Origin: a virus
Virus record (IMG/VR): IMGVR_UViG_3300042389_001858
Span: 1-56,007 of that record
Reading direction: 5' to 3' (one strand)
Length of the DNA stretch: 56,007 nt
Position 1 is the stretch's first letter. Each line of letters opens with the position of its first letter. Shown here piece by piece: positions 1-56,007 of this stretch. The position numbers were made by a program, and so were the translations under genes. Below the pieces are notes generated by a model. The model worked only from the letters and a program-made list of their open reading frames with translations. It was not told the origin of the DNA and searched no databases.

Positions 1-108
1 AGAAGGTAGTCTTTCGACTCCGCTTCGAGTTGGGACAGTGAAGGTGGCTTGGAATTCCTTTCCAACCCCAAATTGATCCTGTATGAATTGGAGATCCCGC
101 CTCCGCGA
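1..108. repeat. 108-bp direct repeat, copy A
   Basis: Bases 1-108 are identical to 1041-1148 and diverge at the next base; the repeat may extend left of the window. It holds the last 24 codons of a gene, a short spacer, and the first codons of a gene beginning MNWRSRLR. The right border falls inside the N-terminal tag codons. Confidence 0.97.
2..76 (+). CDS. 3' end of an upstream gene (partial), same C-terminus as the 333-residue protein
   Basis: The frame from base 2 reads 24 residues starting EGSLSTPLRVGT and ending SFPTPN, then TGA. This is identical to the C-terminus of the protein encoded at 115-1116, so the gene to the left is either a paralogue with a homogenised 3' end or the donor of a duplication. 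Function unknown. Only the tail of the gene lies in the window. Confidence 0.6.
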   Translation, partial: EGSLSTPLRVGTVKVAWNSFPTPN

Positions 109-118
109 TAGCGTATGA
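83..118 (+). pseudogene. truncated tag ORF MNWRSRLRDSV
   Basis: This 11-codon ORF starts exactly like the 234-residue gene at 1123 (MNWRSRLR) but leaves the repeat after eight codons and stops at TGA. The stop overlaps the next start (ATGA at 115-118), so the fragment may act as a translational leader for the 333-residue gene. It looks like a tag start cut off by the duplication. Too short to be sure it is translated. Confidence 0.4.
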
Positions 119-1116
119 GTGAGTTTGAAGTTTATTATTTAGCGGTGGGGCCTTTGTTTTTTTTACGATCAAAGGCTCTTCTTGATGCCTTCTTAAAATC
201 GGGAATTTGCTTGTCAAGGTGGAACCAGATTCTCCGAGCTTTTAGCGCAACATCGGCATCTGCGATAACTGCCGCCGTCAATAAATGGTGGTCATCGCCT
301 GCGGGCCAGTCTGCATACCGAGCTGCTCAATCAACAATAAATGTTGAAATAGAGCGAGGTGGCAACTTCGGCATCGGGTTCGGGTCCGGGGTTTTGTGGC
401 GCGTAAGCAATGTGACTTATACCGTCGGTGGGCAAATCGTTAATTTAGGCCGTGTTGGGGACCAATGGGGATATAATACCCGAGAGGCCGCTGTTTTGGT
501 TGGGCGTAATGCGGCAAACTCCGGGATTCAATCGGCTCTCAAGGCTGCGCAAAAAGCTATAGAAGAGGCGGCTGCATGGCAAAAATTTCAAAGCATCACT
601 CCTGCATCCATTCTGGGATTTTTTCCGAGTCGAAGCAATGGGAAGACTTCAACTTCTGGCTCCCAAGTGAATGTCCATGTCGAAATGAGCCTTGAATTCA
701 AGGCAAAAAAGACTTGCAGGGGTTGCAGCGGTGCTGCTCGAGCGGTTGGTCTCAGTAATATATTGGATCCTGTGCAGGCTGCAGCTGCGGCCAGTTCCGC
801 AAGGTGCAGTTGGGTCAAAGACGGAAAGCCAAAAATCACTTATCAACTCAAAGTAGATGAGGATCCTGCAATTTGCAGTCAGCTTATGGCATCGATTCGA
901 TCCTTTGTTCAAGGGCTGGATCCTGCAGCTATCGCAAGAAGGCTTACTGTCAGTCCGCCGCCGGAGCAAATTGCGGACAACAAGTTTAATGATTTTATTA
1001 TAGGCTTGAATGCACCTACCTGCAATGGCCCGAGCAGCGCAGAAGGTAGTCTTTCGACTCCGCTTCGAGTTGGGACAGTGAAGGTGGCTTGGAATTCCTT
1101 TCCAACCCCAAATTGA
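115..1116 (+). CDS. hypothetical protein, 333 aa, in a repeat-flanked unit
   Basis: I do not recognise this family. The protein has a hydrophobic N-terminal stretch (about residues 7-17), Ala/Ser-rich helices in the first half and a Cys pair motif KKTCRGCSG near the middle. Its start overlaps the stop of a truncated tag ORF, and residues after the start (SEFEVYY) resemble what follows the tag in other proteins here, so it may be a tagged cargo protein whose tag is now out of frame. Base composition looks lower in GC than the portal gene. The whole gene lies between two identical 108-bp repeats and could be lost by recombination between them. It precedes the kinase-like gene with a 6-nt gap. 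Confidence 0.6.
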   Translation: MSEFEVYYLAVGPLFFLRSKALLDAFLKSGICLSRWNQILRAFSATSASAITAAVNKWWSSPAGQSAYRAAQSTINVEIERGGNFGIGFGSGVLWRVSNVTYTVGGQIVNLGRVGDQWGYNTREAAVLVGRNAANSGIQSALKAAQKAIEEAAAWQKFQSITPASILGFFPSRSNGKTSTSGSQVNVHVEMSLEFKAKKTCRGCSGAARAVGLSNILDPVQAAAAASSARCSWVKDGKPKITYQLKVDEDPAICSQLMASIRSFVQGLDPAAIARRLTVSPPPEQIADNKFNDFIIGLNAPTCNGPSSAEGSLSTPLRVGTVKVAWNSFPTPN

Positions 1117-1148
1117 TCCTGTATGAATTGGAGATCCCGCCTCCGCGA
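1041..1148. repeat. 108-bp direct repeat, copy B
   Basis: Identical to bases 1-108. It covers the last 25 codons of the 333-residue gene, the spacer and the first eight codons (MNWRSRLR) of the next gene. Here the tag continues in frame as ELAVRSGRAVEF. Confidence 0.97.
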
Positions 1149-1827
1149 ATTGGCCGTCCGTAGTGGGAGGGCGGTGGAGTTCTCCGTAGCTTGGGCGCGG
1201 CGGCTCAATGGGTTGTCGCCCGAGGCACGGCGGCGGTTGGGGGCGTTGAGGTCGCAGACGCGGCAGACGGGTGGGAAGTTGGGGCAGGGCGCGGATTTTC
1301 GTGTGTATGAATCCTTCACTCCGGGGCGCGGACGCACGGTGACAAAGACGCTGATCCCCGAGGCGCTCCCTGAGCGGGATCAAGTGATGGCGGCGGTGAA
1401 GAAGTCTTGGGGCGAGGCGGAGGCGTCCCCGGCTGGAAAATTCGCCGCCCTTCCGGCCGGTTGGCACAAGGCCGGTTATGTGCAGGATCGCATGCTCGAT
1501 CCGCAATACAAAAGCACTTTTAGAAAAGGGTATATCCATCCCGAGAGAAAAGAAAGGGTGGTCGGCTCTCGGTTTGCCGAAAAAATCTCAAGCGGGTTCG
1601 ATCGAGGTCGCGGTGCGGCCTACAATATGCCAATGGGAGCGAATGATTCCAGTTTGACCATAAGGAGCAGAGGCACCTACGAACGCCTGCGCCGCAAAGT
1701 CCAGATCGACGCCCACAACATCATGCTCGACCCCCGTAAACGGCGCTTGGTTTTGACCGATCCGCTGGGTTGGCAATCGTCGTCCACTCAGATCGGGGCG
1801 CTCACGCCCGGACCGGCGGTGCGTTGA
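1123..1827 (+). CDS. tagged protein with protein-kinase-like fold motifs, 234 aa
   Basis: Seen: an N-terminal tag (residues 6-20, LREL...AVEF) shared with other proteins of this phage; a glycine-rich loop GKLGQGADFRV (51-61); a candidate ATP lysine in VTKT (K75); a catalytic-loop-like QIDAHNIMLD (194-203); and LTDP (211-214) where kinases have DFG. Known: phage and bacterial small-molecule and protein kinases share G-loop, Lys, D..H..N and metal-binding Asp motifs in this order. Inference: a degenerate or compact kinase-like protein, possibly carried in the head because of the tag. The protein is shorter than a full kinase and the loop spacing is tight, so activity is uncertain. It could instead be a pseudokinase. 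Confidence 0.5.
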   Translation: MNWRSRLRELAVRSGRAVEFSVAWARRLNGLSPEARRRLGALRSQTRQTGGKLGQGADFRVYESFTPGRGRTVTKTLIPEALPERDQVMAAVKKSWGEAEASPAGKFAALPAGWHKAGYVQDRMLDPQYKSTFRKGYIHPERKERVVGSRFAEKISSGFDRGRGAAYNMPMGANDSSLTIRSRGTYERLRRKVQIDAHNIMLDPRKRRLVLTDPLGWQSSSTQIGALTPGPAVR

Positions 1828-1828
1828 C
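1824..1828 (+). promoter_or_regulatory. TTGAC start-associated motif (portal)
   Basis: TTGAC lies 17 nt before the portal ATG at 1846 and contains the TGA stop of the previous gene. There is no SD between them. Confidence 0.55.
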
Positions 1829-1845
1829 CAATCCCCGGTAAGCGT

Positions 1846-3570
1846 ATGAATTTTCTCGATCGGGCGGTTTCGTTTTTCAATCCCCAGGCAGGCGTCCAGC
1901 GGGCGTTTGCGCGGGAGAAGCTCAAGGCGTTTGGATACGATGCGGCGCATCCGGGCACGGCGCGGGGCGGGAGCGGGGGGCGGAACAAAAATGCGTCCTC
2001 GGAAACTTGGCGCTCCCAGCGGGATCGGGTGCTTCTCATGTGGGATGCGCGGGATGTGGTGAGGAATTTCGCGCTCCTGCGCGGCATCGTGGCCCGCATC
2101 GTGCAGTATGTGGCCGATACCGTGCAGTATGTGTCGCAGACGGGGGATGAGGAGATCGATTCGCTCTACCAGGATTATTTCCATGCGTGGTGCGAGCGGG
2201 CGGACATCACGGGGCGTCACCGCCTCGGCGATCTGGTGTGGATGCTGGTGTGGGCGATCATCGTGGATGGCGACCACGGGTGGCATATCGTTTCCGTGGA
2301 TGAGAATGGCAAGCAAGTGCCAAAAATCCAACCCATCGAGGCCGACCGCATCGGGGATCCGAACAGCCCGATCAACCCCGGCGAGGACAACAATATCGGC
2401 GGGATTTTTGTGGATGAGATGGGGCGTCCGCTGAGCTACAAAATCTTCAAGCGCGAACGCCGCACGGCGCAGTATTCTTTTGACCGCGAGGTTCCTGCGG
2501 ATCAATTCATCCACATTTTCGATCCGCAACGGGTGGATCAATATCGGGGCGTCTCGGCCTTGGCCACGGCGATCGCGCCCGCCCGCGATCTTTACGAGAT
2601 TTACCAGTTCGAGAAAACGGCGGCGAAGTGGCAGGCGGGCTACGCAGGGTTTGTGAAAACGCCCGATCCCACGCGCGGCGATGGGGGCGTTTCCGCTTGG
2701 AATGGCACGACTACCGGCAAGCCGGGTGCCTCGCCCATGGGCCTCATGGAAGTGGCCCCAGGAAAAATCCAACGCCTCGCGGCGGGCGAGGATATCCAAT
2801 TCGCCCCCGGCACGAGCCGTCCGGGCGGGGCGTTCATGGCGCTGGTGCAGGTGATGGTGCGCGAGATTTCCAGCGGGCTGAATATGCCGTATGGGTTCCT
2901 TTATGACATGACGGCGTTCTCGGGCCACACGGGGCGCATCGAGATCGCGCAGGCGATGCGCGGCATTCGCCGGATGCAAAAACTCGTCGGCGAGAGAGCA
3001 TTGAATCCCGTGCGGGATGCGGTGATCGGCTACGGCATCGGCATGGGCGAGTTGCCGCCGCATCCGCAATGGCGTAATGGCCGGTGGGGCTTCGGGCGTT
3101 CCCTCACGGGGGACTACGGGCACGATACCACGGCAAATCTCCAGATGCTTCAGAACGGCCTTGTCACGGCCAGCGATTTGATTTCCGAGACGGGGCAGAG
3201 TTTCGAGGAAGTGGTGAGGCGCAGCGCGAGCGAAGTGGCGTATATGCAACGGGTCGCCACCGAGACGGGAGTTCCGATCGAACTCTTCAACCAGCGGATT
3301 CCGAATCCCACGCAAGCCCTCGCCGCGATGGCCGAGCCGCCGCAACCCCCGCCGCCGGGCCTCGTCCCGCAAGGTATGGATGTGAAGCCGCTCTTGGAGT
3401 TGCTGAAAAATGTGGGCGAGGGGATCATTGATCGGGAGAGCGCGATCATCAACTTGATGAATCTCTACGGCGTGGAACGAATGGCGGCGGAAAAAATGGT
3501 GCCGGACGGGCCGGGGGAGAAGAAGGGTTTGACCGCGGAGGACGCGGAGAACGCGGAGCGTGGGAAATGA
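1846..3570 (+). CDS. portal protein, lambda GpB type
   Basis: The dodecameric portal forms the DNA channel at one head vertex and binds terminase and the head-tail connector. The 574-residue length and motifs match the lambda-family portal: an N-terminal arm, then VWMLVWAIIVDGDHGW in the clip/stem region, a DPQRVDQYRGVSALA block, and GGAFMALVQVMVREISSGL followed by a TAFSGHTGRIEIAQ block. The C-terminus is Pro-rich and ends in GLTAEDAENAERGK, a repeat-derived coding extension not typical of portals. The start is supported by TTGAC 17 nt upstream. The stop overlaps the next start (ATGA). Family assignment is firm. Confidence 0.93.
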   Translation: MNFLDRAVSFFNPQAGVQRAFAREKLKAFGYDAAHPGTARGGSGGRNKNASSETWRSQRDRVLLMWDARDVVRNFALLRGIVARIVQYVADTVQYVSQTGDEEIDSLYQDYFHAWCERADITGRHRLGDLVWMLVWAIIVDGDHGWHIVSVDENGKQVPKIQPIEADRIGDPNSPINPGEDNNIGGIFVDEMGRPLSYKIFKRERRTAQYSFDREVPADQFIHIFDPQRVDQYRGVSALATAIAPARDLYEIYQFEKTAAKWQAGYAGFVKTPDPTRGDGGVSAWNGTTTGKPGASPMGLMEVAPGKIQRLAAGEDIQFAPGTSRPGGAFMALVQVMVREISSGLNMPYGFLYDMTAFSGHTGRIEIAQAMRGIRRMQKLVGERALNPVRDAVIGYGIGMGELPPHPQWRNGRWGFGRSLTGDYGHDTTANLQMLQNGLVTASDLISETGQSFEEVVRRSASEVAYMQRVATETGVPIELFNQRIPNPTQALAAMAEPPQPPPPGLVPQGMDVKPLLELLKNVGEGIIDRESAIINLMNLYGVERMAAEKMVPDGPGEKKGLTAEDAENAERGK

Positions 3571-4544
3571 AACTTTCGGATACGGAAAAAGCGGTTTTCC
3601 GTCATTATTATCGCAAGCTCAAGAAGCTGACGCGCAAGGGCGGGCTTCGTGACGGAAAGGCTGAATCGCTTGGGATTGGCGGCGTTATGCCTGATATGGC
3701 GTGGAAGGATAAGGCAGCCGGGTTATTATGGCGGGGGGCAGGGCGGCAGGAAATTGAGAAACTGGCTGGGGATGGAAGATTTGTAAGCCAATGGTCGCAC
3801 GCGCTTGGAAAGTCCAGAACCTATACAGCAAGTCTTCCTCGCCGTGCTGCTGGGTATGCCGAGAGCAAATCCGACCCGCGAGTTTATGCTATTTCTCCAA
3901 CGGCATTCAAAAGATCCGATGAACGGGTTCGCCAAGTAAACCACTCTCCAAGCACCACGGCCCCGATACGCGGCGGCATTTTCCGGCATGAGGTTCGTGG
4001 CATTCTCAAGGGATCCGATGGCGGCGCGGACGAGTATGGTCGGAAAAAAGTGCGCTGGCGGCCAGCCTCTTTGGGCGATGTTCAGAATCGGAATTTCTCC
4101 GCCAAGCTCCGCATCAGGGCTCTATGTGCCAAGCTCCGCTTGGTCGAGTTTGGCTACACGAAGCCGGGGTTGCGGGCGCGGATCAAGGCGCGGATCATGG
4201 CGAGTTCCAAGGGCGGGCGTCCAGGCCAATGGAGTGCGCGGAAGGCTCAGCTTGTGGCGCAAGAGTATCGGGCCGAGGGCGGTGGCTACAAGGGCGGCAA
4301 GACGGAATCCCAGAAATCCCTCCGCAAGTGGACGCGGGAAAAGTGGCGCACGCGATCCGGCAAGCCCAGCACACAGGGAAGCGAGGCTACGGGCGAGCGA
4401 TACCTGCCCGACAAGGCGCACAAGAGCCTTTCGCCACAAGAGTATGGGGCCACGACTCGCGCCAAGCGGGAAGGATCGCGGCGCGGCGAGCAATTCGTGA
4501 GGCAGCCCGAGCGCATCGCCAAAAAAACGGCACGGCACCGATGA
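3567..4544 (+). CDS. tagged protein with DUF5872-like C-terminal domain, 325 aa
   Basis: Residues 1-175 are not recognised. A tag-like stretch FSAKLR...KLRLVEFGY occupies residues 177-197 and is followed at once by a conserved domain containing GGRPGQWSARKAQL, GGGYKGG, SLRKWTREKW and GERYLP..A.K.LS..EY. From memory this resembles the family Pfam calls DUF5872, found in phages, bacteria and large DNA viruses, function unknown. The protein is very basic. Cleavage after the VE of LVEF would release the domain alone, so I infer a tagged cargo protein. The start is coupled to the portal stop, and the stop overlaps the next gene. Confidence 0.7.
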   Translation: MKLSDTEKAVFRHYYRKLKKLTRKGGLRDGKAESLGIGGVMPDMAWKDKAAGLLWRGAGRQEIEKLAGDGRFVSQWSHALGKSRTYTASLPRRAAGYAESKSDPRVYAISPTAFKRSDERVRQVNHSPSTTAPIRGGIFRHEVRGILKGSDGGADEYGRKKVRWRPASLGDVQNRNFSAKLRIRALCAKLRLVEFGYTKPGLRARIKARIMASSKGGRPGQWSARKAQLVAQEYRAEGGGYKGGKTESQKSLRKWTREKWRTRSGKPSTQGSEATGERYLPDKAHKSLSPQEYGATTRAKREGSRRGEQFVRQPERIAKKTARHR

Positions 4545-4744
4545 GCGACCACGCCGACGAGTTGTATTTTTTGTTGAATGATGCGATCTCGTATCTGCAC
4601 CACCATGGGCACGGGGAAAAGGCCCGACAGATACAAAAGGATCGGGACAAGATTATGGAGAGCATTGAGTGGTTTCCAGCGCGCGGCAGCGAGGGCGGCT
4701 CGCCACTAAGTCGTGGCTCGGGGCGGGCGAGTAGGCGTTCGTAA
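4541..4744 (+). CDS. small hypothetical protein, 67 aa
   Basis: Starts at an ATGA overlap with the previous gene. The first 45 residues look protein-like: acidic and helical, with a His cluster YLHHHGHGE and a KDRDKIMESIEWF helix. The last 20 residues are Ser/Gly/Arg-rich and poor in order, so the real end may be altered by a frameshift. Family not recognised. Confidence 0.55.
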   Translation: MSDHADELYFLLNDAISYLHHHGHGEKARQIQKDRDKIMESIEWFPARGSEGGSPLSRGSGRASRRS

Positions 4745-4835
4745 GGACGGTCCGAGGCCCTTACTCGACGCGGTGCAAGCCGCGCTTTATCGAGGAAGCG
4801 CATCGAGCGGCCGAGCGACCTGGCCCGCGCGCTGG

Positions 4836-4840
4836 TTGAC
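4836..4840 (+). promoter_or_regulatory. TTGAC start-associated motif
   Basis: TTGAC lies 16 nt before a GTG at 4857. It is the main reason for choosing that GTG as a start. Confidence 0.45.
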
Positions 4841-4856
4841 TTTCGGGATATTCATC

Positions 4857-5084
4857 GTGAAAACACAATCCCTCTCAGCCAATCAATCGAAAAAGTTCAG
4901 CAAGACAATTCGCCTCCCCGAGGGGTGGGTGGGGCCGCGCGAGCGGCGGTGGTTTGTGGAGTTGAAGGCCGATATGGCGCGCGCCGAGCAATACTTTTGG
5001 CGACAAACTCCAGAGCGGCGGAAAGTCCAGAGGGAATACTTGAGGGGCAAGACTTGGGGGAATAACAACTTTTGCTTCAGTTGA
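4857..5084 (+). CDS. small basic hypothetical protein, 75 aa, GTG start
   Basis: The frame is open from further upstream (an ATG at 4713), but the upstream residues look less protein-like and TTGAC sits 16 nt before GTG 4857. From there it reads KTQSLSANQSKKF, then GWVGPRERRWFVELKADMARA and YFWRQTPERRKVQ, a basic helical protein rich in aromatic residues. The stop TGA is part of the next TTGAC motif (5081-5085). Another frame across 4745-5069 is also open, so coding here is somewhat ambiguous. Family not recognised. Confidence 0.5.
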   Translation: MKTQSLSANQSKKFSKTIRLPEGWVGPRERRWFVELKADMARAEQYFWRQTPERRKVQREYLRGKTWGNNNFCFS

Positions 5085-5085
5085 C
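5081..5085 (+). promoter_or_regulatory. TTGAC start-associated motif (1291-residue gene)
   Basis: TTGAC lies 15 nt before ATG 5101 and contains the TGA stop of the previous gene. Confidence 0.55.
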
Positions 5086-5100
5086 TGGAGTGTTGGCGGT

Positions 5101-8100
5101 ATGTCGCTGCCGCTGATTGAAAAAGCCTACGATTTATACAAGACAAAAAAGAAACGGCCCTGGGCGTTTAAGAAGGCCGCGGATTCTGCGAAACTGCTAA
5201 GCCCTGCGCAGAGTGCCCAGCTGTTCAAGTTGGCAAAAGGCATGAGGAAATCGGCAAATCCCGAGCTTTATCCCGAGCAGATGCGGTTGTTGACGGTGGG
5301 GCGCTCGGGTATGAAGTTGCGCGAATTTCGTTATTACCCCTACCCTGGCAATCCTTACGATAAGGATTTTGCCCAAGAGCGTGAAAAGGAACGGCGGCAC
5401 GGGCTGATCAAGGCCGGGTTGGTGGGGGCGGGCTTGCTGGGTGGCGGCGCGCTGGTGGGGCGCGGGTTATTTAGGGCGGGCGTAAGTGCTGCTGCGCGTC
5501 GTGCCGATGACTTGGCGCGGGAGGTTGATTTTCTGAAAACTGCGAAAAAGGCCGAGAAATTGGATGAGGTCGCCCCTGCCGCAAAGTCCCGCAAGCCGAT
5601 CAAAGTCGCCGCCACGCCTCCGCCCGCTCCGAAAACGACGCTGCCGCCGCCTCCGCCGCCAGCGCCTCCCGCCGCGGTGGATAAAAGCATCCAGGCTGAG
5701 GGGCGCAAGCGCGCGCCCGTGCAGACGAAGGCCATCGAGCAGTTGAAGGACAGCGGCCAGATCAGTCAGTCCGATGCTACCGCCGAAATCCAAGAGATCG
5801 TAGCCGGAGCAAAGCCTACGCGTAAACTCACTCCAAGGCAACAGGTTTTGGCAAAGCGGCAAGCGAAGGTCGCTAAATTCGCGTCTGCCCAATCGTCGGC
5901 TGCTCCTGCGCCCGCCGTTCCGAAGGCGCCCGCGCCTCCCAAGGCGAAGCCAAAAGCGGCGCCCGCGCCTGTTCCCGCCGCGCGCGCGAGTGATGAGTTT
6001 TGGGAGAAGGAGGGTCTTGGCAAGGTTCCGCTTACAGGCACGCCCGAGCAGAACGCCGCCCTGCGCAAAAAGTTGGAAGAGACTTATGCCGCCGGGGGAT
6101 TCAAGGGAAGGGTCAAGGGCGATGTGATCGATGATGTTCGTGCATCCCTGGCAAAAGCGGGTGAGTCAGCTGGAAAATCCGATTTTCCGCCGGGACTCAG
6201 CGAGGCGCTTCGGCAGGAGGCGAAGAAAAGCAACCCGCCCAAGGCTGCCAAAAAATCCAAGAAATCAAAAGCTGAGGATGATGATTTGGATGATCCGGGC
6301 GCCTCTCCTGAAGAGGCGGAATGGGAGGAGGCTCTTAATAAAAACCAAAAACCAGAGCCGAAATCCAAGTCAAAGGCGTCCAAGGCCCCCGCTAAAGGCG
6401 AGAAGCTTTCCTACGCAGAAAAAATCGCCGCCCGCGTCAAGGCGAAGCGCCAAAAGAAAAAAAATCTCGCCGACCGCCTACGCGGCATCCGGTATTTCAA
6501 TTTTCAGACCGACGAAGGCGGCATTCCTTTCACCGGCAAGGTGGCGAAAGACCGCTTCATTAAGCAAATTCGCGATCAGGACTTGCGCCGCCGCGATTCC
6601 AATCTGCTTCGTGCCGGTGCGGCGGGGGCTTTGGCCGGGGTGCTTTTCCGCGGCAGGCTTTCCATGGGCAGGCGCGCGCTGATTGGGGCGGGTTTGGGTG
6701 CCGGAGGAGTGATTGGCACGAGGGCGATCACTGATCGCACCCGCGATGTTTACGGCGAACGCAGCCACGAGGCCATGCGCGCCGAAGCCCTCCCGGCCAT
6801 TGCCGGACTCGGCACCGCCGGATGGCTCGCCACCCGCCGCATCCGCGGCCTGGCCGCAAAGTTTCGCGGGGTGAAGGAGTTTTCGATTCTCAATAAAATC
6901 TCCAACCTCACCGGCATGGCGCAAATCAAGGCCGGGCGCGAGGCTTTGGAGAAGGCGAAATCGAATAGGCAATTGAGAGATATTTATCGCGCCGATGCCA
7001 TCAAGCAGAATAAGTTCCCTTACAGAGATTCTGACCTTCAGTATGAGATCGAAAGTGGCATGAGGCATAGGGCTATTGCCAGAGGCACTTATGCTAAGTA
7101 TGATGTCCGGCGAGCCAGAAACCTCATCAACGAAGGCATCCGCCGCCGCAACATTTCCATCGGAGTCGGTGCGGGAGTTGCAGGTTTAGGCGCGGGGGCG
7201 GGGTATCTCGCCACGCGCAAGGAATCCAACCTCGCCGCGAAGCTGCGCGGCTTGAAAGAATTCGAGGACTACAAGCTCTACTACTTCAAGGGGCGCAACA
7301 CCGGCATCGCGGCCCGCAGTGCCGATGAGGCCCGGAAGAAGAAAAAGCGTGGCGGCGACGAGCTTGTGGCCGTGCGCACTCCGAACAAGACGGAACGCAG
7401 TCAGATGGCGCGAGGCATTTGGGTTCGCACCCGCCGCGATGGCAAAAGCCCCGGTCAATCCCGCTACGGCAAGGGGAGGGGACAAGGGCCAGCCCGCAAG
7501 AAAGAAATGTCCGCCAAATTTTTCGAGAAACGCGATAAGGAAAAAGGCGGGCTGAATCCCTATGTGGGCGCGGCGTTGTCGGGCTTCGGCAGCGGAGCGG
7601 CCTTGGGATCGCTGGCCCTGCTTCGGCGGGGTGCCACATTCCGCAGCGCGGCCAAGACGGCTGGAAAGCTCGGTCTGGCCTCGGCGGGAATCGTCGGCGG
7701 CGGAGCGTTGCTCGGCAGCAAGATCATCGGAAATCCCAGGGATGACGAAAGCGCGCCATTTACCAAGCGGGCCGCCATCGGCGGAGCCTTGGTGGGATCG
7801 GGCGCTGGATTGGCCGGTGCGCTCCTGCTTCGTCGGACCAAAGGCGGCGCGAGGGCGCTGGTCGGAGCATCCAAAAAAACCGAACCTTTTTCTCGCCCCG
7901 CCATGTGGCTTCGTAAAACGCCTCTCGCAGGCGCGGCGGGCATCGGCGCTCTCGGTGGTGCGCTCTACGGCGGGGCCATGGGCGCGGACGAAGGCCAGCA
8001 AGTCGATTCCATTCGCAATCTGCGAAAGGATTTGAAGAAGGAAATGTCCGCCCGTCTCCTTCGCGCGCGTCTGCGGCTGTTTGGTCGGGGGGATCAGGCG

Positions 8101-8976
8101 CGGTGGGATGCGCAGGGAACGAATGAAGATGCCCGATTTGCTAATACCGCCTGGGGGTGGGCTGTGGATCGCCCGATGTATATCCCGAGGCGCGACAAGC
8201 AGGGGCGTGTCGTCAAGGATCCGATCACAGGCGAAGCCATGCGCCAGCGTTGGGAGGCGAATACTCCGCAACTTTGGAATTCCGTAGCCCGCGAGGCGGG
8301 GCGCCAGCGCGTGAATGTGCAGCGCGGAGGCAGACTCTCGCGCGATGTTTTTGATGAAATGCGGGGCGCGCCCCGCCAGCGCGATGCCAGCGGGCGCATC
8401 AAAAAGCGCGAGTGGGAGAAAAGCTGGTTCCAGAATAAAGCCACGGAGATCGGGCTCACGGTAGCTGGATTGGGAGGGTTGGGGGCCATCCGCTACGCGA
8501 ACAACAATCCCGACACCAAGGCGGGCCGCGCCTGGCGCAATACCCAATCGAGTCTGCGCACCACCAAGGACAATCTCGCCGAGATCGGCTCGGCCATCAT
8601 GCGTGGAGCCACGAGCATCACCGCCAGGCGGCGGTTCTCCGCGAAATTGAGGAAACTTCGCGAGCTGGATGCTTTTGCCGAATACCAGGGATGGGATGTC
8701 CGCGATCCGCGAGGCCGCTCCGCCCGCGTCTTCGCGCCCGGCAGCCGCCGCCGCGAGCGCCGCCCCAAGGAGTGGCATGAAAAAACGGAAAACGAGCGCA
8801 AGCTCTGGAAAGCCGGATTGGTCGCCAGCGCGTTGGGTGGCGCGGGAGCAATGCTGGTTGGGCAACGCCTCGTCTCCGGGAAGTCGCTTGTGCCTTCGCG
8901 GTTTCTGCCGAAGAAGCCCGTGATCGATCCCGAAAAGGTGGTGACGGGCGTGAATTTCAAAAAAGGAGCCGCATGA
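5101..8976 (+). CDS. 1291-residue tag-repeat protein, possible internal-head polyprotein
   Basis: No known family recognised. Seen: seven tag-like motifs at about residues 71-76 (MKLREF), 455-466 (NLADRLRGIRYF), 584-594 (LAAKFRGVKEF), 711-721 (LAAKLRGLKEF), 803-809 (MSAKFFE), 982-994 (MSARLLRARLRLF) and 1179-1189 (FSAKLRKLREL). Between them lie about ten Gly/Ala-rich hydrophobic segments of membrane-spanning length, e.g. around 101-124, 690-705, 825-845 and 930-950. Residues 165-440 are a low-complexity Pro/Ala/Lys linker. The protein is strongly basic. Inference: a polyprotein or multi-segment ejection protein cut by the prohead protease at the LxE/VxE steps. It lies between portal and capsid genes. 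A structural pilot or membrane-pore protein is an alternative. Confidence 0.65.
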   Translation: MSLPLIEKAYDLYKTKKKRPWAFKKAADSAKLLSPAQSAQLFKLAKGMRKSANPELYPEQMRLLTVGRSGMKLREFRYYPYPGNPYDKDFAQEREKERRHGLIKAGLVGAGLLGGGALVGRGLFRAGVSAAARRADDLAREVDFLKTAKKAEKLDEVAPAAKSRKPIKVAATPPPAPKTTLPPPPPPAPPAAVDKSIQAEGRKRAPVQTKAIEQLKDSGQISQSDATAEIQEIVAGAKPTRKLTPRQQVLAKRQAKVAKFASAQSSAAPAPAVPKAPAPPKAKPKAAPAPVPAARASDEFWEKEGLGKVPLTGTPEQNAALRKKLEETYAAGGFKGRVKGDVIDDVRASLAKAGESAGKSDFPPGLSEALRQEAKKSNPPKAAKKSKKSKAEDDDLDDPGASPEEAEWEEALNKNQKPEPKSKSKASKAPAKGEKLSYAEKIAARVKAKRQKKKNLADRLRGIRYFNFQTDEGGIPFTGKVAKDRFIKQIRDQDLRRRDSNLLRAGAAGALAGVLFRGRLSMGRRALIGAGLGAGGVIGTRAITDRTRDVYGERSHEAMRAEALPAIAGLGTAGWLATRRIRGLAAKFRGVKEFSILNKISNLTGMAQIKAGREALEKAKSNRQLRDIYRADAIKQNKFPYRDSDLQYEIESGMRHRAIARGTYAKYDVRRARNLINEGIRRRNISIGVGAGVAGLGAGAGYLATRKESNLAAKLRGLKEFEDYKLYYFKGRNTGIAARSADEARKKKKRGGDELVAVRTPNKTERSQMARGIWVRTRRDGKSPGQSRYGKGRGQGPARKKEMSAKFFEKRDKEKGGLNPYVGAALSGFGSGAALGSLALLRRGATFRSAAKTAGKLGLASAGIVGGGALLGSKIIGNPRDDESAPFTKRAAIGGALVGSGAGLAGALLLRRTKGGARALVGASKKTEPFSRPAMWLRKTPLAGAAGIGALGGALYGGAMGADEGQQVDSIRNLRKDLKKEMSARLLRARLRLFGRGDQARWDAQGTNEDARFANTAWGWAVDRPMYIPRRDKQGRVVKDPITGEAMRQRWEANTPQLWNSVAREAGRQRVNVQRGGRLSRDVFDEMRGAPRQRDASGRIKKREWEKSWFQNKATEIGLTVAGLGGLGAIRYANNNPDTKAGRAWRNTQSSLRTTKDNLAEIGSAIMRGATSITARRRFSAKLRKLRELDAFAEYQGWDVRDPRGRSARVFAPGSRRRERRPKEWHEKTENERKLWKAGLVASALGGAGAMLVGQRLVSGKSLVPSRFLPKKPVIDPEKVVTGVNFKKGAA
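5290..5313 (+). promoter_or_regulatory. internal TTGAC + ATG: alternative start of the 1291-residue gene
   Basis: TTGAC at 5290-5294 is followed after 16 nt by an in-frame ATG at 5311, codon 71 of the larger ORF. The shorter product would begin MKLREF, i.e. with a tag at its extreme N-terminus as in the other tagged proteins. Both starts carry the motif, so either or both may be used. Confidence 0.5.
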
Positions 8977-9623
8977 CCGATCCCCGTCCCCGCAACAACC
9001 AGGGTCAATTCGCCCCGCAGGGCATGGACGGCATCGATGCCAACACCACATCCACGGCCTACAATCCGCAACTCATCGAGCAACGCAAACTCTCGCTGAT
9101 CGAAAAAATCCGCCGAATGCGCGGCGTGCGCAATGGCGTGGAGGAATCCGTGCCGCAGCAATTCTCCATGAAAACAAAACTCCGCCTGCGTGAACTGGCT
9201 CGCCAGACCTTTGATCCCTACGCTCCGCAACCCGCCCAACCTGGGCAGGGATCGCAGGATTTCCGCAATGCGGCGATCGGTATTGGCGCTTTGGGGGTGG
9301 GTGGCGGCGTGGCCTATGCCGGATGGCGCGGAGCGCAGGCCGCCAAGAGCGCGCAAGTGCTCACGGATGATGCGTTGAAAACCTCTGCCGAGGCTCGCAA
9401 AGCGGCTCGATCCGCCCGAGTCGCCGCCGCCCGCATGGGTCGCGCAGGCAAAGCAATCAAGACCCAACTCACCACTTTCCCGACATTCCGCAAAGCCGGT
9501 GGCGCAATCCGAAAGGCGCTCCGCTTCGAGGCTGACCTGGGGAGGTTGAGGGAACTCGCGGCCAGAAGCGAGCTGGCAAATGAAATGCGACGCCAGCGAA
9601 ACGCGGAGGCGAAGAAGAAATGA
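8973..9623 (+). CDS. tagged basic protein with Gly-rich hydrophobic segment, 216 aa
   Basis: Starts at an ATGA overlap with the 1291-residue gene. A tag-like stretch lies at residues 64-80 (FSMKTKLRLRELARQTF), a Gly-rich hydrophobic helix at about 98-120 (IGIGALGVGGGVAYAGW), then Ala/Arg/Lys-rich helices, and a second tag copy close to the C-terminus (188-206, GRLRELAARSELANEM). This repeats in miniature the tag-plus-glycine-helix unit of its neighbour. I infer an internal head protein processed by the protease. Not recognised as a named family. The stop overlaps the next gene. Confidence 0.7.
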   Translation: MTDPRPRNNQGQFAPQGMDGIDANTTSTAYNPQLIEQRKLSLIEKIRRMRGVRNGVEESVPQQFSMKTKLRLRELARQTFDPYAPQPAQPGQGSQDFRNAAIGIGALGVGGGVAYAGWRGAQAAKSAQVLTDDALKTSAEARKAARSARVAAARMGRAGKAIKTQLTTFPTFRKAGGAIRKALRFEADLGRLRELAARSELANEMRRQRNAEAKKK

Positions 9624-10633
9624 AAAAACAAACCTGGGCCTCGATCGCCCGCGATAGCGCGGAGAAGGCGCACAAGACCGAAGTGGATTCGCTCAAGGCG
9701 AAGCTCGCGCAATACGCGCAAACGGTTTCCGATCTGGAAAAGCAACTCGGCATCGCTCTCACGCTCGGCAAGGCGAAGGTGAAGTCGCGCGCCATGGAGG
9801 TTTCCATGCAGGACAAGGCCGAAGCCGTGGCCGTGGCCCTGCTCTCGGATGTCCACGCCGAGGAGGAAGTGACCAGCGCCTCCGTGAATGGCTTGAACGA
9901 ATACAGCCTCGCCATCGCCGAGGAGCGCATGGCGAAATTTTTCCGCACCACCGCCCGTCTCACCGAGATCGAGCGCGGCGGGGCTAAGATCGACACGCTC
10001 GTGCTCTGGCTTGGGGGCGATTTGTTCTCGGGAATGATCCATGAGGAACTCATGGAAACCTCCAAAAAAACGCCCACACAGATGATCCTCTGGCTGCAAG
10101 AGCGGCTCATGGAGGGCATCGCCACGCTGAAGCCGCATTTCGAGAGAATTTTGGTTCCCACCTCGTATGGCAACCACGGGCGCACGACCAAGAAGCCCCG
10201 TCACGCCACGGGGGCCGCGCACTCCTACGAGTGGCTCATGTATAAGATCCTCGAAGGCCGCTACGCCTCGGACAGCCAGGTGGAGTGGCAGGTGGCGGAT
10301 TCGTATTTCAACTATGTGAATCTTTACGGCAGGACGCTGCGGTTCCACCACGGGGACAATCTGAAATACAACGGGGGCATCGGCGATATTTCGATCAGCG
10401 TGAACAAGGCGATCGCTTCCTGGAACAAGGGCGCGAACCGTGCCGACCTCGATATTTTTGGGCACTGGCACCGGTATATGCAGCACTCGAACTGGCTCTG
10501 CAACGGATCCGTGATCGGATACAACGCCTTTGCCTTGAGTATCAAGGCTCCCGCAGATGAAGCGCCCTGTCAGACTTTCTTCCTCTACGATAAAAAGCGC
10601 GGGCGCACCGTCACCTCCCCGATTCTTCTGTGA
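9620..10633 (+). CDS. calcineurin-like metallophosphoesterase, 337 aa
   Basis: All five metal-binding blocks of the family are present in order: SDVH (76-79), GGD (132-134), GNH (184-186), HHGD (243-246) and GHWH (281-284). These enzymes use two metal ions to cleave phosphomono- or diesters. The N-terminal 60 residues form a coiled coil. The substrate cannot be told. It has no tag, unlike its neighbours. Metallophosphatases occur in phage genomes for DNA or nucleotide processing, but a place between head genes is unusual and may mean late expression or packaging. Starts at an ATGA overlap. Confidence 0.88.
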   Translation: MKKQTWASIARDSAEKAHKTEVDSLKAKLAQYAQTVSDLEKQLGIALTLGKAKVKSRAMEVSMQDKAEAVAVALLSDVHAEEEVTSASVNGLNEYSLAIAEERMAKFFRTTARLTEIERGGAKIDTLVLWLGGDLFSGMIHEELMETSKKTPTQMILWLQERLMEGIATLKPHFERILVPTSYGNHGRTTKKPRHATGAAHSYEWLMYKILEGRYASDSQVEWQVADSYFNYVNLYGRTLRFHHGDNLKYNGGIGDISISVNKAIASWNKGANRADLDIFGHWHRYMQHSNWLCNGSVIGYNAFALSIKAPADEAPCQTFFLYDKKRGRTVTSPILL

Positions 10634-10645
10634 ACCCACACGCCT

Positions 10646-11113
10646 ATGCCAGACTGGAAAAAACTCCTCGCCGATCAACAGCGCCGCAAATACTCAAACG
10701 ATCCCAACCGCCAATGGAGCACCTATTCCAGGCAGGGCTGGGAAAAGGCCGAGCGCATCGCCGAGGAGTTGGATTGCAATCCCAACCAAGTCGGTGTGCT
10801 TTTGAAGGACAGCATTCAAGCCAAGCTCATCGAGCGCGAGGAATTCATGATTTGGAACCGAGAGGCCGATCGTCTTGAGAAGGTGGTGGCCTTCCGGAAG
10901 GTTCGCCCCGGGCAGCAGGCTGCGGGCGCAAAGGCCAAGCCTGTAAAAATGCCAAAGCCGGCGGCAGGAATGCGGGTGCGCAGCCGGCGGGGCCACTTCG
11001 GGAAAATCAAGTCCATCTCGGGGTCGAAGTGTGAAATTGTTTGGGATTCGGGAACAATTACCAATCCGGGGCTGAAGGCCTTTAAAAAAAGAGACATCCT
11101 TGTGGAGCCATGA
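10646..11113 (+). CDS. putative winged-helix protein with C-terminal SH3/KOW-like domain, 155 aa
   Basis: Residues 30-85 read as helix-turn-helix with wing (WEKAERIAEELDCNPNQVG, then AKLIEREEFMIWNREADRL). After a Lys/Pro linker, the last 50 residues form short beta strands (AGMRVRSRRGHFGKIKSI, CEIVWDSGTITN) like an SH3 or KOW fold. This suggests nucleic-acid binding, perhaps a late regulator. Fold-level inference only; no family name can be given. Confidence 0.55.
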   Translation: MPDWKKLLADQQRRKYSNDPNRQWSTYSRQGWEKAERIAEELDCNPNQVGVLLKDSIQAKLIEREEFMIWNREADRLEKVVAFRKVRPGQQAAGAKAKPVKMPKPAAGMRVRSRRGHFGKIKSISGSKCEIVWDSGTITNPGLKAFKKRDILVEP

Positions 11114-11116
11114 GCC

Positions 11117-11386
11117 ATGAAAAAAAAGCAGGCGAGCGGCGGCAAAAAAGAAAAGGGACCGTGCGAGAATCGGCGGGAAATCCTCGAGGCAATCAAGAGC
11201 CAGCTTGCTGAGCATTTTGATGCCGGGGTGGGCATCGTGTGCTATGAGCAGTCTGCGGAAACGCATTTCTTCACCTTCCAGTTTGGAAACTCGTTTGCCG
11301 TGGAGGCGATGGGCAACAAGCTGCAAGAAACCATCTCCGAGTCTTCTGCGGATGATGATGGCGACGAGGAGGAGGAAGAGGATTAG
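11117..11386 (+). CDS. hypothetical protein with acidic tail, 89 aa
   Basis: Lys-rich start (MKKKQASGGKKEK), a compact middle with FFTFQFGNSFAVEAMG, and a C-terminus of almost only Asp and Glu (DDDGDEEEEED). It starts 3 nt after the previous stop and precedes the protease. Possibly a small chaperone or connector. Family not recognised. Confidence 0.6.
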   Translation: MKKKQASGGKKEKGPCENRREILEAIKSQLAEHFDAGVGIVCYEQSAETHFFTFQFGNSFAVEAMGNKLQETISESSADDDGDEEEEED

Positions 11387-11395
11387 CCGTTTTCG

Positions 11396-11400
11396 TTGAC
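11396..11400 (+). promoter_or_regulatory. TTGAC start-associated motif (protease)
   Basis: TTGAC lies 17 nt before ATG 11418. No SD is present. Confidence 0.55.
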
Positions 11401-11417
11401 GCGCCCCGGTATGGGGC

Positions 11418-12731
11418 ATGGCAGACCTTAAAGAATTTTTTGCTCCGTTCGTTACGCAGAAGGTCGATCCGTCCAACGGAATCATCTATGGCGTTTCGGT
11501 GATCACCAGCGGGATCAAGGCTCGCGGGCACGATCTCGAAGTCGATGCCACGACCCTCTCGCAAATCAAAGAATGCGCCGAAAAGCTCGGCACCGTTCCC
11601 GTAAAGTGGAACCACCGCACCGGCGCGGATGCCGTGGCCGGGTATCTCGAAAATTTCCGCATCGAGGGGGGGAAGCTCCTTGGTGATTGGCACCTTCTTA
11701 AGACCCACGCGCAATACGGCCAGGCTATTGAAATGGCGCAGCGCATGCCGCGCAATGTGGGCCTCTCCGCCGCGTTTATGGGCGAGGATGAAGTGAGCGG
11801 CGGTTCCAAAAAGGCCCGCTGTTCCGAACTGATTTCCGTGGATCTCGTGGCGCAACCCGCCGCGAACCCGAACGGGCTCTTCGAGGCGAAGCTCCCCTCC
11901 GATCCTACGGAACTTGCCTCACAAGTTGACACCTCCACTTCTAACCGTATGGATCAAAACACCAACACCAACACCAACGCAGCGGCGGCCGAAGAGCCTT
12001 CTATGAAGGATGTCCTGGCGGCCCTGAACAAGCTCACTGAGCAGGTTACTGCACAGCAAGAGTCCATCGCCGCACTGCAAGGTGCGGGCAATCAAGATGC
12101 CGAGGAGATTTCCCTCGAAGAGATCATGAATCTCTCCGACGAGGACATCGCCCAGCTTCTCCAGGCCGGTGAAATCACCGAAGAGGACGCCGCCGGGATC
12201 AAGGCTTATCAAGCCGAAGTCATCGCCGCCGTCGAAGCCGAAGAGGCTGGCGAAGGTCAAGAGGACAAGGGCGAACTCGCCACTGCTGGAGCCGCCGCCG
12301 ATGGCAGCGATAGCTCCTCCACCGGCTCATCTGCCGAACTTTCCGCACTTCAAAAGCAGGTCAAGGAACTCAGCGCCCGTTTCGAGCGCGAAGATGCCGC
12401 CGCCGAGAACGCCGAAATCGAGCACTACTTTTCCACCATCGAGGGCAACCTCACCGCGCTGGCCGAAGAGAAGGCCAAGCTCACCGAGTTGAGCGAAAAG
12501 CTCCAGGCCGAGAACGAGGCCCTGCGCCACGCGGTCAAGACCGGCACCCGTCCGCTGGCGTTCAGCGCTGAGGGTCGCGCCACCACTGGCAGCCAGGGCG
12601 AACTTCACGAGTTTGATGCGCGCGTGAAGGCCCACACCGACTCGGGCAAAACCCACGCCCAAGCGGTCATGCTGGCTCACAAAGAAAATCCCGAAGCCCA
12701 CCAAGACTGGATTCGGAACCAAAACAAGTAA
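11418..12731 (+). CDS. prohead protease fused to scaffold, 437 aa
   Basis: Residues 1-160 match the phage prohead serine protease fold: PVKWNHR with a candidate catalytic His (H66), GLSAAF with a candidate Ser (S117), and a later SVDLVAQPAANPNGLFEA strand typical of this group. Residues 178-437 are an acidic, Ala/Glu-rich coiled-coil scaffold. The N-terminus MADLKEF and a C-terminal GELHEFD (395-400) carry short tag/cleavage-like LKE and LHE steps, so self-processing is plausible. In lambda, C and Nu3 share this layout, with the scaffold made from an internal start. It acts in the prohead before DNA packaging. TTGAC lies upstream; the decoration and capsid genes follow. Confidence 0.88.
   Translation: MADLKEFFAPFVTQKVDPSNGIIYGVSVITSGIKARGHDLEVDATTLSQIKECAEKLGTVPVKWNHRTGADAVAGYLENFRIEGGKLLGDWHLLKTHAQYGQAIEMAQRMPRNVGLSAAFMGEDEVSGGSKKARCSELISVDLVAQPAANPNGLFEAKLPSDPTELASQVDTSTSNRMDQNTNTNTNAAAAEEPSMKDVLAALNKLTEQVTAQQESIAALQGAGNQDAEEISLEEIMNLSDEDIAQLLQAGEITEEDAAGIKAYQAEVIAAVEAEEAGEGQEDKGELATAGAAADGSDSSSTGSSAELSALQKQVKELSARFEREDAAAENAEIEHYFSTIEGNLTALAEEKAKLTELSEKLQAENEALRHAVKTGTRPLAFSAEGRATTGSQGELHEFDARVKAHTDSGKTHAQAVMLAHKENPEAHQDWIRNQNK
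11926..11930 (+). promoter_or_regulatory. internal TTGAC motif for nested scaffold start
   Basis: TTGAC lies inside the protease ORF, 18 nt before the in-frame ATG at 11949, right at the domain boundary. Confidence 0.5.
11949..12731 (+). CDS. nested scaffold protein, 260 aa, internal in-frame start
   Basis: An in-frame ATG (codon 178 of the fusion ORF) follows TTGAC by 18 nt. The product starts MDQNTNTNTN and consists of the acidic coiled-coil part only, with no protease residues. It would supply scaffold in excess of protease, as lambda Nu3 does within C. The LHE step at fusion residues 396-398 would let the protease trim the C-terminus. Support is the motif position and the lambda precedent; expression is not proven. 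Confidence 0.6.
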   Translation: MDQNTNTNTNAAAAEEPSMKDVLAALNKLTEQVTAQQESIAALQGAGNQDAEEISLEEIMNLSDEDIAQLLQAGEITEEDAAGIKAYQAEVIAAVEAEEAGEGQEDKGELATAGAAADGSDSSSTGSSAELSALQKQVKELSARFEREDAAAENAEIEHYFSTIEGNLTALAEEKAKLTELSEKLQAENEALRHAVKTGTRPLAFSAEGRATTGSQGELHEFDARVKAHTDSGKTHAQAVMLAHKENPEAHQDWIRNQNK

Positions 12732-12749
12732 CCAAGGAGAAAAAATACC

Positions 12750-13106
12750 ATGAATTTCAACAATGTTGTTTCGCTCCCCGCCGCCGCTGATTTGCGTGGC
12801 AAGGAGCACACCGCCGTCAGGCTCACCGCAACCGGCGTCAATATCGCCGGAGCCTCCGATCGGGTCATCGGCACCGTCATTCGCGGAGCCAATACCGGCG
12901 ATGCGGCGGATGTGTTTTTGAAGGCCGAGGGCCTTCGCTATGTCCGCGTCGGCAATGCCACTGCAATCGCGATTGCAGACGAACTCGAGCAGGCCGCCAA
13001 TGGCGAATATGTCAAGAAGACCACAGGGGCGACCGCCGCTCTCGCGCTCGAGGCGGCTCCTGCCAACAGCAACGGCGGCGGAATGATCCGCGCCATCCTG
13101 CTGTAA
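12750..13106 (+). CDS. capsid decoration (cement) protein, 118 aa
   Basis: A small beta-rich, Ala/Gly-rich protein between scaffold and capsid genes, the place of lambda D-type or DUF2190-type decoration proteins that stabilise the expanded shell. The sequence reads MNFNNVVSLPAAADLRGKEH, then strands and NGGGMIRAILL at the end. It has one of the few true SD sites in the late region (AAGGAG, about 9 nt before ATG), consistent with high expression. Confidence 0.7.
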   Translation: MNFNNVVSLPAAADLRGKEHTAVRLTATGVNIAGASDRVIGTVIRGANTGDAADVFLKAEGLRYVRVGNATAIAIADELEQAANGEYVKKTTGATAALALEAAPANSNGGGMIRAILL

Positions 13107-13136
13107 CGATCACCACAACATCAAGGACCAACAACC

Positions 13137-14096
13137 ATGCCTTACAATACCACAGATTCCGTTCCTCGGCAGGATATCAGCACTCTCCTCATGGAGGCTG
13201 TCCACCAGGAGAAACACTACATCGCCCCCATGCTTCTGCCCATCTACGGCAGCGAGCGCGAGGTCGGTCGCTATCCGAAATTCACGATCGGCAAGTGCGA
13301 GCTTCTCAAGCGCGAGAGCCAGAAGCGCGGAGCCACCGGCACTTACAACGAGAGCGAAGAACTCTTCGAATGGGACAGCTACCAGACCGCTGAATACGGC
13401 CACGAGAAACGCATCGATGATGTCGTGCGCAAGCAAATGCGCGACTTCTTCGACGCGGAAATGGTCACGGCCAAGTTCTGCTCGAACAAGCTGATGCTGG
13501 ATTACGAAGTGGAGGCGGCTACCGCCCTCTACAATCCCTCAACCTTCACCGCCACCTCGGCGGGCACCGCCTACACCGAGGCGAACCTCGACACCATGGA
13601 TGTCCCTGCGGATATCAATGCGCTCATCGAGTCGCTCACCCTCGTCGGCGAAGAACCGAACACGATGGTCCTGAGTCTCCCGCTCTTCAACCGCATCAAG
13701 CGCTCGAAGAAGCTCCAGACCTACCTCTACGGCCACCTGAACACCACGCAGGGCGGCTCGAACATCACCAGCCAGATCATTGCCGACGCCTTTGGCATCG
13801 CCAATGTCATCGTCGCCAAGAAGAGCCACGACAACGCCATCAAAGGCAAAACCAATGTCGTGCCCGTCTGGTCGAACAACTACATCTGGATCGGCGATGT
13901 GCAGGGCGGCGACTTCATGAACGGCGGCGCTGGCCGCACGATCATCTGGGATGCCGACTCCGAAGGCGGTCTCTTCACCTCGGATCAATACCGCGACGAA
14001 GCCCGCCGCGGCGACAAGATCCGCGTGCGCAGCAACCGCGTGATCAAGATCATCAACCCGAATTCGGCCCGTCTCATCACGACGAACTGGGCCTAA
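13137..14096 (+). CDS. major capsid protein, HK97 fold, 319 aa
   Basis: The shell protein. Position after the decoration gene, length and composition fit. Marks include LLMEAVHQEKHYIAPMLLPI in the N-arm, a WDSYQTAEYGHEKRIDD segment, a helix with NTMVLSLPLFNRIKRSKKL (spine/P-domain) and a C-terminal GDKIRVRSNRVIKIIN strand. The N-arm LLME step could be a protease site (LxE), but this is not sure. An AAGGA stretch lies 15 nt upstream of the ATG. Confidence 0.88.
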   Translation: MPYNTTDSVPRQDISTLLMEAVHQEKHYIAPMLLPIYGSEREVGRYPKFTIGKCELLKRESQKRGATGTYNESEELFEWDSYQTAEYGHEKRIDDVVRKQMRDFFDAEMVTAKFCSNKLMLDYEVEAATALYNPSTFTATSAGTAYTEANLDTMDVPADINALIESLTLVGEEPNTMVLSLPLFNRIKRSKKLQTYLYGHLNTTQGGSNITSQIIADAFGIANVIVAKKSHDNAIKGKTNVVPVWSNNYIWIGDVQGGDFMNGGAGRTIIWDADSEGGLFTSDQYRDEARRGDKIRVRSNRVIKIINPNSARLITTNWA

Positions 14097-14102
14097 CCGG
14101 AT

Positions 14103-14140
14103 GGAGGGGGCCGCTTAGCCGGGCTGCGGCGGCTCCCTCC
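14103..14140 (+). terminator. GC-rich hairpin after the capsid gene
   Basis: GGAGGG (14103-14108) pairs with CCCTCC (14135-14140), and GCCGC (14110-14114) with GCGGC (14126-14130). There is no T-run, so it could be an RNA processing or attenuation structure rather than a terminator. Confidence 0.4.
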
Positions 14141-14152
14141 CCACTCTTTCAC

Positions 14153-14226
14153 CGCAGGATAGAGAAATGGTATCTCACAAGGCCCATAACCTTGGGTTTC
14201 GGGTTCAACTCCCGATCCTGCTACCA
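14153..14226 (+). tRNA. tRNA-Met-type (anticodon CAT), with encoded CCA
   Basis: All four arms fold: acceptor 2-7/66-71, D stem GAGA/TCTC, anticodon stem CAAGG/CCTTG, T stem TCGGG/CCCGA with loop TTCAACT, discriminator A and CCA at 14224-14226. The anticodon loop is CCCATAA, so the anticodon is CAT (Met, or Ile if lysidine-modified). Odd points: C at position 33 where nearly all tRNAs have U; a C1.U72 mismatch; and A11:U24, an initiator-like purine-pyrimidine order. Only two of the three initiator G:C anticodon-stem pairs are present. It lies between the capsid gene and a terminator. Confidence 0.85.
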
Positions 14227-14245
14227 CCTTCCACACCACAACCGC

Positions 14246-14280
14246 TGGCAGACCGGTCCCGCAAGTCTGCCATTTTTTTT
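14246..14280 (+). terminator. Rho-independent terminator after tRNA
   Basis: TGGCAGAC (14246-14253) pairs perfectly with GTCTGCCA (14265-14272) across an 11-nt loop, followed by eight T. The T-run ends directly at the ATG of the next gene (14281), leaving no room for an SD. Readthrough or antitermination would be needed to express that gene from upstream. Confidence 0.85.
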
Positions 14281-14799
14281 ATGAAGAAACTCGACCTTAA
14301 GACCAACCTCCGCGAACTCGCGGCACGCTCCGAAAAACTCAAGGAATTCGCCATGGTGCGAGCCGCCGATGGCCGCTTCATCGAAGTGGACGAGGAGGAT
14401 GCGGGCATGAGTGCAGGCACGGCGATCAAAGCCGGAGCCGGAGCTGCCGCCTTGGGTGGCGCAGGCTACGGAGCCTACCGTGGCCATCAGGCAATCATGG
14501 GCAAATACGGCACTCGCGGCTTGCTCGAAAACATCGATCCCAAGCTCCCTGCCGCCTACGCCAAGACTTCCGCCGCAGGCACCGCCGCCGCTTCGCCGAT
14601 GCAGGCCTACCGCTCCGCCGCCACGGATCTCGGCAACACCATTTCCAGCCGCGCCAGCCAAGGCTTGGCCGCCGGCAAAACGGCTTATGCCCGCCTCGGC
14701 GACCGCGCCACAGCGGCAGCCAAATACCCTGGCTTCACGCTCGGCCGCATCGGCCGCGCCATCCGCAAGGGCCTCGGCGCAGCGCTCAAGCTCCGCTGA
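14281..14799 (+). CDS. tagged protein with Gly-rich hydrophobic segment, 172 aa
   Basis: N-terminal tag at residues 7-23 (KTNLRELAARSEKLKEF), then AMVRAADGRFIEVDEED, a Gly/Ala hydrophobic helix at about 47-66 and a basic helical C-terminus. Same plan as the 216-residue protein at 8973 and units of the 1291-residue protein. The frame is open further upstream into the tRNA, but ATG 14281 places the tag at the N-terminus. There is no ribosome-binding site: the terminator T-run abuts the start. Inferred internal head protein. Confidence 0.7.
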   Translation: MKKLDLKTNLRELAARSEKLKEFAMVRAADGRFIEVDEEDAGMSAGTAIKAGAGAAALGGAGYGAYRGHQAIMGKYGTRGLLENIDPKLPAAYAKTSAAGTAAASPMQAYRSAATDLGNTISSRASQGLAAGKTAYARLGDRATAAAKYPGFTLGRIGRAIRKGLGAALKLR

Positions 14800-14802
14800 T
14801 CC

Positions 14803-15012
14803 ATGAACCTTAAACTCCAACTCCGCGAACTCGCCGCCCGCTCCGAGCGGGTGGTGGAGCTGGGTGCTGGCGCAAATATTGCGAATCTTATGCCCACCAA
14901 TGCAGACAGGGCGGCTGCCCTGCCTAAGGCTGCGGCTGCTGATAAAAAATTGGCCGATATTAAAAAGGGGCTTCTCGAGCGAATCGCGCAGAATCAGACG
15001 CAAAAGAAATAA
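14803..15012 (+). CDS. small tagged protein, 69 aa
   Basis: The first 20 residues (MNLKLQLRELAARSERVVEL) are the clearest form of the tag. After it comes GAGANIANLMPTNAD, then a Lys/Ala helix ending TQKK. Cleavage after VVE would leave a basic peptide of about 50 residues. It starts 3 nt after the previous stop. The tag DNA is very similar to that of the next gene, which suggests recent duplication of the tag. The mature part is unlike its neighbour. Confidence 0.75.
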   Translation: MNLKLQLRELAARSERVVELGAGANIANLMPTNADRAAALPKAAAADKKLADIKKGLLERIAQNQTQKK

Positions 15013-15019
15013 TTTGCCC

Positions 15020-15337
15020 ATGAACCTCAAAACTCAACTCCGCGAACTCGCCGCCCGCTCGCAGCGGGTGGTGGAACTGGCGCGTGGGGATTTTGCGATC
15101 CCGGCCATGAAGAAGCTTCTCAAAAAAGGCATCGGCAACGGGGGCGACCCTGTTTCGATCGCGGAGATCGGCTCGTCTGGAACCACGGTTCCTTCCTTGC
15201 GCGGCAATGCAGCCAATGTCCGCCGCGCCTTGAATAAATTCTGGGAAAGCCCGCATTCCATGGCCGAGGCCGAGGGATTGATGCGCGGAAACCGCAAATG
15301 GGCCGCGCAGACGATCCGCCAGGCGCGCAGGCGTTAA
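15020..15337 (+). CDS. small tagged basic protein, 105 aa
   Basis: Tag MNLKTQLRELAARSQRVVEL (1-20), then ARGDFAIPAMKKLLKK and a basic, helical C-terminus ending RQARRR. Starts 7 nt after the previous stop. The mature part differs from that of the preceding gene although the tags are nearly the same, as expected for a tag joined to different cargoes. It is followed by a strong terminator, so it ends the operon. Confidence 0.75.
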   Translation: MNLKTQLRELAARSQRVVELARGDFAIPAMKKLLKKGIGNGGDPVSIAEIGSSGTTVPSLRGNAANVRRALNKFWESPHSMAEAEGLMRGNRKWAAQTIRQARRR

Positions 15338-15421
15338 AAATTTCCAGCGTGGAGAAGGGCAAGCCGTGAGTGCCCCGGGGGTGGGTGTCTTTGTCGTTTT
15401 CAGCGCCTCTAACTGCCGCAA

Positions 15422-15463
15422 GCCGCCAGCGGCTCCTCCGAACCACGGAGGCGGCGTTTTTTG
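15422..15463 (+). terminator. Rho-independent terminator
   Basis: CCTCCG (15435-15440) pairs with CGGAGG (15446-15451) over an AACCA loop; alternatively GCCGCC (15422-15427) pairs with GGCGGC (15450-15455). TTTTTT follows at 15457-15462. It separates the tagged genes from SSB. The stretch 15338-15421 shows no other feature. Confidence 0.8.
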
Positions 15464-15476
15464 ATTTCGGATTTCA

Positions 15477-15492
15477 AATTTGAATTCAAATT
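15477..15492. promoter_or_regulatory. 16-bp perfect palindrome upstream of SSB
   Basis: AATTTGAATTCAAATT is a perfect AT-rich palindrome in GC-rich surroundings, 29 bp before the SSB start and just after a terminator. It may be an operator or part of a promoter for the SSB/tail operon. No clear -35/-10 pair is seen. Confidence 0.4.
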
Positions 15493-15500
15493 CCCCGGCG

Positions 15501-15505
15501 TTGAC
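15501..15505 (+). promoter_or_regulatory. TTGAC start-associated motif (SSB)
   Basis: TTGAC lies 15 nt before ATG 15521. Unlike most copies it lies in an intergenic region after a terminator. Confidence 0.5.
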
Positions 15506-15520
15506 CCGCGGCGCGCGGGC

Positions 15521-15961
15521 ATGGCGAATGTAAACAAGGTGATTCTCATCGGGAATCTCACGCGGGATGTGGAGTTGAAGTCCACGCCGAAGGGAACGGC
15601 GGTGGCTTCCGGCTCCCTGGCGATCAACCGTAGCTACAAGACCGACCAGGGCGAGAAGCGCGAGGAGACGACCTATGTGGATGTCGAATTCTGGGGCCGC
15701 GTGGCGGAGATCGTGGCCGAGTATGTGAAAAAGGGGAATCCGCTCTATGTCGAGGGACGGCTCAGGCAGGAAAGCTGGGAGGACAAGGAGACGGGCAAAA
15801 AGCGCGCCCGCTTGAAAGTGGTCGCGGAAAACATCCAACTCCTCGGCTCCCGCAACAAACCCGCCGCCAAGCCAGCGGAATCCGAATCCGATGGCGCGCC
15901 CGAAGAATCCGGCCCGATGTCCCGCCAGGTGGGGCCGCTGGATGAGGACTGCCCGTTTTGA
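15521..15961 (+). CDS. ssb: single-stranded DNA-binding protein, 146 aa
   Basis: Typical bacterial/phage SSB OB fold: MANVNKVILIGNLTRDVEL, then AINRSYKTDQGEKREETTYV, EFWGRVAE, YVKKGNPLYVEGRL and a closing strand; then a flexible linker and the acidic tip LDEDCPF used to recruit partner proteins. It coats ssDNA in replication and recombination. A location between capsid and tail genes is unusual for a replication gene. The start is set by the N-terminal motif and by TTGAC 15 nt upstream. Confidence 0.95.
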   Translation: MANVNKVILIGNLTRDVELKSTPKGTAVASGSLAINRSYKTDQGEKREETTYVDVEFWGRVAEIVAEYVKKGNPLYVEGRLRQESWEDKETGKKRARLKVVAENIQLLGSRNKPAAKPAESESDGAPEESGPMSRQVGPLDEDCPF

Positions 15962-15963
15962 GT

Positions 15964-16290
15964 ATGAGCTTCGAGGCATCCATGGCATTGGCTGACGGGG
16001 CGGCATTCGAGGAGATGGGCGCGCCGATTACAGTGGGCACGGCCACGATCCAGGCGATCCGTCAGCCCACGGAGGACACCAGCCGCGCGGCGGATGGGGG
16101 GTTTGCGAAGCAGCAGACGGCCCGCTTCGAGATTTCAATGGGGGATTTTGTCTCCAAGGCTGTGAAGCTCGGCCAGAAGGTCTCCCAGGGCGCGGAGCAA
16201 TGGCGCATCGCGGCGCTTCGGCATAAGGGCGGCACGATGGAACTCGTCTGCGAGGCCACCAGCGGCCAAGGCGGACGCGCGGATTTTTGA
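15964..16290 (+). CDS. putative head-tail connector protein, 108 aa
   Basis: A small beta-rich protein between capsid and tail genes, where lambda has FII-like head completion proteins. Sequence marks: MSFEASMALADGAAFEEMG, QTARFEISMGDFVSK, GAEQWRIAALRHKGG. Two nucleotides separate it from the SSB stop. Function is inferred from position only. Confidence 0.5.
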   Translation: MSFEASMALADGAAFEEMGAPITVGTATIQAIRQPTEDTSRAADGGFAKQQTARFEISMGDFVSKAVKLGQKVSQGAEQWRIAALRHKGGTMELVCEATSGQGGRADF

Positions 16291-16294
16291 TTTT

Positions 16295-16738
16295 ATGGAC
16301 GAGGTAACTGGACTTTTGGAAACGGAACTGGCGAGTTTGTTTGTTTTGCATGCCGTGGTGGATTGCCCGGTGCTGCCAGGCGCGGCCACGGGGGAGCGGC
16401 CCGACGAGTATGTGAGCATCGTGTCTGTGGAGAGCGAATACCGCGCGGGGCGCGCCTACATCGTGGAGATGGAGTTTCGCTCTGTAGTGCCGCTGGATGA
16501 TGTGGGGGCGCTGGCGAGTGCGAAGCGGCGGCTGCGGCAGGTCACGGATTATCTGGCAGGGGATACGCTCCGGCAGATCGGGCTCATCGGCATAGGGCCG
16601 GTGACTTTGGGGCTGTCTGGATTCGTGATGAGATCCCTTTCCAGCGAAACCGGCGAGCGGAGTCGCGCTGAGGTCGCGCGGGTGCGGTTCGGGGTGAATG
16701 TGGAGCGGGTGAATCCTATCTCGGTGGTGGTGAGTTGA
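16295..16738 (+). CDS. putative tail terminator / minor tail protein, 147 aa
   Basis: Size and position fit a lambda U/Z-like protein that caps the tail tube. The middle has EYVSIVSVESEYRAGRAYIVEMEF and a helix ASAKRRLRQVTDYLAG, compatible with the alpha/beta tail-terminator fold. The stop TGA is inside the next TTGAC (16735-16739). Assignment by context. Confidence 0.5.
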   Translation: MDEVTGLLETELASLFVLHAVVDCPVLPGAATGERPDEYVSIVSVESEYRAGRAYIVEMEFRSVVPLDDVGALASAKRRLRQVTDYLAGDTLRQIGLIGIGPVTLGLSGFVMRSLSSETGERSRAEVARVRFGVNVERVNPISVVVS

Positions 16739-16739
16739 C
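16735..16739 (+). promoter_or_regulatory. TTGAC motif, longer spacing
   Basis: TTGAC lies 22 nt before ATG 16762, longer than the 15-18 nt of the other copies. Confidence 0.35.
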
Positions 16740-16761
16740 AGACGCTCTGGAATAAAAACCT

Positions 16762-17094
16762 ATGGCACTAATTAGAACTGGAACTGGATATGTATTCGGC
16801 CCAAAGGGCGCGGGGGCAGGGGCGCCGGGGGCAGGTGTAATTTCTACTTCAACCAATAGGCGCTACGGATCCGAGAATGAGGTGGTTGGCGGTGATGGGG
16901 AAATTCTGGATATTATATACTCTGGCGCAGAGGAGGGTATTACAGAAGTTTCAACTGGAGCCGCAGCAACGTTGAATACAGGTGACATTGGAACAGGATC
17001 TGCTACGGCCGGGGTTGTTATTCGCAGGAAAATCGACTTGTCCAATGAGGACATGGCTCGAGAGGAAGTGGAAAAAATTAAATTTACTCTATAA
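16762..17094 (+). CDS. putative tail-tube-type protein, 110 aa
   Basis: Gly/Ala/Ser-rich beta protein with GEILDIIYSGAEEGITEV and IDLSNEDMAREEVEKIKF at the end. Small beta proteins at this place often form tail tubes. From here on the DNA looks lower in GC. Function uncertain. Confidence 0.4.
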   Translation: MALIRTGTGYVFGPKGAGAGAPGAGVISTSTNRRYGSENEVVGGDGEILDIIYSGAEEGITEVSTGAAATLNTGDIGTGSATAGVVIRRKIDLSNEDMAREEVEKIKFTL

Positions 17095-17095
17095 T

Positions 17096-17434
17096 ATGGC
17101 GATCATGACTTTAACGGGCTCGGCGAATGTAGGCACGGGGGGCGCGACCTGCGATGGAATCACTGAAATTACGAATGCTTCCGCAGAGGCTGCTGCGGGC
17201 ACGGTTGTGAGGGCTAAAAACAGCGCCGGGGATGTCAAGGCATTGCTGGTCGGCAAGAAATTGGTCACGCTTGCGGCATCCGGGTATGCCACCTCAATCA
17301 CCGGCCCCGCATTAGGTGGGGCCATCACGGTGGCCGGAAAAACAGGAAAAATCACATCGGCAACAATAGAGGCTACTGCAGAAGATTTTACAAGATTTTC
17401 TGCAGAAGGCAAGGCGGCCGGCCCTGGAATATAA
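17096..17434 (+). CDS. putative tail structural protein, 112 aa
   Basis: Starts 1 nt after the previous stop. A Gly/Ala/Thr-rich beta protein containing GITEITNASAEAAAG and KKLVTLAASGYATSITGP. It resembles its neighbour in size and in the GITEI/GITEV segment, so the two may be distant paralogues. Function inferred from place. Confidence 0.4.
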   Translation: MAIMTLTGSANVGTGGATCDGITEITNASAEAAAGTVVRAKNSAGDVKALLVGKKLVTLAASGYATSITGPALGGAITVAGKTGKITSATIEATAEDFTRFSAEGKAAGPGI

Positions 17435-17449
17435 GGAAAAACTAAAATT

Positions 17450-17872
17450 ATGTTTACTGCGAATGTAGTGGTTAATGTCTCTGGCCAAGTCGGGGGGTCA
17501 TACAACTCGGTTAATGAGATTCAAGCGGGCCTCAGGAATTCTGTGTTCGAGGCGATCCCGGCCTCGTCCACGACGGCGCTTTCTTTTGCCCTCGATGTCT
17601 CTGAAACCAAGCTTCTGGCCATGCGCTCTGATGTCCCTTTGATTGTAAAAACAAACTCGGCAACAAGTCCTGCCAATACATTTGAGCTTGACGCAGACGC
17701 CAGTTTTGTTTGGCCGATGGGTGAGGGAGCCTTGAAGGATACCTCTGGCGCCTCCGTGACGACCGACATTACCTCTTTGCATGTTGTAAACGCCGGGGAT
17801 GCCGGAACTCTCCGGATCGACGCATTTACAGATCCCACGCCGACTCCCTCGACTCCGCCGCCGACGCCGTAA
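17450..17872 (+). CDS. putative tail structural protein, 140 aa
   Basis: Beta-rich (MFTANVVVNVSGQVGGSYNS, FALDVSETKLLAMRSDVPL) with a Pro/Thr-rich tail of short PTP steps. It could be a tail-tube or tube-like subunit. The stop overlaps the next start (TAATG). Confidence 0.4.
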   Translation: MFTANVVVNVSGQVGGSYNSVNEIQAGLRNSVFEAIPASSTTALSFALDVSETKLLAMRSDVPLIVKTNSATSPANTFELDADASFVWPMGEGALKDTSGASVTTDITSLHVVNAGDAGTLRIDAFTDPTPTPSTPPPTP

Positions 17873-18141
17873 TGGCAATGGAATTTGGGCATTATCGCTG
17901 GGCGCGCCTTGATTTTGTTATTCAGCTTCTGCGGCCTGGCGCAAAATTTTCTGCATCTCAGACGGTCAGGGAGGATGGCAGCAGTGATTGGAGTTTTTCA
18001 GAGTGGGAGGATGCGCGCCCGGTCCCGAGCCGTGAAGAAATTTTGGACGCGATCGGCAAGGTTAGGGCTCTTGAAGATTCTGTGAAAACTATTTATACAG
18101 ACGAACAGAAGGAAAATTTAGACGCCTACGGGGTGATTTAA
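17872..18141 (+). CDS. small tail-region protein, 89 aa
   Basis: N-terminus MAMEFGHYRWARLDFVIQLL; C-terminal helix SREEILDAIGKVRALEDS then DEQKENLDAYGVI. Its position before the tail-chaperone-like gene and the TAATG overlap suggest a tail assembly role, but the family is not recognised. Confidence 0.45.
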   Translation: MAMEFGHYRWARLDFVIQLLRPGAKFSASQTVREDGSSDWSFSEWEDARPVPSREEILDAIGKVRALEDSVKTIYTDEQKENLDAYGVI

Positions 18142-18947
18142 TGGAGGCGCGGTTTGTTTTCGACCCCAGGTTTGAAGAGGGGTTCTTTCATGCCCCGCCG
18201 CGCAAGATTTGGGGAATGCGTCTGAGGCCGTTTTGTTATTGGCATAAAATTCAGCTTGAGAGGTTCCAAAGCAAATTTTTATTAGGCGGGGCGATCGGCT
18301 GCTGGGATATTTGGGTCGCGCTGCGGATTTGCAGCAGTCAATATCCGCGGCTCGCAGCCATTCCATCAGAGCCCGCCTCGCTCTGGTATTTGTATTGGAA
18401 GGTTGCTTATGGTTGGCGGGAAAAAACAAAGACCGCACAATCTGTAGTGGATTACATTAGTGATTATGCCTCGCCGCCAAAGTTTTGGGCTGGCAAGGGA
18501 AGCTCGAGGATGCGTCTCGCGGAGGCATATGCCCATCTGGCGAAAGTCAGCGGGATCGCTTCTTATATGGAGAGGGCGGCGGAGGCTGAAGCGGAGGCAA
18601 GCGCGAGTTCAAAGCCGAGGGAGATCGATGACTCGATCGAGCAGGTGGCGCTATTTATGCAAAAGTCGGGGAGCGGTCCTGCGGAGGCTTGGAATATGCC
18701 GCTGGGGGAGATTGTTTGGTATAATGTTTGCTTTTTAAGGCAAGACGGCGCGGATCTGCCGATATGGACTCCGCGCGATGAGGAGGCATTCGAGTTGAAC
18801 AAGATTGAGCGATACAAAAGAATCGCAGCGAAGGCGAATGAGATCAGGGGCGAATATCCGGGGGCAAGCGAGTCTTTGATCTTGGCTCATGCCGCGGCGA
18901 GATACTGGGAAGATGTTGTTGCCGTTCAGCGAAAATACGATGGTTGA
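18141..18947 (+). CDS. putative tail assembly chaperone, 268 aa
   Basis: It directly precedes the tape-measure gene, the usual place for tail chaperones (lambda G/GT). Trp-rich sequence: WDIWVALRICSSQYPRL, SLWYLYWKVAYGW and, near the end, GEIVWYNVCFLRQDG, a pattern common in such chaperones. The last part is helical and charged. No obvious slippery site was found at the junction with the gene before it. The stop overlaps the TTGAC of the tape-measure gene. Confidence 0.5.
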   Translation: MEARFVFDPRFEEGFFHAPPRKIWGMRLRPFCYWHKIQLERFQSKFLLGGAIGCWDIWVALRICSSQYPRLAAIPSEPASLWYLYWKVAYGWREKTKTAQSVVDYISDYASPPKFWAGKGSSRMRLAEAYAHLAKVSGIASYMERAAEAEAEASASSKPREIDDSIEQVALFMQKSGSGPAEAWNMPLGEIVWYNVCFLRQDGADLPIWTPRDEEAFELNKIERYKRIAAKANEIRGEYPGASESLILAHAAARYWEDVVAVQRKYDG

Positions 18948-18948
18948 C
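18944..18948 (+). promoter_or_regulatory. TTGAC start-associated motif (tape measure)
   Basis: TTGAC lies 16 nt before ATG 18965. This favours ATG 18965 over the TTG at 18944 as the start. Confidence 0.5.
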
Positions 18949-18964
18949 CGGGCGGTCGAGGGGG

Positions 18965-21900
18965 ATGCAGAGCTTGCCAAAGCCGCCCGCCGGGGCGTGG
19001 AAAATTGTTAAAGACATAATTGCCGACACTGTGGGGCCGATGGCCTTGTTGGGCGTGGCGGCGTCAAAATTTGTTAGCGCTTCGGCTGGGGCTGCGCTGA
19101 ATGCTCAAAAGATGCAGCAGGCTCTTCAAGCAGTTGATGGGGTAGAGCGGCTAAAAATTCAATTTGAAAAACTATTGGGCAGCAGCACGGCGGCGACCAA
19201 TCAAATCAAGGTGTTGGCAAGCGTTGCGTCCCAAGGGGCGTTCTCCATGCCAGCGCTCGCAGAGGCGGCCAAGAACCTCCAGGTTTTAACCAATGGGGCT
19301 CTCAATACAGAGTCTTCATTGCGGCGCGTGCAGGATGCGGCGGCCGCCTCCGGGGCGCCGGTTGATTCCATGGCGACCGCGATTGGTGAGTTGTATTCTT
19401 CTTTGCAGCGCGCAGACGGCAGTGCGTCGTCCGCGGCCGCGACCCTCGCTCAAATCGGGGGAATCAGCAAGACGACCGCCTCACAGGTGGAATCGATGGT
19501 CGGCGCCGGAGTGGGGCTGAGTGCTACCTGGAGGCTGGTCGAACAGGACTTGGCAAGAACCAGCGGGGCCGCAAGCGTCCTTGGGGGAACAATATCTGGA
19601 CTGACGCAGCAGCTTGAGGAAGTTCAAAGGGCGGGAAATACAAGGATCGGTGAAATATTTGAATCGGGTGAAAAGGCAGGGCTTGAGGCGGCTATAGCAT
19701 TCGAGCAATTTAAAAACAAGGTGGCCGAGGCCAATGCTGCGCCGTGGGCGGCCTTAACTGGGCAAATCAATGGTGTCAAAAAATCATTCGCCGATTTTCT
19801 GAATTCACTAAAATCCAGCGACATTCAGAATATTTTCCAAACGCTTTCCGTAGTGGCTATTGGAGTTTTGACCGGGCTCGTTGCGGGCTTTGTGGCGCTG
19901 GCGGGTGCGGCAGCCCGCGCCGCCTTGCAGATCAGGGTTGTTCAGGTTGCATTGGCTGGTGTTGCGAAATATTCAAAGTTGTGGGCGGGAATGACTGCGG
20001 GGGTCGCTGTGGTTGCTGCCGGTTTTGCATATTTGACTACGAAAATCTTGGAGGCGACAGGCAGGCTTCAGGAGCTAATTGCAGAGAGGGAAAAACTAAA
20101 AAAGTCTGGCGCGCAGGAATTTGGTGAATTGTATAGCCGCGCGCAAACAACACAAACCCCAGAGCAAAAAAAACAGCTTGAGTCTGATATTGATGCAAGG
20201 ATCGCTGAGTCTCGTCAGCGCAGGGATGAATTTTCCAGCAAGAGAAATGAGGCCGAGCAAAGAATGCAAAGCCTGAATCCTTACGAGCGTTTTGGGTTCA
20301 ACAAGCAGGCAAAGTATCAGGCGGAGCAGGGCATGCGCGATGAGGAATTAAAGCAGCAGCGGTTGGAGGCGCTTAAATCGGTGCTCAATGAGCAGGAGGG
20401 CATGGGCGTCGATCAGAAGATGCTGGATGTTTCAAGGGAGCGACTCGAGATAGAAAAGCAAATCCTTAAAGCGGCGAGAGAGCGTCTTCAAGAAAATATG
20501 ACGCCTGGCAATGCTGCCGCCGCGGCCGGAGAAAGCGTGGAGGAGCTTGGTTCAAAATTGGAAAATGCAGAAAAGACCCAGGCGACCAATTTTGAGGAGC
20601 AGAAAAAATTGGAAAAGACAAGTGCGGCAGTGGCCGAGGCGGGGGCGAAGCGCGCGGATATTGTGGGATTGGCTGCCGAGAACGCGGCTATGGAAAAAAA
20701 TCTCGGAGGCAAGCCTACTCAAAATACAGGCGAGGGGTGGAACTGGAGGACAGGCTTTCGCCCGAGGCAACGCGGATCGAACGATCAGATTGCAAGATAC
20801 GAAGAAAATCAGGCCAAGATCGCGCAGGCGGGTGGGGAAGGGGTTGATTTTAGTGGATATGACGATTTGAGGGATTCGGCACAGACCGATCTCGGAAAGC
20901 TTCAGGCAGAGCGGGCCAAGCGGCAAGCGATGTTGAATGAAAAGGGGCGGGCGGCGGGGGATTATGCGACCCTTGTGGCCCAGGGGGCGCCGGAAGATGC
21001 TATCTCTGCCGCCAAGTCTCGAATGGACTCCATCAATCAACAGCTTGGGGATCTTGCTGACTTGAAGACGGGCCAGCGGCTCGGGTTCGATCAAGATGGG
21101 AATGCGATTGGCGTGCGTGGGGATACCCTGCAGGGGATGGACACCGAGATTAAATCGGCCACAGACAACGCTGATGCCAATCGGATTCGACAAGAGCTTG
21201 AGGCGGCAAAAATCAGAAAACAAGGAGCCGACGAAGCCTTGGCCCAAGAGAAGGCCATGATTGAGGCGGGGCAGCGAAGATTGGAAGCAGAAGAGCAAAT
21301 CAGCGCTTTGAAGATGGCCGGGGCGGATGGGGCAGCCGCCCAGGCCGAGTTCAATGAATCGAATGCGGGGTTGCAAAAGAGACTCAAGGCGGTCAAGGAC
21401 CTGGAGGCTGCGGAGGCGAAGTTTAGGGCGTCTAAAAAGGAGTCAACGGACGTTGATGAGTTGAATGCCGCGCGCGTCAGGGCGATGGAGCAGGGGTATC
21501 AGCAGGGAGACAGTTCGCAATCGGTTCAGTTGGAAGTAGCCCAGGCCAAGCAAATTTTAGAGATAAAAAAGCAAATCGCTGAAACCGAGCGTGCGGCGGC
21601 CGAATTTAGGCGCAATGAAATAATGCAGGAGCTTCGCATGCAGCAGCAGCTTATGCAGCTCAGGATCAACGAGGCAAGGGGATTAAAGGGCGAGGAGGCG
21701 GGGCCTTCAGAGAGGGAAATTATGAGGGGCGAGAGGGCAAGGAAGTCGCAAAATCTTCAAAAGGCACTTCCTCTGTTGGATCAGCGGGAATCTCTTGTTA
21801 AGAAGGCTGAGTCGGGCGGGGAATTAAGTTCATCCGAAGCCAAAAAACTTGCAGACCTGAACAAGCAGCTTGCCGAACTGGGGGTTGGGGCAGGGCAAAA

Positions 21901-22405
21901 TCGTAGGGACATCGAAATCCAAATTAAAGCGATCGGCATGGAGGAGGCGGAGCAGCTGATAAGAGATGTAGAAGGAAGGAAACGGGCGGCTTCCGATATG
22001 CAGATTGATATGCAGAGGACGATCGAGCAATATGGGTTTGGGGATCAGGCGTTCAATGCGAGGCAGTCGAGGCTTAATCTGCAGCAACAGGCGACGACAG
22101 ATCAGAAATATCAGGAATTTAAGGATGCTGGATTTGAGCCGGAGGACGCCAAGGGGCTTGCGGAGATTGAGGCGATGCGCGAGCGGTTGGCTGACGAAAT
22201 TGCATATGAGGGCAAGCCGCGTGTGGACAGTCTTACGGCAGTTGGCGGCGGGGCTGGATTTGTGGGCCTCGTTCCTGGGCAGGACAAAATGGATCGTTTG
22301 GCGCAATTGGCCGAGCAGCAAAAGGCTATCTTGGAAAAGATTGCGCAACAAAATGATGCGGCACTCCAGACCGCTCAAAATGAAATCAACAAAAACAACT
22401 TCTAG
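18965..22405 (+). CDS. tape measure protein, 1146 aa
   Basis: A very long, Ala/Gln/Glu-rich helical protein after the tail chaperone: the tape measure that sets tail length and is ejected with DNA. Residues 1-290 are helical, with an LLGSSTAATNQIKVLASVAS region typical of tape-measure N-termini. Hydrophobic segments at about 295-360 (AIGVLTGLVAGFVALAGAAA and following) may enter the host membrane. The rest is coiled coil. Length would predict a long flexible tail. ATG 18965 is chosen because of TTGAC 16 nt upstream. Confidence 0.9.
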   Translation: MQSLPKPPAGAWKIVKDIIADTVGPMALLGVAASKFVSASAGAALNAQKMQQALQAVDGVERLKIQFEKLLGSSTAATNQIKVLASVASQGAFSMPALAEAAKNLQVLTNGALNTESSLRRVQDAAAASGAPVDSMATAIGELYSSLQRADGSASSAAATLAQIGGISKTTASQVESMVGAGVGLSATWRLVEQDLARTSGAASVLGGTISGLTQQLEEVQRAGNTRIGEIFESGEKAGLEAAIAFEQFKNKVAEANAAPWAALTGQINGVKKSFADFLNSLKSSDIQNIFQTLSVVAIGVLTGLVAGFVALAGAAARAALQIRVVQVALAGVAKYSKLWAGMTAGVAVVAAGFAYLTTKILEATGRLQELIAEREKLKKSGAQEFGELYSRAQTTQTPEQKKQLESDIDARIAESRQRRDEFSSKRNEAEQRMQSLNPYERFGFNKQAKYQAEQGMRDEELKQQRLEALKSVLNEQEGMGVDQKMLDVSRERLEIEKQILKAARERLQENMTPGNAAAAAGESVEELGSKLENAEKTQATNFEEQKKLEKTSAAVAEAGAKRADIVGLAAENAAMEKNLGGKPTQNTGEGWNWRTGFRPRQRGSNDQIARYEENQAKIAQAGGEGVDFSGYDDLRDSAQTDLGKLQAERAKRQAMLNEKGRAAGDYATLVAQGAPEDAISAAKSRMDSINQQLGDLADLKTGQRLGFDQDGNAIGVRGDTLQGMDTEIKSATDNADANRIRQELEAAKIRKQGADEALAQEKAMIEAGQRRLEAEEQISALKMAGADGAAAQAEFNESNAGLQKRLKAVKDLEAAEAKFRASKKESTDVDELNAARVRAMEQGYQQGDSSQSVQLEVAQAKQILEIKKQIAETERAAAEFRRNEIMQELRMQQQLMQLRINEARGLKGEEAGPSEREIMRGERARKSQNLQKALPLLDQRESLVKKAESGGELSSSEAKKLADLNKQLAELGVGAGQNRRDIEIQIKAIGMEEAEQLIRDVEGRKRAASDMQIDMQRTIEQYGFGDQAFNARQSRLNLQQQATTDQKYQEFKDAGFEPEDAKGLAEIEAMRERLADEIAYEGKPRVDSLTAVGGGAGFVGLVPGQDKMDRLAQLAEQQKAILEKIAQQNDAALQTAQNEINKNNF

Positions 22406-22407
22406 CT

Positions 22408-23112
22408 ATGGGTAGAAATGTCTTGAGCATGCAGTTAAATAACTTGAGAGAAACGCCTTTCATATTGGTTTCGGATGAGTGGGACAGGAAGCGCGGGAGG
22501 CGGCGGGTTTGGAAGAAGATTTATGTGGGCCTCAGCGAGAATAAGATTCCATCGTTAAACCCTCCCAATCCTGGAATTAGGGCGGGCCTCACATCGATTG
22601 ATGTAAATAATGAAGACGGCCTGACTACTGTTGTATGGACATTTGAAGGGGAGCCTGAAACTAGGGATGGATACCTTGAATTGGAGGGCAGCACATCCAC
22701 TGAGCCGATTACAATGCACCCCGACATCGAGCGGATAGCAAAAAAATATGCCAGAGGAATGAAGGACGGGGAGGTGGATTGGAAGTTGAAGGCCCCCGGG
22801 GGTGGATCAACTGGATTAAGTGTAGACTCAAGCGGAAGGGCGATAAATCCATTTTACGGAGTAACGGACTTTTTGCGCGCCACTGCGACGGCGACATGGA
22901 CGCAGTGGTATTCCAGTCGGGGCGCTATTCCGGGTAGTGTCGCCAATGGTGTTGCAAAGATTTCGCAGCCTGAGGGCCTTTCTGGCGCCGAAAGCGGGCA
23001 GTGGCTTTGTATCGGGGCGCGCATCCAGCAGGTGGGGTCTGCGTTTAGGGTATCGAGAAGCTGGATGGCTGCTGCTGGAAGGGGAAAATGGAATAGTCGT
23101 CTTTACTCATGA
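22408..23112 (+). CDS. minor tail protein A, 234 aa
   Basis: It follows the tape measure by 2 nt. It shares with the next gene a core PIT.HPDI..I...Y, then GEV and NPFYGV.DF. Probably a distal tail or baseplate component by place. Beta-rich with no named family recognised. An ATGA overlap leads to its paralogue. Confidence 0.6.
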   Translation: MGRNVLSMQLNNLRETPFILVSDEWDRKRGRRRVWKKIYVGLSENKIPSLNPPNPGIRAGLTSIDVNNEDGLTTVVWTFEGEPETRDGYLELEGSTSTEPITMHPDIERIAKKYARGMKDGEVDWKLKAPGGGSTGLSVDSSGRAINPFYGVTDFLRATATATWTQWYSSRGAIPGSVANGVAKISQPEGLSGAESGQWLCIGARIQQVGSAFRVSRSWMAAAGRGKWNSRLYS

Positions 23113-23834
23113 AAACAACAGGGCAAAGTCCGGTTAGGCTGGAAAGTTTTCGTTGGGAAAAACCAGGGATTGCCACCATCGTGTATGTTCAGTTGGTTGC
23201 ACATGGCGGGGCGCCTGCGGGGATACCTAGCCCAGAGAGCCCAGTCGCGGTCAAGTATCAAGGGTATTCGATGCGGAATGTCGGGTCGCATATGGAGTTC
23301 AGGTGGTTTTTTAGGGGTGCTGAAGACATGCCTAGATCGGCCACGGACACATCTCCTGGCGGATTGCACTCGGAGCAGTGGAGTATGGATATTTCGTTGC
23401 TTCAGGTTCCAATCACAAGCCACCCGGACATAGACGATATAATGCAAGACTATGGCGGAGTCTTGCGTGCCGGAGAAGTTGAGTTTCCTCCTTATGTTAA
23501 GGGTGGAACAAATCCCTTTTACGGGGTTCGTGATTTTTTTGCGCCTGGACTGATTTTAAGAGTTCAAAGGGTCAAGCCTCAAAAATCCGGCAGCAATACC
23601 GGCAGCGTCTCGCAGCTTGACGGGCTTGGTTATATTGAGGCTCCCACTGGGAGCGCTTTCGGGTTTGTTACGGGCTCGACCGGGGGAAATAGATCACCTT
23701 GGCTGAAGACCGAATATAGTTTTAGGGCAGAGGGTGATCAGATTGTTGAGACGGAGGGGTGGAGATATGGCGGAATTGGGGGTCGGGGCGGGTGGTTGCG
23801 GGAGATTTATCGGCCGCGCGATTCCAGATTTTAA
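23109..23834 (+). CDS. minor tail protein B, paralogue of A, 241 aa
   Basis: Paralogue of the preceding protein: VPITSHPDIDDIMQDYGG, then RAGEVEFPPYVKGGTNPFYG, align with the same blocks there. The N-terminal and C-terminal parts differ. Likely a tail tip ring or adaptor. The stop overlaps the next start (TAATG). Confidence 0.6.
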   Translation: MKTTGQSPVRLESFRWEKPGIATIVYVQLVAHGGAPAGIPSPESPVAVKYQGYSMRNVGSHMEFRWFFRGAEDMPRSATDTSPGGLHSEQWSMDISLLQVPITSHPDIDDIMQDYGGVLRAGEVEFPPYVKGGTNPFYGVRDFFAPGLILRVQRVKPQKSGSNTGSVSQLDGLGYIEAPTGSAFGFVTGSTGGNRSPWLKTEYSFRAEGDQIVETEGWRYGGIGGRGGWLREIYRPRDSRF

Positions 23835-24478
23835 TGATATTGATAAAAAAAATAAAGTCGACCGTCATTGATTATAATGTCGGCCCCGGCCTCTCAATAA
23901 GGAAATCGGGGGCTTCCGCCGTCGTGCACGACACGACAAGAAAGAAGCAGTTTCGCGGAGCTTTCTGTGTAGATGGCAATTTCAAGAGTGAGGAAGTTTT
24001 TGAATGCACTGTTGGAATTGGATTTGTAAATATGATCGAGCCGGAAATTCGAGGTCTTAAGATCAGCGGGGTCGACGAGGACGGGTGGCCGCTTCCTGGT
24101 GGAAAGCCCATGCTTTCTGGGGCAGAGTATGGCCCTCAGGGCATTTGTTACATATGTTTGGATATTACGATTGACGATGATGGCAACATTGAGTCACCCA
24201 TTGAGGTTATTATGAGTCCTCGGTGTGGTCAGCAAGAAAGGAATTTACTGCACCCTATAGCGGCATTCGGCAAGGATGGTGAAATTTTCCAAATGGCTTA
24301 TTTTGACTATACGCACAGCGCTGTAAGAATGAGGCAGATTCCAAATACCGTTCTTGATGACCCGAAGGCATGGATTCACTATATGGTCCCGAACTTGGGA
24401 GATAACTTTTTTAGCAACAACCAAAGGCCGGCGCCTGCCATTCCGCCTGTGAATTCCGCTCTTGTGCGGTGGTTATGA
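23834..24478 (+). CDS. minor tail protein, GFVN family member 1, 214 aa
   Basis: Shares with the next gene the pattern GFVN...P.I.G, then YG..G.CYI, HP.A and YFD..H. Beta-rich. Its position in the tail tip region suggests a baseplate or hub-associated protein. Not assigned to a known family. Confidence 0.55.
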   Translation: MILIKKIKSTVIDYNVGPGLSIRKSGASAVVHDTTRKKQFRGAFCVDGNFKSEEVFECTVGIGFVNMIEPEIRGLKISGVDEDGWPLPGGKPMLSGAEYGPQGICYICLDITIDDDGNIESPIEVIMSPRCGQQERNLLHPIAAFGKDGEIFQMAYFDYTHSAVRMRQIPNTVLDDPKAWIHYMVPNLGDNFFSNNQRPAPAIPPVNSALVRWL

Positions 24479-24987
24479 AATCAGCGGAGCAAACCGGAAA
24501 ACTTGGCGGGTTTGGTTATGCTCGCCCGTCCTTTAGTAGGGCGTGGTATATTGATGGCGGGGTTAGTAACGGGCGTATTGATGTGTCGATCACGCCTGGA
24601 TTTGTTAATGGATACCAGCCAACAATAAGTGGAGTGCCGATCGGGGGAGGTGGGAGGTTGCCGCCAAGATTGAGGGGGGCGGCTCAATTTGATACTTACG
24701 GGCGCTGTTATATTTCCGTCTGCGTAACGGTTGATGTGACAAGTGGACTCATGAAGGTCCCGCCTGGTCAGGATGATATTACTATGGCGATAACCAATAT
24801 CCGCAACGGGGGCGAGAATATTCAGCCCACATGGCTTGGCAAATGGTATCATCCGGTTGCGGTTGTGCATCACAAGGGATTTATAGAGAGGGTCTGCTAT
24901 TTTGATCTATTGCATTGGACTTCGTTTGCCGGTGGCGCGCAAGTCGGGGCCAAGAAGTATCCAGACCATTTTTTTTCCATCGTATGA
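24475..24987 (+). CDS. minor tail protein, GFVN family member 2, 170 aa
   Basis: Shorter paralogue of the preceding gene (SITPGFVNGYQPTISG, YGRCYISVCVTVDV, WYHPVAVVHHKGFIERV). Starts in an ATGA overlap. Role inferred from context. Confidence 0.55.
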   Translation: MKSAEQTGKLGGFGYARPSFSRAWYIDGGVSNGRIDVSITPGFVNGYQPTISGVPIGGGGRLPPRLRGAAQFDTYGRCYISVCVTVDVTSGLMKVPPGQDDITMAITNIRNGGENIQPTWLGKWYHPVAVVHHKGFIERVCYFDLLHWTSFAGGAQVGAKKYPDHFFSIV

Positions 24988-26177
24988 TTTTTGTTAGGCA
25001 AAGGAATAAAAGCCGAATCGATTCGGGGCCGGGGATCCAGGGGGTTCATTTGGCGCCGCCGAGCGAGTCAAGGCGACTGGGTGAATCTTTTTCTTTTTCT
25101 GGAAAGAATGGGACATTTAGAGTTAGGGAGATTGATCAGGGCGGGCGCAAGTCGGTCCTGCTGGAAAGGCGGCGCGGCAGGGATTGGCCGCATCCATGGT
25201 TCACAGAGCTTCTTTGGTCCGAAAAATACAAGGATTGGGCTGCGCAGGTTAAGCCGGGATTCGTGAACGGAATCGACCCTGTTTGTCCTGCCGCTGATGA
25301 TATTCCCCCATTTACGGAACCGGCCATTTCCTTTTCAGGAAAAGCTCAGCTTTCGTCTCCGGGGCTGATGGATGGTCCTCTGATTCCGTTGAGCGGGCCT
25401 GCTGTATGGAAGACCCCAGGATCAATTCCTTATGCGGTTAAGAAATTTTTTGACACAGTGAGTATTGAGCCCAGGGTCTCCTTAAGTGGGTCAATAAGAG
25501 ATATTGATAATGCTCGAATTTTAATCGATGAAACCCGGGTCCGGGCAGCGCAGGCTGCGGGGGAGTCTCAGGGGTCCGAGCGCGAAGTTTATTCCACTGA
25601 TATAGTTGTGATTGTCGCAAGGCCGTCCTACCAGCAGGACAATCAGATTAGGAGTGATGGGTTTGGCGGTATTTGGACCGATGTAAATGTCGGGTTCAGC
25701 GTTCTTTCTGTTATGAACTTTCCAAGGCCCAGACTTCAAATCATGCAAATGCCTAAGTCTTCAAATAATTCATTTCCCGGAACATTTGATCCTCTAAAGG
25801 CGAGTCAAGGTGACGAGGGGCTTGATTATTTGAAGATTGGCACAATTTATGCCGCATCCCCAATCAAGCCGCCGAGCGGCGATATTGATATGAGCTCTAT
25901 TTTAGGTTCCGCCGATCGGGGGAGATTCGGAATTCCCGAGGATTGGGAGATGCTTGTTCAGTATAATGTGTTTTGGAATTTAGAGCACCGAGCGCGGAAC
26001 TTGCGGCCAATCAACTTGAGGCAAGGTCCCGTTGTTGATGCGGCCACCTCAATGTTTGTTGGCAGATACGCGCCAGGGGCGGTGGGGACGACCAATATGA
26101 TTGCCAACTTGGGAAACTCGATTTTTTCCAACGTGCTAAATTCAAGGACCAATGAGGGCACATTCTGGAATACATGA
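24984..26177 (+). CDS. minor tail protein, GFVN family member 3, 397 aa
   Basis: Carries the same VKPGFVNGIDPVCP core but has a much longer C-terminal part, including RDIDNARILIDETRVRAAQA and a final NLGNSIFSNVLNSR that resembles NLGDNFFSN near the end of member 1. Starts in an ATGA overlap. A tail tip component by position. Confidence 0.55.
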   Translation: MIFVRQRNKSRIDSGPGIQGVHLAPPSESRRLGESFSFSGKNGTFRVREIDQGGRKSVLLERRRGRDWPHPWFTELLWSEKYKDWAAQVKPGFVNGIDPVCPAADDIPPFTEPAISFSGKAQLSSPGLMDGPLIPLSGPAVWKTPGSIPYAVKKFFDTVSIEPRVSLSGSIRDIDNARILIDETRVRAAQAAGESQGSEREVYSTDIVVIVARPSYQQDNQIRSDGFGGIWTDVNVGFSVLSVMNFPRPRLQIMQMPKSSNNSFPGTFDPLKASQGDEGLDYLKIGTIYAASPIKPPSGDIDMSSILGSADRGRFGIPEDWEMLVQYNVFWNLEHRARNLRPINLRQGPVVDAATSMFVGRYAPGAVGTTNMIANLGNSIFSNVLNSRTNEGTFWNT

Positions 26178-26377
26178 AAGAAAAGCCAGTTTCCCTTAAC
26201 AAGCTTCTTCAGCTAACGACTCCGCGCGAACAGTGGGAGGACCCCGATGCTGCGGAGTATCTGCTTAACCCTCCTTTTCCATACTCGATAAAGGCATTTG
26301 ACGCGAGGTTTCTCGGAGCAATAAGGTCCGACTCCAGGCATTCGGCAAAAAATCCCGTTTCCGCGAGCGAGTCCTGA
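26174..26377 (+). CDS. small hypothetical tail-region protein, 67 aa
   Basis: Starts in an ATGA overlap. MKEKPVSLNKLLQLTTPREQ, then an acidic EDPDAAEYLL and a Ser-rich end. Unrecognised. Its stop sits 2 nt before the next TTGAC. Confidence 0.5.
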   Translation: MKEKPVSLNKLLQLTTPREQWEDPDAAEYLLNPPFPYSIKAFDARFLGAIRSDSRHSAKNPVSASES

Positions 26378-26379
26378 TG

Positions 26380-26384
26380 TTGAC
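26380..26384 (+). promoter_or_regulatory. TTGAC start-associated motif (1083-residue tail gene)
   Basis: TTGAC lies 18 nt before ATG 26403. No SD. Confidence 0.5.
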
Positions 26385-26402
26385 GCTGGGGCGGATGTCG
26401 GT

Positions 26403-29400
26403 ATGTCTGATTATTTATTTGTCGATCTGGGCTCTCGTCGTATTTTGACATCCAGAACGGGCGGGCCAAAAATTTTTGATCCTATTGCTGCGGGGCAGGT
26501 GGTTTCTTGGAAGGTGCAGCTTTTAGAGCCTACTGCTGACGGGACATTGGCGGACTCGGATTTGCCAATTTTGAGCCTTCGCGCCGGGCTGGGTGAAATC
26601 TCAAGGCCTCCGGAGGGTGGGAGTTATAGGATTCAGATTGGAGAGGGCATGTCCAGTTCTTCAAATACCAGTCCTGAGATTTCGTTTGATGCCTCTGCGG
26701 TTGAGGTTGAGCTCGCGATTAATCAAATTTTGTCCAAGCCTGCAAGCTTGGTTTGCGACGAAGATGGTGGGGCTATTGTCGTCAGGAGGACAGATGGCGG
26801 GCCTTTGTCGATTAGGATTATTGCAGACAGGCTTTCTCCGGTGTGTGTGGGGGATGTTTTTGTTTTGCAGGACGCTCAGGGCAGCAGATATTACATAAGG
26901 GCGATTCAGGCTCCCTTGGCATTTTCGGATTCCTCCACGCGAATCCTTCCTCCTCCTCCTCGAATGAAAACTCTGGTCGATGGATTTTATCAAGAAGGGG
27001 CGTTCGGAGCCAGGTTTGCCAATGAGATACAGGAATTGTTTATTCCGGAGGACTTTAGAGGCGTGTATCAGTTTAGAAAGCCGGATACATTTAAGCGCAG
27101 CAGGCTGTTGGACAGGTTGGCGGGCACGAATGAAATAAAAGAGGCTCTTGACGAAATGCTCAAGGATGAGGGTGGGGTCGTTAAGGTTACGAATCCACAA
27201 AACAATTATGCCCACATCGAGTTTCAGAGTCTTTTTGGAACTCCTGGATCGGGCTTGGGGCTTGGTGCGACTAACGTTGCGCAGCTTGAAATAGATGTTT
27301 TTTCTGCCCCGGAAGGTTTTTTTGGATTCAGTTTCAATCTAAACTCTTCCGCCCTGAGGCAGCGGCTGGCTTCGGAGGGCGAGATAACGCTTCCATTTGA
27401 GGGGGAGGCTCTCGTCTATGTTGATAGAAGCAATCCTCTTCTAGGGCTTAAAAGTATCAAGCTCTGGTCGAGTCAACTTACTATAACAAGAGGGCTCTTG
27501 GGAGAAGGGTTGGCCACTGAGGCTCCGCCTAGGTGGCAGCAGCGGATTGTTCCCAAGACCTATGTGCCGTTCAGCACTAATCAAGTCATAATTGGTCAGC
27601 AGCAGGCGTTCGTTACTGCTCTGCACAGGGAAACTCCGGGGTCTTCGGATTTTCATGACAGCGATTTGGTGTTTAGTGTTGATCATAATTTATCATTAGC
27701 TCCAATCGCCCCCTCGCAGGACAAGGCGATATCGAGTGCTGCTCTTGGTGGAATTGGTAGCAGTGTTGCCACATATGTGGTCTCCGGCCACGGATATACT
27801 TCAGGAGACCTTATTAATATTCGCGGTGCCACGGGGCCTGAGGCAGTGATTTTTAACGGAGACTTTCAAATCTTCGATGTTCAGCAAAATTCCTTCAGCG
27901 TCACGCTGCCTCAGGCCCCCGCGGGGCTTCCTGTGGGCTCGTTGGTTGCCAATAAGCGGTTTGAGATAGATCAAGAAAATCGGGAGGCCCCTGTTGTTGC
28001 GTTTACGATCTCCGAGGCCTATGGCAGAATCTTGTCGCCCACGGAATACAGGGCTCATCACATTTCGCCGAACACACTTGAGATTGTAATTCCAGAATCA
28101 TCTTTTTCGACCACGCATACATCTGATGGCGTTCAGAAAGAGTTCGAGCTTCGCCATTCTATTTGCGTTTCTGGATTAACATTTCCGGCATGCGACTGCG
28201 TGAGGCCCCTACCCGCCGGGGCGATCGTTTACATTGATGGGCAGAGATTGGAGCCCGATCCATCGTCTTGGGGCATCTTCCGGAGCGCCGACGGGATCTA
28301 TAAACTTGTTTTTGAAGACGCGCCGCCTCCGGGTCGTGAAATTCGGATTGGTAGAGGGCTTGTTGCGGCCCCTTCCCTGCCGGAAATTCCTGAAACCTGG
28401 ATCGGACATGCGCAGTCGGGCGCGCTTATAATTAGCGTTATAGGATATGGCCCGCCGAGCGCTTTTCAGGCTCACGAGCATCCGATTGCGCAGATATCTG
28501 GTCTTGGGGCGCTCTTAGATGGCATACAGGCCCGCCTAACCAAAATAGAGAGCCTATTGCCTAAGGGCAGTCTGGTTATAATGCCTCCGAAGGGCGTTGG
28601 TGCAGAGAAATCCACTTCAATTCCGTCTTTTGGGGAGATTCTTCCAGACTTAGCCACGCTGGATGCCGAAGATGGCATTTCAATTGCTTCTCAAATTTCC
28701 AGTCAAACAGATCTTACCAAGGTTGGATTGATCAAAGGAACGGATTTAGAAGAGCGCCTCAAGGCTGCCGAGCAAGAACTTAAAAAGGCAGAAGAGCTTA
28801 AAAAGGCAGAAAAGGAGGCCTTTGAGGCGCAAGTTAGGAAGGCTGCGGAAGAGCTTGTAAATGCTAATAAGCAAAAGGAGGTTGCCACCACAAAAAGGAT
28901 TGCCGTTCCGGGTGTTTCAGTCGTGTTTCCTCCATTGCGCGGCAGCAAGTTCAATCCCATTCTGGCGGCAATGCACGGAAATGTTGCGGGGACTTCTTCC
29001 TTGCCTTCTTCGGTTGGAATATTTTCAAATGCCTCGCAAGTGGACCTTGTGTTGCCCGGGGGAGGGGGTCGCAAGGCGCAATTCGCGCGACCGGGAGGAG
29101 TTTTTGCATTTAACGGCAGGGCTTATTACTTGGTGTCTCGCGCGGGGGCTTCTTCGACATATCACCCCACTGAGTATGAGGTTGATCTTTTCAGGGTATT
29201 GATTGGGCCTGAATTTTTAACGGCAGGCTCAAGGCTCAGTTTGCCTCTATTGCTAAAAACGGGCTTGGTGGCGGGAAGTATCGGCGCGGGGGTTCAGTGC
29301 TTTTTAAATATTTACGCATCTCCTGTAGGTTCGGCTTCGTCTCCAGCAGGGGGCGACCTGGGATCGCTCGGGGCGGATGCGCTTGTGTCTTCTGTAAAAG

Positions 29401-29654
29401 TTTATTTTTCAAGAAATTTAAGCGAGTCGAGGGAATTCCTGTTGAAAGTCGAGCGTATAGCTTCAGGGGGCGGGACCGTTACCAGTGGGTCACTGACGAG
29501 TTATAACTTGAATATCGCAACCCCCTCCCTTCCTGATTCCTTGTTTCTATTGAAGGGTCGCCTTGAGGGCTGGGATACAGATGATTCTGTTCCGGCTAGC
29601 GGTCAGTTGACTGTTCAAACGCAGCAAACGGAGATTTTAGTTAAAGATATATGA
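26403..29654 (+). CDS. large tail/baseplate structural protein, 1083 aa
   Basis: Long beta-rich protein with repeated strands, a short coiled coil at about 779-825 (Lys/Glu/Ala heptads such as KKAEELKKAEKEAFEAQ), then a beta-rich C-terminal domain. The place after the tail tip genes suggests a tail hub, side-fibre base or central fibre. No catalytic motif seen. The coiled coil suggests trimerisation. Confidence 0.6.
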   Translation: MSDYLFVDLGSRRILTSRTGGPKIFDPIAAGQVVSWKVQLLEPTADGTLADSDLPILSLRAGLGEISRPPEGGSYRIQIGEGMSSSSNTSPEISFDASAVEVELAINQILSKPASLVCDEDGGAIVVRRTDGGPLSIRIIADRLSPVCVGDVFVLQDAQGSRYYIRAIQAPLAFSDSSTRILPPPPRMKTLVDGFYQEGAFGARFANEIQELFIPEDFRGVYQFRKPDTFKRSRLLDRLAGTNEIKEALDEMLKDEGGVVKVTNPQNNYAHIEFQSLFGTPGSGLGLGATNVAQLEIDVFSAPEGFFGFSFNLNSSALRQRLASEGEITLPFEGEALVYVDRSNPLLGLKSIKLWSSQLTITRGLLGEGLATEAPPRWQQRIVPKTYVPFSTNQVIIGQQQAFVTALHRETPGSSDFHDSDLVFSVDHNLSLAPIAPSQDKAISSAALGGIGSSVATYVVSGHGYTSGDLINIRGATGPEAVIFNGDFQIFDVQQNSFSVTLPQAPAGLPVGSLVANKRFEIDQENREAPVVAFTISEAYGRILSPTEYRAHHISPNTLEIVIPESSFSTTHTSDGVQKEFELRHSICVSGLTFPACDCVRPLPAGAIVYIDGQRLEPDPSSWGIFRSADGIYKLVFEDAPPPGREIRIGRGLVAAPSLPEIPETWIGHAQSGALIISVIGYGPPSAFQAHEHPIAQISGLGALLDGIQARLTKIESLLPKGSLVIMPPKGVGAEKSTSIPSFGEILPDLATLDAEDGISIASQISSQTDLTKVGLIKGTDLEERLKAAEQELKKAEELKKAEKEAFEAQVRKAAEELVNANKQKEVATTKRIAVPGVSVVFPPLRGSKFNPILAAMHGNVAGTSSLPSSVGIFSNASQVDLVLPGGGGRKAQFARPGGVFAFNGRAYYLVSRAGASSTYHPTEYEVDLFRVLIGPEFLTAGSRLSLPLLLKTGLVAGSIGAGVQCFLNIYASPVGSASSPAGGDLGSLGADALVSSVKVYFSRNLSESREFLLKVERIASGGGTVTSGSLTSYNLNIATPSLPDSLFLLKGRLEGWDTDDSVPASGQLTVQTQQTEILVKDI

Positions 29655-30688
29655 CCATTGCCAGCTTAGAATCCTCTTCGGCTAACCCAATCTCGCTCCC
29701 GAGCCCCTCGTTGGGGTTTTTAAGGGCTATCCACGACGCTGAGATTGAGCCGGTGGCTTCAGGTGCAGCGCTTCCCGCCGCCTCAAGTGCTGCGGATCGT
29801 GTTTTTGTAAATTCGGGATCGGAGGCGATTGTTTTGCCCGCTTGGGGCAGGTGGCCGGCATATTCCGTTGCTCCGCTTGAGCATTTCGGCTCTGATGGCC
29901 GTGGATTTTATCCGTTGATTCAGAAGGCCTCCACTACAAGCTTTTATCCAAAATTTTTCAACCGAAATATTTACACTTTTTCATTTTCTGGCAGCAGTCT
30001 TCGTGCTCAGGCTTCTGGGGGTGCGGCTACGTTCAGTGTAGTGCGAGATGTTTCAATGCGCCTGTTTTCCAATAATACCACTGCGACATGGTCTGTGATT
30101 TTCGAAATCGGCATTCGCGAGGATGACGCCGGGCCTGAAGTGGAGATTGAAATGCAGTGCTCTACGCAAATTGGTAGCAAATCCATCACAACAACAAGCT
30201 CGCAGATAAATAATATTGTAAAATACATGACCGTATCTGGCCCTGGTGTTGTTGTTGCCGGAGGGGATATTTCACTGGGCACGGTCGTCACGGGCGTTAA
30301 TGTCCAGGCGGGAATTATTACAATCAACCAGACGGCCACGCAGACTGGATCTGCATTATTAAAATTCAAAATTCCCATTGGGCCAAACATTCGCCAAATT
30401 CAGTGGCTGCCACCGCTGATGGAGCAGCAAATTCATGTGACGGATCTTCTTTCTAAGAACAGGGTCGGGGTCATTTTGTATAAACAGCCCTTCCCAACAG
30501 CCACTACAAACGAATTTGGATACGCTTGCGATGCTGTGCAATATAATTCATTGTCAAGAAGTCCGTTTGAGTCGCTTCCTACCGGAGATAACTTTGTTTT
30601 GAGGATGCGGATTGGTCAGTTTGATACTGAGAATGGATTTAGTCCAAGGGGCTTTGCGGGCTATACTGTAATGGCTCCGCCTCCTTAA
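29651..30688 (+). CDS. tail structural protein, 345 aa
   Basis: ATGA overlap with the 1083-residue gene. Beta-rich; contains YPLIQKASTTSFYPKFFN and a long Val/Thr strand region (TVSGPGVVVAGGDISLGT). Probably a fibre or a partner of the preceding protein. Last gene of the lower-GC block; the next gene shows GC-rich codons again. Confidence 0.5.
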   Translation: MTIASLESSSANPISLPSPSLGFLRAIHDAEIEPVASGAALPAASSAADRVFVNSGSEAIVLPAWGRWPAYSVAPLEHFGSDGRGFYPLIQKASTTSFYPKFFNRNIYTFSFSGSSLRAQASGGAATFSVVRDVSMRLFSNNTTATWSVIFEIGIREDDAGPEVEIEMQCSTQIGSKSITTTSSQINNIVKYMTVSGPGVVVAGGDISLGTVVTGVNVQAGIITINQTATQTGSALLKFKIPIGPNIRQIQWLPPLMEQQIHVTDLLSKNRVGVILYKQPFPTATTNEFGYACDAVQYNSLSRSPFESLPTGDNFVLRMRIGQFDTENGFSPRGFAGYTVMAPPP

Positions 30689-30692
30689 AATT

Positions 30693-31631
30693 ATGGCAAT
30701 TCCAATCATCAGCGGCAATCAGAGCGTTCTGGCCTACGGGCTGGGGCAGGATTTTGTGTTTCAACTCACGGCGTCGGAATCTCCGACGCTGTGGGAGATT
30801 GCGGCGACCGACACGCTTCCTGCGGGGGTGCTCTTCGACACGCTGCGCGGCACTTTCGCCGGGGCGGGATACACGATCGGCGTGTGGAATTTGACCGTGC
30901 GGGCGAAGAACTCCGATGGATGGAGCCTGCCGGTGATGGTGACGCTGGGGATTTTCGATGTGGCGGCGAAGGAGGTTTATCGGGATGTCAAAATCCTTCT
31001 GGATAGCTTTGAGGTGCTGCCGAATCCTTTCGATTCGGAGAAGGAGGTCGAGGATAAAAACAAGGACGGGATCGATGTCTCGATGCCGCCCGCGATGGCC
31101 ACGGCGCGCATCGGGGATGATCTGGTGTGGAAGATCAGCTTTGCCAAGCCTGACTCGGTAAAAACGACTACTCCGCCTCAGACGGTGCTCGGCCCAGAGG
31201 GTGGGACGATTCCCGGATCAGATAGGACGGTTTCTGTTACTCAGGCTAACGATGTTTTTACTGCCAAGATTGGCACCTCTGAATCAACCTTCAGGGTTGT
31301 AAACGCCCCGCTGGTGATGGCCCGCTTCGCTATGCGCGGTGGAGTTTCGGATCCGCCGTTCCTGCAAACCGACAAGCTGGCGTTTAAGAAAACCACGGAA
31401 ATCGTGGGCGCGGATTTTGTGACCTCTTATTTCATTTACGCGAGCTTGGCAGATAATCCCGCGCTGGAATCCTGGCTTTCCGAGAAGGAAACGGATTTGG
31501 AGATGGCGAATTCGGTGACTTGTGAGTTCGAGTTGGAATTCACCACGCCGAGCCGCGCGCCGGGGCCGAACACCCAGATCGTCACCACGAAGCCGTTCCA
31601 GATGCGGATTCGCAGCGATATTGCCCGATAA
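30693..31631 (+). CDS. Ig-like domain tail protein, 312 aa
   Basis: Residues 1-90 form a putative Ig (He_PIG-like) domain: LAYGLGQDFVFQLTASESPT, LPAGVLFDTLRGTFAG and WNLTVRAKNSDG. The remainder is beta-rich and not assigned. Such domains decorate phage tails and may bind cell-surface glycans. Confidence 0.65.
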   Translation: MAIPIISGNQSVLAYGLGQDFVFQLTASESPTLWEIAATDTLPAGVLFDTLRGTFAGAGYTIGVWNLTVRAKNSDGWSLPVMVTLGIFDVAAKEVYRDVKILLDSFEVLPNPFDSEKEVEDKNKDGIDVSMPPAMATARIGDDLVWKISFAKPDSVKTTTPPQTVLGPEGGTIPGSDRTVSVTQANDVFTAKIGTSESTFRVVNAPLVMARFAMRGGVSDPPFLQTDKLAFKKTTEIVGADFVTSYFIYASLADNPALESWLSEKETDLEMANSVTCEFELEFTTPSRAPGPNTQIVTTKPFQMRIRSDIAR

Positions 31632-31633
31632 AT

Positions 31634-34396
31634 ATGCCCGCGCAATCGCAAATCTCCTCGGGCGGGGCCACGGTGTCGCCAGAGCTTTATTCCGGGCGGG
31701 TGGAGGTGATCAAGGCGAAAATCCTGGTGGACGAAGACAGCTTGCCGATCGCCACCAAGTTCGAGGTGAACAAGCGTTTCAACGGGCAGTATTTCGTGAA
31801 CGCGCGGTTCCGCAAGGCGGGGGCGCTGCCAAATGGGATTTCCTGGACCTCTGATGCCCAAGGGATTCGGTTTTTTGGCGTGCCGCAGCAGACTGGCACT
31901 TTCGAGGCGCTTTTCGAGGGGCCGTATCCGAATAATTTTAAGGGCGTGACGACAGAGGGAAATTATACTGTCGATCAATGCCATCCGCAGAGCCAGCCGG
32001 TGAGTCCTGGGGTGCAGACGGCATTGGTTTTTGGATGGATCGTGCGCTTTGTGGTGACGACCAAGAGCGCGAACAGCGTGAACTTCGGGACGGCTTGGAG
32101 GAATGTGTTGGCGAAGAGAAATCCCGCCTTGACGGCTTATCGGGAGGAGTGGGGTGGCGGTGGGGGCGGAAATTCTTCCGTGCCCTCGGCTCCGCAGAAT
32201 TTGGCAGCGGTTCCGCAGGATGGTGCGGCATTGATCACTTTCAATCTGCCGATCAGTGATGGCGGGTCGCCGATCACGGGCTATCAATATCAGGCCAGTC
32301 TCTCGGATGCACTTGGGCAGTGGACGGCTGGAACATTTGTGCCGCCTTCTGGGGCGACTCAGCCATTGGGAGGGCAGATTCCCGGATTGACCAATGGGCA
32401 ATCTTACACGATTCGTGTGCGCGCGGTGAACGCCGTGGGACCTGGACAGGCTTCGTCCGCGGTGACGGTGGTTCCCTCCGCATCGGTTTTTGCCACGATG
32501 CGGGTGGTAGGTAACGAGCCGTCGCTGGGGGCGTGGTCTATTCAAAATTCGGCGCAAATGGCGCGCCAGGGCGCGCCGGCGGGCTATAACTGGACGGCCG
32601 AGTTGGCGATTGCGGACCCGAACACGGCCAAATTCAAATTCGTGGTGGGCACAAACAATCTTTGGGACGATCCGAATACGCCGTTGGTGGAAAATTGGGG
32701 CGATAACGATCTCCCTGGCGCTAATGGCTACTATATCGGTGATCCGGGTGGTGCGGATATCAATTTCTCTGTGGCGGTCCCGGGCGCGATTGCTGGGCAG
32801 TATCGATTTTCCTTCAACGAGACCACCTATGCATGGACGGTCACGGCGGTGGGAGGTGGTGGGGGCGGTGGGGGCGGATCGAATATCGCGCCGCAAATTC
32901 AAGCGCCGAATCCGTGGTCGGTAAATGTCACCCCGCTGCAGCCATTTTCTTTGACTGTGACCGCGTCAGGCAGCCCTACGCCAACATTCACAGCCACTGG
33001 GCTGCCGACGGGTCTCTCGATTTCTTCGACAGGTGTGATTTCTGGCGCAGTCACCGGCACAAGCGGCACGGCCACGATCACCGCCACCAACTCCGCTGGA
33101 TCGGATTCGCGGGTGATTTCATTTGTTGTCACGGCCGGAATTCCGGCTATTGAAATCAGCTTGGGGGATTTCCCGGGCGGGCAACGAGGATTCCTAAAAA
33201 ATCCTTCCCCTGTGTCTGCGATTTTTGGGCAAGGTGGTATTAATGGGCGGTTCGATATTTGGCATGCCCGCACCTATCCAGGCTATATAGGACCAAGCAA
33301 GGCCTATTGGGAGCATGCGATTGCAATTCCAATTAATTACGCCTTATCGGGCGGAGCGCAGGTCGGGCAAGGCTTGGAGTTTAAGACCGATGCTTTGGGG
33401 AATTCGCCCTGGCGCCAATACGCTCTGCCTGTCGATGTGTTGTCGACTGGAGATTACAGCAGTCCGCTGGCTATTACGGCGCGATCAGGCGATGGGATTC
33501 CATTGGGACTGCTTCCATCCGATCCTGCGACGCCCAATCGCCTAAACGCGGCTTTGAATCCTCGTGGTGATTCTAGATTTAATTGGTGGACGGATGGGTT
33601 TGTCACTTCTGGCAATGCTTTTTGGACGACTGAAATTGATGCCTCGCGCGGCGAGGTGGCGGTCGCTGGCCGGATCGGCAGCAACCAAAGATCGACCGTT
33701 CAGACAGCGCTTACCGGGCCGGGAACGCTGACTTTTTGGTGGAAAATCTCTTCCCAGCCAAACATTGAGCGGATGCGTTTGTTACTCAATGGTGTAGAGA
33801 AATCAACAATCTCTGGTTCGACTAATTGGGCGCAGGGTTCGATCGATATCCCATTCGGGACCAATACAGTGAGATGGGACTACATCAAATCCTTCAGCGG
33901 CGGCACGGGATCCGATTCCGCTTGGTTGGACGATGTTGTCTTCACGCCGACTGGCACCGCCCCGCCCTCCGCGGTCGATGTTGTCGATGCGGAGTTCGTC
34001 ACGCTAAGGAGCGGATCTGTGATTTCGAATCAAATGGTGGTGGATTTGCGTTCTCAAATCACAAGGCCATATATTGTTAGTGTTCTTGATGGCGGTGCGT
34101 CCCCAAATCGGACGCTTGTGATTAATTTCACTCAAGACCCCGTCTTGGATGGATTTGGGAATTCCGCTATTAGATATTATGAGTATTCCACGGATGATGG
34201 TGTCACTTGGCGGGCCGCGTCGAATTATCCGAACGTCTCTCCATTTACCATCGATGAAATTTCCGCGAGGAATGGAGGGCCGCTTGTCGCTGGAGTGCAA
34301 TACCCGATAAAAATACGGACCGCCTTCAGTGCGCCGGTCGCTTCGGCTGTGGTTGTAAGTCGAGCGAGTAACGCTGTCCTTCCGACTTGGGCATGA
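31634..34396 (+). CDS. multidomain tail protein: FnIII, carbohydrate-binding-like and Ig-like, 920 aa
   Basis: Domains in order: beta-rich N-terminus (1-175); fibronectin III (about 182-285; SAPQNLAAVPQDG, SYTIRVRAVNAVGPGQASS); a starch-binding-like module (about 286-400; PSLGAWSIQNS, AKFKFVVGTNNLWDD); a Gly linker; a He_PIG Ig domain (about 415-500; ATGLPTGLSISSTGVISG); and a jelly-roll-like region (about 665-776; TLTFWWKISSQP, SAWLDDVVF). This looks like a receptor- or glycan-binding tail protein. Domain names are from pattern recognition. Confidence 0.7.
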   Translation: MPAQSQISSGGATVSPELYSGRVEVIKAKILVDEDSLPIATKFEVNKRFNGQYFVNARFRKAGALPNGISWTSDAQGIRFFGVPQQTGTFEALFEGPYPNNFKGVTTEGNYTVDQCHPQSQPVSPGVQTALVFGWIVRFVVTTKSANSVNFGTAWRNVLAKRNPALTAYREEWGGGGGGNSSVPSAPQNLAAVPQDGAALITFNLPISDGGSPITGYQYQASLSDALGQWTAGTFVPPSGATQPLGGQIPGLTNGQSYTIRVRAVNAVGPGQASSAVTVVPSASVFATMRVVGNEPSLGAWSIQNSAQMARQGAPAGYNWTAELAIADPNTAKFKFVVGTNNLWDDPNTPLVENWGDNDLPGANGYYIGDPGGADINFSVAVPGAIAGQYRFSFNETTYAWTVTAVGGGGGGGGGSNIAPQIQAPNPWSVNVTPLQPFSLTVTASGSPTPTFTATGLPTGLSISSTGVISGAVTGTSGTATITATNSAGSDSRVISFVVTAGIPAIEISLGDFPGGQRGFLKNPSPVSAIFGQGGINGRFDIWHARTYPGYIGPSKAYWEHAIAIPINYALSGGAQVGQGLEFKTDALGNSPWRQYALPVDVLSTGDYSSPLAITARSGDGIPLGLLPSDPATPNRLNAALNPRGDSRFNWWTDGFVTSGNAFWTTEIDASRGEVAVAGRIGSNQRSTVQTALTGPGTLTFWWKISSQPNIERMRLLLNGVEKSTISGSTNWAQGSIDIPFGTNTVRWDYIKSFSGGTGSDSAWLDDVVFTPTGTAPPSAVDVVDAEFVTLRSGSVISNQMVVDLRSQITRPYIVSVLDGGASPNRTLVINFTQDPVLDGFGNSAIRYYEYSTDDGVTWRAASNYPNVSPFTIDEISARNGGPLVAGVQYPIKIRTAFSAPVASAVVVSRASNAVLPTWA

Positions 34397-34400
34397 GGCG

Positions 34401-34405
34401 TTGAC
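34401..34405 (+). promoter_or_regulatory. TTGAC start-associated motif
   Basis: TTGAC lies 16 nt before ATG 34422. This favours ATG 34422 over the TTG at 34401. Confidence 0.5.
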
Positions 34406-34421
34406 CGCATCGCTGTATCCG

Positions 34422-34766
34422 ATGGCTAGCCGCATTCTCACATTCCGGGTCTACGCGAGAAATGTCGCGGGATTTTCTGCGGAGCGGGATTCGGTGTATG
34501 TGCGGGGGGATTGGGATGGGTATGCGCCGGTTCAGTTATTTGATGCCACGGGCACGGGGATTTACTCGGGCAATGTGGTCGTTCCGGGGGACGCGGGGGC
34601 TGAGGTGCGGTTCAAATATTTTGCGCTGGTAGGGGGGGAGAATCGTTGGGAGCCGGATTTTGATCCCGACGGGGATCGAGTCTACAGGCTCGGGCCAAGT
34701 GATGTGCCGACTTTTGCATCGCAGCAGCCTCACATTTTCGGCACGCTCGATCCGATCGCGCCGTAG
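34422..34766 (+). pseudogene. 5' part of a tail gene broken by a 134-bp tandem duplication
   Basis: Reads MASRILTFRVYARNVAGFSA and a carbohydrate-binding-like module (VYVRGDWDGYAPVQLFDATG), then stops just after IFGTLDPIAP because the 134-bp duplication shifts the frame. Removing one copy joins it in frame with the ORF ending at 36112, giving one protein of about 518 residues. As it stands it would make a 114-residue fragment. Confidence 0.75.
34629..34763. repeat. 134-bp tandem duplication, copy 1
   Basis: This stretch and 34763-34897 are identical, with period 134 bp; the shared G at 34763 makes the border ambiguous by one base. 134 is not a multiple of three, so the duplication shifts the frame by two. 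Confidence 0.97.
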
Positions 34767-34897
34767 GGGGGGAGAATCGTTGGGAGCCGGATTTTGATCC
34801 CGACGGGGATCGAGTCTACAGGCTCGGGCCAAGTGATGTGCCGACTTTTGCATCGCAGCAGCCTCACATTTTCGGCACGCTCGATCCGATCGCGCCG
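34763..34897. repeat. 134-bp tandem duplication, copy 2
   Basis: Perfect second copy. After it the original sequence continues as CAGGGGGTGCGC. The lack of any mismatch means a very recent event or an assembly error. Confidence 0.97.
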
Positions 34898-36112
34898 CAG
34901 GGGGTGCGCACGGGGGAGAAGGCGGTGTTTTTGCCGATTTCGCGGTCCACTGGTGCCGCCGCGCCGTGCCATGGGTGGTTTTTCCAGAATTTTGTGGCCT
35001 GGGACGGCAATGGCGGCATCGATGAGGCAGGGGTGGTGTATTCGCGATCGCCTATATCTGACGATGGGATTTCCGTTTCGGGAACCCAAGATATTATCTG
35101 GCATTCCCAGCCGCCTCTGGCCGATCAAATTAAAGATGTTCACGGAATCTATTACCCTTATGGAGAATTTAATGGAAAGCCTAGATATAAAAGCGCAAAT
35201 GGTTGCATAATCGTTTTTATAATAACTCAAAACGATATCAACCTCGGCTTCCCGGGAGCTTGGCAAATATTGGCTAATGAGACAGGCGTTTTTGACGATG
35301 ACCCCAATGGCGCGGCCGATACTCATAATTCAATTTATTCTGAATTTCCAAATCATAGCAATGCGCCCACGCCTGATTTAGTAACGAATTGGCTTCCAAA
35401 TTCAGCGAATCTGCTGGGAAGCACTATTCCCTCTGCCATATCCGTTACAATTTCTGGGGGCAATGTTCTTCTCGTTGGACTGAATACTAATCTTTCGCGT
35501 GCCCGCTCCCTTCAAATTGGGGTTGGTGAATTCGCCGCCGCGAATCCCTCGCCGGGGGCTGGGTATGTGTTTGGCGGAGTGGCGGCGGGCGGACTCTTTC
35601 AGCCGGGCGTGATTTATTATCGGGCGTATGCTGAAAACGAGGCGGGCATTTCGTATGGGGAACAGCGCCAGACGATCGTTCCGGCGGACGCGCTGCGCGA
35701 GTGGCGGAGTGTTTATGCGGAAGCGGATTTTTTCGCGGCAGAGGATTCCACAGCTATGCAAAAGGGGGTGGCCCTGGCCTGGCAGGAGGCTCAAGGCGCG
35801 ACGGGAGAGTGGGAGTGGGAGATTCATCGCTTCGAGTCCTCGCAAGTGGATCAAAATCCCGCGCAGGGGCATCGGATTCTCGCGTCTTTTCCAGATTCTG
35901 GGGCGGTGAGGAACGGAACTCAGCGCTCGTATTTGGATCGCTCAGTGTTCCCTGGGTGGTCGTATTTGTATCTGATTGGGATTCGCGATTCCCAAGGCTT
36001 GCAGGCCTGCCGAGCGGCTTGGGTAAACATTAGTTACTGGGCGCAGCCGGGCGTGCCGGCATTCACGGCGCAATCGCAGACGCCTTATAGCGTGACAATC
36101 CAACTCGCATGA
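34838..36112 (+). pseudogene. 3' part of the duplicated/frameshifted tail gene
   Basis: The first ATG in this frame is 34838, inside the second repeat copy. It encodes 424 residues with beta-rich fibre-like sequence (GWFFQNFVAWDGNGGIDEAG, YYRAYAENEAGISYGEQRQT, an FnIII-like strand pattern) and ends TPYSVTIQLA. It is the continuation of the ORF starting at 34422. It might be translated alone from an internal start, but it has no TTGAC or SD. The stop overlaps the next start. Confidence 0.75.
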
Positions 36113-39100
36113 TTACTCCTGGGCAGATATTGACGGGGAAGGTGGGTGAGAGTTTTTCGGCGACGCCTGCCCACACAGGGACGATTAATTCTTGGGCCTT
36201 GGCAAGCGGGAGCACTTTGCCCGCTGGGTTGTCGCTGAACAGAACGAGCGGATTGATTTCCGGAACCCCGACCCAAATCAGCAGCGGATACTCTGTGGGA
36301 ATTGAATATCCGCAGAAATTTATTAAATTTGCAGCGGGACAGAGACACTCGCTCGGGCTGAAAAGCGACGGCACTGTTGTTGCTTGGGGCGCGAGCGGGG
36401 AAGCAGTGCTTCAGGTTCCTGCAGGGCTTTCGGGAGTGACTGCCATCGCGTCCACCTGGGTTAACGCGCTCGCGCTAAAGAGTGACGGCACTGTTGTTTC
36501 TTGGGGGGGGATGGGTTCGGCTAATGAACTGGCGGTTCCCGCCAATCTTTCGGGGGTGATTGCTATTTCGTCGGGATATTCACATTCGCTCGCGCTGAAA
36601 AACAACGGCACCGTTGTTGCTTGGGGCAATAATAATCAAGGTCAAACAGCGGTTCCTTCCGGGCTTTCGGGAGTGGCGGCTATTGCGGCGGGGGAAAGTT
36701 TTTCGCTCGCGCTGAAAAGCAACGGCACCGTTGTTGCCTGGGGTCGTAATCTCGAAGGCCAAACGGCGGTTCCTTCCGGGCTTTCGGGGGTGACGGCTAT
36801 TGCGGCTGGAGTGTATCACTCGCTTGCACTGAAGAGCAATGGCACGGTTGTTTCCTGGGGTATGTCATCGGGGACTGTCCTTGAGAGTTCTCCCGCAGTC
36901 CCTGTCGGGCTTTCCGGGGTGGTTGCTATTGCGGCAGGGCAAAAATACTCGCTCGCGCTGAAAAATGACGGCACCGTTGTTCATTGGGGGATGCCCCCGG
37001 AATGGCTGCCTTCCTCCGATCTTTCGGGTGTCACTGCTCTTTTTGGGGGGCCGCAACATATATTCGCGCTAAAAAATGACGAAACAGCTATTGTGTGGGG
37101 GATGCCATATTGGGGCGGCGGCCTCTTCTTGCCGCCATGGCTGTCAATCGCCCGGGCCGTTACCAGCGTGAATTTCACCATTAACCCAGGCGCGCCGATC
37201 ATCACGGCCAATCAATCCTTTTCCGGAAAAGTGGGAACGGCTTTCTCCGCCACGCCAACCCTCGCAGACCCCACGAACCGCCCGGCTACGGGCTGGGCCG
37301 CCACAGGATTGCCTGCGGGGCTCTCGATCAATGCCTCCACGGGGGCGATCACGGGAACTCCTCAGGATAGCGGAACTTCCACCATTACGCTCACGGCCAC
37401 GGGATCCGGTGGGGCGGATACCGAGACAATTACGATTGCCATCGCGGTAGGGCCTCCAAAAATTCTTTGGCCAACGCCTCCCCGGTTCACGGCAAAAGTT
37501 GGCGAACAATTTTCGGCAACAATTTTGCTGGATGACCCGCTAAATCGACCAGCTACATCTTTTGTGTGGTGGCCCAGAGGGTTGGAATATTTAGGTTTTT
37601 CTTTGAGCAATTCGGGTCAAATTAGTGGAACGCCGACATCGCGAGGTTCGTTTACTACATCATTTCGCGCTATTGGTCCTGGAGGCAGCAGTGGCGCGCT
37701 TGATCCTGATGAAACTCCTAGATCTTGGTCCAATGGATATGATGGATCGCATGATAACTTTGTTTGGGTGACTTTCACGATCGCCGCAGGCGTGCCGATC
37801 ATCACGGCGAATCAATCCGCGCAGGGCGTTGTGAATTTTGCATTTGCAAAAACCTTTAGCCTCGTCGATGCAGCCAATCGTCCGGCATCGAGTTGGGCCG
37901 TCACGGGATTGCCGCCGGGGCTTTCGATCAGTGCATCCACGGGTGCGATCACCGGCACGCCTGGCGCTGCGGGATCTTACCAAATCTTTCTCACCGCGAC
38001 AGGCGAGGGGGGCGTTTCGGCCACCACGGCTGCCACGATCACGATCTCCGCGGGCGCGCCGATCATCGATCCAGGGCAATCCTTCGCGGGCAAGGTGGGG
38101 GTGGCGTTTCCTGCCGTGCGCCCGACGATTCAAGATGCTACGAACCGAGCGCCTTCCGCGTGGGCTATCGGCGCCGGTTCTTCTTTGCCCGCGGGCCTTC
38201 AGATCAATTCGGATTCCGGAGTGATCAGCGGCACGCCTTTGGCGGTGGGGACATTCAGTGTGAATGTCCGCGCCTCGAATTCGAATGGGTTCAGCGAGGT
38301 GGCAGTGGGATTCACAATTACTCCCGGCGCGCCGATTTTGCTGGGTGAAACGATCAATGCCACTGCGGGATCGCAAATTTCAAGATTTGTCGGGCGGGCG
38401 GATGTGGTGAATCGCCCGATTACTTCATTCAGTGCCTCGGGGTTGCCTGCATGGCTTTCACTAGATGCGGCGTCTGGTCGGTTGTCCGGAGTTGCTGGGG
38501 GTAGTGGGGTTTCTCTTTTCACGGTTACGGCCACGGGGCCTGGCGGCACCAACACGGCTACTATCACGATCAATGTGGGGGTGGGGGTGGGGTATTACGA
38601 GGTGCGCAATGCCGAAACGGGGGTGATCTACCTGCGCACCGCGCAAAGCGACTTCGTGATCTCGAATCTCGAGCCTGCCACCACCTATAACCTCGAAATC
38701 CGTGCCTACAACGGCGGGGGGCCATCCGCGCCGCAGGTCCTGCAAGTCACGACTCTGCCGCTTGCCGGCAGGCCGGCATCCTCGGATCGCATTCGCCTGT
38801 TGCCCGTGTCGGAAAAATTCACCTCCAGTAGCGATTCGAAGTCTCTGCCGCCTTCTGTCTCTTCCGCAGATGCCTTCATGAAGAATCTCTGGGTGAAGAA
38901 AACCGCTCAGGCCACGGCGCAGTTCAACACCAACGCAGCTGCCTTCAATGGACAATTTGTTCGCGGCGAGGATATCGTGGATATGGATTGGGTGCTGGAT
39001 GGGTTGCCTGCCGCTCAATACGATCGGTCCCAAGAAAAAGTCCTGCTCACCGAAGGCGTGACAGCCTCGATTTTGCGATACGATAGTGCGAATTTCGCCG

Positions 39101-39507
39101 CGGCCTACGGCGGCGAATATATCGACGGGCAGATTCGGCAGACGATCCTCCATGCACGCATTAACACTACCGATGCCCGCCCGGGCGAGTGGATCACCGA
39201 AGCCTTCTTGCTTCCGGGGGCGGCTTTTAGGTTGCGGGTCTTATTCTACACAAACATGTTCAATACCATCCTCCGCCTCGGGGGGCCGACTCTCCACTAT
39301 GCCACCTACAAGGTGCCGCATACCTTCGAGGCTCAGGAGGCCCGAAGCGGGCGGGGGCTGACGCAGCTCGTGAACGGTGACGGGGCGCAGACCTTTGTGC
39401 GCACTTTAATTGACTGTGGCGAGGAGGAGCATGTGGTTTTCGCCATTAAAAACCCAGGGGGGATGCAGGAGACGCAGACCTCTCTAATCGTAGTCGCTGA
39501 GCGATGA
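36109..39507 (+). CDS. RCC1-like beta-propeller plus Ig-repeat tail protein, 1132 aa
   Basis: Residues about 73-347 contain seven RCC1-type repeats with the consensus AxGxxHSLALKxDGTVVxWG and about 40-residue spacing, enough for a complete seven-bladed propeller. On both sides lie He_PIG-like Ig domains: one before (AGLSLNRTSGLISGTPT) and about five after (e.g. TGLPAGLSINASTGAITGTP). A short FnIII-like segment (about 825-885) and a conserved-looking C-terminal domain (about 920-1132; WVLDGLPAAQYDRS, FLLPGAAFRLRVLFYTNMF) follow. Known: RCC1 propellers bind proteins or chromatin. Inference: an extended adhesive tail protein. Starts in an ATGA overlap. Confidence 0.8.
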   Translation: MITPGQILTGKVGESFSATPAHTGTINSWALASGSTLPAGLSLNRTSGLISGTPTQISSGYSVGIEYPQKFIKFAAGQRHSLGLKSDGTVVAWGASGEAVLQVPAGLSGVTAIASTWVNALALKSDGTVVSWGGMGSANELAVPANLSGVIAISSGYSHSLALKNNGTVVAWGNNNQGQTAVPSGLSGVAAIAAGESFSLALKSNGTVVAWGRNLEGQTAVPSGLSGVTAIAAGVYHSLALKSNGTVVSWGMSSGTVLESSPAVPVGLSGVVAIAAGQKYSLALKNDGTVVHWGMPPEWLPSSDLSGVTALFGGPQHIFALKNDETAIVWGMPYWGGGLFLPPWLSIARAVTSVNFTINPGAPIITANQSFSGKVGTAFSATPTLADPTNRPATGWAATGLPAGLSINASTGAITGTPQDSGTSTITLTATGSGGADTETITIAIAVGPPKILWPTPPRFTAKVGEQFSATILLDDPLNRPATSFVWWPRGLEYLGFSLSNSGQISGTPTSRGSFTTSFRAIGPGGSSGALDPDETPRSWSNGYDGSHDNFVWVTFTIAAGVPIITANQSAQGVVNFAFAKTFSLVDAANRPASSWAVTGLPPGLSISASTGAITGTPGAAGSYQIFLTATGEGGVSATTAATITISAGAPIIDPGQSFAGKVGVAFPAVRPTIQDATNRAPSAWAIGAGSSLPAGLQINSDSGVISGTPLAVGTFSVNVRASNSNGFSEVAVGFTITPGAPILLGETINATAGSQISRFVGRADVVNRPITSFSASGLPAWLSLDAASGRLSGVAGGSGVSLFTVTATGPGGTNTATITINVGVGVGYYEVRNAETGVIYLRTAQSDFVISNLEPATTYNLEIRAYNGGGPSAPQVLQVTTLPLAGRPASSDRIRLLPVSEKFTSSSDSKSLPPSVSSADAFMKNLWVKKTAQATAQFNTNAAAFNGQFVRGEDIVDMDWVLDGLPAAQYDRSQEKVLLTEGVTASILRYDSANFAAAYGGEYIDGQIRQTILHARINTTDARPGEWITEAFLLPGAAFRLRVLFYTNMFNTILRLGGPTLHYATYKVPHTFEAQEARSGRGLTQLVNGDGAQTFVRTLIDCGEEEHVVFAIKNPGGMQETQTSLIVVAER

Positions 39508-40718
39508 GTGCCTGTTGTCACATCCAGAGACTTGAGACGAATTGCCCGCAGATTCCTACGCAGGACCCCGGTGGCGGCACGGTGACGCCGGTGCCGCCCA
39601 CGGTGGATCAGGGACTGTGGTTCGAGTGCGCGCTGTCTTCCTGCCATCCGGGCGTCGGGTTTGTGCGGCTCTATAATTCCGGAGGAACGCTTCTCTATTC
39701 AGGCTGCCCGAGCGGCAGGCCGCGCACCTATGTGGCGTTCAATGCGGGCCTGCTGGATTATGGTTCGTATGTCCATGTGGATTATGCTAGATCGGGAGGG
39801 GGGCTGCAGTCGCCTTGCTACGGGGGTCATCAATGCGACGGGGCGCAATTTAAAGTAGGCCTTGGGAAATCCCAGATTGGCGTTGCGGATTTGAACAATG
39901 GAGCGAGCGGTGGCGAGCGTTTCAACCGCCTCTCGATCCCGAACGGGATTATCGATGCCTATCTTGCAGGCCTCAACCCCGGCACCGGCCCGGCCCCGGT
40001 CTCGCCCACGGGGCTTACCGCCACATACATGACCCAGCAGAAGATCGTCCTCATCTGGAACGATCTCTCCACGAACGAAACCGGTTATCAAGTCCAGCGT
40101 CTTGTCGAGGGGGGGCAATGGCAAACCCTCGCCACCACGCCTGCCAACACCAGCATCTACAAAGACGAGGCGCCTCCCAATACCATCGCCTTCGGCTACG
40201 GCAAGAAATACTCCTACCGTGTCCGCGCCGCTCAGGGCACCACCTTTTCCGACTTCACCACCATCGCCGAAGTCACCACCCCGCTCCCGCCCGACCCCTC
40301 TCGCCGCCAGGTCTGCTTCGTGGAGGTCGATACCTGCAATCTCTGGACCGAAGTAATTCCAAATGCCGTAGCCGCCGTGAACTATGTCCCTGTGGGCTTC
40401 AAGATCGCTACCCTCCCCGCGGGGAAATCTTTCCGCATCGCTCTCATCAACTACGCCTCCCGAGGCAGCGCCTCCGTCTCCGCCGGATCCATCCTCGAAG
40501 TTCGTCGCGCCGGGGCCATCCTCGCCAGCTACCCTCTCTCCATCGTCTCCACTAGCAGCGACCTCTCGCCGTTTCCCTTTGATAGCCGCTCCATTGATGG
40601 AAACCCCTTCGTTATCCAAAACTCCTGGGGCACCGATGTTGATATCGTCGCTGCCGGGGGCGCTCCCGGCTTCCCTGGCATCTACTTCGATGACAGCGCT
40701 GCCTACCAGATTGTATGA
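39504..40718 (+). CDS. Cys-rich tail protein with FnIII domain, 404 aa
   Basis: N-terminal Cys-rich part (MSACCHIQRLETNCPQ, FECALSSCHPG, GGHQCDG), a fibronectin III domain at about 166-262 (SPTGLTATYMTQQKIVLIWN, YSYRVRAAQGTTFSDF), then a beta domain. Probably a tail fibre or tip protein. ATGA overlaps on both sides. Confidence 0.65.
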   Translation: MSACCHIQRLETNCPQIPTQDPGGGTVTPVPPTVDQGLWFECALSSCHPGVGFVRLYNSGGTLLYSGCPSGRPRTYVAFNAGLLDYGSYVHVDYARSGGGLQSPCYGGHQCDGAQFKVGLGKSQIGVADLNNGASGGERFNRLSIPNGIIDAYLAGLNPGTGPAPVSPTGLTATYMTQQKIVLIWNDLSTNETGYQVQRLVEGGQWQTLATTPANTSIYKDEAPPNTIAFGYGKKYSYRVRAAQGTTFSDFTTIAEVTTPLPPDPSRRQVCFVEVDTCNLWTEVIPNAVAAVNYVPVGFKIATLPAGKSFRIALINYASRGSASVSAGSILEVRRAGAILASYPLSIVSTSSDLSPFPFDSRSIDGNPFVIQNSWGTDVDIVAAGGAPGFPGIYFDDSAAYQIV

Positions 40719-40978
40719 GAAGTCTCCTCGCCAAAGCCTACTCCGCCAGCCAGGAAGTCGGCACTTGGGCCGCCCATGGCTTCCCGCTTGCGGAAAGGGA
40801 ATCCCGCCTCGCCATCTGCCGCGCCTGCGAGCAATTTGAGGCGGATCACTGCAAGCTCTGCGGTTGTTATATGCCCGCCAAAGCCGCCCTTGCGACCGCC
40901 TGCTGCCCCGCGGGCAAATGGCACGGCATCCCCATGCAGCAAAACGCCCCTGCCGCCCGCTCCTGCGGCTGCCGCTGA
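40715..40978 (+). CDS. small zinc-ribbon-like protein, 87 aa
   Basis: Cys pattern CRAC...HCKLCGCYMPAK...ACCPAGKW fits a small metal-binding protein often seen near tail genes in phages. The C-terminus adds another Cys pair (SCGCR). Role unknown. Coupled to the previous gene by ATGA. Confidence 0.65.
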   Translation: MRSLLAKAYSASQEVGTWAAHGFPLAERESRLAICRACEQFEADHCKLCGCYMPAKAALATACCPAGKWHGIPMQQNAPAARSCGCR

Positions 40979-40982
40979 AGGG

Positions 40983-40987
40983 TTGAC
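40983..40987 (+). promoter_or_regulatory. TTGAC start-associated motif
   Basis: TTGAC lies 17 nt before ATG 41005. Confidence 0.55.
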
Positions 40988-41004
40988 GCCTCCCGCTCGT
41001 GGGT

Positions 41005-41478
41005 ATGCGCCTCTTCGTGGATCTCGACACTCTGGTTGTTTCCGACTACCAGAACGCCGCTCTTTCCGCGATCACCGCTCGCCGCTCCGATCGCTTTCCC
41101 GTTCATGTCCGTTTTCAGAGAGGTGGCGTTGTGCAGGAGCTTCCATATGGGGCTACTGGCAAAATTGTGCTTAAAAAAATCTCCGACTTCTCCGGGTATC
41201 CCGTGGCCTGGTCCCCGGGGTGGCGCAAGCTCGGTTACGGCACCGGGTCTTATTACGCCTTCCAGCTCGATCTCTTCACCCGCCAGGTCGTGGATCAATT
41301 CCTTTCCCTTCAGGGCGAACTTCCCTCCATCGCCCTCGCTATGGAGATTCAGTGGGGATACCGCGGAACCCGCCGCGCCAGTCGGGCCGTCCCTTTCACC
41401 ATCGAGAACGATTATGTGCGCCTCGAGGATGCGGAGGAGCCTCCCGAGCCGATCGAGGTGCCTCCTCCCGCTCCCTGA
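41005..41478 (+). CDS. receptor-binding region protein, paralogue 1, 157 aa
   Basis: Beta-rich; shares with the next gene R.D.FPV.VRF, then a YGATGKI/PAGATGRL strand, SIALAMEIQW.Y and a late IENDYVRL/IVANDYIRD. The plan resembles N-terminal domains that join receptor-binding proteins to the tail tip (BppU-like). A Pro-rich end follows. ATG 41005 is chosen over an in-frame GTG at 40999 because of TTGAC spacing. Confidence 0.6.
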   Translation: MRLFVDLDTLVVSDYQNAALSAITARRSDRFPVHVRFQRGGVVQELPYGATGKIVLKKISDFSGYPVAWSPGWRKLGYGTGSYYAFQLDLFTRQVVDQFLSLQGELPSIALAMEIQWGYRGTRRASRAVPFTIENDYVRLEDAEEPPEPIEVPPPAP

Positions 41479-41488
41479 AAAGGAAAAG

Positions 41489-41493
41489 TTGAC
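41489..41493 (+). promoter_or_regulatory. TTGAC start-associated motif
   Basis: TTGAC lies 17 nt before ATG 41511. A GGAGG is also present but only 3 nt from the ATG, too near for normal use. Confidence 0.55.
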
Positions 41494-41510
41494 GCCTGCC
41501 CTTGGAGGCG

Positions 41511-42101
41511 ATGCGGATCGCGATTCAAAAAGATACCAGGCAGGTTGTCTCCTGGGCCAACGAGGCCATCGCCAGCCTCTCCTTCACCCGGCGCGATAAA
41601 TTTCCCGTCGAGGTCCGCTTTATCGAAGGTGCTGGTTACGCCACCCTTCCCGCCGGGGCCACCGGCCGCCTCGCCCTCAAGCTTCCCGGAGACTACGCCG
41701 GCGCGGCCCGTGTCGTCTCCCCGGCCTGGGTCATCTCTGGAACCGGGCGCAACACCACTTACACCTTCCTGGTCGATCTCAATACCCAAGAGGTTGCCAC
41801 TCTCTTTTCGCAAGAGCCCGCCTCCATCTCCCTCGCCCTCGAAATCGAATGGGTTTACAGCCAGGGCGGGCTTACCGGCGTCCGCCAGACATCCGTTCCC
41901 GTCCCTGTTATCGTCGCGAATGACTATATTCGCGATACCGATGGAACGCCCGCCGCCGCCATCGACCTGAAGGCGACTCAGGCTGAAGCCGAGGCGGGAA
42001 TCTCCAACGAAAAGTGGATGACGCCGCTTCGCACAAGGCAGGCAATCGACTCTCAGGCGACCCCGCGATCGATTGCCATGACGCTGGCGCTGGGGAGTTG
42101 A
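41511..42101 (+). CDS. receptor-binding region protein, paralogue 2, 196 aa
   Basis: Residues 1-140 match the preceding gene. The rest carries a fibre motif DLKATQAEAEAGISNEKW followed by MTPLRTRQAID, a repeat common in phage tail fibres that joins shaft modules. It therefore looks like an adaptor that begins a fibre. The stop TGA is within the next TTGAC. Confidence 0.65.
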   Translation: MRIAIQKDTRQVVSWANEAIASLSFTRRDKFPVEVRFIEGAGYATLPAGATGRLALKLPGDYAGAARVVSPAWVISGTGRNTTYTFLVDLNTQEVATLFSQEPASISLALEIEWVYSQGGLTGVRQTSVPVPVIVANDYIRDTDGTPAAAIDLKATQAEAEAGISNEKWMTPLRTRQAIDSQATPRSIAMTLALGS

Positions 42102-42102
42102 C
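42098..42102 (+). promoter_or_regulatory. TTGAC start-associated motif
   Basis: TTGAC lies 17 nt before ATG 42120; the spacer ends in a T-rich stretch with no SD. Confidence 0.55.
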
Positions 42103-42119
42103 GGCTCGGGATTTTTGTT

Positions 42120-42764
42120 ATGAAGCAAATCGCCAACAACTACACTTTCGACGCCAGTGACAAGAAGGTCACTCTGACCGGCATTTTGGTCCCCTTGCAG
42201 CGCGTCTTGCTGATTGTAAATGCGACTCGCAATCAAGTTATTTTCAATTTTGCAGAGGCCGGGCGTGGGGCGGTGAATGTTGAGTCTGTTTCGGGCAATA
42301 CGGTCATCACGCTGCAATATGATACGACCGCATTTGCGGACACCGACTCGCTGACGATTTACTACGACGATGGGCTGAGTCGGGAAGAATCCCTCACGCT
42401 GACCGACCTGGACAAAATCGCCGGGGCCAATCCCGCCGAATGGCTTAATGCGCCTGGGCAGGGGCAGGTCGCGGCCAGGGTGCCTGTCAATGGTGTAAGA
42501 ACACTTGCGTTTGCCGAAATCCCGGGAACGGCTCCCGAGGATCCTACGGACATTTTGCCCGCCAACGCGGGTAGAAGCTATCTGCTGTTCCAAAACTTGT
42601 CCGAACAGCCGATCCACCTTTCCTTCAGCGGTCCTGCCACCACTTCGTCCCTGCGCGTAGACGGCGGCGGCGGGCTTGTTTTTGAAAGTGGGATCGTGCC
42701 CTCCAACGCCGTTTCCATCCTGCGGACAGCAGAGAACCAAAAATACTACCTCGCGCACGCCTAA
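42120..42764 (+). CDS. tail fibre-associated protein, 214 aa
   Basis: N-terminal beta sandwich (YTFDASDKKVTLTG, VITLQYDTTAFADTDSLTIY) and a C-terminal jelly-roll-like domain (RSYLLFQNLSEQPIHLSF, SLRVDGGGGLVFESG) similar to small phage structural domains. Probably part of the fibre base. Role by context. Confidence 0.55.
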   Translation: MKQIANNYTFDASDKKVTLTGILVPLQRVLLIVNATRNQVIFNFAEAGRGAVNVESVSGNTVITLQYDTTAFADTDSLTIYYDDGLSREESLTLTDLDKIAGANPAEWLNAPGQGQVAARVPVNGVRTLAFAEIPGTAPEDPTDILPANAGRSYLLFQNLSEQPIHLSFSGPATTSSLRVDGGGGLVFESGIVPSNAVSILRTAENQKYYLAHA

Positions 42765-42766
42765 CT

Positions 42767-43903
42767 ATGGGACTCTTCTCAACACTACCCCACAGGAATA
42801 CGCACAAAACCGGAGGTCGGGATGCCCTGACGCCCGCAGACATTGGGGCGGCTAGTTTGGTTGGCGGTAAAGTCCCCGCCGAACAGTTGCCCAGCGGGCT
42901 TGGGGGCGGCGCGTTGTTTTCCACTGATCTCCCCGACTCTACCATGAGTCAAGCGGTTGGGGGTGCTCCCGCTCAAACAGCATCCACTTGGGAGACAAAA
43001 TCGGTCAACCAAATCTTGGGGGACATTCTTTTCCCAACTGTTCTACCTACATACACGGTTCCCACGGCGGCGCTTTCGTTCAACCCAGCGTTGCCCAGTA
43101 TTTTCGAGGTTGGGCAGAATTATAGCGGGGTTGTCACCGCGACTTTCATTAAAAACGACGCTGGCGCGTTTAGTGGGGCCTATTCTGTATCCCGAAGCGG
43201 GGTATCTGGAATTCTCGGGGATACTGGACCAGCCACCGAAGGATCGGCTACGGATGTCCCCGATCAGTTCTACCCCAACCCCAACAGCCCAAACAGGTCC
43301 TATGCCAGAACTTTGAGTGAAAACTTTACGCTGGCTCTTGGAACCACCTCTTGGGTGGGCAATTCTTTTCAAGGATACTTAGCGGGTTTGGCGAAAAAAG
43401 ATAATAAAGGGCTCAATGATACTCGAACTCCATCAGTCCGTTCTGCCAACGCCCCCCAAGCCGCTTCTTCACCTTTTAGTTCGGCGACAGTGAACGCTAA
43501 CGCGATTTACCCTTGGTTCTGGGGCAAGTCTTCGTCGCTGCCGACTAAAGCCAGTATTGCTACCGCTATCGCGAGCGGGGCGACAAACAGAAATTTAGCA
43601 ACCGCCAACGGAACGCTAGGGATCACATTTGCGGCTACCAACGAATTTATCTGGTTCGCACTTCCGCAGTTCAGTGGCCCGAGTTCTTCCACTCCCGCTA
43701 AAACCAAGTGGTATGTGAATGAAACCAACCAAGGCAATATCGAATCGACGGGGCTGTTCGCGCCCGCAGGCGCTACACAGGCCGTAGATGCACCTTTAGT
43801 TAGCCCAGAAACAACCCGCCGTTGGACCGGGGTGCAATACCAGATTTATATCAGCAATTTCGCCACGACTACATCGGGAGTGATGCAGATTAGAGAAAAC
43901 TAA
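42767..43903 (+). CDS. tail fibre protein, 378 aa
   Basis: Starts MGLFSTLPHRNTHKTGG then DALTPADIGAASLVGGKVPA, a fibre N-terminal module seen in many phages. The remainder is a beta-rich receptor-facing part. It starts 2 nt after the previous stop and precedes two other fibre genes, so several receptor-binding proteins are present. Confidence 0.65.
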   Translation: MGLFSTLPHRNTHKTGGRDALTPADIGAASLVGGKVPAEQLPSGLGGGALFSTDLPDSTMSQAVGGAPAQTASTWETKSVNQILGDILFPTVLPTYTVPTAALSFNPALPSIFEVGQNYSGVVTATFIKNDAGAFSGAYSVSRSGVSGILGDTGPATEGSATDVPDQFYPNPNSPNRSYARTLSENFTLALGTTSWVGNSFQGYLAGLAKKDNKGLNDTRTPSVRSANAPQAASSPFSSATVNANAIYPWFWGKSSSLPTKASIATAIASGATNRNLATANGTLGITFAATNEFIWFALPQFSGPSSSTPAKTKWYVNETNQGNIESTGLFAPAGATQAVDAPLVSPETTRRWTGVQYQIYISNFATTTSGVMQIREN

Positions 43904-43905
43904 GT

Positions 43906-46176
43906 ATGGCTATTTCAATCAACGACAATCTTGGAGTTCAGGCAAACAAGCCGCTGGATGATCGCTACGGCCCTTACACTGAAGCGGACGAGGCGGCGGC
44001 GATTCTTGCCGCAAACAACGCCGTTCCTTCTGCTCGCCGCTTCCGAGGGCTGGTCGTAGGACTGAACATCAACGGCGTGATTTCGGAATACTGGTATAAA
44101 GATGGAGTTGCCAACGAAAATCTTGTGTCCAAGCAGACCCCCATCTCCGATGTGAGCGGTCTTCAAACCGCCCTCGACGGCAAACAGCCCGCAGGCTCCT
44201 ACGCCACGCTGACCGGCGGAAAACTGACTTCCTCGCAACTCCCCGATCTAGCGATTTCCGACTACCTTGGCAGTGCCGCTAATCAGACCGAAATGCTTGC
44301 CTTGACGGGCCAGAAAGGCGATTGGGTAACGCGAACAGATGACGGCAAGGTCTATGTCATCACGGGCGATACGCCAAGCGAAGCCTCATCTTGGACGGCG
44401 CTCTCCTACCCCACTTCGCCAGTCACTTCTGTAAACGGCGAAACGGGCACGGTCACGCTTGACGCGGCAGATGTTAAAGCCCTTCCGGACCACTACACTG
44501 TAGAGGGAGCAGGGGACAGCGCTGCAAATGGTTTATACAAAAGTGATCACGCCGCTACGGCTACTTTTTCGCAATACCGTTATCTCAAGTCCGATGGGAG
44601 TGGGTGGAGAATAGATACTGCATCTGGCGGGAATCCTTCCCGTAGTTGGTGGAGAATTAGAAGGCCGGATTTGACTGTAGCTTATGTTTCGCAAACAATT
44701 TTCCCTGGGAACGATACATCTATTGATGGGGTTGATTTTGCGCTTGATAATGGAACTGTTGTAGGAAACGGTGTATCGCCTTCGCCAAAAGTTTTTTTAA
44801 CGCACACCCACAGAAGTTTTACAGGGGCTACTTCTACCGCTGTCGGCAAGAGCGGGTTTGTCCCCCGGCCCAGCTGGGGCGACCAAGACAAATACCTTAA
44901 GGGTGACGGAACTTGGGGGACTGTTGTCTCTGGAGTCACTTCCGTAAACGGCGAAACAGGCGCGGTTGCTCTGACGGCTGCGGATGTCGGCGCACTCGGC
45001 CTTTCCGCTTCCAGCTATATCATCGCAAAGCCAGGGGACGATCTTGCGGCGAAATACACCGAGGCTAAGGCGCTGACTCCGAACGGGGCTGCGAAGTCCG
45101 CAACCAACCGCGCGAGCCTTATTATTATCCCCGGAACTTACTCGGCGTCCGCCAAGTGGGTTATTGATGGCGAATTTGTGGATGTGATCGGGCTGGGGTC
45201 TTCGCCGCACAACCCTGCCGTCATCTTCAACTACACGGGGGCGGCTGTCAGTGGATACGATGGGGTCGTTCGTATAACCGCAGACGATGTTCGGGTGGTC
45301 GGCATTTCGACTCCCAATCAGCGAATATTTCTGTCTTCCGGCAGGCCGAAGCAGGTTGTTGAAAATTGTGCGGGTGGGGATAGTTGTTTTATAACTGGCC
45401 AGTATCAGTTCCACACGGGAACGATTATTGGTTGCAAGGGCGGCGCTGAATCGTTTGCCTTTGCTGGAAATACCGCCGGAACTTATATCAATTGCGTGGG
45501 AGGCGATGCGTCCTTCAACGCCTACGGAATCGGATACGGAAAATACACAGACTGCACTGGGGGCAGCAACAGTTTTGGATTTGGCGGGGTGGCTGTTGGG
45601 ACATATCTTCGCTGCACTGCAGGCTGGGGTAGCTTTGGAATCTATAATAATACGATTATCAACAACGGCTTTTTCCTAAATTGTGTAGCTAAGGGCAATA
45701 GCTTTGGCAGTCAGTCGTTGGCTGGGTTTCATGGGGTGGCGGTGAACTGCTTCGATCCGGATGGAGCCAGTGGCCCGTCGTTCGGAGAGACATTCGAGCG
45801 ATTGGGGACGGCTTCGGCGGATACAGATACAATAACAATGCTCAATCACGGGCTTGTGCAGGGGCAATTTCATCGCTTTCGAAGGCTGTATGGCGGGAGC
45901 GGCTTGGATTACAACATCAATTATTGCATAAGAAATGCCACCCCTGACACATTCCAAGTCAGCCTGTCTTCGTCCGGGCCGATTGTCGATATTACGGCAG
46001 ACTATACACTCATCTCCCGCGAGCTTGGGTTTTGCGCCCCCGGTAAGGCGGCTGCAAGGGGGCTTAATTATGCGGGGGGAACATCCGCCACTTCGGCCAA
46101 TACATTCGGGCACGCCCTTTTGCTGAACTGCTCTAATGCGCGCGGCGAGATCATTAATGGAAAGGATTCGGCATGA
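43906..46176 (+). CDS. tail spike with beta-helix, 756 aa
   Basis: N-terminal fibre modules (LQTALDGKQPAGSYATLTGG, TSVNGETGTVTLDAADV, GDQDKYLKGDGTWGTV), then a Gly/Asn-rich repetitive beta-helix at about 370-620 (DCTGGSNSFGFGGVAVG, CTAGWGSFGIYNN), the form of spikes that bind or cut surface polysaccharide. No catalytic residues could be picked. A C-terminal beta cap follows. The stop overlaps the start of the small gene after it. Confidence 0.75.
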   Translation: MAISINDNLGVQANKPLDDRYGPYTEADEAAAILAANNAVPSARRFRGLVVGLNINGVISEYWYKDGVANENLVSKQTPISDVSGLQTALDGKQPAGSYATLTGGKLTSSQLPDLAISDYLGSAANQTEMLALTGQKGDWVTRTDDGKVYVITGDTPSEASSWTALSYPTSPVTSVNGETGTVTLDAADVKALPDHYTVEGAGDSAANGLYKSDHAATATFSQYRYLKSDGSGWRIDTASGGNPSRSWWRIRRPDLTVAYVSQTIFPGNDTSIDGVDFALDNGTVVGNGVSPSPKVFLTHTHRSFTGATSTAVGKSGFVPRPSWGDQDKYLKGDGTWGTVVSGVTSVNGETGAVALTAADVGALGLSASSYIIAKPGDDLAAKYTEAKALTPNGAAKSATNRASLIIIPGTYSASAKWVIDGEFVDVIGLGSSPHNPAVIFNYTGAAVSGYDGVVRITADDVRVVGISTPNQRIFLSSGRPKQVVENCAGGDSCFITGQYQFHTGTIIGCKGGAESFAFAGNTAGTYINCVGGDASFNAYGIGYGKYTDCTGGSNSFGFGGVAVGTYLRCTAGWGSFGIYNNTIINNGFFLNCVAKGNSFGSQSLAGFHGVAVNCFDPDGASGPSFGETFERLGTASADTDTITMLNHGLVQGQFHRFRRLYGGSGLDYNINYCIRNATPDTFQVSLSSSGPIVDITADYTLISRELGFCAPGKAAARGLNYAGGTSATSANTFGHALLLNCSNARGEIINGKDSA

Positions 46177-46478
46177 CAAGAGACTACACCCTGCAAAACA
46201 ATGAGTGGCAAGCTATACAAGAGATCGAGCTTTCCGCCGAAGAGCAGCAAGCATTCTCCTCGGAACCATCGGCAGACACCGCGCGCGTTATTGAAGAGGC
46301 GCGTCAAAGGGCGTGGTCGGCGGCGCCGGTCGAAGATTCGGAAGCCTGTTGGCAGATTTTCAATAGCCATAAGTTAGACGACTCTCATGCCCTTATTGCT
46401 GCGCACATTTCACTCCCGCAGGGGTCTGGGATTTTGAATTACCGCAAAGACTCGGAACATATTCAAGTAAGGTTTTAA
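46173..46478 (+). CDS. putative tail fibre assembly protein, 101 aa
   Basis: A small charged helical protein between two fibre genes, coupled by ATGA: TLQNNEWQAIQEIELSAEEQ, EEARQRAWSAAPV. Size and place fit a fibre chaperone, but the sequence is not one I recognise as a known family. Confidence 0.5.
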   Translation: MTRDYTLQNNEWQAIQEIELSAEEQQAFSSEPSADTARVIEEARQRAWSAAPVEDSEACWQIFNSHKLDDSHALIAAHISLPQGSGILNYRKDSEHIQVRF

Positions 46479-46481
46479 GCA

Positions 46482-49400
46482 ATGATTACGAAATACCATG
46501 ACGGGGTCTCTTTGAAGACAATCGAATCCGCTGGCGTCCGCACCGTCGAGGGCGGCGGAACCGGCGCGAACTCGGCGGGGCAGGCCAGGGCCATCCTTGG
46601 GGCCGCCGCAGACGCTGTTTTTGCTGGCGCGACCCAGTCTGCGGCGGGAACCGCAGGACTCGTCCCCGCACCAATAGCAGGCGACCAAGACAAATACCTA
46701 AAAGCTGACGGGACTTGGGCAACGGTTTCGGGAGGAGGCGGCGGTGCTGTCACCTCCGTCAACGGAGAAACAGGCGCAGTTACGCTCGACGCGGCAGATG
46801 TCGGCGCTGAACCCGCCATCACGACTCTCCCGATTTCCAAGGGCGGCACTGGCGCGACTACGATTGAGGCAGCGAGAGCGAATCTTGGTATAACAGGTAT
46901 AGGACTTTTGCCTTACCAGTTTTCCGCAATGGATCACTTCAACGGATCATCCTCACCTTTGCAATTAACTGCTGCCGCAATGGGAGGGGGTGCGGCAAAT
47001 TACATAAATCCAGCAGGATATGGTGGTTTTGGAATTTTTAGAATTGAGACTGCAAATAACACCAACGTAAACACAGGTGCTCGAATTAACCAAACGGGCA
47101 ACACAATCTCATTCAATCCTAAAGGAACTGGTGAATTGAGATTTGTGTCGCGGGTCATGCTGGCCTCCGCCGCAATGTTTAATTCAACAATTCAAGGTTT
47201 TTTCCGAACTGGCATTGGGGATGTTTTTAACGGACAACCGAACAACGGAATTTATTTTCAAACGATTAGTAGCAATTCGGTGAGTTTTGTAACACGGAAC
47301 GCAGGCGTAGAAACACTTACAAATACAGGAATCTCCATTGAGCAAAATCAATGGAGCCTCTTTGAATTCATATTAGCATCTGATGGGTTAAGCGTCACGG
47401 CAAAAATAAATAATAATACTGTCGCTACTCACACAACAGACATCACAAACGCCTATACAGGAGTTTTTACCAACCTATTAAAGCAGAGTTCCGTTGCTGG
47501 TTATGTTCAATTCGATGTTGATCTCATTTCTTTGAGTTTCACTCCTAACGGATACGCCGACGGGACTTGGGGGGCAGTTTCGGGAGTCACTTCCGTAAAC
47601 GGGCAAGCAGGCGAGGTTGTCCTCACCCCCGAGTCCATCGGGGCCGCTTCAATTGATGAAGATGGCAATCTCCCCATGTGGGGAGGAGTCATTAAAAATC
47701 TCGGCGAGCCCATAGACGACGACGATGCTGTTCGTAAAATTGATTTGAATCCGTTTCTTGCTGTAGGGGAAAAGGGTGCTCCCAATGGTATTGCAACATT
47801 GGATTCGGGTGGCATGCTCTCGCCGGATCAGATGCCAAGAGGGCTTGATGGGAGGGCTCCTCTTTCGCCTGAGATATCCGTTTCGAGTCCAGATCCGAAA
47901 GCCGATGGAAGATATTATTTTTCAGGCTACGAAAATGATCGTCCTTCATATTTCCACTCACAAAATGCTGGCGTAGGATTAAATTTTTCAAGTGTCGAGA
48001 ACCGTTGGGAAATCTTTGAGTCCTCATCGAGCGAAGAGGGGACCGAAATCATTTCTTTGTATTGGAATTATGGAGATGCGCAGGATCCCTCGTCTTTAAT
48101 TGATGGATGGCTGAGTGCCAATGGGCAGGCCGCTTTGATTTTTATATCGCGAGCCTACGGCATTCAAGGCGATTCCTTCCAAATTCGAGCAGCGGATGGC
48201 GCTGAAGGCGTCGAGGTTTCGTCTTCCGGATTGGTAAAAAGGAACTTCGCTTCAGCCGTTGCTTACGGCGCGCTTGATTTTGATTCTCGCCGGTTGAGTT
48301 CTTTCAGTGAGGGCGGTTTCGAGATTTCTGGCGCGGGGACTTCTGGAGTTAACGGCGTTTATTCATTGGGCGAATTTGTAAACAACACCTCGGCTTGGTA
48401 TTACCAAGGCGAGGGTGGCTATGTTTATCGGATTGCGAAGCTGTTGCCTGGCGGATGGAGCTTGCAGAGAATCCTCCAAGGCGACGGGGCTTCTTGGGAA
48501 AATGTTTATTTTGCTTACTCGGATAATTTGATCTCTCCTCCCGAAAGCAACTGGCAAGGCGGCGGAACCTTGATTGGCCAGGCGCCAAATCCAGTATTGT
48601 CGCCTCTTAATGGGGGAGAGGTTCCGGTTTTGGATTGGTCTCAAGACAGCCAATTGGATGTCGTGGGCCGCGTCATAAAAAATCTCGGCGCGCCCGTTGA
48701 TGCCAACGACGCTCTTCGGAAAGCCGATCTCGCAGATTTCACAGGCGCGACATCATCTGCGGCTGGGGTCGCGGGACTCGTCCCCACGCCCATAGTAGGC
48801 GACCAAAACAAATACCTTAAAGGCGACGGGACTTGGGCAACAGTCGCGGCGGGAACGCAAGTGCAGACAGACTGGAATGCGACCACAGGGCTGGCCTCGA
48901 TTGCCAACAAGCCGACAATTCCTGCCGCGCAAGTGCAGACAGACTGGAATGCGACCACAGGGCTGGCCTCGATTGCCAACAAGCCGACAATTCCTGCCGC
49001 ACAAGTGCAGACAGACTGGGATGCGACGACAGGGCTGGCCTCAATTGCCAACAAGCCGACAATTCCCGCCGCTCAGATTCAAAGCGACTGGAGTCAAGCG
49101 AACAATAACTCGCTCGACTTCATCAGGAACAAGCCAACACTCCCGAGCAAATGGACTATTCCAATTACCCCGAATATGCCGTATTTCTTGAATGCTACGG
49201 GCACGGGGTATGCTGATGTTGCCTCTGTTTCCATTCCAACCAGCCTACTTACGGACAGCGGATTTAGCATTCCGATAAGGTTGAGTCTGTCCGTCTCGCA
49301 AGAATACGGAGGGCCGACAAACTACAAGTTCTACATCGCTGCAAACAACGGAAATAACACGAGCGATTATCCAGCAGACAGTAGCAGCCTCACATCTACA

Positions 49401-49580
49401 CACACTCCTTTGCCCGGAATCGTCGGCCCCGGAGTCAGCGGGAATAATGCTGGGTTGGTCACTACTTCGGACATTTTTTTCACTACAACTGGATCGCACA
49501 TAAGCATTGGCGTGAAAGCTCAAAGGGGGACCGGGCAGACCAAAATACTCTCGATGCTGCTCCACATAGCGAAAGGATAA
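46482..49580 (+). CDS. large tail fibre protein, 1032 aa
   Basis: Built of typical fibre modules: SVNGETGAVTLDAADVGAE and GDQDKYLKADGTWATV near the N-terminus, a second set at about 365-390 (GQAGEVVLTPESIGAA), a linker of ADxxGxxNKYLKGD type near 770-785, then three near-identical 24-residue repeats and a diverged fourth (about 791-888). The C-terminal domain (about 900-1032) is likely the receptor-binding head. Internal domains (e.g. about 150-360) may be lectin-like. It starts 3 nt after the small gene. Confidence 0.8.
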   Translation: MITKYHDGVSLKTIESAGVRTVEGGGTGANSAGQARAILGAAADAVFAGATQSAAGTAGLVPAPIAGDQDKYLKADGTWATVSGGGGGAVTSVNGETGAVTLDAADVGAEPAITTLPISKGGTGATTIEAARANLGITGIGLLPYQFSAMDHFNGSSSPLQLTAAAMGGGAANYINPAGYGGFGIFRIETANNTNVNTGARINQTGNTISFNPKGTGELRFVSRVMLASAAMFNSTIQGFFRTGIGDVFNGQPNNGIYFQTISSNSVSFVTRNAGVETLTNTGISIEQNQWSLFEFILASDGLSVTAKINNNTVATHTTDITNAYTGVFTNLLKQSSVAGYVQFDVDLISLSFTPNGYADGTWGAVSGVTSVNGQAGEVVLTPESIGAASIDEDGNLPMWGGVIKNLGEPIDDDDAVRKIDLNPFLAVGEKGAPNGIATLDSGGMLSPDQMPRGLDGRAPLSPEISVSSPDPKADGRYYFSGYENDRPSYFHSQNAGVGLNFSSVENRWEIFESSSSEEGTEIISLYWNYGDAQDPSSLIDGWLSANGQAALIFISRAYGIQGDSFQIRAADGAEGVEVSSSGLVKRNFASAVAYGALDFDSRRLSSFSEGGFEISGAGTSGVNGVYSLGEFVNNTSAWYYQGEGGYVYRIAKLLPGGWSLQRILQGDGASWENVYFAYSDNLISPPESNWQGGGTLIGQAPNPVLSPLNGGEVPVLDWSQDSQLDVVGRVIKNLGAPVDANDALRKADLADFTGATSSAAGVAGLVPTPIVGDQNKYLKGDGTWATVAAGTQVQTDWNATTGLASIANKPTIPAAQVQTDWNATTGLASIANKPTIPAAQVQTDWDATTGLASIANKPTIPAAQIQSDWSQANNNSLDFIRNKPTLPSKWTIPITPNMPYFLNATGTGYADVASVSIPTSLLTDSGFSIPIRLSLSVSQEYGGPTNYKFYIAANNGNNTSDYPADSSSLTSTHTPLPGIVGPGVSGNNAGLVTTSDIFFTTTGSHISIGVKAQRGTGQTKILSMLLHIAKG
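48852..49145. repeat. 72-bp tandem repeats in tail fibre
   Basis: Copies start at 48852, 48924 and 48996 and encode QVQTDWNATTGLASIANKP units, the third with N to D; a diverged fourth unit follows at 49068 (QIQSDWSQANNNSLDFIRNK). In-frame and near identical at DNA level, so repeat number could vary without frameshift. Confidence 0.95.
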
Positions 49581-49581
49581 C

Positions 49582-49776
49582 ATGGACACAGAATTATCAA
49601 ACGCATTCGGCTGGCTTGCATCTAACTACGAGCGGTGGGAACAAAATGAATCTGCTGCCGCCGTGGCTTTGCGGTCATTTTTTACAAGACCAGACCCGCA
49701 ACCAGACCAGCAAAGCGCGTGGGCGCGGGACAATCGAGAGGAACTGCTGGCTCTTTACGCCGAATCAAATGTATGA
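49582..49776 (+). CDS. small hypothetical protein, 64 aa
   Basis: It follows the fibre gene by 1 nt. Acidic and helical: NAFGWLASNYERWEQNESAA, then a Pro/Asp linker and NREELLALYAESNV. Unknown. The stop overlaps the next start. Confidence 0.5.
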   Translation: MDTELSNAFGWLASNYERWEQNESAAAVALRSFFTRPDPQPDQQSAWARDNREELLALYAESNV

Positions 49777-50021
49777 GCAGCCACGAGGCTCTAAGATATT
49801 GGGATGTAGGGCTAAAAGTCGTAACGACTTTTGCCCTCCTGGCTGTTGCATTGCTTGGAACAAAATTTGTCACGAAAGATGAGTTTATTGCTGCTAATCA
49901 GCGCATTGAAAAAATCGAGGCCGTTTTAATCAGGATGGAACAAAACGCCGAAGTCGATAAGCGTCATGACTTTATTCTCTCAGACCACGAACAGCGAATC
50001 CGCACGCTGGAGCGGCGTTGA
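49773..50021 (+). CDS. one-TM, coiled-coil protein (lysis cassette), 82 aa
   Basis: One transmembrane segment (about 15-31; VVTTFALLAVALLGTKFV) followed by a coiled coil (ANQRIEKIEAVLIRMEQNAE). This form is common for inner-membrane spanins or holin-associated proteins. The stop lies within the next TTGAC. Place next to the holin supports a lysis role. Confidence 0.6.
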   Translation: MSSHEALRYWDVGLKVVTTFALLAVALLGTKFVTKDEFIAANQRIEKIEAVLIRMEQNAEVDKRHDFILSDHEQRIRTLERR

Positions 50022-50022
50022 C
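50018..50022 (+). promoter_or_regulatory. TTGAC start-associated motif
   Basis: TTGAC lies 16 nt before ATG 50039 and includes the stop of the previous gene. The spacer holds a T-run and no SD. Confidence 0.5.
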
Positions 50023-50038
50023 ATTTGGCGCTTTTTTG

Positions 50039-50332
50039 ATGAAACGATTTTTTGTCGCTGCCCTGGCGCGGCTTTTGGGGTTCAGTCGCGAGTTCGCAAA
50101 ATTTGTTCTGCCTATACTCCAGGACTCCGCGGGCAGGCTTCTGGCCCAGCTTGCGCCTATCGCCTTGGAGGTCGTGAAGAGCTTGGCGGACAGTCCGCAT
50201 AGCGGCGCCCAAAAGAGAGAGGCGGCGATAAGGCAAATCCAATCGCTGGCAAGCGCCGAGGGGATTCGCGCCGGAGGTTCTGTTGTGAACCTGGCCGTCG
50301 AAATTGCCGTGCAAAACCTCAAAGGCAAATGA
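50039..50332 (+). CDS. putative holin-like / membrane-associated lysis protein, 97 aa
   Basis: Hydrophobic or amphipathic N-terminus (MKRFFVAALARLLGF...FVLPILQDSA), a further hydrophobic stretch and a basic end. It lies between the coiled-coil TM gene and the holin gene. Possibly a holin of another class or an antiholin. Start chosen at ATG 50039 from the TTGAC spacing. Confidence 0.45.
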   Translation: MKRFFVAALARLLGFSREFAKFVLPILQDSAGRLLAQLAPIALEVVKSLADSPHSGAQKREAAIRQIQSLASAEGIRAGGSVVNLAVEIAVQNLKGK

Positions 50333-50817
50333 ATGAAGAGTCCAAGCCGTGGTGGAGGTCGCGCACCATCATCGGGGTCTTGGTGTTGGTTCTCGCTCAA
50401 GTTTTGAGGCTGGCCAAAGTAGATATTGTCAATGAGGAACTGACTCAGATCGTTACGCTTGTCATGGATACCTTCGGGGCTGCGTTGGCGATATATGGTA
50501 GGGTTAAGGCCCGCAAGGCCATCAAGCGAACCAAGCCGGGCGGCCCCTATAACCCGAAGGCTGAGGTCCGCCGAGCGAAGCGCGCTTCCGCGTCTCTTCC
50601 GGTCGTGGTTGCCGTCGCGGGAGCATACCTGGCCGGCGGTGTTGCATTCCTGTCCTGGGATTGGGATGTGCCTGTTCAGGACAGGTGGGTGCGGCAAACG
50701 CCAGAAGTTATTTATTATGTCCCGCAGCGCGATGAGCGGCCATTCTGGGCAAGGTTGCTTCTGTCTCTGCGCTATAATCCAATCAAGGGCGAGGTCACTG
50801 GAGGAGCTGAGTTTTAA
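50329..50817 (+). CDS. holin, 162 aa
   Basis: The N-terminal half matches a known holin pattern: KPWWRSRTIIGVLVLVLAQ, a second helix TQIVTLVMDTFGAALAIYG and a basic RVKARKAIK end. It adds an extra hydrophobic segment at about 107-125 (ASLPVVVAVAGAYLAGGVA) and a C-terminal tail. Holins make membrane lesions that release endolysin. The start overlaps the previous stop; the stop overlaps a mini-gene. Confidence 0.8.
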   Translation: MNEESKPWWRSRTIIGVLVLVLAQVLRLAKVDIVNEELTQIVTLVMDTFGAALAIYGRVKARKAIKRTKPGGPYNPKAEVRRAKRASASLPVVVAVAGAYLAGGVAFLSWDWDVPVQDRWVRQTPEVIYYVPQRDERPFWARLLLSLRYNPIKGEVTGGAEF

Positions 50818-50900
50818 TGGATCCGAATGCGGCATTCACCGCCATGATCATTCTGGCGTCCGCCTGTCTGTGGTTGGCATTTTTTCTCTCCAGGGGTTGA
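50817..50900 (+). CDS. 27-residue single-TM peptide
   Basis: ATG overlaps the holin stop (TAATG). The peptide is MDPNAAFTAMIILASACL and then WLAFFLSRG, one membrane span with a charged end. Its stop is part of the TTGAC of the endolysin gene. Between holin and endolysin, so a small lysis regulator is possible. Confidence 0.5.
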   Translation: MDPNAAFTAMIILASACLWLAFFLSRG

Positions 50901-50901
50901 C
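50897..50901 (+). promoter_or_regulatory. TTGAC start-associated motif (endolysin)
   Basis: TTGAC lies 15 nt before ATG 50917. A weak AAAGG/GGAG also lies in the spacer. Confidence 0.5.
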
Positions 50902-50916
50902 CTGGAAAGGCGGAGC

Positions 50917-51501
50917 ATGGGGGAACTTCGAAAAAGCACCGAGGAGCAGCGGCTCGCCATGGCCGGATTTATTGTGGATGTCGAGGCGCGGCGGGACAAG
51001 CTTGGCCGCCTCGCGGTTTACGATCTTCCCGCCGGGGACGGCGGAGGTTCTTTCGAGGTGGCGGGGATAAATGATCGCTACCATCCGGTGGCGGCGACCA
51101 AGCTGGCGCAATTAATTCGTGCGGGGAGGCAGGCGCGGGCGGAGCGATTCGTGCGCGAATACCTCCGGGAATACACCGATGTGGTCAAGGCCTGGTGCGA
51201 GTTTCCGGCTATCGAGGCATTCCTGCGCGACTGCGCCTTCAATAGGGGGCCGAAGGGCGCGCTGCGCATCCTTCAGATTGCCCTCAAGGTGGCCGATGAT
51301 GGCAAGTGGGGGCCAAAGACCCGGGCGGCGCTCGCCAAGGCACTCAAGGCGCCCGCCACCCTGTTGCGCGACCTGCGCGTGGCTCGCGAGAGCTACGAAA
51401 TCCGAGTGGCTCCTCCCGTGGGAGCCAGGGCGAAATTCTGGAAAGGGCTTGTGAACCGCTGGGACAGGGCGCTGGCGTTTTCCGAAACGCTCCTGGCGTG
51501 A
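50917..51501 (+). CDS. endolysin, GH108-like muramidase, 194 aa
   Basis: Fits the glycoside hydrolase 108/ZliS-type layout: VDVEARRDKLGRLAVYD with a candidate catalytic Glu near the N-terminus, DGGGSFEVAGINDRYHP, a helical middle (FVREYLREYTDVVKAW), and a C-terminal peptidoglycan-binding-like part (FNRGPKGALRILQIALKV, DDGKWGPKTRAALAKAL). It would cleave peptidoglycan after holin triggers. No signal peptide is evident. The stop overlaps the next gene (TGATG). Confidence 0.8.
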   Translation: MGELRKSTEEQRLAMAGFIVDVEARRDKLGRLAVYDLPAGDGGGSFEVAGINDRYHPVAATKLAQLIRAGRQARAERFVREYLREYTDVVKAWCEFPAIEAFLRDCAFNRGPKGALRILQIALKVADDGKWGPKTRAALAKALKAPATLLRDLRVARESYEIRVAPPVGARAKFWKGLVNRWDRALAFSETLLA

Positions 51502-51734
51502 TGAATTTCAATGATGCCTCCGTGTGCCACTGTTGTGGCAAGGCGCTAACGCCCCGCGACGGTGATCCAGTCCTGCGGGAGCGGAGTCTCTATTACGCGG
51601 CCCTTCGGGCCGCCATGGAATACGCGACCCTACCCGCGCGCAACGCCTCGCACGAGGAGGGCTTCTTCGCCTACATCGAGGGGTTGCGGGAGTTTGTCAA
51701 GAGGCCCGAGGCCTGTCCGGAGAGCAAGTCCTGA
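51501..51734 (+). CDS. small Cys-motif protein, 77 aa
   Basis: CHCCGKALTPRDGDP near the start suggests a metal-binding knuckle. The rest is helical. Coupled to the endolysin by TGATG. Function not recognised; last gene of the late operon. Confidence 0.55.
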   Translation: MNFNDASVCHCCGKALTPRDGDPVLRERSLYYAALRAAMEYATLPARNASHEEGFFAYIEGLREFVKRPEACPESKS

Positions 51735-51929
51735 TCAACTCCTGGAGTCCTCGCGTTGAGTCAAGGCCTTTTTTTCCGCCTCCCACTTCTCCAGATCCGT
51801 CACGATGAGGTGTGTGACATATTTTGAAAATGACCGGTGCTGAGCTGCCGCGCGCAGCTTGGCCAACCGAAGTGAGCGGTCGTCCAATCGGAATCCCGTG
51901 AAGCGCGTTTTTTCGCGGTGTGTTTTCAT
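51735..51929 (-). CDS. ribbon-helix-helix-type DNA-binding protein, 64 aa
   Basis: A short protein with a beta strand TRFTGFRLDDRSLRLAKL followed by two helices (SFSKYVTHLIVTDLEKWEA), the pattern of Arc/CopG/MetJ-like repressors. It is transcribed against the late genes and converges on their end. A leaderless promoter overlaps a GCAAACATA site just before the start, so self-control is likely. Confidence 0.65.
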   Translation of the reverse strand: MKTHREKTRFTGFRLDDRSLRLAKLRAAAQHRSFSKYVTHLIVTDLEKWEAEKKALTQREDSRS

Positions 51930-52113
51930 AATGCAAACATACCGCGGGCGAAAAAATACTCAAAAATTTTTTTCTTAAAAATGTCTTGACTTGCCTCTAC
52001 ATCCAGAGCCAGAGCGGCTGGAGCAGGAGGTAGTCGGCGCCCAAAAATGTTAAACAAATGCAAACAGCATATTTTTTGTTTGCGCTTTTGCATCGCTTCG
52101 CAAACATATTGCC
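51930..52113. promoter_or_regulatory. divergent intergenic region with GCAAAC operator-like sites
   Basis: GCAAAC occurs at 51933, 52060 and 52100 and, inverted (GTTTGC), at 52078-52083. The pairs 52060-52065/52078-52083 and GTTTGCG 52078-52084/CGCAAAC 52099-52105 form overlapping inverted repeats, and GCAAACATA stands just before the start of each of the two divergent RHH genes. Likely operator sites for one or both repressors. Confidence 0.6.
51936..51963 (-). promoter_or_regulatory. sigma70-like promoter, leaderless
   Basis: On the minus strand TTGAGT (51963-51958), a 16-nt spacer and TATGTT (51941-51936) lie six bases before the ATG at 51929, so the transcript would start at or near the start codon. 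The -10 box overlaps GCAAACATA. Confidence 0.5.
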
Positions 52114-52281
52114 ATGCCCGCCGCAATGAGCAATTCACCCACCCCCTTTGTAGGAGTCAGAATCCCGGCGCCGCTTAGAAAAGCCGTGCGCCGCCGCGTC
52201 AAGGGCGGGGGGTATCGCACGATTTCGGAATACATTCGGGACTTGATTCGCCGCGACATCGCAAGGAGGGCCAAGCAATGA
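52114..52281 (+). CDS. ribbon-helix-helix protein, ParD/CopG-like, 55 aa
   Basis: FVGVRIPAPLRKAVRRRV (strand and helix A) and GGYRTISEYIRDLIRRDIAR (helix B) are a clear RHH pattern. It is very basic. Starts ATG 52114, three bases after the GCAAACATATT site. An AAGGAGGG SD for the next gene lies in its last codons, and the stop overlaps that start (ATGA). Divergent from the other RHH gene: possible switch or excision control. Confidence 0.75.
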   Translation: MPAAMSNSPTPFVGVRIPAPLRKAVRRRVKGGGYRTISEYIRDLIRRDIARRAKQ

Positions 52282-52532
52282 GATACTCGGTCCTCATGGC
52301 GGAGCGGCGCGGGGCGGCAACCATCGAGGAAGCCGAAAAAATCGTTGGCGGTTGCGGGATCCTCGGCCTGCTTCGCAAGGCGGGTTGGCTTGCGCCGAAG
52401 GTGCAGGGCAACCGGCTTACCCTTTTTGACTATGACGACTGCCTCGCCGCGTGGAAGCGCCTGTGCGCGGAGGGCATCGAATCCCTGCGGCGGGCGGCGC
52501 AGCAAAGGCCCGCTCGATCTCTCCGTCGTTAG
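52278..52532 (+). CDS. putative small winged-helix/excisionase-like protein, 84 aa
   Basis: Coupled to the RHH gene by ATGA with a good SD. TIEEAEKIVGGCGILGLLRK and GWLAPKVQGNRLTLFDYDDC read as helix-turn-helix with wing, similar in outline to AlpA/Xis-type proteins. Its last 116 nt lie opposite the 3' end of the integrase gene, so the two ORFs are antisense. Place beside int favours an excisionase or regulator. Confidence 0.55.
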   Translation: MRYSVLMAERRGAATIEEAEKIVGGCGILGLLRKAGWLAPKVQGNRLTLFDYDDCLAAWKRLCAEGIESLRRAAQQRPARSLRR

Positions 52533-53559
52533 GCAGCAACTTGGCATAATGGCGTTCAACCACCCTCACCCCGTCCCCCATCCAATGCGCGATCTTGTAG
52601 ATAGAGACACCGGCACTCGCCAACAGCGAGGCAAAGGTATGCCGCATGGTGTGGGGGGTGATCCAAGCGCATCCCTGCGCGGCCATGTAGTTGCTGAACG
52701 AGGTGCCGAAGTCATATCTGTAAATGTTTTTCCTGCGGGCGGGGATGTGGGGCGCGAGCATATAGTCCGCAGGCGGCGGCATTCCGAATCCGTTCTGGTC
52801 GTCACGCAAGAAGTCCCGGAAGGCGGCGGTCAGGGGGATGGACCTCTCCTGTCGGTCCTTGAATTGGATGCCTTCGTGTTTGCGCAGGTGGAGGTGCCCC
52901 GCCGCGAGGTCGAACCATCCCGCGCGGCTTTCCACAATTTCATTGAAGCGCAGTCCCGCGTGGAAGCCGCAGTAGAGAATGTATTTCATCTCGCGGCTCG
53001 GCGCGTTGGCGATCAGGTGGTCGCGCTGGGCAGGGGCCGCGAAAAACTTCCGCGCCGCCGGAGCGGGGGCGCGAATCCTTCCGGGGGCGCGCTTGGCGGT
53101 GAGCGGCAGGACGGGATTCGAGGGGCACAGCCGCTCCACGGATTTCGCCCATCCGAAAAACCCTTGGATTGTCATCAAGTTTCCATAGGCGGTGCTTTCG
53201 CTCACCTCCTGCAGGCGCTTCGCGTGCCAGGCGCGAAGGTGTTCGGTGCGAACCTCGCGCGGGCGAACGCGCCCCATCTCCCTTGCCCAGCGGGTGAGGA
53301 AGTATCCCTTGGAACGCTCGGTGCTGAGCGTCCAGTCGCCCGTTTCCACGCAATACTTCACATAGCGCGCGGCCACATGGGCGATCAGCTCGCCGCTTTC
53401 GAAAGAGGGGCTGTCGCGCAACTCGGCGGCCCGCTCCATCGCCACGGAGAGGTTCTCCGTTTCGAGCGACACGCAGTTCCTCTTGCCGGAAATCATTTGG
53501 CTGAACCAATACAAATTCCCGTTGCGGTAGATTCCCTTCATTTCGGGGGGGCGGGCCAT
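52417..53559 (-). CDS. int: tyrosine site-specific integrase, 380 aa
   Basis: The N-terminal core-binding part ends with NLMTIQGFFGWAKSV. The catalytic domain shows Arg I in HAGLRFNEIV, the HTMRHTF box (HxxR), HWMGDGV and the nucleophile in VERHYAKLL. Its start lies beside paired arm-type repeats and a tRNA-Asp fragment, so it likely integrates into a tRNA-Asp gene and may repress itself. Transcription is against the late genes. C-terminus is slightly long. Confidence 0.95.
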   Translation of the reverse strand: MARPPEMKGIYRNGNLYWFSQMISGKRNCVSLETENLSVAMERAAELRDSPSFESGELIAHVAARYVKYCVETGDWTLSTERSKGYFLTRWAREMGRVRPREVRTEHLRAWHAKRLQEVSESTAYGNLMTIQGFFGWAKSVERLCPSNPVLPLTAKRAPGRIRAPAPAARKFFAAPAQRDHLIANAPSREMKYILYCGFHAGLRFNEIVESRAGWFDLAAGHLHLRKHEGIQFKDRQERSIPLTAAFRDFLRDDQNGFGMPPPADYMLAPHIPARRKNIYRYDFGTSFSNYMAAQGCAWITPHTMRHTFASLLASAGVSIYKIAHWMGDGVRVVERHYAKLLPNDGEIERAFAAPPAAGIRCPPRTGASTRRGSRHSQKG

Positions 53560-53723
53560 GGGTCATTTTATAGCAAAATTTTTATAGCAAATCCAATTTT
53601 TACTTGGGGCGACATGAACCGACATGGACAAGACCCGGAGTGCGAAACCGGACATTTTTCGCACGCGCGCCGCACCTATCGCGGCGAACCAATGCCCCGC
53701 AGAGCCACTATTCATGCGGTTCC

Positions 53724-53755
53724 GCGGGCGACACGCCCGCTCCGAAAAGGAGCGG
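53724..53755. repeat. tandem hairpins beside the tRNA fragment
   Basis: GCGGGCG/CGCCCGC (53724-53740, ACA loop) and CCGCTCC/GGAGCGG (53737-53743/53749-53755, GAAAA loop) are overlapping, mutually exclusive hairpins just 3' of the tRNA-like end on its strand. In the host they may be the tRNA terminator carried with the att core. Confidence 0.6.
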
Positions 53756-53794
53756 AGCCTACGGGGCTCGAACCCGCAACCTCTGCCGTGACAG
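53753..53794 (-). pseudogene. 3' fragment of tRNA-Asp(GTC), probable att core
   Basis: On the minus strand the sequence has anticodon loop CTGTCAC, stem GGCAG, T arm GCGGG-TTCGAGC-CCCGT, acceptor strand AGGCTCC and G discriminator. The 5' half is absent (upstream is GCCATGAA). A 3' tRNA fragment next to int is the usual identity block that rebuilds the host tRNA after integration. CCA is not encoded. Confidence 0.85.
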
Positions 53795-53852
53795 TTCATG
53801 GCTTGTGTAGGCTTTATAGCAAAAAAAATATAGCAAAATCGGAGGTGCGGGC

Positions 53853-54527
53853 GTGAGCACCTACGAAGATCATGTGGCCCGCCAGCGCACGGGATACTTA
53901 GTGGCTTATGAGGAGTGGGAGGCCTCATTGAAGCCCGAGGAGCGCGCCCTTTTGGGGCGGGCTGCCGCCCCTGAATTGGAGGATCACAAGGCGCATTCAA
54001 CCAAGAGGGTGGTGCTGGGGGTTGTAGGCGACGCGGCGGAGCGGAGCGCGGCGAGCTACATCCCGGATTTTTCAGAAATGCTCGACAGCGATCCTGCGCT
54101 GCTTGCTGAGCGCGCGGGCGTGTCGCTGAAGCAGGCGGAGGCGATTTTTGTTTTCATGCAGGAGAGGATCGAGCGGGAAAGCGCGGCGCGGGAGTCGCGG
54201 GCGATTGTCTCGATCGCGGCGGCGTTTTTAAAGGGGGCGAATTCGAAGTTGCTGGCGGCGGGATTGGCCTATGCCTCGGACCTCGCGCTAACCAACGGGC
54301 TGGGGACGATGCAGGATTGGGCGCGGGAGAATGGGGTAAGCCGCGCGGCAGTATCGAAAGTAGCAAAATTTTGGCAGCGCCAACTGGGGCTGCCTGCGGG
54401 GAGTCACATGAGGGACGCAGAAAAATGTCGGGCTTACAGCGAGGCCCAACAAAAGAAACACTGGAGAAAACAAAAGGTCGGAGTCTGCGCTGAGGCTGCG
54501 GCTGGTGAGGAAGAAACAAATCTATGA
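53853..54527 (+). CDS. putative DNA-binding early protein, 224 aa, GTG start
   Basis: GTG start with a GGAGG SD. The middle is helical (AERAGVSLKQAEAIFVFMQ, a helix-turn-helix-like segment) and a second HTH-like part is at about 150-185 (MQDWARENGVSRAAVSKVAK). Basic C-terminus. Possibly a replication initiator-like or regulatory protein. First gene of a right-going early operon; the stop overlaps the next start. Confidence 0.55.
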   Translation: MSTYEDHVARQRTGYLVAYEEWEASLKPEERALLGRAAAPELEDHKAHSTKRVVLGVVGDAAERSAASYIPDFSEMLDSDPALLAERAGVSLKQAEAIFVFMQERIERESAARESRAIVSIAAAFLKGANSKLLAAGLAYASDLALTNGLGTMQDWARENGVSRAAVSKVAKFWQRQLGLPAGSHMRDAEKCRAYSEAQQKKHWRKQKVGVCAEAAAGEEETNL

Positions 54528-54709
54528 GAAAAACGCTTGCCTTTTTGGCAATCTTAACAGGGGTTTTCGCCGCCCTGAAATTGGCGAACTGGATTTCGTG
54601 GAGCTGGTGGTGGGTAGCGGCTCCGGTGTGGGGGCCTTTCGCCTTTGCGGCGGGATTCGTCATGTTCGTGCTGCTGATGACTTCAGTAAGGGGCGGAGGT
54701 GCGAAATGA
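54524..54709 (+). CDS. small membrane protein, 61 aa
   Basis: Two hydrophobic segments (LAFLAILTGVFAALKLA and WWWVAAPVWGPFAFAAGFV) joined by a short loop. ATGA overlap with both neighbours. Phage early membrane proteins often act in exclusion or takeover, but nothing specific can be said. Confidence 0.6.
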   Translation: MRKTLAFLAILTGVFAALKLANWISWSWWWVAAPVWGPFAFAAGFVMFVLLMTSVRGGGAK

Positions 54710-55398
54710 GCAAGGCGCAAGACGCAGCTTACGAACTGTGGGAACTAACGCTCTCGATTTCGGCCAACGGCGAAAACGAGGACGCCGCGAAGGCGCGCTG
54801 GACGCCTACAGGGCTGGATTTGCCAGAGACGACTACGCTGGAAAATGTGAAGGAAATCCTTCGGGCCTTCAAAGCGTGGGAGACGACGGGAACTGTGGCG
54901 CTGGCGGACCTCTTGGATTATGTCAAGCGCCAAGGCTGGGAGAAGGAAGTGGAGCAATACCTGGCTCAATTGGAATTCGACCTTTCGCAGGTGCGGCGGG
55001 CGCAAGTGGTGGGCGAGGTGCCGAGGGCGCTGCGGCATCCGGCGCTGAGCGCGGAGCATTACTGGGTCGTTTCCTCGCTGGACAGAGAAGGGCAGACGAA
55101 GTGGCTTGCATCCGCCGTCAAGCACAAGCTTACCGGCTTTGAATTGAAGCGCTCCATCGAGGCAGGGAAGGTGCTTCGCAAGGAGCAGATCGAAATGCTC
55201 TCGGGCCAGAACTCGGGGATTCTCACCTACCAAGGGATCCTCACGGATTGGAAGCGCTGGACGGCGAAGGTGGGCGGGGATGATGGAATTCTCGCATGGC
55301 CACCGCAGGCGCAGGATCGCTGGCTGGAGGATACGAGGCCGATCGTGGAGCTTCGAGAGCGCGTGCTGGAACGGCGCGGAGAGGAGGTGGCGAAATGA
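54706..55398 (+). CDS. early operon protein, 230 aa
   Basis: Helical charged protein: YELWELTLSISANGENEDAA, then SAEHYWVVSSLDREGQTKWL and FELKRSIEAGKVLRKEQIEM. The mid-part (Trp-rich helix, KWLASAVKHKLTGFELKRSI) resembles phage proteins of the ParB/replication-linked type, but I cannot name a family. GGAGG SD before the ATG. Coupled to both neighbours. Confidence 0.6.
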   Translation: MSKAQDAAYELWELTLSISANGENEDAAKARWTPTGLDLPETTTLENVKEILRAFKAWETTGTVALADLLDYVKRQGWEKEVEQYLAQLEFDLSQVRRAQVVGEVPRALRHPALSAEHYWVVSSLDREGQTKWLASAVKHKLTGFELKRSIEAGKVLRKEQIEMLSGQNSGILTYQGILTDWKRWTAKVGGDDGILAWPPQAQDRWLEDTRPIVELRERVLERRGEEVAK

Positions 55399-55862
55399 TT
55401 CCGCTCATCGATCGCGAGGAGGAAATTGTGCTGGGGCACATTGAGCTTGCGGAGTCTGGGCTATCCTCGCGCCTGCCGAACGACCATGAAAAGTTAGAGG
55501 CCGCGTTGGATTTTGAGTCTACGGGGCGGCGCCAAACGGCAGCAAAGGCGCTCGGGCTGATGGCGCGAGGTTCTCATGTGAGCGGGTTCGTGCTGCGCCC
55601 CGACGACGGGCTCTCCGATGTGGCAATAGTGGCAAACGGGGCGGTGCGGTTTTTGCCTCCCGCCGAGATGGAGTGGCTGATGCACGGTCCGCGCGTATCG
55701 ATCATGGTGGGAGATGAGGAGCGCCTAACGCGATTGGAAAAAGTCGCGGAGGCAGCAAGGGCCGTTGTCGAGCGTTGGGATTTGCCTTCGTGGAAGGACT
55801 CCGAGCCGACGGCGGCGGTTATTTACAGGCTGCGAGACGCTTTGGATATGGAGGTGAAATGA
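55395..55862 (+). CDS. hypothetical early protein, 155 aa
   Basis: Acidic start MIPLIDREEEIVLGHIELAE, a middle beta part (HVSGFVLRPDDGLSDVAIVA) and a helical end. ATGA overlap with the previous gene and a GGAGG SD. Unknown function. Confidence 0.55.
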   Translation: MIPLIDREEEIVLGHIELAESGLSSRLPNDHEKLEAALDFESTGRRQTAAKALGLMARGSHVSGFVLRPDDGLSDVAIVANGAVRFLPPAEMEWLMHGPRVSIMVGDEERLTRLEKVAEAARAVVERWDLPSWKDSEPTAAVIYRLRDALDMEVK

Positions 55863-56007
55863 GAACGAATACGGAAACTCTGGCGCAGGCGTTGGACATT
55901 CTGGCCCGCGATATTGAAAGCCCGGATGGAGTGGCAAACGCCGCCATTCGCGAGGCTGCGGAGCGGTTGCGGGAAATGAGATACGAGGAATTGGAACAGG
56001 CGGTCGT
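55859..56007 (+). CDS. hypothetical early protein, 5' part (cut by window end)
   Basis: ATG follows a GGAGG SD and overlaps the previous stop (ATGA). The visible 49 residues (MRTNTETLAQALDILARDIE...) are helical. The gene runs off the window. Confidence 0.55.
   Translation, partial: MRTNTETLAQALDILARDIESPDGVANAAIREAAERLREMRYEELEQAV

Follow-up and report, generated by a model that had tools for sequence, protein, structure and literature searches.

The internal proteins of phage T4 carry short N-terminal capsid-targeting sequences (CTS), which are cut by gp21 after (L/I)xE. The protease gp21 also has a LIE-9 motif near its own N terminus (PMC9026906). Propeptides of several head proteins in phiKZ and SPN3US are likewise cut after a short xE motif; according to the excerpted texts of PMC5694885 and PMC10052503, these giant myoviruses have mostly long propeptides and an AxE-type motif, and no multi-tag polyprotein is reported there. 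DarA, Hdf and DdrB of the myovirus P1 are packaged in the head and act in the host, some being cut by the prohead protease, and the excerpt of PMC12810830 reports no shared short tag for them. Polyvalent proteins of phages combine several domains of effector type, among them kinase, GNAT and metallopeptidase domains. In the sections of Iyer et al. 2017 (PMC5512222) drawn on here, Verrucomicrobia prophage kinases have cassette-like ORFs nearby, release by embedded peptidases is proposed and no repeated targeting or cleavage tag is given. Our searches of the open-licence literature did not turn up any siphophage with a tag of this kind.

We analyzed a 56,007-nucleotide (nt) stretch of viral DNA (the window; IMG/VR record IMGVR_UViG_3300042389_001858), in which one short peptide is repeated before and between many interchangeable cargo proteins near the capsid genes. 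Its long form is LRELAARSERVVE followed by F or L, and its shorter form is LSAKLRLRE[F/L]. We propose, with a probability of roughly 0.64, that this tag directs proteins to the head and marks them for maturation cleavage, like the T4 CTS, and would in addition punctuate polyproteins. The genes concerned are as follows.

1123 to 1827, plus strand: tagged ORF with candidate kinase-like cargo; N-terminal tag LRELAVRSGRAVE followed by F, residues 7-19, DNA 1141-1179.
1846 to 3570, plus strand: portal protein of the lambda family (PF05136, E 1.1e-51), untagged.
3567 to 4544, plus strand: two-module ORF; unknown cargo (residues 1 to about 176), tag FSAKLRIRALCAKLRLVEF (residues 177-195, DNA 4095-4151), DUF5872-type cargo (residues 196-325).
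5101 to 8976, plus strand: multi-tag ORF of 1291 aa, putative polyprotein, strongly basic, with two TM-like segments; tags at DNA 5308-5325, 6466-6498, 6850-6879, 7231-7260, 8041-8076 (weak) and 8635-8664, plus strand.
6850 to 7260, plus strand: module between two tags of the ORF at 5101 (residues 591-725), 82% identical in the relative L005, where it lies in an 8973-family gene.
8973 to 9623, plus strand: 8973-family ORF with two tag copies, KTKLRLREL (residues 66-75, DNA 9168-9197) and DLGRLRELAARSE (residues 188-203, DNA 9534-9581).
11418 to 12731, plus strand: head maturation protease fused to scaffold, with the core motif at several sites.
12750 to 13106, plus strand: probable small head protein (decoration/DUF2190 position), untagged; assigned from its location after the protease and before the capsid gene, the arrangement seen in Andromedavirus.
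13137 to 14096, plus strand: major capsid protein (phrog_1005, E 8.9e-30), untagged.
14281 to 14799, plus strand: tagged ORF with Gly/Ala-rich cargo; N-terminal LRELAARSEKLKE followed by F, residues 10-22, DNA 14308-14346.
14803 to 15012, plus strand: tagged ORF; N-terminal LRELAARSERVVE followed by L, residues 7-19, DNA 14821-14859.
15020 to 15337, plus strand: tagged ORF; N-terminal LRELAARSQRVVE followed by L, residues 7-19, DNA 15038-15076.

As in T4, a short N-terminal peptide is found on several unrelated proteins, cutting would be expected after an (L/I)xE-type motif, the protease has the motif near its own N terminus and the scaffold has similar sites. In contrast to T4, this is a siphophage with a lambda-type portal, the tag copies are mostly internal and separate modules, and F or L follows E. 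The resemblance is one of arrangement, and we infer packaging and cutting.

All tag positions that a sequence-only reading had given for the ORFs at 1123, 3567, 8973, 14281, 14803 and 15020 were present. That reading had overlooked the ORF at 5101, which contains about five to six copies (LAAKFRGVKEF, LAAKLRGLKEF, SAKLRKLREL, LADRLRGIRYF and KLREF, and a weaker LLRARLRLF). Variants of the tag include LRELAARSERVVEF, NLSAKLRLREF and KNLADRLRGIRYF, the last lacking E at the presumed cut. The description as an N-terminal tag holds for several ORFs, but in most cases the copy lies inside a long ORF, where it sets modules apart. The portal and capsid proteins showed no clear tag, so head proteins do not all carry the signal.

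The core motif is shared by the protease/scaffold ORF. LKEF and LHEF, previously noticed near its ends, were found (MADLKEF at the start, GELHEF near the C terminus), and the scaffold half contains two further [LV]xEL sites, VKELSARFER and LTEL. The start reads LKEF or MKEF in 9 of 10 relatives and the region near the end [LVI][HT]EF in all 10. In every case, the long tag matched best at one and the same site of the scaffold, VKELSARFER or a variant of it. Annotated head maturation proteases are homologues of the protease (tblastn E 3e-3; hhalign 95.4%, E 1.8e-8); Pfam and NCBIfam gave nothing useful, and a PDB profile search gave only chance matches. Residues H66 and S117 are invariant in the 10 relatives, align with conserved H61 and S106 of Bacillus proteases and are the putative catalytic His and Ser. 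An AlphaFold model (pLDDT 53, with the domain below 50) was too poor for structure search or to show the herpes-protease fold of assemblin-like head maturation proteases; the scaffold region is predicted in this low-confidence model as a long helix. Andromedavirus (Bacillus phage Finn) has a homologous protease and the same order of portal, protease, small head protein and capsid, but in its annotated regions nothing like the tagged cargo block separates portal from protease.

Among relatives, 78 non-redundant tag copies share the same 10-column core. Most lie in the genes surrounding those for portal, protease and capsid (69 copies), and tail genes have 2 (Fisher p=2e-11). When 2.9 million viral contigs were scanned for SAKLRLRE[FL] with CGN arginines, 16 matched, and each of these belongs to the clade as judged from its portal, capsid or protease. 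The tag is confined to this one clade, phages of Verrucomicrobia-type bacteria, and the idea of an ordinary domain of unrelated proteins was rejected on the same scan, which matched clade members only. Within the clade, modules are exchanged at the tags. Homology breakpoints cluster there (256 of 554 lie no more than 15 aa from a tag, compared with a mean of 77 and a maximum of 100 in 500 random runs), a given cargo is found either as its own tagged gene or within multi-tag ORFs, and different cargo occurs behind the same tag at the same locus. Because single-linkage clustering placed 189 of 292 modules in one cluster, only the smaller clusters serve as evidence. Relatives of the 8973 family contain further modules between tags. 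The cargo of the ORF at 15020 has homologues among the modules of multi-tag ORFs in L027, L030 and L004; the ORF at 14803 matches its best relatives in the tag only (22 aa, 86%). Homologues of the "kinase" at 1123 comprised two cargoes behind one tag and were separated for analysis. The profile search in relatives bore out the view that the tag joins otherwise unrelated head-region proteins and travels with different cargoes.

Kinase-like, GNAT-like, HExxH and DUF5872 modules occur in the cargo of the clade, effector-type domains as in polyvalent proteins, and GNAT-like, HExxH, DUF5872 and other modules are combined in single ORFs of relatives. Among polyvalent-type Pfam domains, only DUF5872 was found in the tagged ORFs of the window, in the ORF at 3567 and slightly below the cut-off (PF19197, E 9.4e-6; phrog_17747/14910). 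DUF5872 homology starts directly after the tag, behind two different upstream modules, and podophages have free-standing homologues starting near YTKP. In the ORF at 1123, kinase-like motifs (G-loop LGQGADFRVYE, GYVQDRM, DAHNIMLD..LTDP) and a weak PHROG kinase match (E 0.0097) suggest the cargo type. Pfam gave no match for this ORF, a PDB profile search gave chance matches only, and its AlphaFold model (pLDDT 34) was too poor for structure search; the earlier designation as kinase-like was too firm. So was "membrane-active", for which the evidence is the two TM-like segments at 5101. With the kinase-like cargo and that of the ORF at 5101, tblastn gave no match in 50,697 phage records.

A shared peptide, varied cargo, clade restriction and a core motif in the protease/scaffold would be expected of a targeting and processing signal like that of T4, and to this extent the sequence-only reading is supported; N-terminal placement as the rule, strict (L/V)xE and the two cargo designations are not supported in the form given. 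During prohead assembly, the amphipathic basic part of the tag (L-S-A-K-L-R or L-R-E-L-A-A-R-S) would bind the protease/scaffold core, carrying the attached protein inside the prohead. The activated prohead protease would then cut at the conserved [LV]xE[F/L] end and degrade the scaffold at sites of this type. Cutting would free the cargo modules as separate internal proteins, which may enter the host with the DNA; packaging of host-acting proteins would be shared with P1. Multi-tag ORFs would be head polyproteins of exchangeable modules, and tags without E in 5101-type ORFs may serve targeting only or be cut differently. A wider proposal, for and against which we see about equal odds, is an "address-and-cut" code: one peptide, recognized by the phage's own protease/scaffold, would act as N-terminal head-targeting signal and polyprotein separator, forming a plug-in platform for swapping effector modules from gene to gene and from phage to phage, with the code diverging along with the protease in more distant relatives.

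Could the repeat reside in the DNA, as an insertion element or recombination hot spot translated by chance and without a peptide role? Module boundaries and homology breakpoints do coincide with tags, but the 9-mer SAKLRLRE[FL] has 20 DNA spellings and codon identity among the short-form tags of the window is at chance (22 vs 20.9 expected), which argues that the peptide and not the DNA is conserved. Moreover, in a six-frame scan of the window the tag was always in frame, with no PSSM match above 13 bits outside the ORFs at 1123, 5101, 14281, 14803, 15020 and 3567. This explanation is largely refuted by synonymous divergence and is extremely improbable. The four long-form copies of the window share more codons than expected (32 vs 19.9), indicating that some are recent duplicates. 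Another possibility is that these basic proteins resemble one another only through ordinary amphipathic or coiled-coil helices and have no function in common, which would fit a short motif rich in Leu, Arg and Glu and the predicted scaffold helix. We consider it very unlikely given the near absence from tail genes, the clade restriction and leave-out shuffle tests. For the latter, a PSSM of 13 columns was trained on sequences from which the window and contigs closely related to it had been left out, and compared with 1000 shuffles each; p was 0.001 for each of the ORFs at 1123, 5101, 14281, 14803 and 15020. Values were weaker for 3567 (p=0.003) and 8973 (p=0.012), whose copies are backed by relatives with the canonical tag at the same place.

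The remaining alternatives accept a peptide signal and differ on cutting. The tag could be for docking only, binding scaffold or capsid and never being cut, so that multi-tag ORFs are packaged as long multidomain polyvalent proteins; the N4 vRNAP is packaged uncleaved according to the excerpt of PMC5512222. In line with this, E is missing in 20 of 31 non-redundant tags of the 5101-type ORF, with the rest of the tag kept. Elsewhere, however, E is kept in 49 of 50 tags, the [LV]xE[FL] core recurs at the protease's own start and in the scaffold, and modules also occur separately with their own tags, which makes release plausible; docking alone is unlikely. The E and F/L counts are biased upward, since the PSSM itself favors E and F. 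With E near invariant outside the 5101-type ORF and present in 11 of 31 tags inside it, the scissile bond is uncertain and strict (L/V)xE cleavage is not supported; the persistence of F/L there suggests that cleavage may occur after F/L and not E. V is also common at P3, and L055 has tags without E (LRPGMIFF/LRPGMIAF). Alternatively, the tags could be processed by zinc-metallopeptidase modules of the same polypeptides (autoproteolysis) instead of the prohead protease. Many relatives have HExxH modules between their tags, and such a role is proposed for polyvalent MPTases in the excerpt of PMC5512222. Yet the phage of the window keeps its tags without any HExxH match in the tagged ORFs, and the motif is also in the protease/scaffold ORF, making this highly improbable.

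If the signal does pack and cut, a single peptide of 10-15 residues would identify the payload that an entire phage clade injects, and unknown head cargo could be recognized from sequence alone. The T4 targeting principle would extend to siphophages, as cleavable polyproteins, allow a swappable payload of injected proteins and explain the shuffling and release of the effector domains of polyvalent proteins. The numbers of repeated 8-mers in L044, L055 and L061 equalled or came close to those of shuffles, and we restrict the argument for a separate tag code to L050 and, in weak form, to others. In more distant relatives, the upstream letters of the tag differ, and [LIVM]xEF is still enriched in cargo genes (19 vs 3.5 expected), compared with 11 vs 9.2 expected in tail genes.

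The sequence-only reading had noted one short peptide, the tag, that begins several proteins of the head region, and had proposed it as a capsid-targeting and cleavage signal of the T4 kind. All copies that it listed were located (ORFs 1123, 3567, 8973, 14281, 14803 and 15020, named by start coordinate). The longest tagged ORF, 5101-8976 (1291 aa), was absent from that list; it holds four or more strong copies (13-mers at residues 454, 582, 709 and 1177), besides two that are weaker. Chance occurrence was assessed with a 13-column score matrix, trained only on contigs not close to the window, and each window protein was scanned against 1000 shuffles. The p value was 0.001 for 1123, 5101, 14281, 14803 and 15020, and weaker for 3567 (0.003) and 8973 (0.012). 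A six-frame scan of the window gave no other match above 13 bits outside the tagged ORFs; the tape-measure-like protein 18944 scored 12.4 bits and was treated as background.

The window (56,007 bases) is an entire virus record with the following further features:

Head region: portal of the lambda family (PF05136, E 1.1e-51)
9620-10633: calcineurin-like phosphoesterase, untagged, within the tagged block (PF00149, E 0.0011, just under the cut-off); homologue in related contig L009, 53% identical
Head region, with portal and capsid: protease/scaffold fusion (ORF 11418) and a small head protein
13137-14096: major capsid protein (phrog_1005, E 8.9e-30)
14153-14226: tRNA-Met (cat), after the capsid gene and before the next tagged ORF
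After the head genes: tail genes (by eye)
Minus strand: integrase-like ORF (by eye)

An iterative search of the fetched relatives yielded 116 distinct tag copies (78 non-redundant) in two forms, LRELAARSERVVE[F/L] and (N)LSAKLRLRE[F/L], which have their last ten columns in common. Copies concentrate in the genes surrounding those for portal, protease and capsid, with 69 in 42,988 aa, as against 2 in the 24,407 aa encoded by tail genes (p=2e-11). A short-form scan of the entire viral collection (2.9 million contigs), allowing only CGN as arginine codons, retrieved 16 contigs, each already known through portal, capsid or protease similarity; it returned clade members only, not the unrelated proteins that would have spoken against the proposal. 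The tag is a real, clade-wide element. Because 20 DNA spellings encode the same peptide, selection acts on the peptide.

There is strong evidence that the cargo bounded by tags is modular. Among 84 tagged proteins, local homology matches were collected that reached 50% identity and whose ends fell in the interior of both partners. Of their 554 distinct ends, 256 were no more than 15 residues from a tag (random placement: mean 77, maximum 100 in 500 runs); the ends are partly non-independent, since some of the contributing loci overlap or are close relatives. Residues 591-725 of ORF 5101, exactly between two tags, are 82% identical to residues 80-212 of a different gene, L005:4700. The HExxH module GLLGHPL... 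is a gene of its own behind a long-form tag in L019 and L024 and a short-form tag in L025, and an internal module in L015-L018. The ORF 15020 cargo recurs within multi-tag ORFs of L027, L030 and L004, and the best relatives of ORF 14803 match its 22-residue tag only. A DUF5872-type domain begins with GYTKPG right after the tag in 3567 and L027, with differing upstream modules; marine podophages encode it on its own, split in two pieces, with its start near YTKP. The suggested check that the tag travels with different cargoes was borne out in the relatives: ahead of the portal, one and the same N-terminal tag is followed in some phages by kinase-like cargo and in others by unrelated ARVQSV... 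cargo. In ORFs that open with a GNAT-like module (L029 4819, L019 8636), only M[RK]EF is left of the tag, as though its last leucine had given way to the start codon.

Cargo modules of the relatives include HExxH metallopeptidase-like, GNAT-like (best Pfam E 0.0012, below the cut-off), DUF5872 and others, and the product of the 5101-type ORF is strongly basic and contains two TM-like segments. The repertoire matches that of polyvalent proteins (PMC5512222); the same paper also reports reduced kinases in Verrucomicrobia prophages, and the conserved glutamine in GYVQDRM of ORF 1123 would fit these. The proposed kinase-like cargo stands on such motifs, and neither profile searches nor fold prediction confirmed a kinase identity. 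The new part is the use of the tag in polyproteins, of which our literature search found no description.

With fair confidence, on indirect grounds, we regard the tag as a head-targeting and cleavage signal, a function inferred from a close parallel in T4. There, gp21 cleaves after (L/I)xE, digests the scaffold and removes the CTS from internal proteins (PMC9026906, PMC9958956), and LIE-9 lies near its own N-terminal start (PMC9026906). Here, homology links the protease/scaffold to Andromedavirus head maturation proteases (hhalign 95.4%, E 1.8e-8), with its putative catalytic His and Ser aligned, and it carries [LM]KEF near the start in 9 of 10 relatives and [LVI][HT]EF near the C terminus in all 10. 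The tag would work like the T4 CTS; membership of that family is not claimed. It may imitate a scaffold segment, because the best long-tag match of the scaffold half is invariably VKELSARFER or a variant (p 0.0025-0.046 each, not independent).

Of 50 non-redundant tags outside the 5101-type ORF, 49 have the presumed cut-site glutamate; inside that ORF only 11 of 31 do, the others having F, N, Y or L in its place, while the last F/L is kept. The exact counts are biased by a matrix that itself favours both letters. This is the weak point of the cleavage reading: tags of the 5101-type ORF would either serve targeting only or be cut at F/L|x, with glutamate preferred before the bond. At the capsid N terminus, LLMEA (LxE-A, residues ~17-21) is conserved in near relatives, with similar letters in distant ones, and is a possible cut site.

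In relatives with 35-41% protease identity the upstream tag part differs, for example LRPGMIEF repeated in L050. Across eight deeper or intermediate contigs, [LIVM]xEF occurs 19 times in cargo genes (3.5 expected) and 11 times in tail genes (9.2 expected); L055, L061 and L044 individually show hardly any enrichment of repeated 8-mers, or none. This small sample agrees with what a signal changing along with its reader would predict.

Because relatives of the protease/scaffold sit in MAGs of Spartobacteria (82% identical), Planctomycetia (57%) and Verrucomicrobiales (37%), the host probably belongs to Verrucomicrobia or a neighbouring group. ORF 115-1116, for which the fetched loci contain no relative, is flanked by an exact 108-nt direct repeat (1-108 and 1041-1148) that ends within the tag of ORF 1123; the repeat reflects a tandem duplication or else a join made in assembly at the end of the contig. 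The tail-fibre-like ORF 46482-49580 contains near-identical tandem repeats (...QTDWNATTGLASIANKPTIPAAQ...).

Follow-up and report, generated by a model that had tools for sequence, protein, structure and literature searches.

A probable phage attP built on the 3' part of tRNA-Asp(GTC), with its integration module, in an uncultivated virus linked to Verrucomicrobiota

The window, that is, the whole analysed stretch of 56,007 nucleotides of viral DNA, carries a tyrosine integrase gene (int) with a 42-nt tRNA-derived block upstream of it and a pair of short repeats on each side of this block. Two small genes lie at the 3' end of int and two phage genes follow to the right. The features of this region, and two found elsewhere in the window, are:

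14153-14226 (left gene region): complete tRNA-Met(CAT), phage-encoded
31634-34396: 920-aa protein with fibronectin type III and starch-binding (CBM_20) domains
52114..52281, + strand: 55-aa ribbon-helix-helix-like protein (RHH_1, E 0.0011, just below the Pfam cut-off)
52278..52532, + strand: 84-aa protein, candidate excisionase (RDF), convergent with int and overlapping its 3' end
52417..53559, - strand: tyrosine integrase, 380 aa (PF00589, E 1.4e-11; phrog_1 integrase, E 6.6e-33)
53569..53591, + strand: putative P'-arm pair, two copies of TATAGCAAA with a 14-bp period, directly upstream of int
53610..53626, + strand: two CGACATG repeats 10 bp apart, possible excisionase or accessory-factor sites (weak)
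53753..53794, - strand: probable attP common core CTGTCACGGCAGAGGTTGCGGGTTCGAGCCCCGTAGGCTCCG, 42 nt, 3' part of tRNA-Asp(GTC), with an exact match in 14 Verrucomicrobiota loci
53788..53794, - strand: anticodon loop CTGTCAC, presumed 7-bp strand-exchange (overlap) region; tRNA identity starts exactly there
53815..53837, + strand: putative P-arm pair, two copies of TATAGCAAA with a 14-bp period, 20 bp from the anticodon loop, an equal distance being found in the related contigs G004 and G008
53853..54527, + strand: phage gene right of attP, possible helix-turn-helix protein (weak LacI-type HTH match)
54706..55398, + strand: conserved phage gene right of attP, with 40-79% identical homologues in G001, G002, G004, G008 and G011

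The catalytic residues of the integrase were assigned by motif (R204, K234, H303, R306, H325 and Y338); no Pfam arm-binding domain was matched in the protein, and a comparison with PDB sequences gave no match. It has one partial match only in 50,697 phage records, and no close DNA relatives of the window were found in phage records. Short peptide patterns of the integrase recovered no relatives in IMG/VR, where a search with the portal protein yielded 18 related loci. A sigma-70-type promoter for int was looked for and not found.

The 84-aa protein is quite likely the excisionase of the system, a best guess from its location, its size and its co-occurrence with int; its homologues adjoin the integrase in twelve loci. 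The AlphaFold2 model has a winged-helix-like fold (helix-helix-wing-helix, mean pLDDT 81), and its structural matches, mostly MerR-like DNA-binding domains, are weak and within the common-fold background (Foldseek E no better than 0.14; Z not above 6.6). The match to Xis of mycobacteriophage Pukovnik (Z 5.0, rmsd 2.6, 52 residues, 19% identity) is likewise not above background. Searches against Pfam, PHROGs and NCBIfam excisionase models gave no match of note. Excisionases are too diverse for a missing family match to exclude this function. The gene for the 55-aa protein sits directly before that of the candidate excisionase.

In the core, tRNA-Asp(GTC) is represented from its anticodon loop (7 nt) through the discriminator base. 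A first-pass annotation had described a 42-nt 3' block of this tRNA close to int and without its 5' half, and this was confirmed at 53753-53794 on the minus strand; ARAGORN calls no tRNA at these positions, so the 5' half is absent from the core in the window. An Rfam search at attP returned nothing, even with E up to 1. The exact 42-mer gave no match in IMG/VR and was found in 14 stretches of bacterial genomes (GTDB genome contigs), all of them from Verrucomicrobiota. Thirteen of these matches lie inside complete tRNA-Asp(GTC) genes, and the remaining one (L015) is another fragment. An exact match over 42 nt lies far outside what chance would give. The hairpins that follow the block, which had been proposed as a further search handle, were not found beside bacterial tRNA-Asp genes, a short motif in L007 excepted, and are phage sequence. 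Their folding energy between core and int is not unusual (z -1.74) and no terminators beyond chance were found there; therefore, no special role is assigned to them. Between the tRNA block and int, the motif ACCGCWTRAATA occurs at 53708 (minus strand) in the window and also at L007 3257, L079 2693 and L080 1333. In L007 it stands just after a tRNA-Asp and no integrase is present, which may be the remnant of an old integration.

Copies of TATAGCAAA start at 53569, 53583, 53815 and 53829, and there are no others in the 56 kb on either strand; 0.22 copies would be expected in the whole window. The four copies form two pairs, each with a 14-bp period, that bracket the core, and all lie inside the interval 53569-53838 of the first-pass annotation, which does not mention them. 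The pairs are putative arm-type sites of a lambda-type bivalent integrase, and their placement matches that of such sites around a phage attP. An identical 8-bp pair at a 13-14-bp period is present in 15 of 22 regions upstream of homologous int genes, compared with 0.3 expected from shuffles; the exact arm-pair pattern of the window gave no match in IMG/VR.

These arms bear on whether the block might instead be a prophage end (attL or attR), with host chromosome on one flank and the tRNA fragment as a displaced attR copy. An attR does show a displaced 3' tRNA fragment, as does L015 from the MAG nzgw610. However, a prophage end would keep one phage arm only, whereas arm-type repeats flank the core on both sides here, which points to attP. 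The genes to the right also speak against a prophage end, as they are kept at the same place in related phages. Genes right of 53853 lying beside a bacterial tRNA-Asp had been named as the observation that would overturn attP; in the 14 bacterial loci this did not occur. We therefore regard a prophage end as very improbable, and the earlier preference for attP is supported by a core and two arms that run uninterrupted between phage genes on either side.

The related phage contigs place this region in a wider context. Homologues of the gene at 53853-54527 (42-63% identity) stand at the same place in G001, G002, G004, G008 and G011, and the right-hand genes are followed by a DnaG-type primase in G001 and G004 (in G004 by reading of the sequence). 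A different tyrosine integrase replaces that of the window in G001, and G001 and G002 share an identical attP; thus, the right-hand genes are part of the phage backbone, and it is the integrase-attP cassette that changes. In total, two of the five contigs that keep the right-hand genes have an integrase different from the window's. The integrases of G004 and G008 are 52-53% identical to the window's, with gene order conserved. Both have a core formed by the 3' part of tRNA-Val(GAC) and arm pairs of the sequence TGTNACA, and 10-bp-phased repeats occur at the position matching the CGACATG repeats, which is weak evidence. On the P' side, the distance from the start of the pair to the anticodon loop is 196 bp in the window versus 85 bp in both G004 and G008, a point that counts against the attP explanation. 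In G001 and G002, the tRNA 3' block has a loop resembling a CAT anticodon and the pairs read GTGTAACA; this block (L048 2880-2930 in G001, and also in G002) is reversed in orientation relative to int.

The same contigs help to weigh the possibility that the 42-nt block plays no part in integration and is either left over by chance or derived from a broken tRNA gene of the phage. One complete tRNA gene, that of tRNA-Met at 14153, shows that phage tRNA genes exist in the window, but the block starts exactly at the anticodon loop and lies between paired repeats, and in relatives a 3' block of tRNA-Val or of a tRNA with a CAT anticodon-like loop takes the same place. This possibility is thus extremely improbable. 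In eight loci with a tRNA-Val fragment beside a homologous integrase, identity to the tRNA starts with the 7 nt of the anticodon loop (TTGACAC), no more than one additional base being shared. Since tRNA identity starts there in these loci, and at CTGTCAC in the window, strand exchange presumably occurs in the anticodon loop. Homologous integrases also occur with a complete tRNA-Val whose 5' end points toward int (L067, L068 and L073); these elements may carry the 5' half instead, and a model based on the 3' half does not explain them.

We conclude, with a probability of about 0.93, that a temperate tailed phage has its attP and integration module in this region, and that its host is a Verrucomicrobiota bacterium of the Chthoniobacterales type. 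In the proposed reaction, the N-terminal domain of the integrase would bind the paired TATAGCAAA arm sites and its core domains the anticodon stem-loop sequence, and strand exchange would span the 7 bp of the anticodon loop in the host gene for tRNA-Asp(GTC). As attP supplies the remainder of the tRNA, the 5' half in the host chromosome would gain an identical phage-borne 3' half. The int end (attL) would thus hold a restored tRNA gene, and the original 3' half of the host would be displaced to the far end (attR). In silico, a simulated attL (host 5' half plus phage core) gave tRNA-Asp for all five host tRNA-Asp genes tested, and the simulated attR gave no tRNA for any of these five hosts. The P'-arm pair abuts int, so that integrase bound there would probably also repress int.

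A different outcome is expected in tRNA-dependent lysogeny, in which the host tRNA is destroyed on integration and its function passes to a phage-encoded tRNA; phage and host share a core of about 10 bp and the tRNA is not restored (PMC10865867). The crossover lies at the anticodon loop there too (PMC10865867). Nevertheless, the 42-nt common core of the window rebuilds tRNA-Asp in silico, which argues for the ordinary tRNA-restoring mode. Furthermore, the sole phage tRNA in the 56-kb window is tRNA-Met rather than tRNA-Asp, a count that covers this linear fragment, since the two longest relatives measure 95-97 kb with attP near 60 kb and approximately 40 kb of genome may therefore lie beyond it. 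We give tRNA-dependent lysogeny a minimal probability and retain the tRNA-restoring attP. 

Integration of the lambda type into the anticodon loop of a tRNA gene is well established; the arrangement is of this well-known kind, and the phage group is poorly known. The attP sites of mycobacteriophages have pairs of arm-type sites flanking 30-45-bp cores (PMC10865867). Those of Boilgate and Omega (PMC10865867) resemble the window in having a tRNA 3'-half core, an attL that rebuilds the tRNA, paired arms on both sides and an adjacent int, and they differ from it in an unrelated host phylum and another arm-site sequence. The anticodon loop is also the class A crossover site of Islander (PMC4383910), and class A tRNA-gene islands (PMC4383910; Williams 2002) share with the window the displaced 3' tRNA fragment and the anticodon-loop crossover; the islands are integrated, whereas the window holds a phage attP. 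In the KplE1 IntS/TorI module, the att region overlaps the int promoter, which leads to integrase autoregulation (PMC2951348). The att region of the window similarly overlaps the int promoter region, and autoregulation would be expected by analogy. Unlike in KplE1, the candidate excisionase gene of the window runs toward int and overlaps the 3' end of int.

An integrated element with a similar cassette was found in nzgw610 (L094 1541-10367). Here, a complete tRNA-Asp precedes an arm pair of AAGTGTTACA, a homologous integrase (50% identity to that of the window) and a homologue of the 84-aa protein (59%). A UbiD-like gene lies on the other side of the tRNA-Asp (by reading of the sequence), the integrase has a TrbI-like conjugation gene downstream of it, and no phage genes were seen in the element. 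The 3' fragment of tRNA-Asp on a separate contig of the same MAG (L015) is consistent with the displaced attR copy of this element. The element therefore resembles the window in its homologous integrase and small protein, its tRNA-Asp target and its paired arm sites, and differs in its conjugation gene, its arm motif and the fact that no phage genes were seen. It is distinct from the window phage but places a member of the same integrase family at tRNA-Asp. An 855-aa helicase-like protein (ResIII, DEAD and Helicase_C_2 domains) is encoded near the displaced fragment, at L015 3966-6533.

The titles of the records that contain the 42-mer name Verrucomicrobia or Verrucomicrobiota, Chthoniobacterales, Spartobacteria or Chthoniobacter flavus. 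With up to three mismatches, the block is present in 154 of 213 genomes of one order; this 3' part is thus conserved order-wide and names a lineage, not a species. The search of bacterial tRNA-Asp genes that the first-pass annotation had suggested for naming the host accordingly yielded the lineage (Verrucomicrobiota, Chthoniobacterales type) and no species. We infer the host to be a Chthoniobacterales-type member of Verrucomicrobiota, to order level only. The titles of MAG records and a single tRNA are the basis for this, and a portal protein within the order supports it weakly. This portal, the nearest among the 213 genomes (58% identity), lies on an 11-kb contig without an integration module. 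No integrated copy of the window phage was found in the 213 genomes, in which the best integrase identity is 55%.

Tentatively, and at slightly less than even odds, one integration cassette may be common to verrucomicrobial phages and conjugative-type elements. It would consist of a tyrosine integrase, a convergent member of a previously unnamed winged-helix excisionase family and an anticodon-loop attP, with the tRNA target (Asp, Val and others) and the paired arm sequence changing together between relatives. The relatives form a natural series in which one integrase family has varied tRNA targets and arm sites, useful for the question of how targets change. From sequence alone, an uncultivated phage whose longest relatives reach about 95 kb can be recognised as probably temperate and be given a host lineage. 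Integration vectors could be developed from the attP-int cassette for this phylum, in which genetic tools are few.

Two further observations concern the left part of the window. A 210-aa ORF on the same strand as tRNA-Met(CAT) starts 14 bases into this tRNA. The 920-aa protein encoded at 31634-34396 is possibly a tail or adhesion protein.
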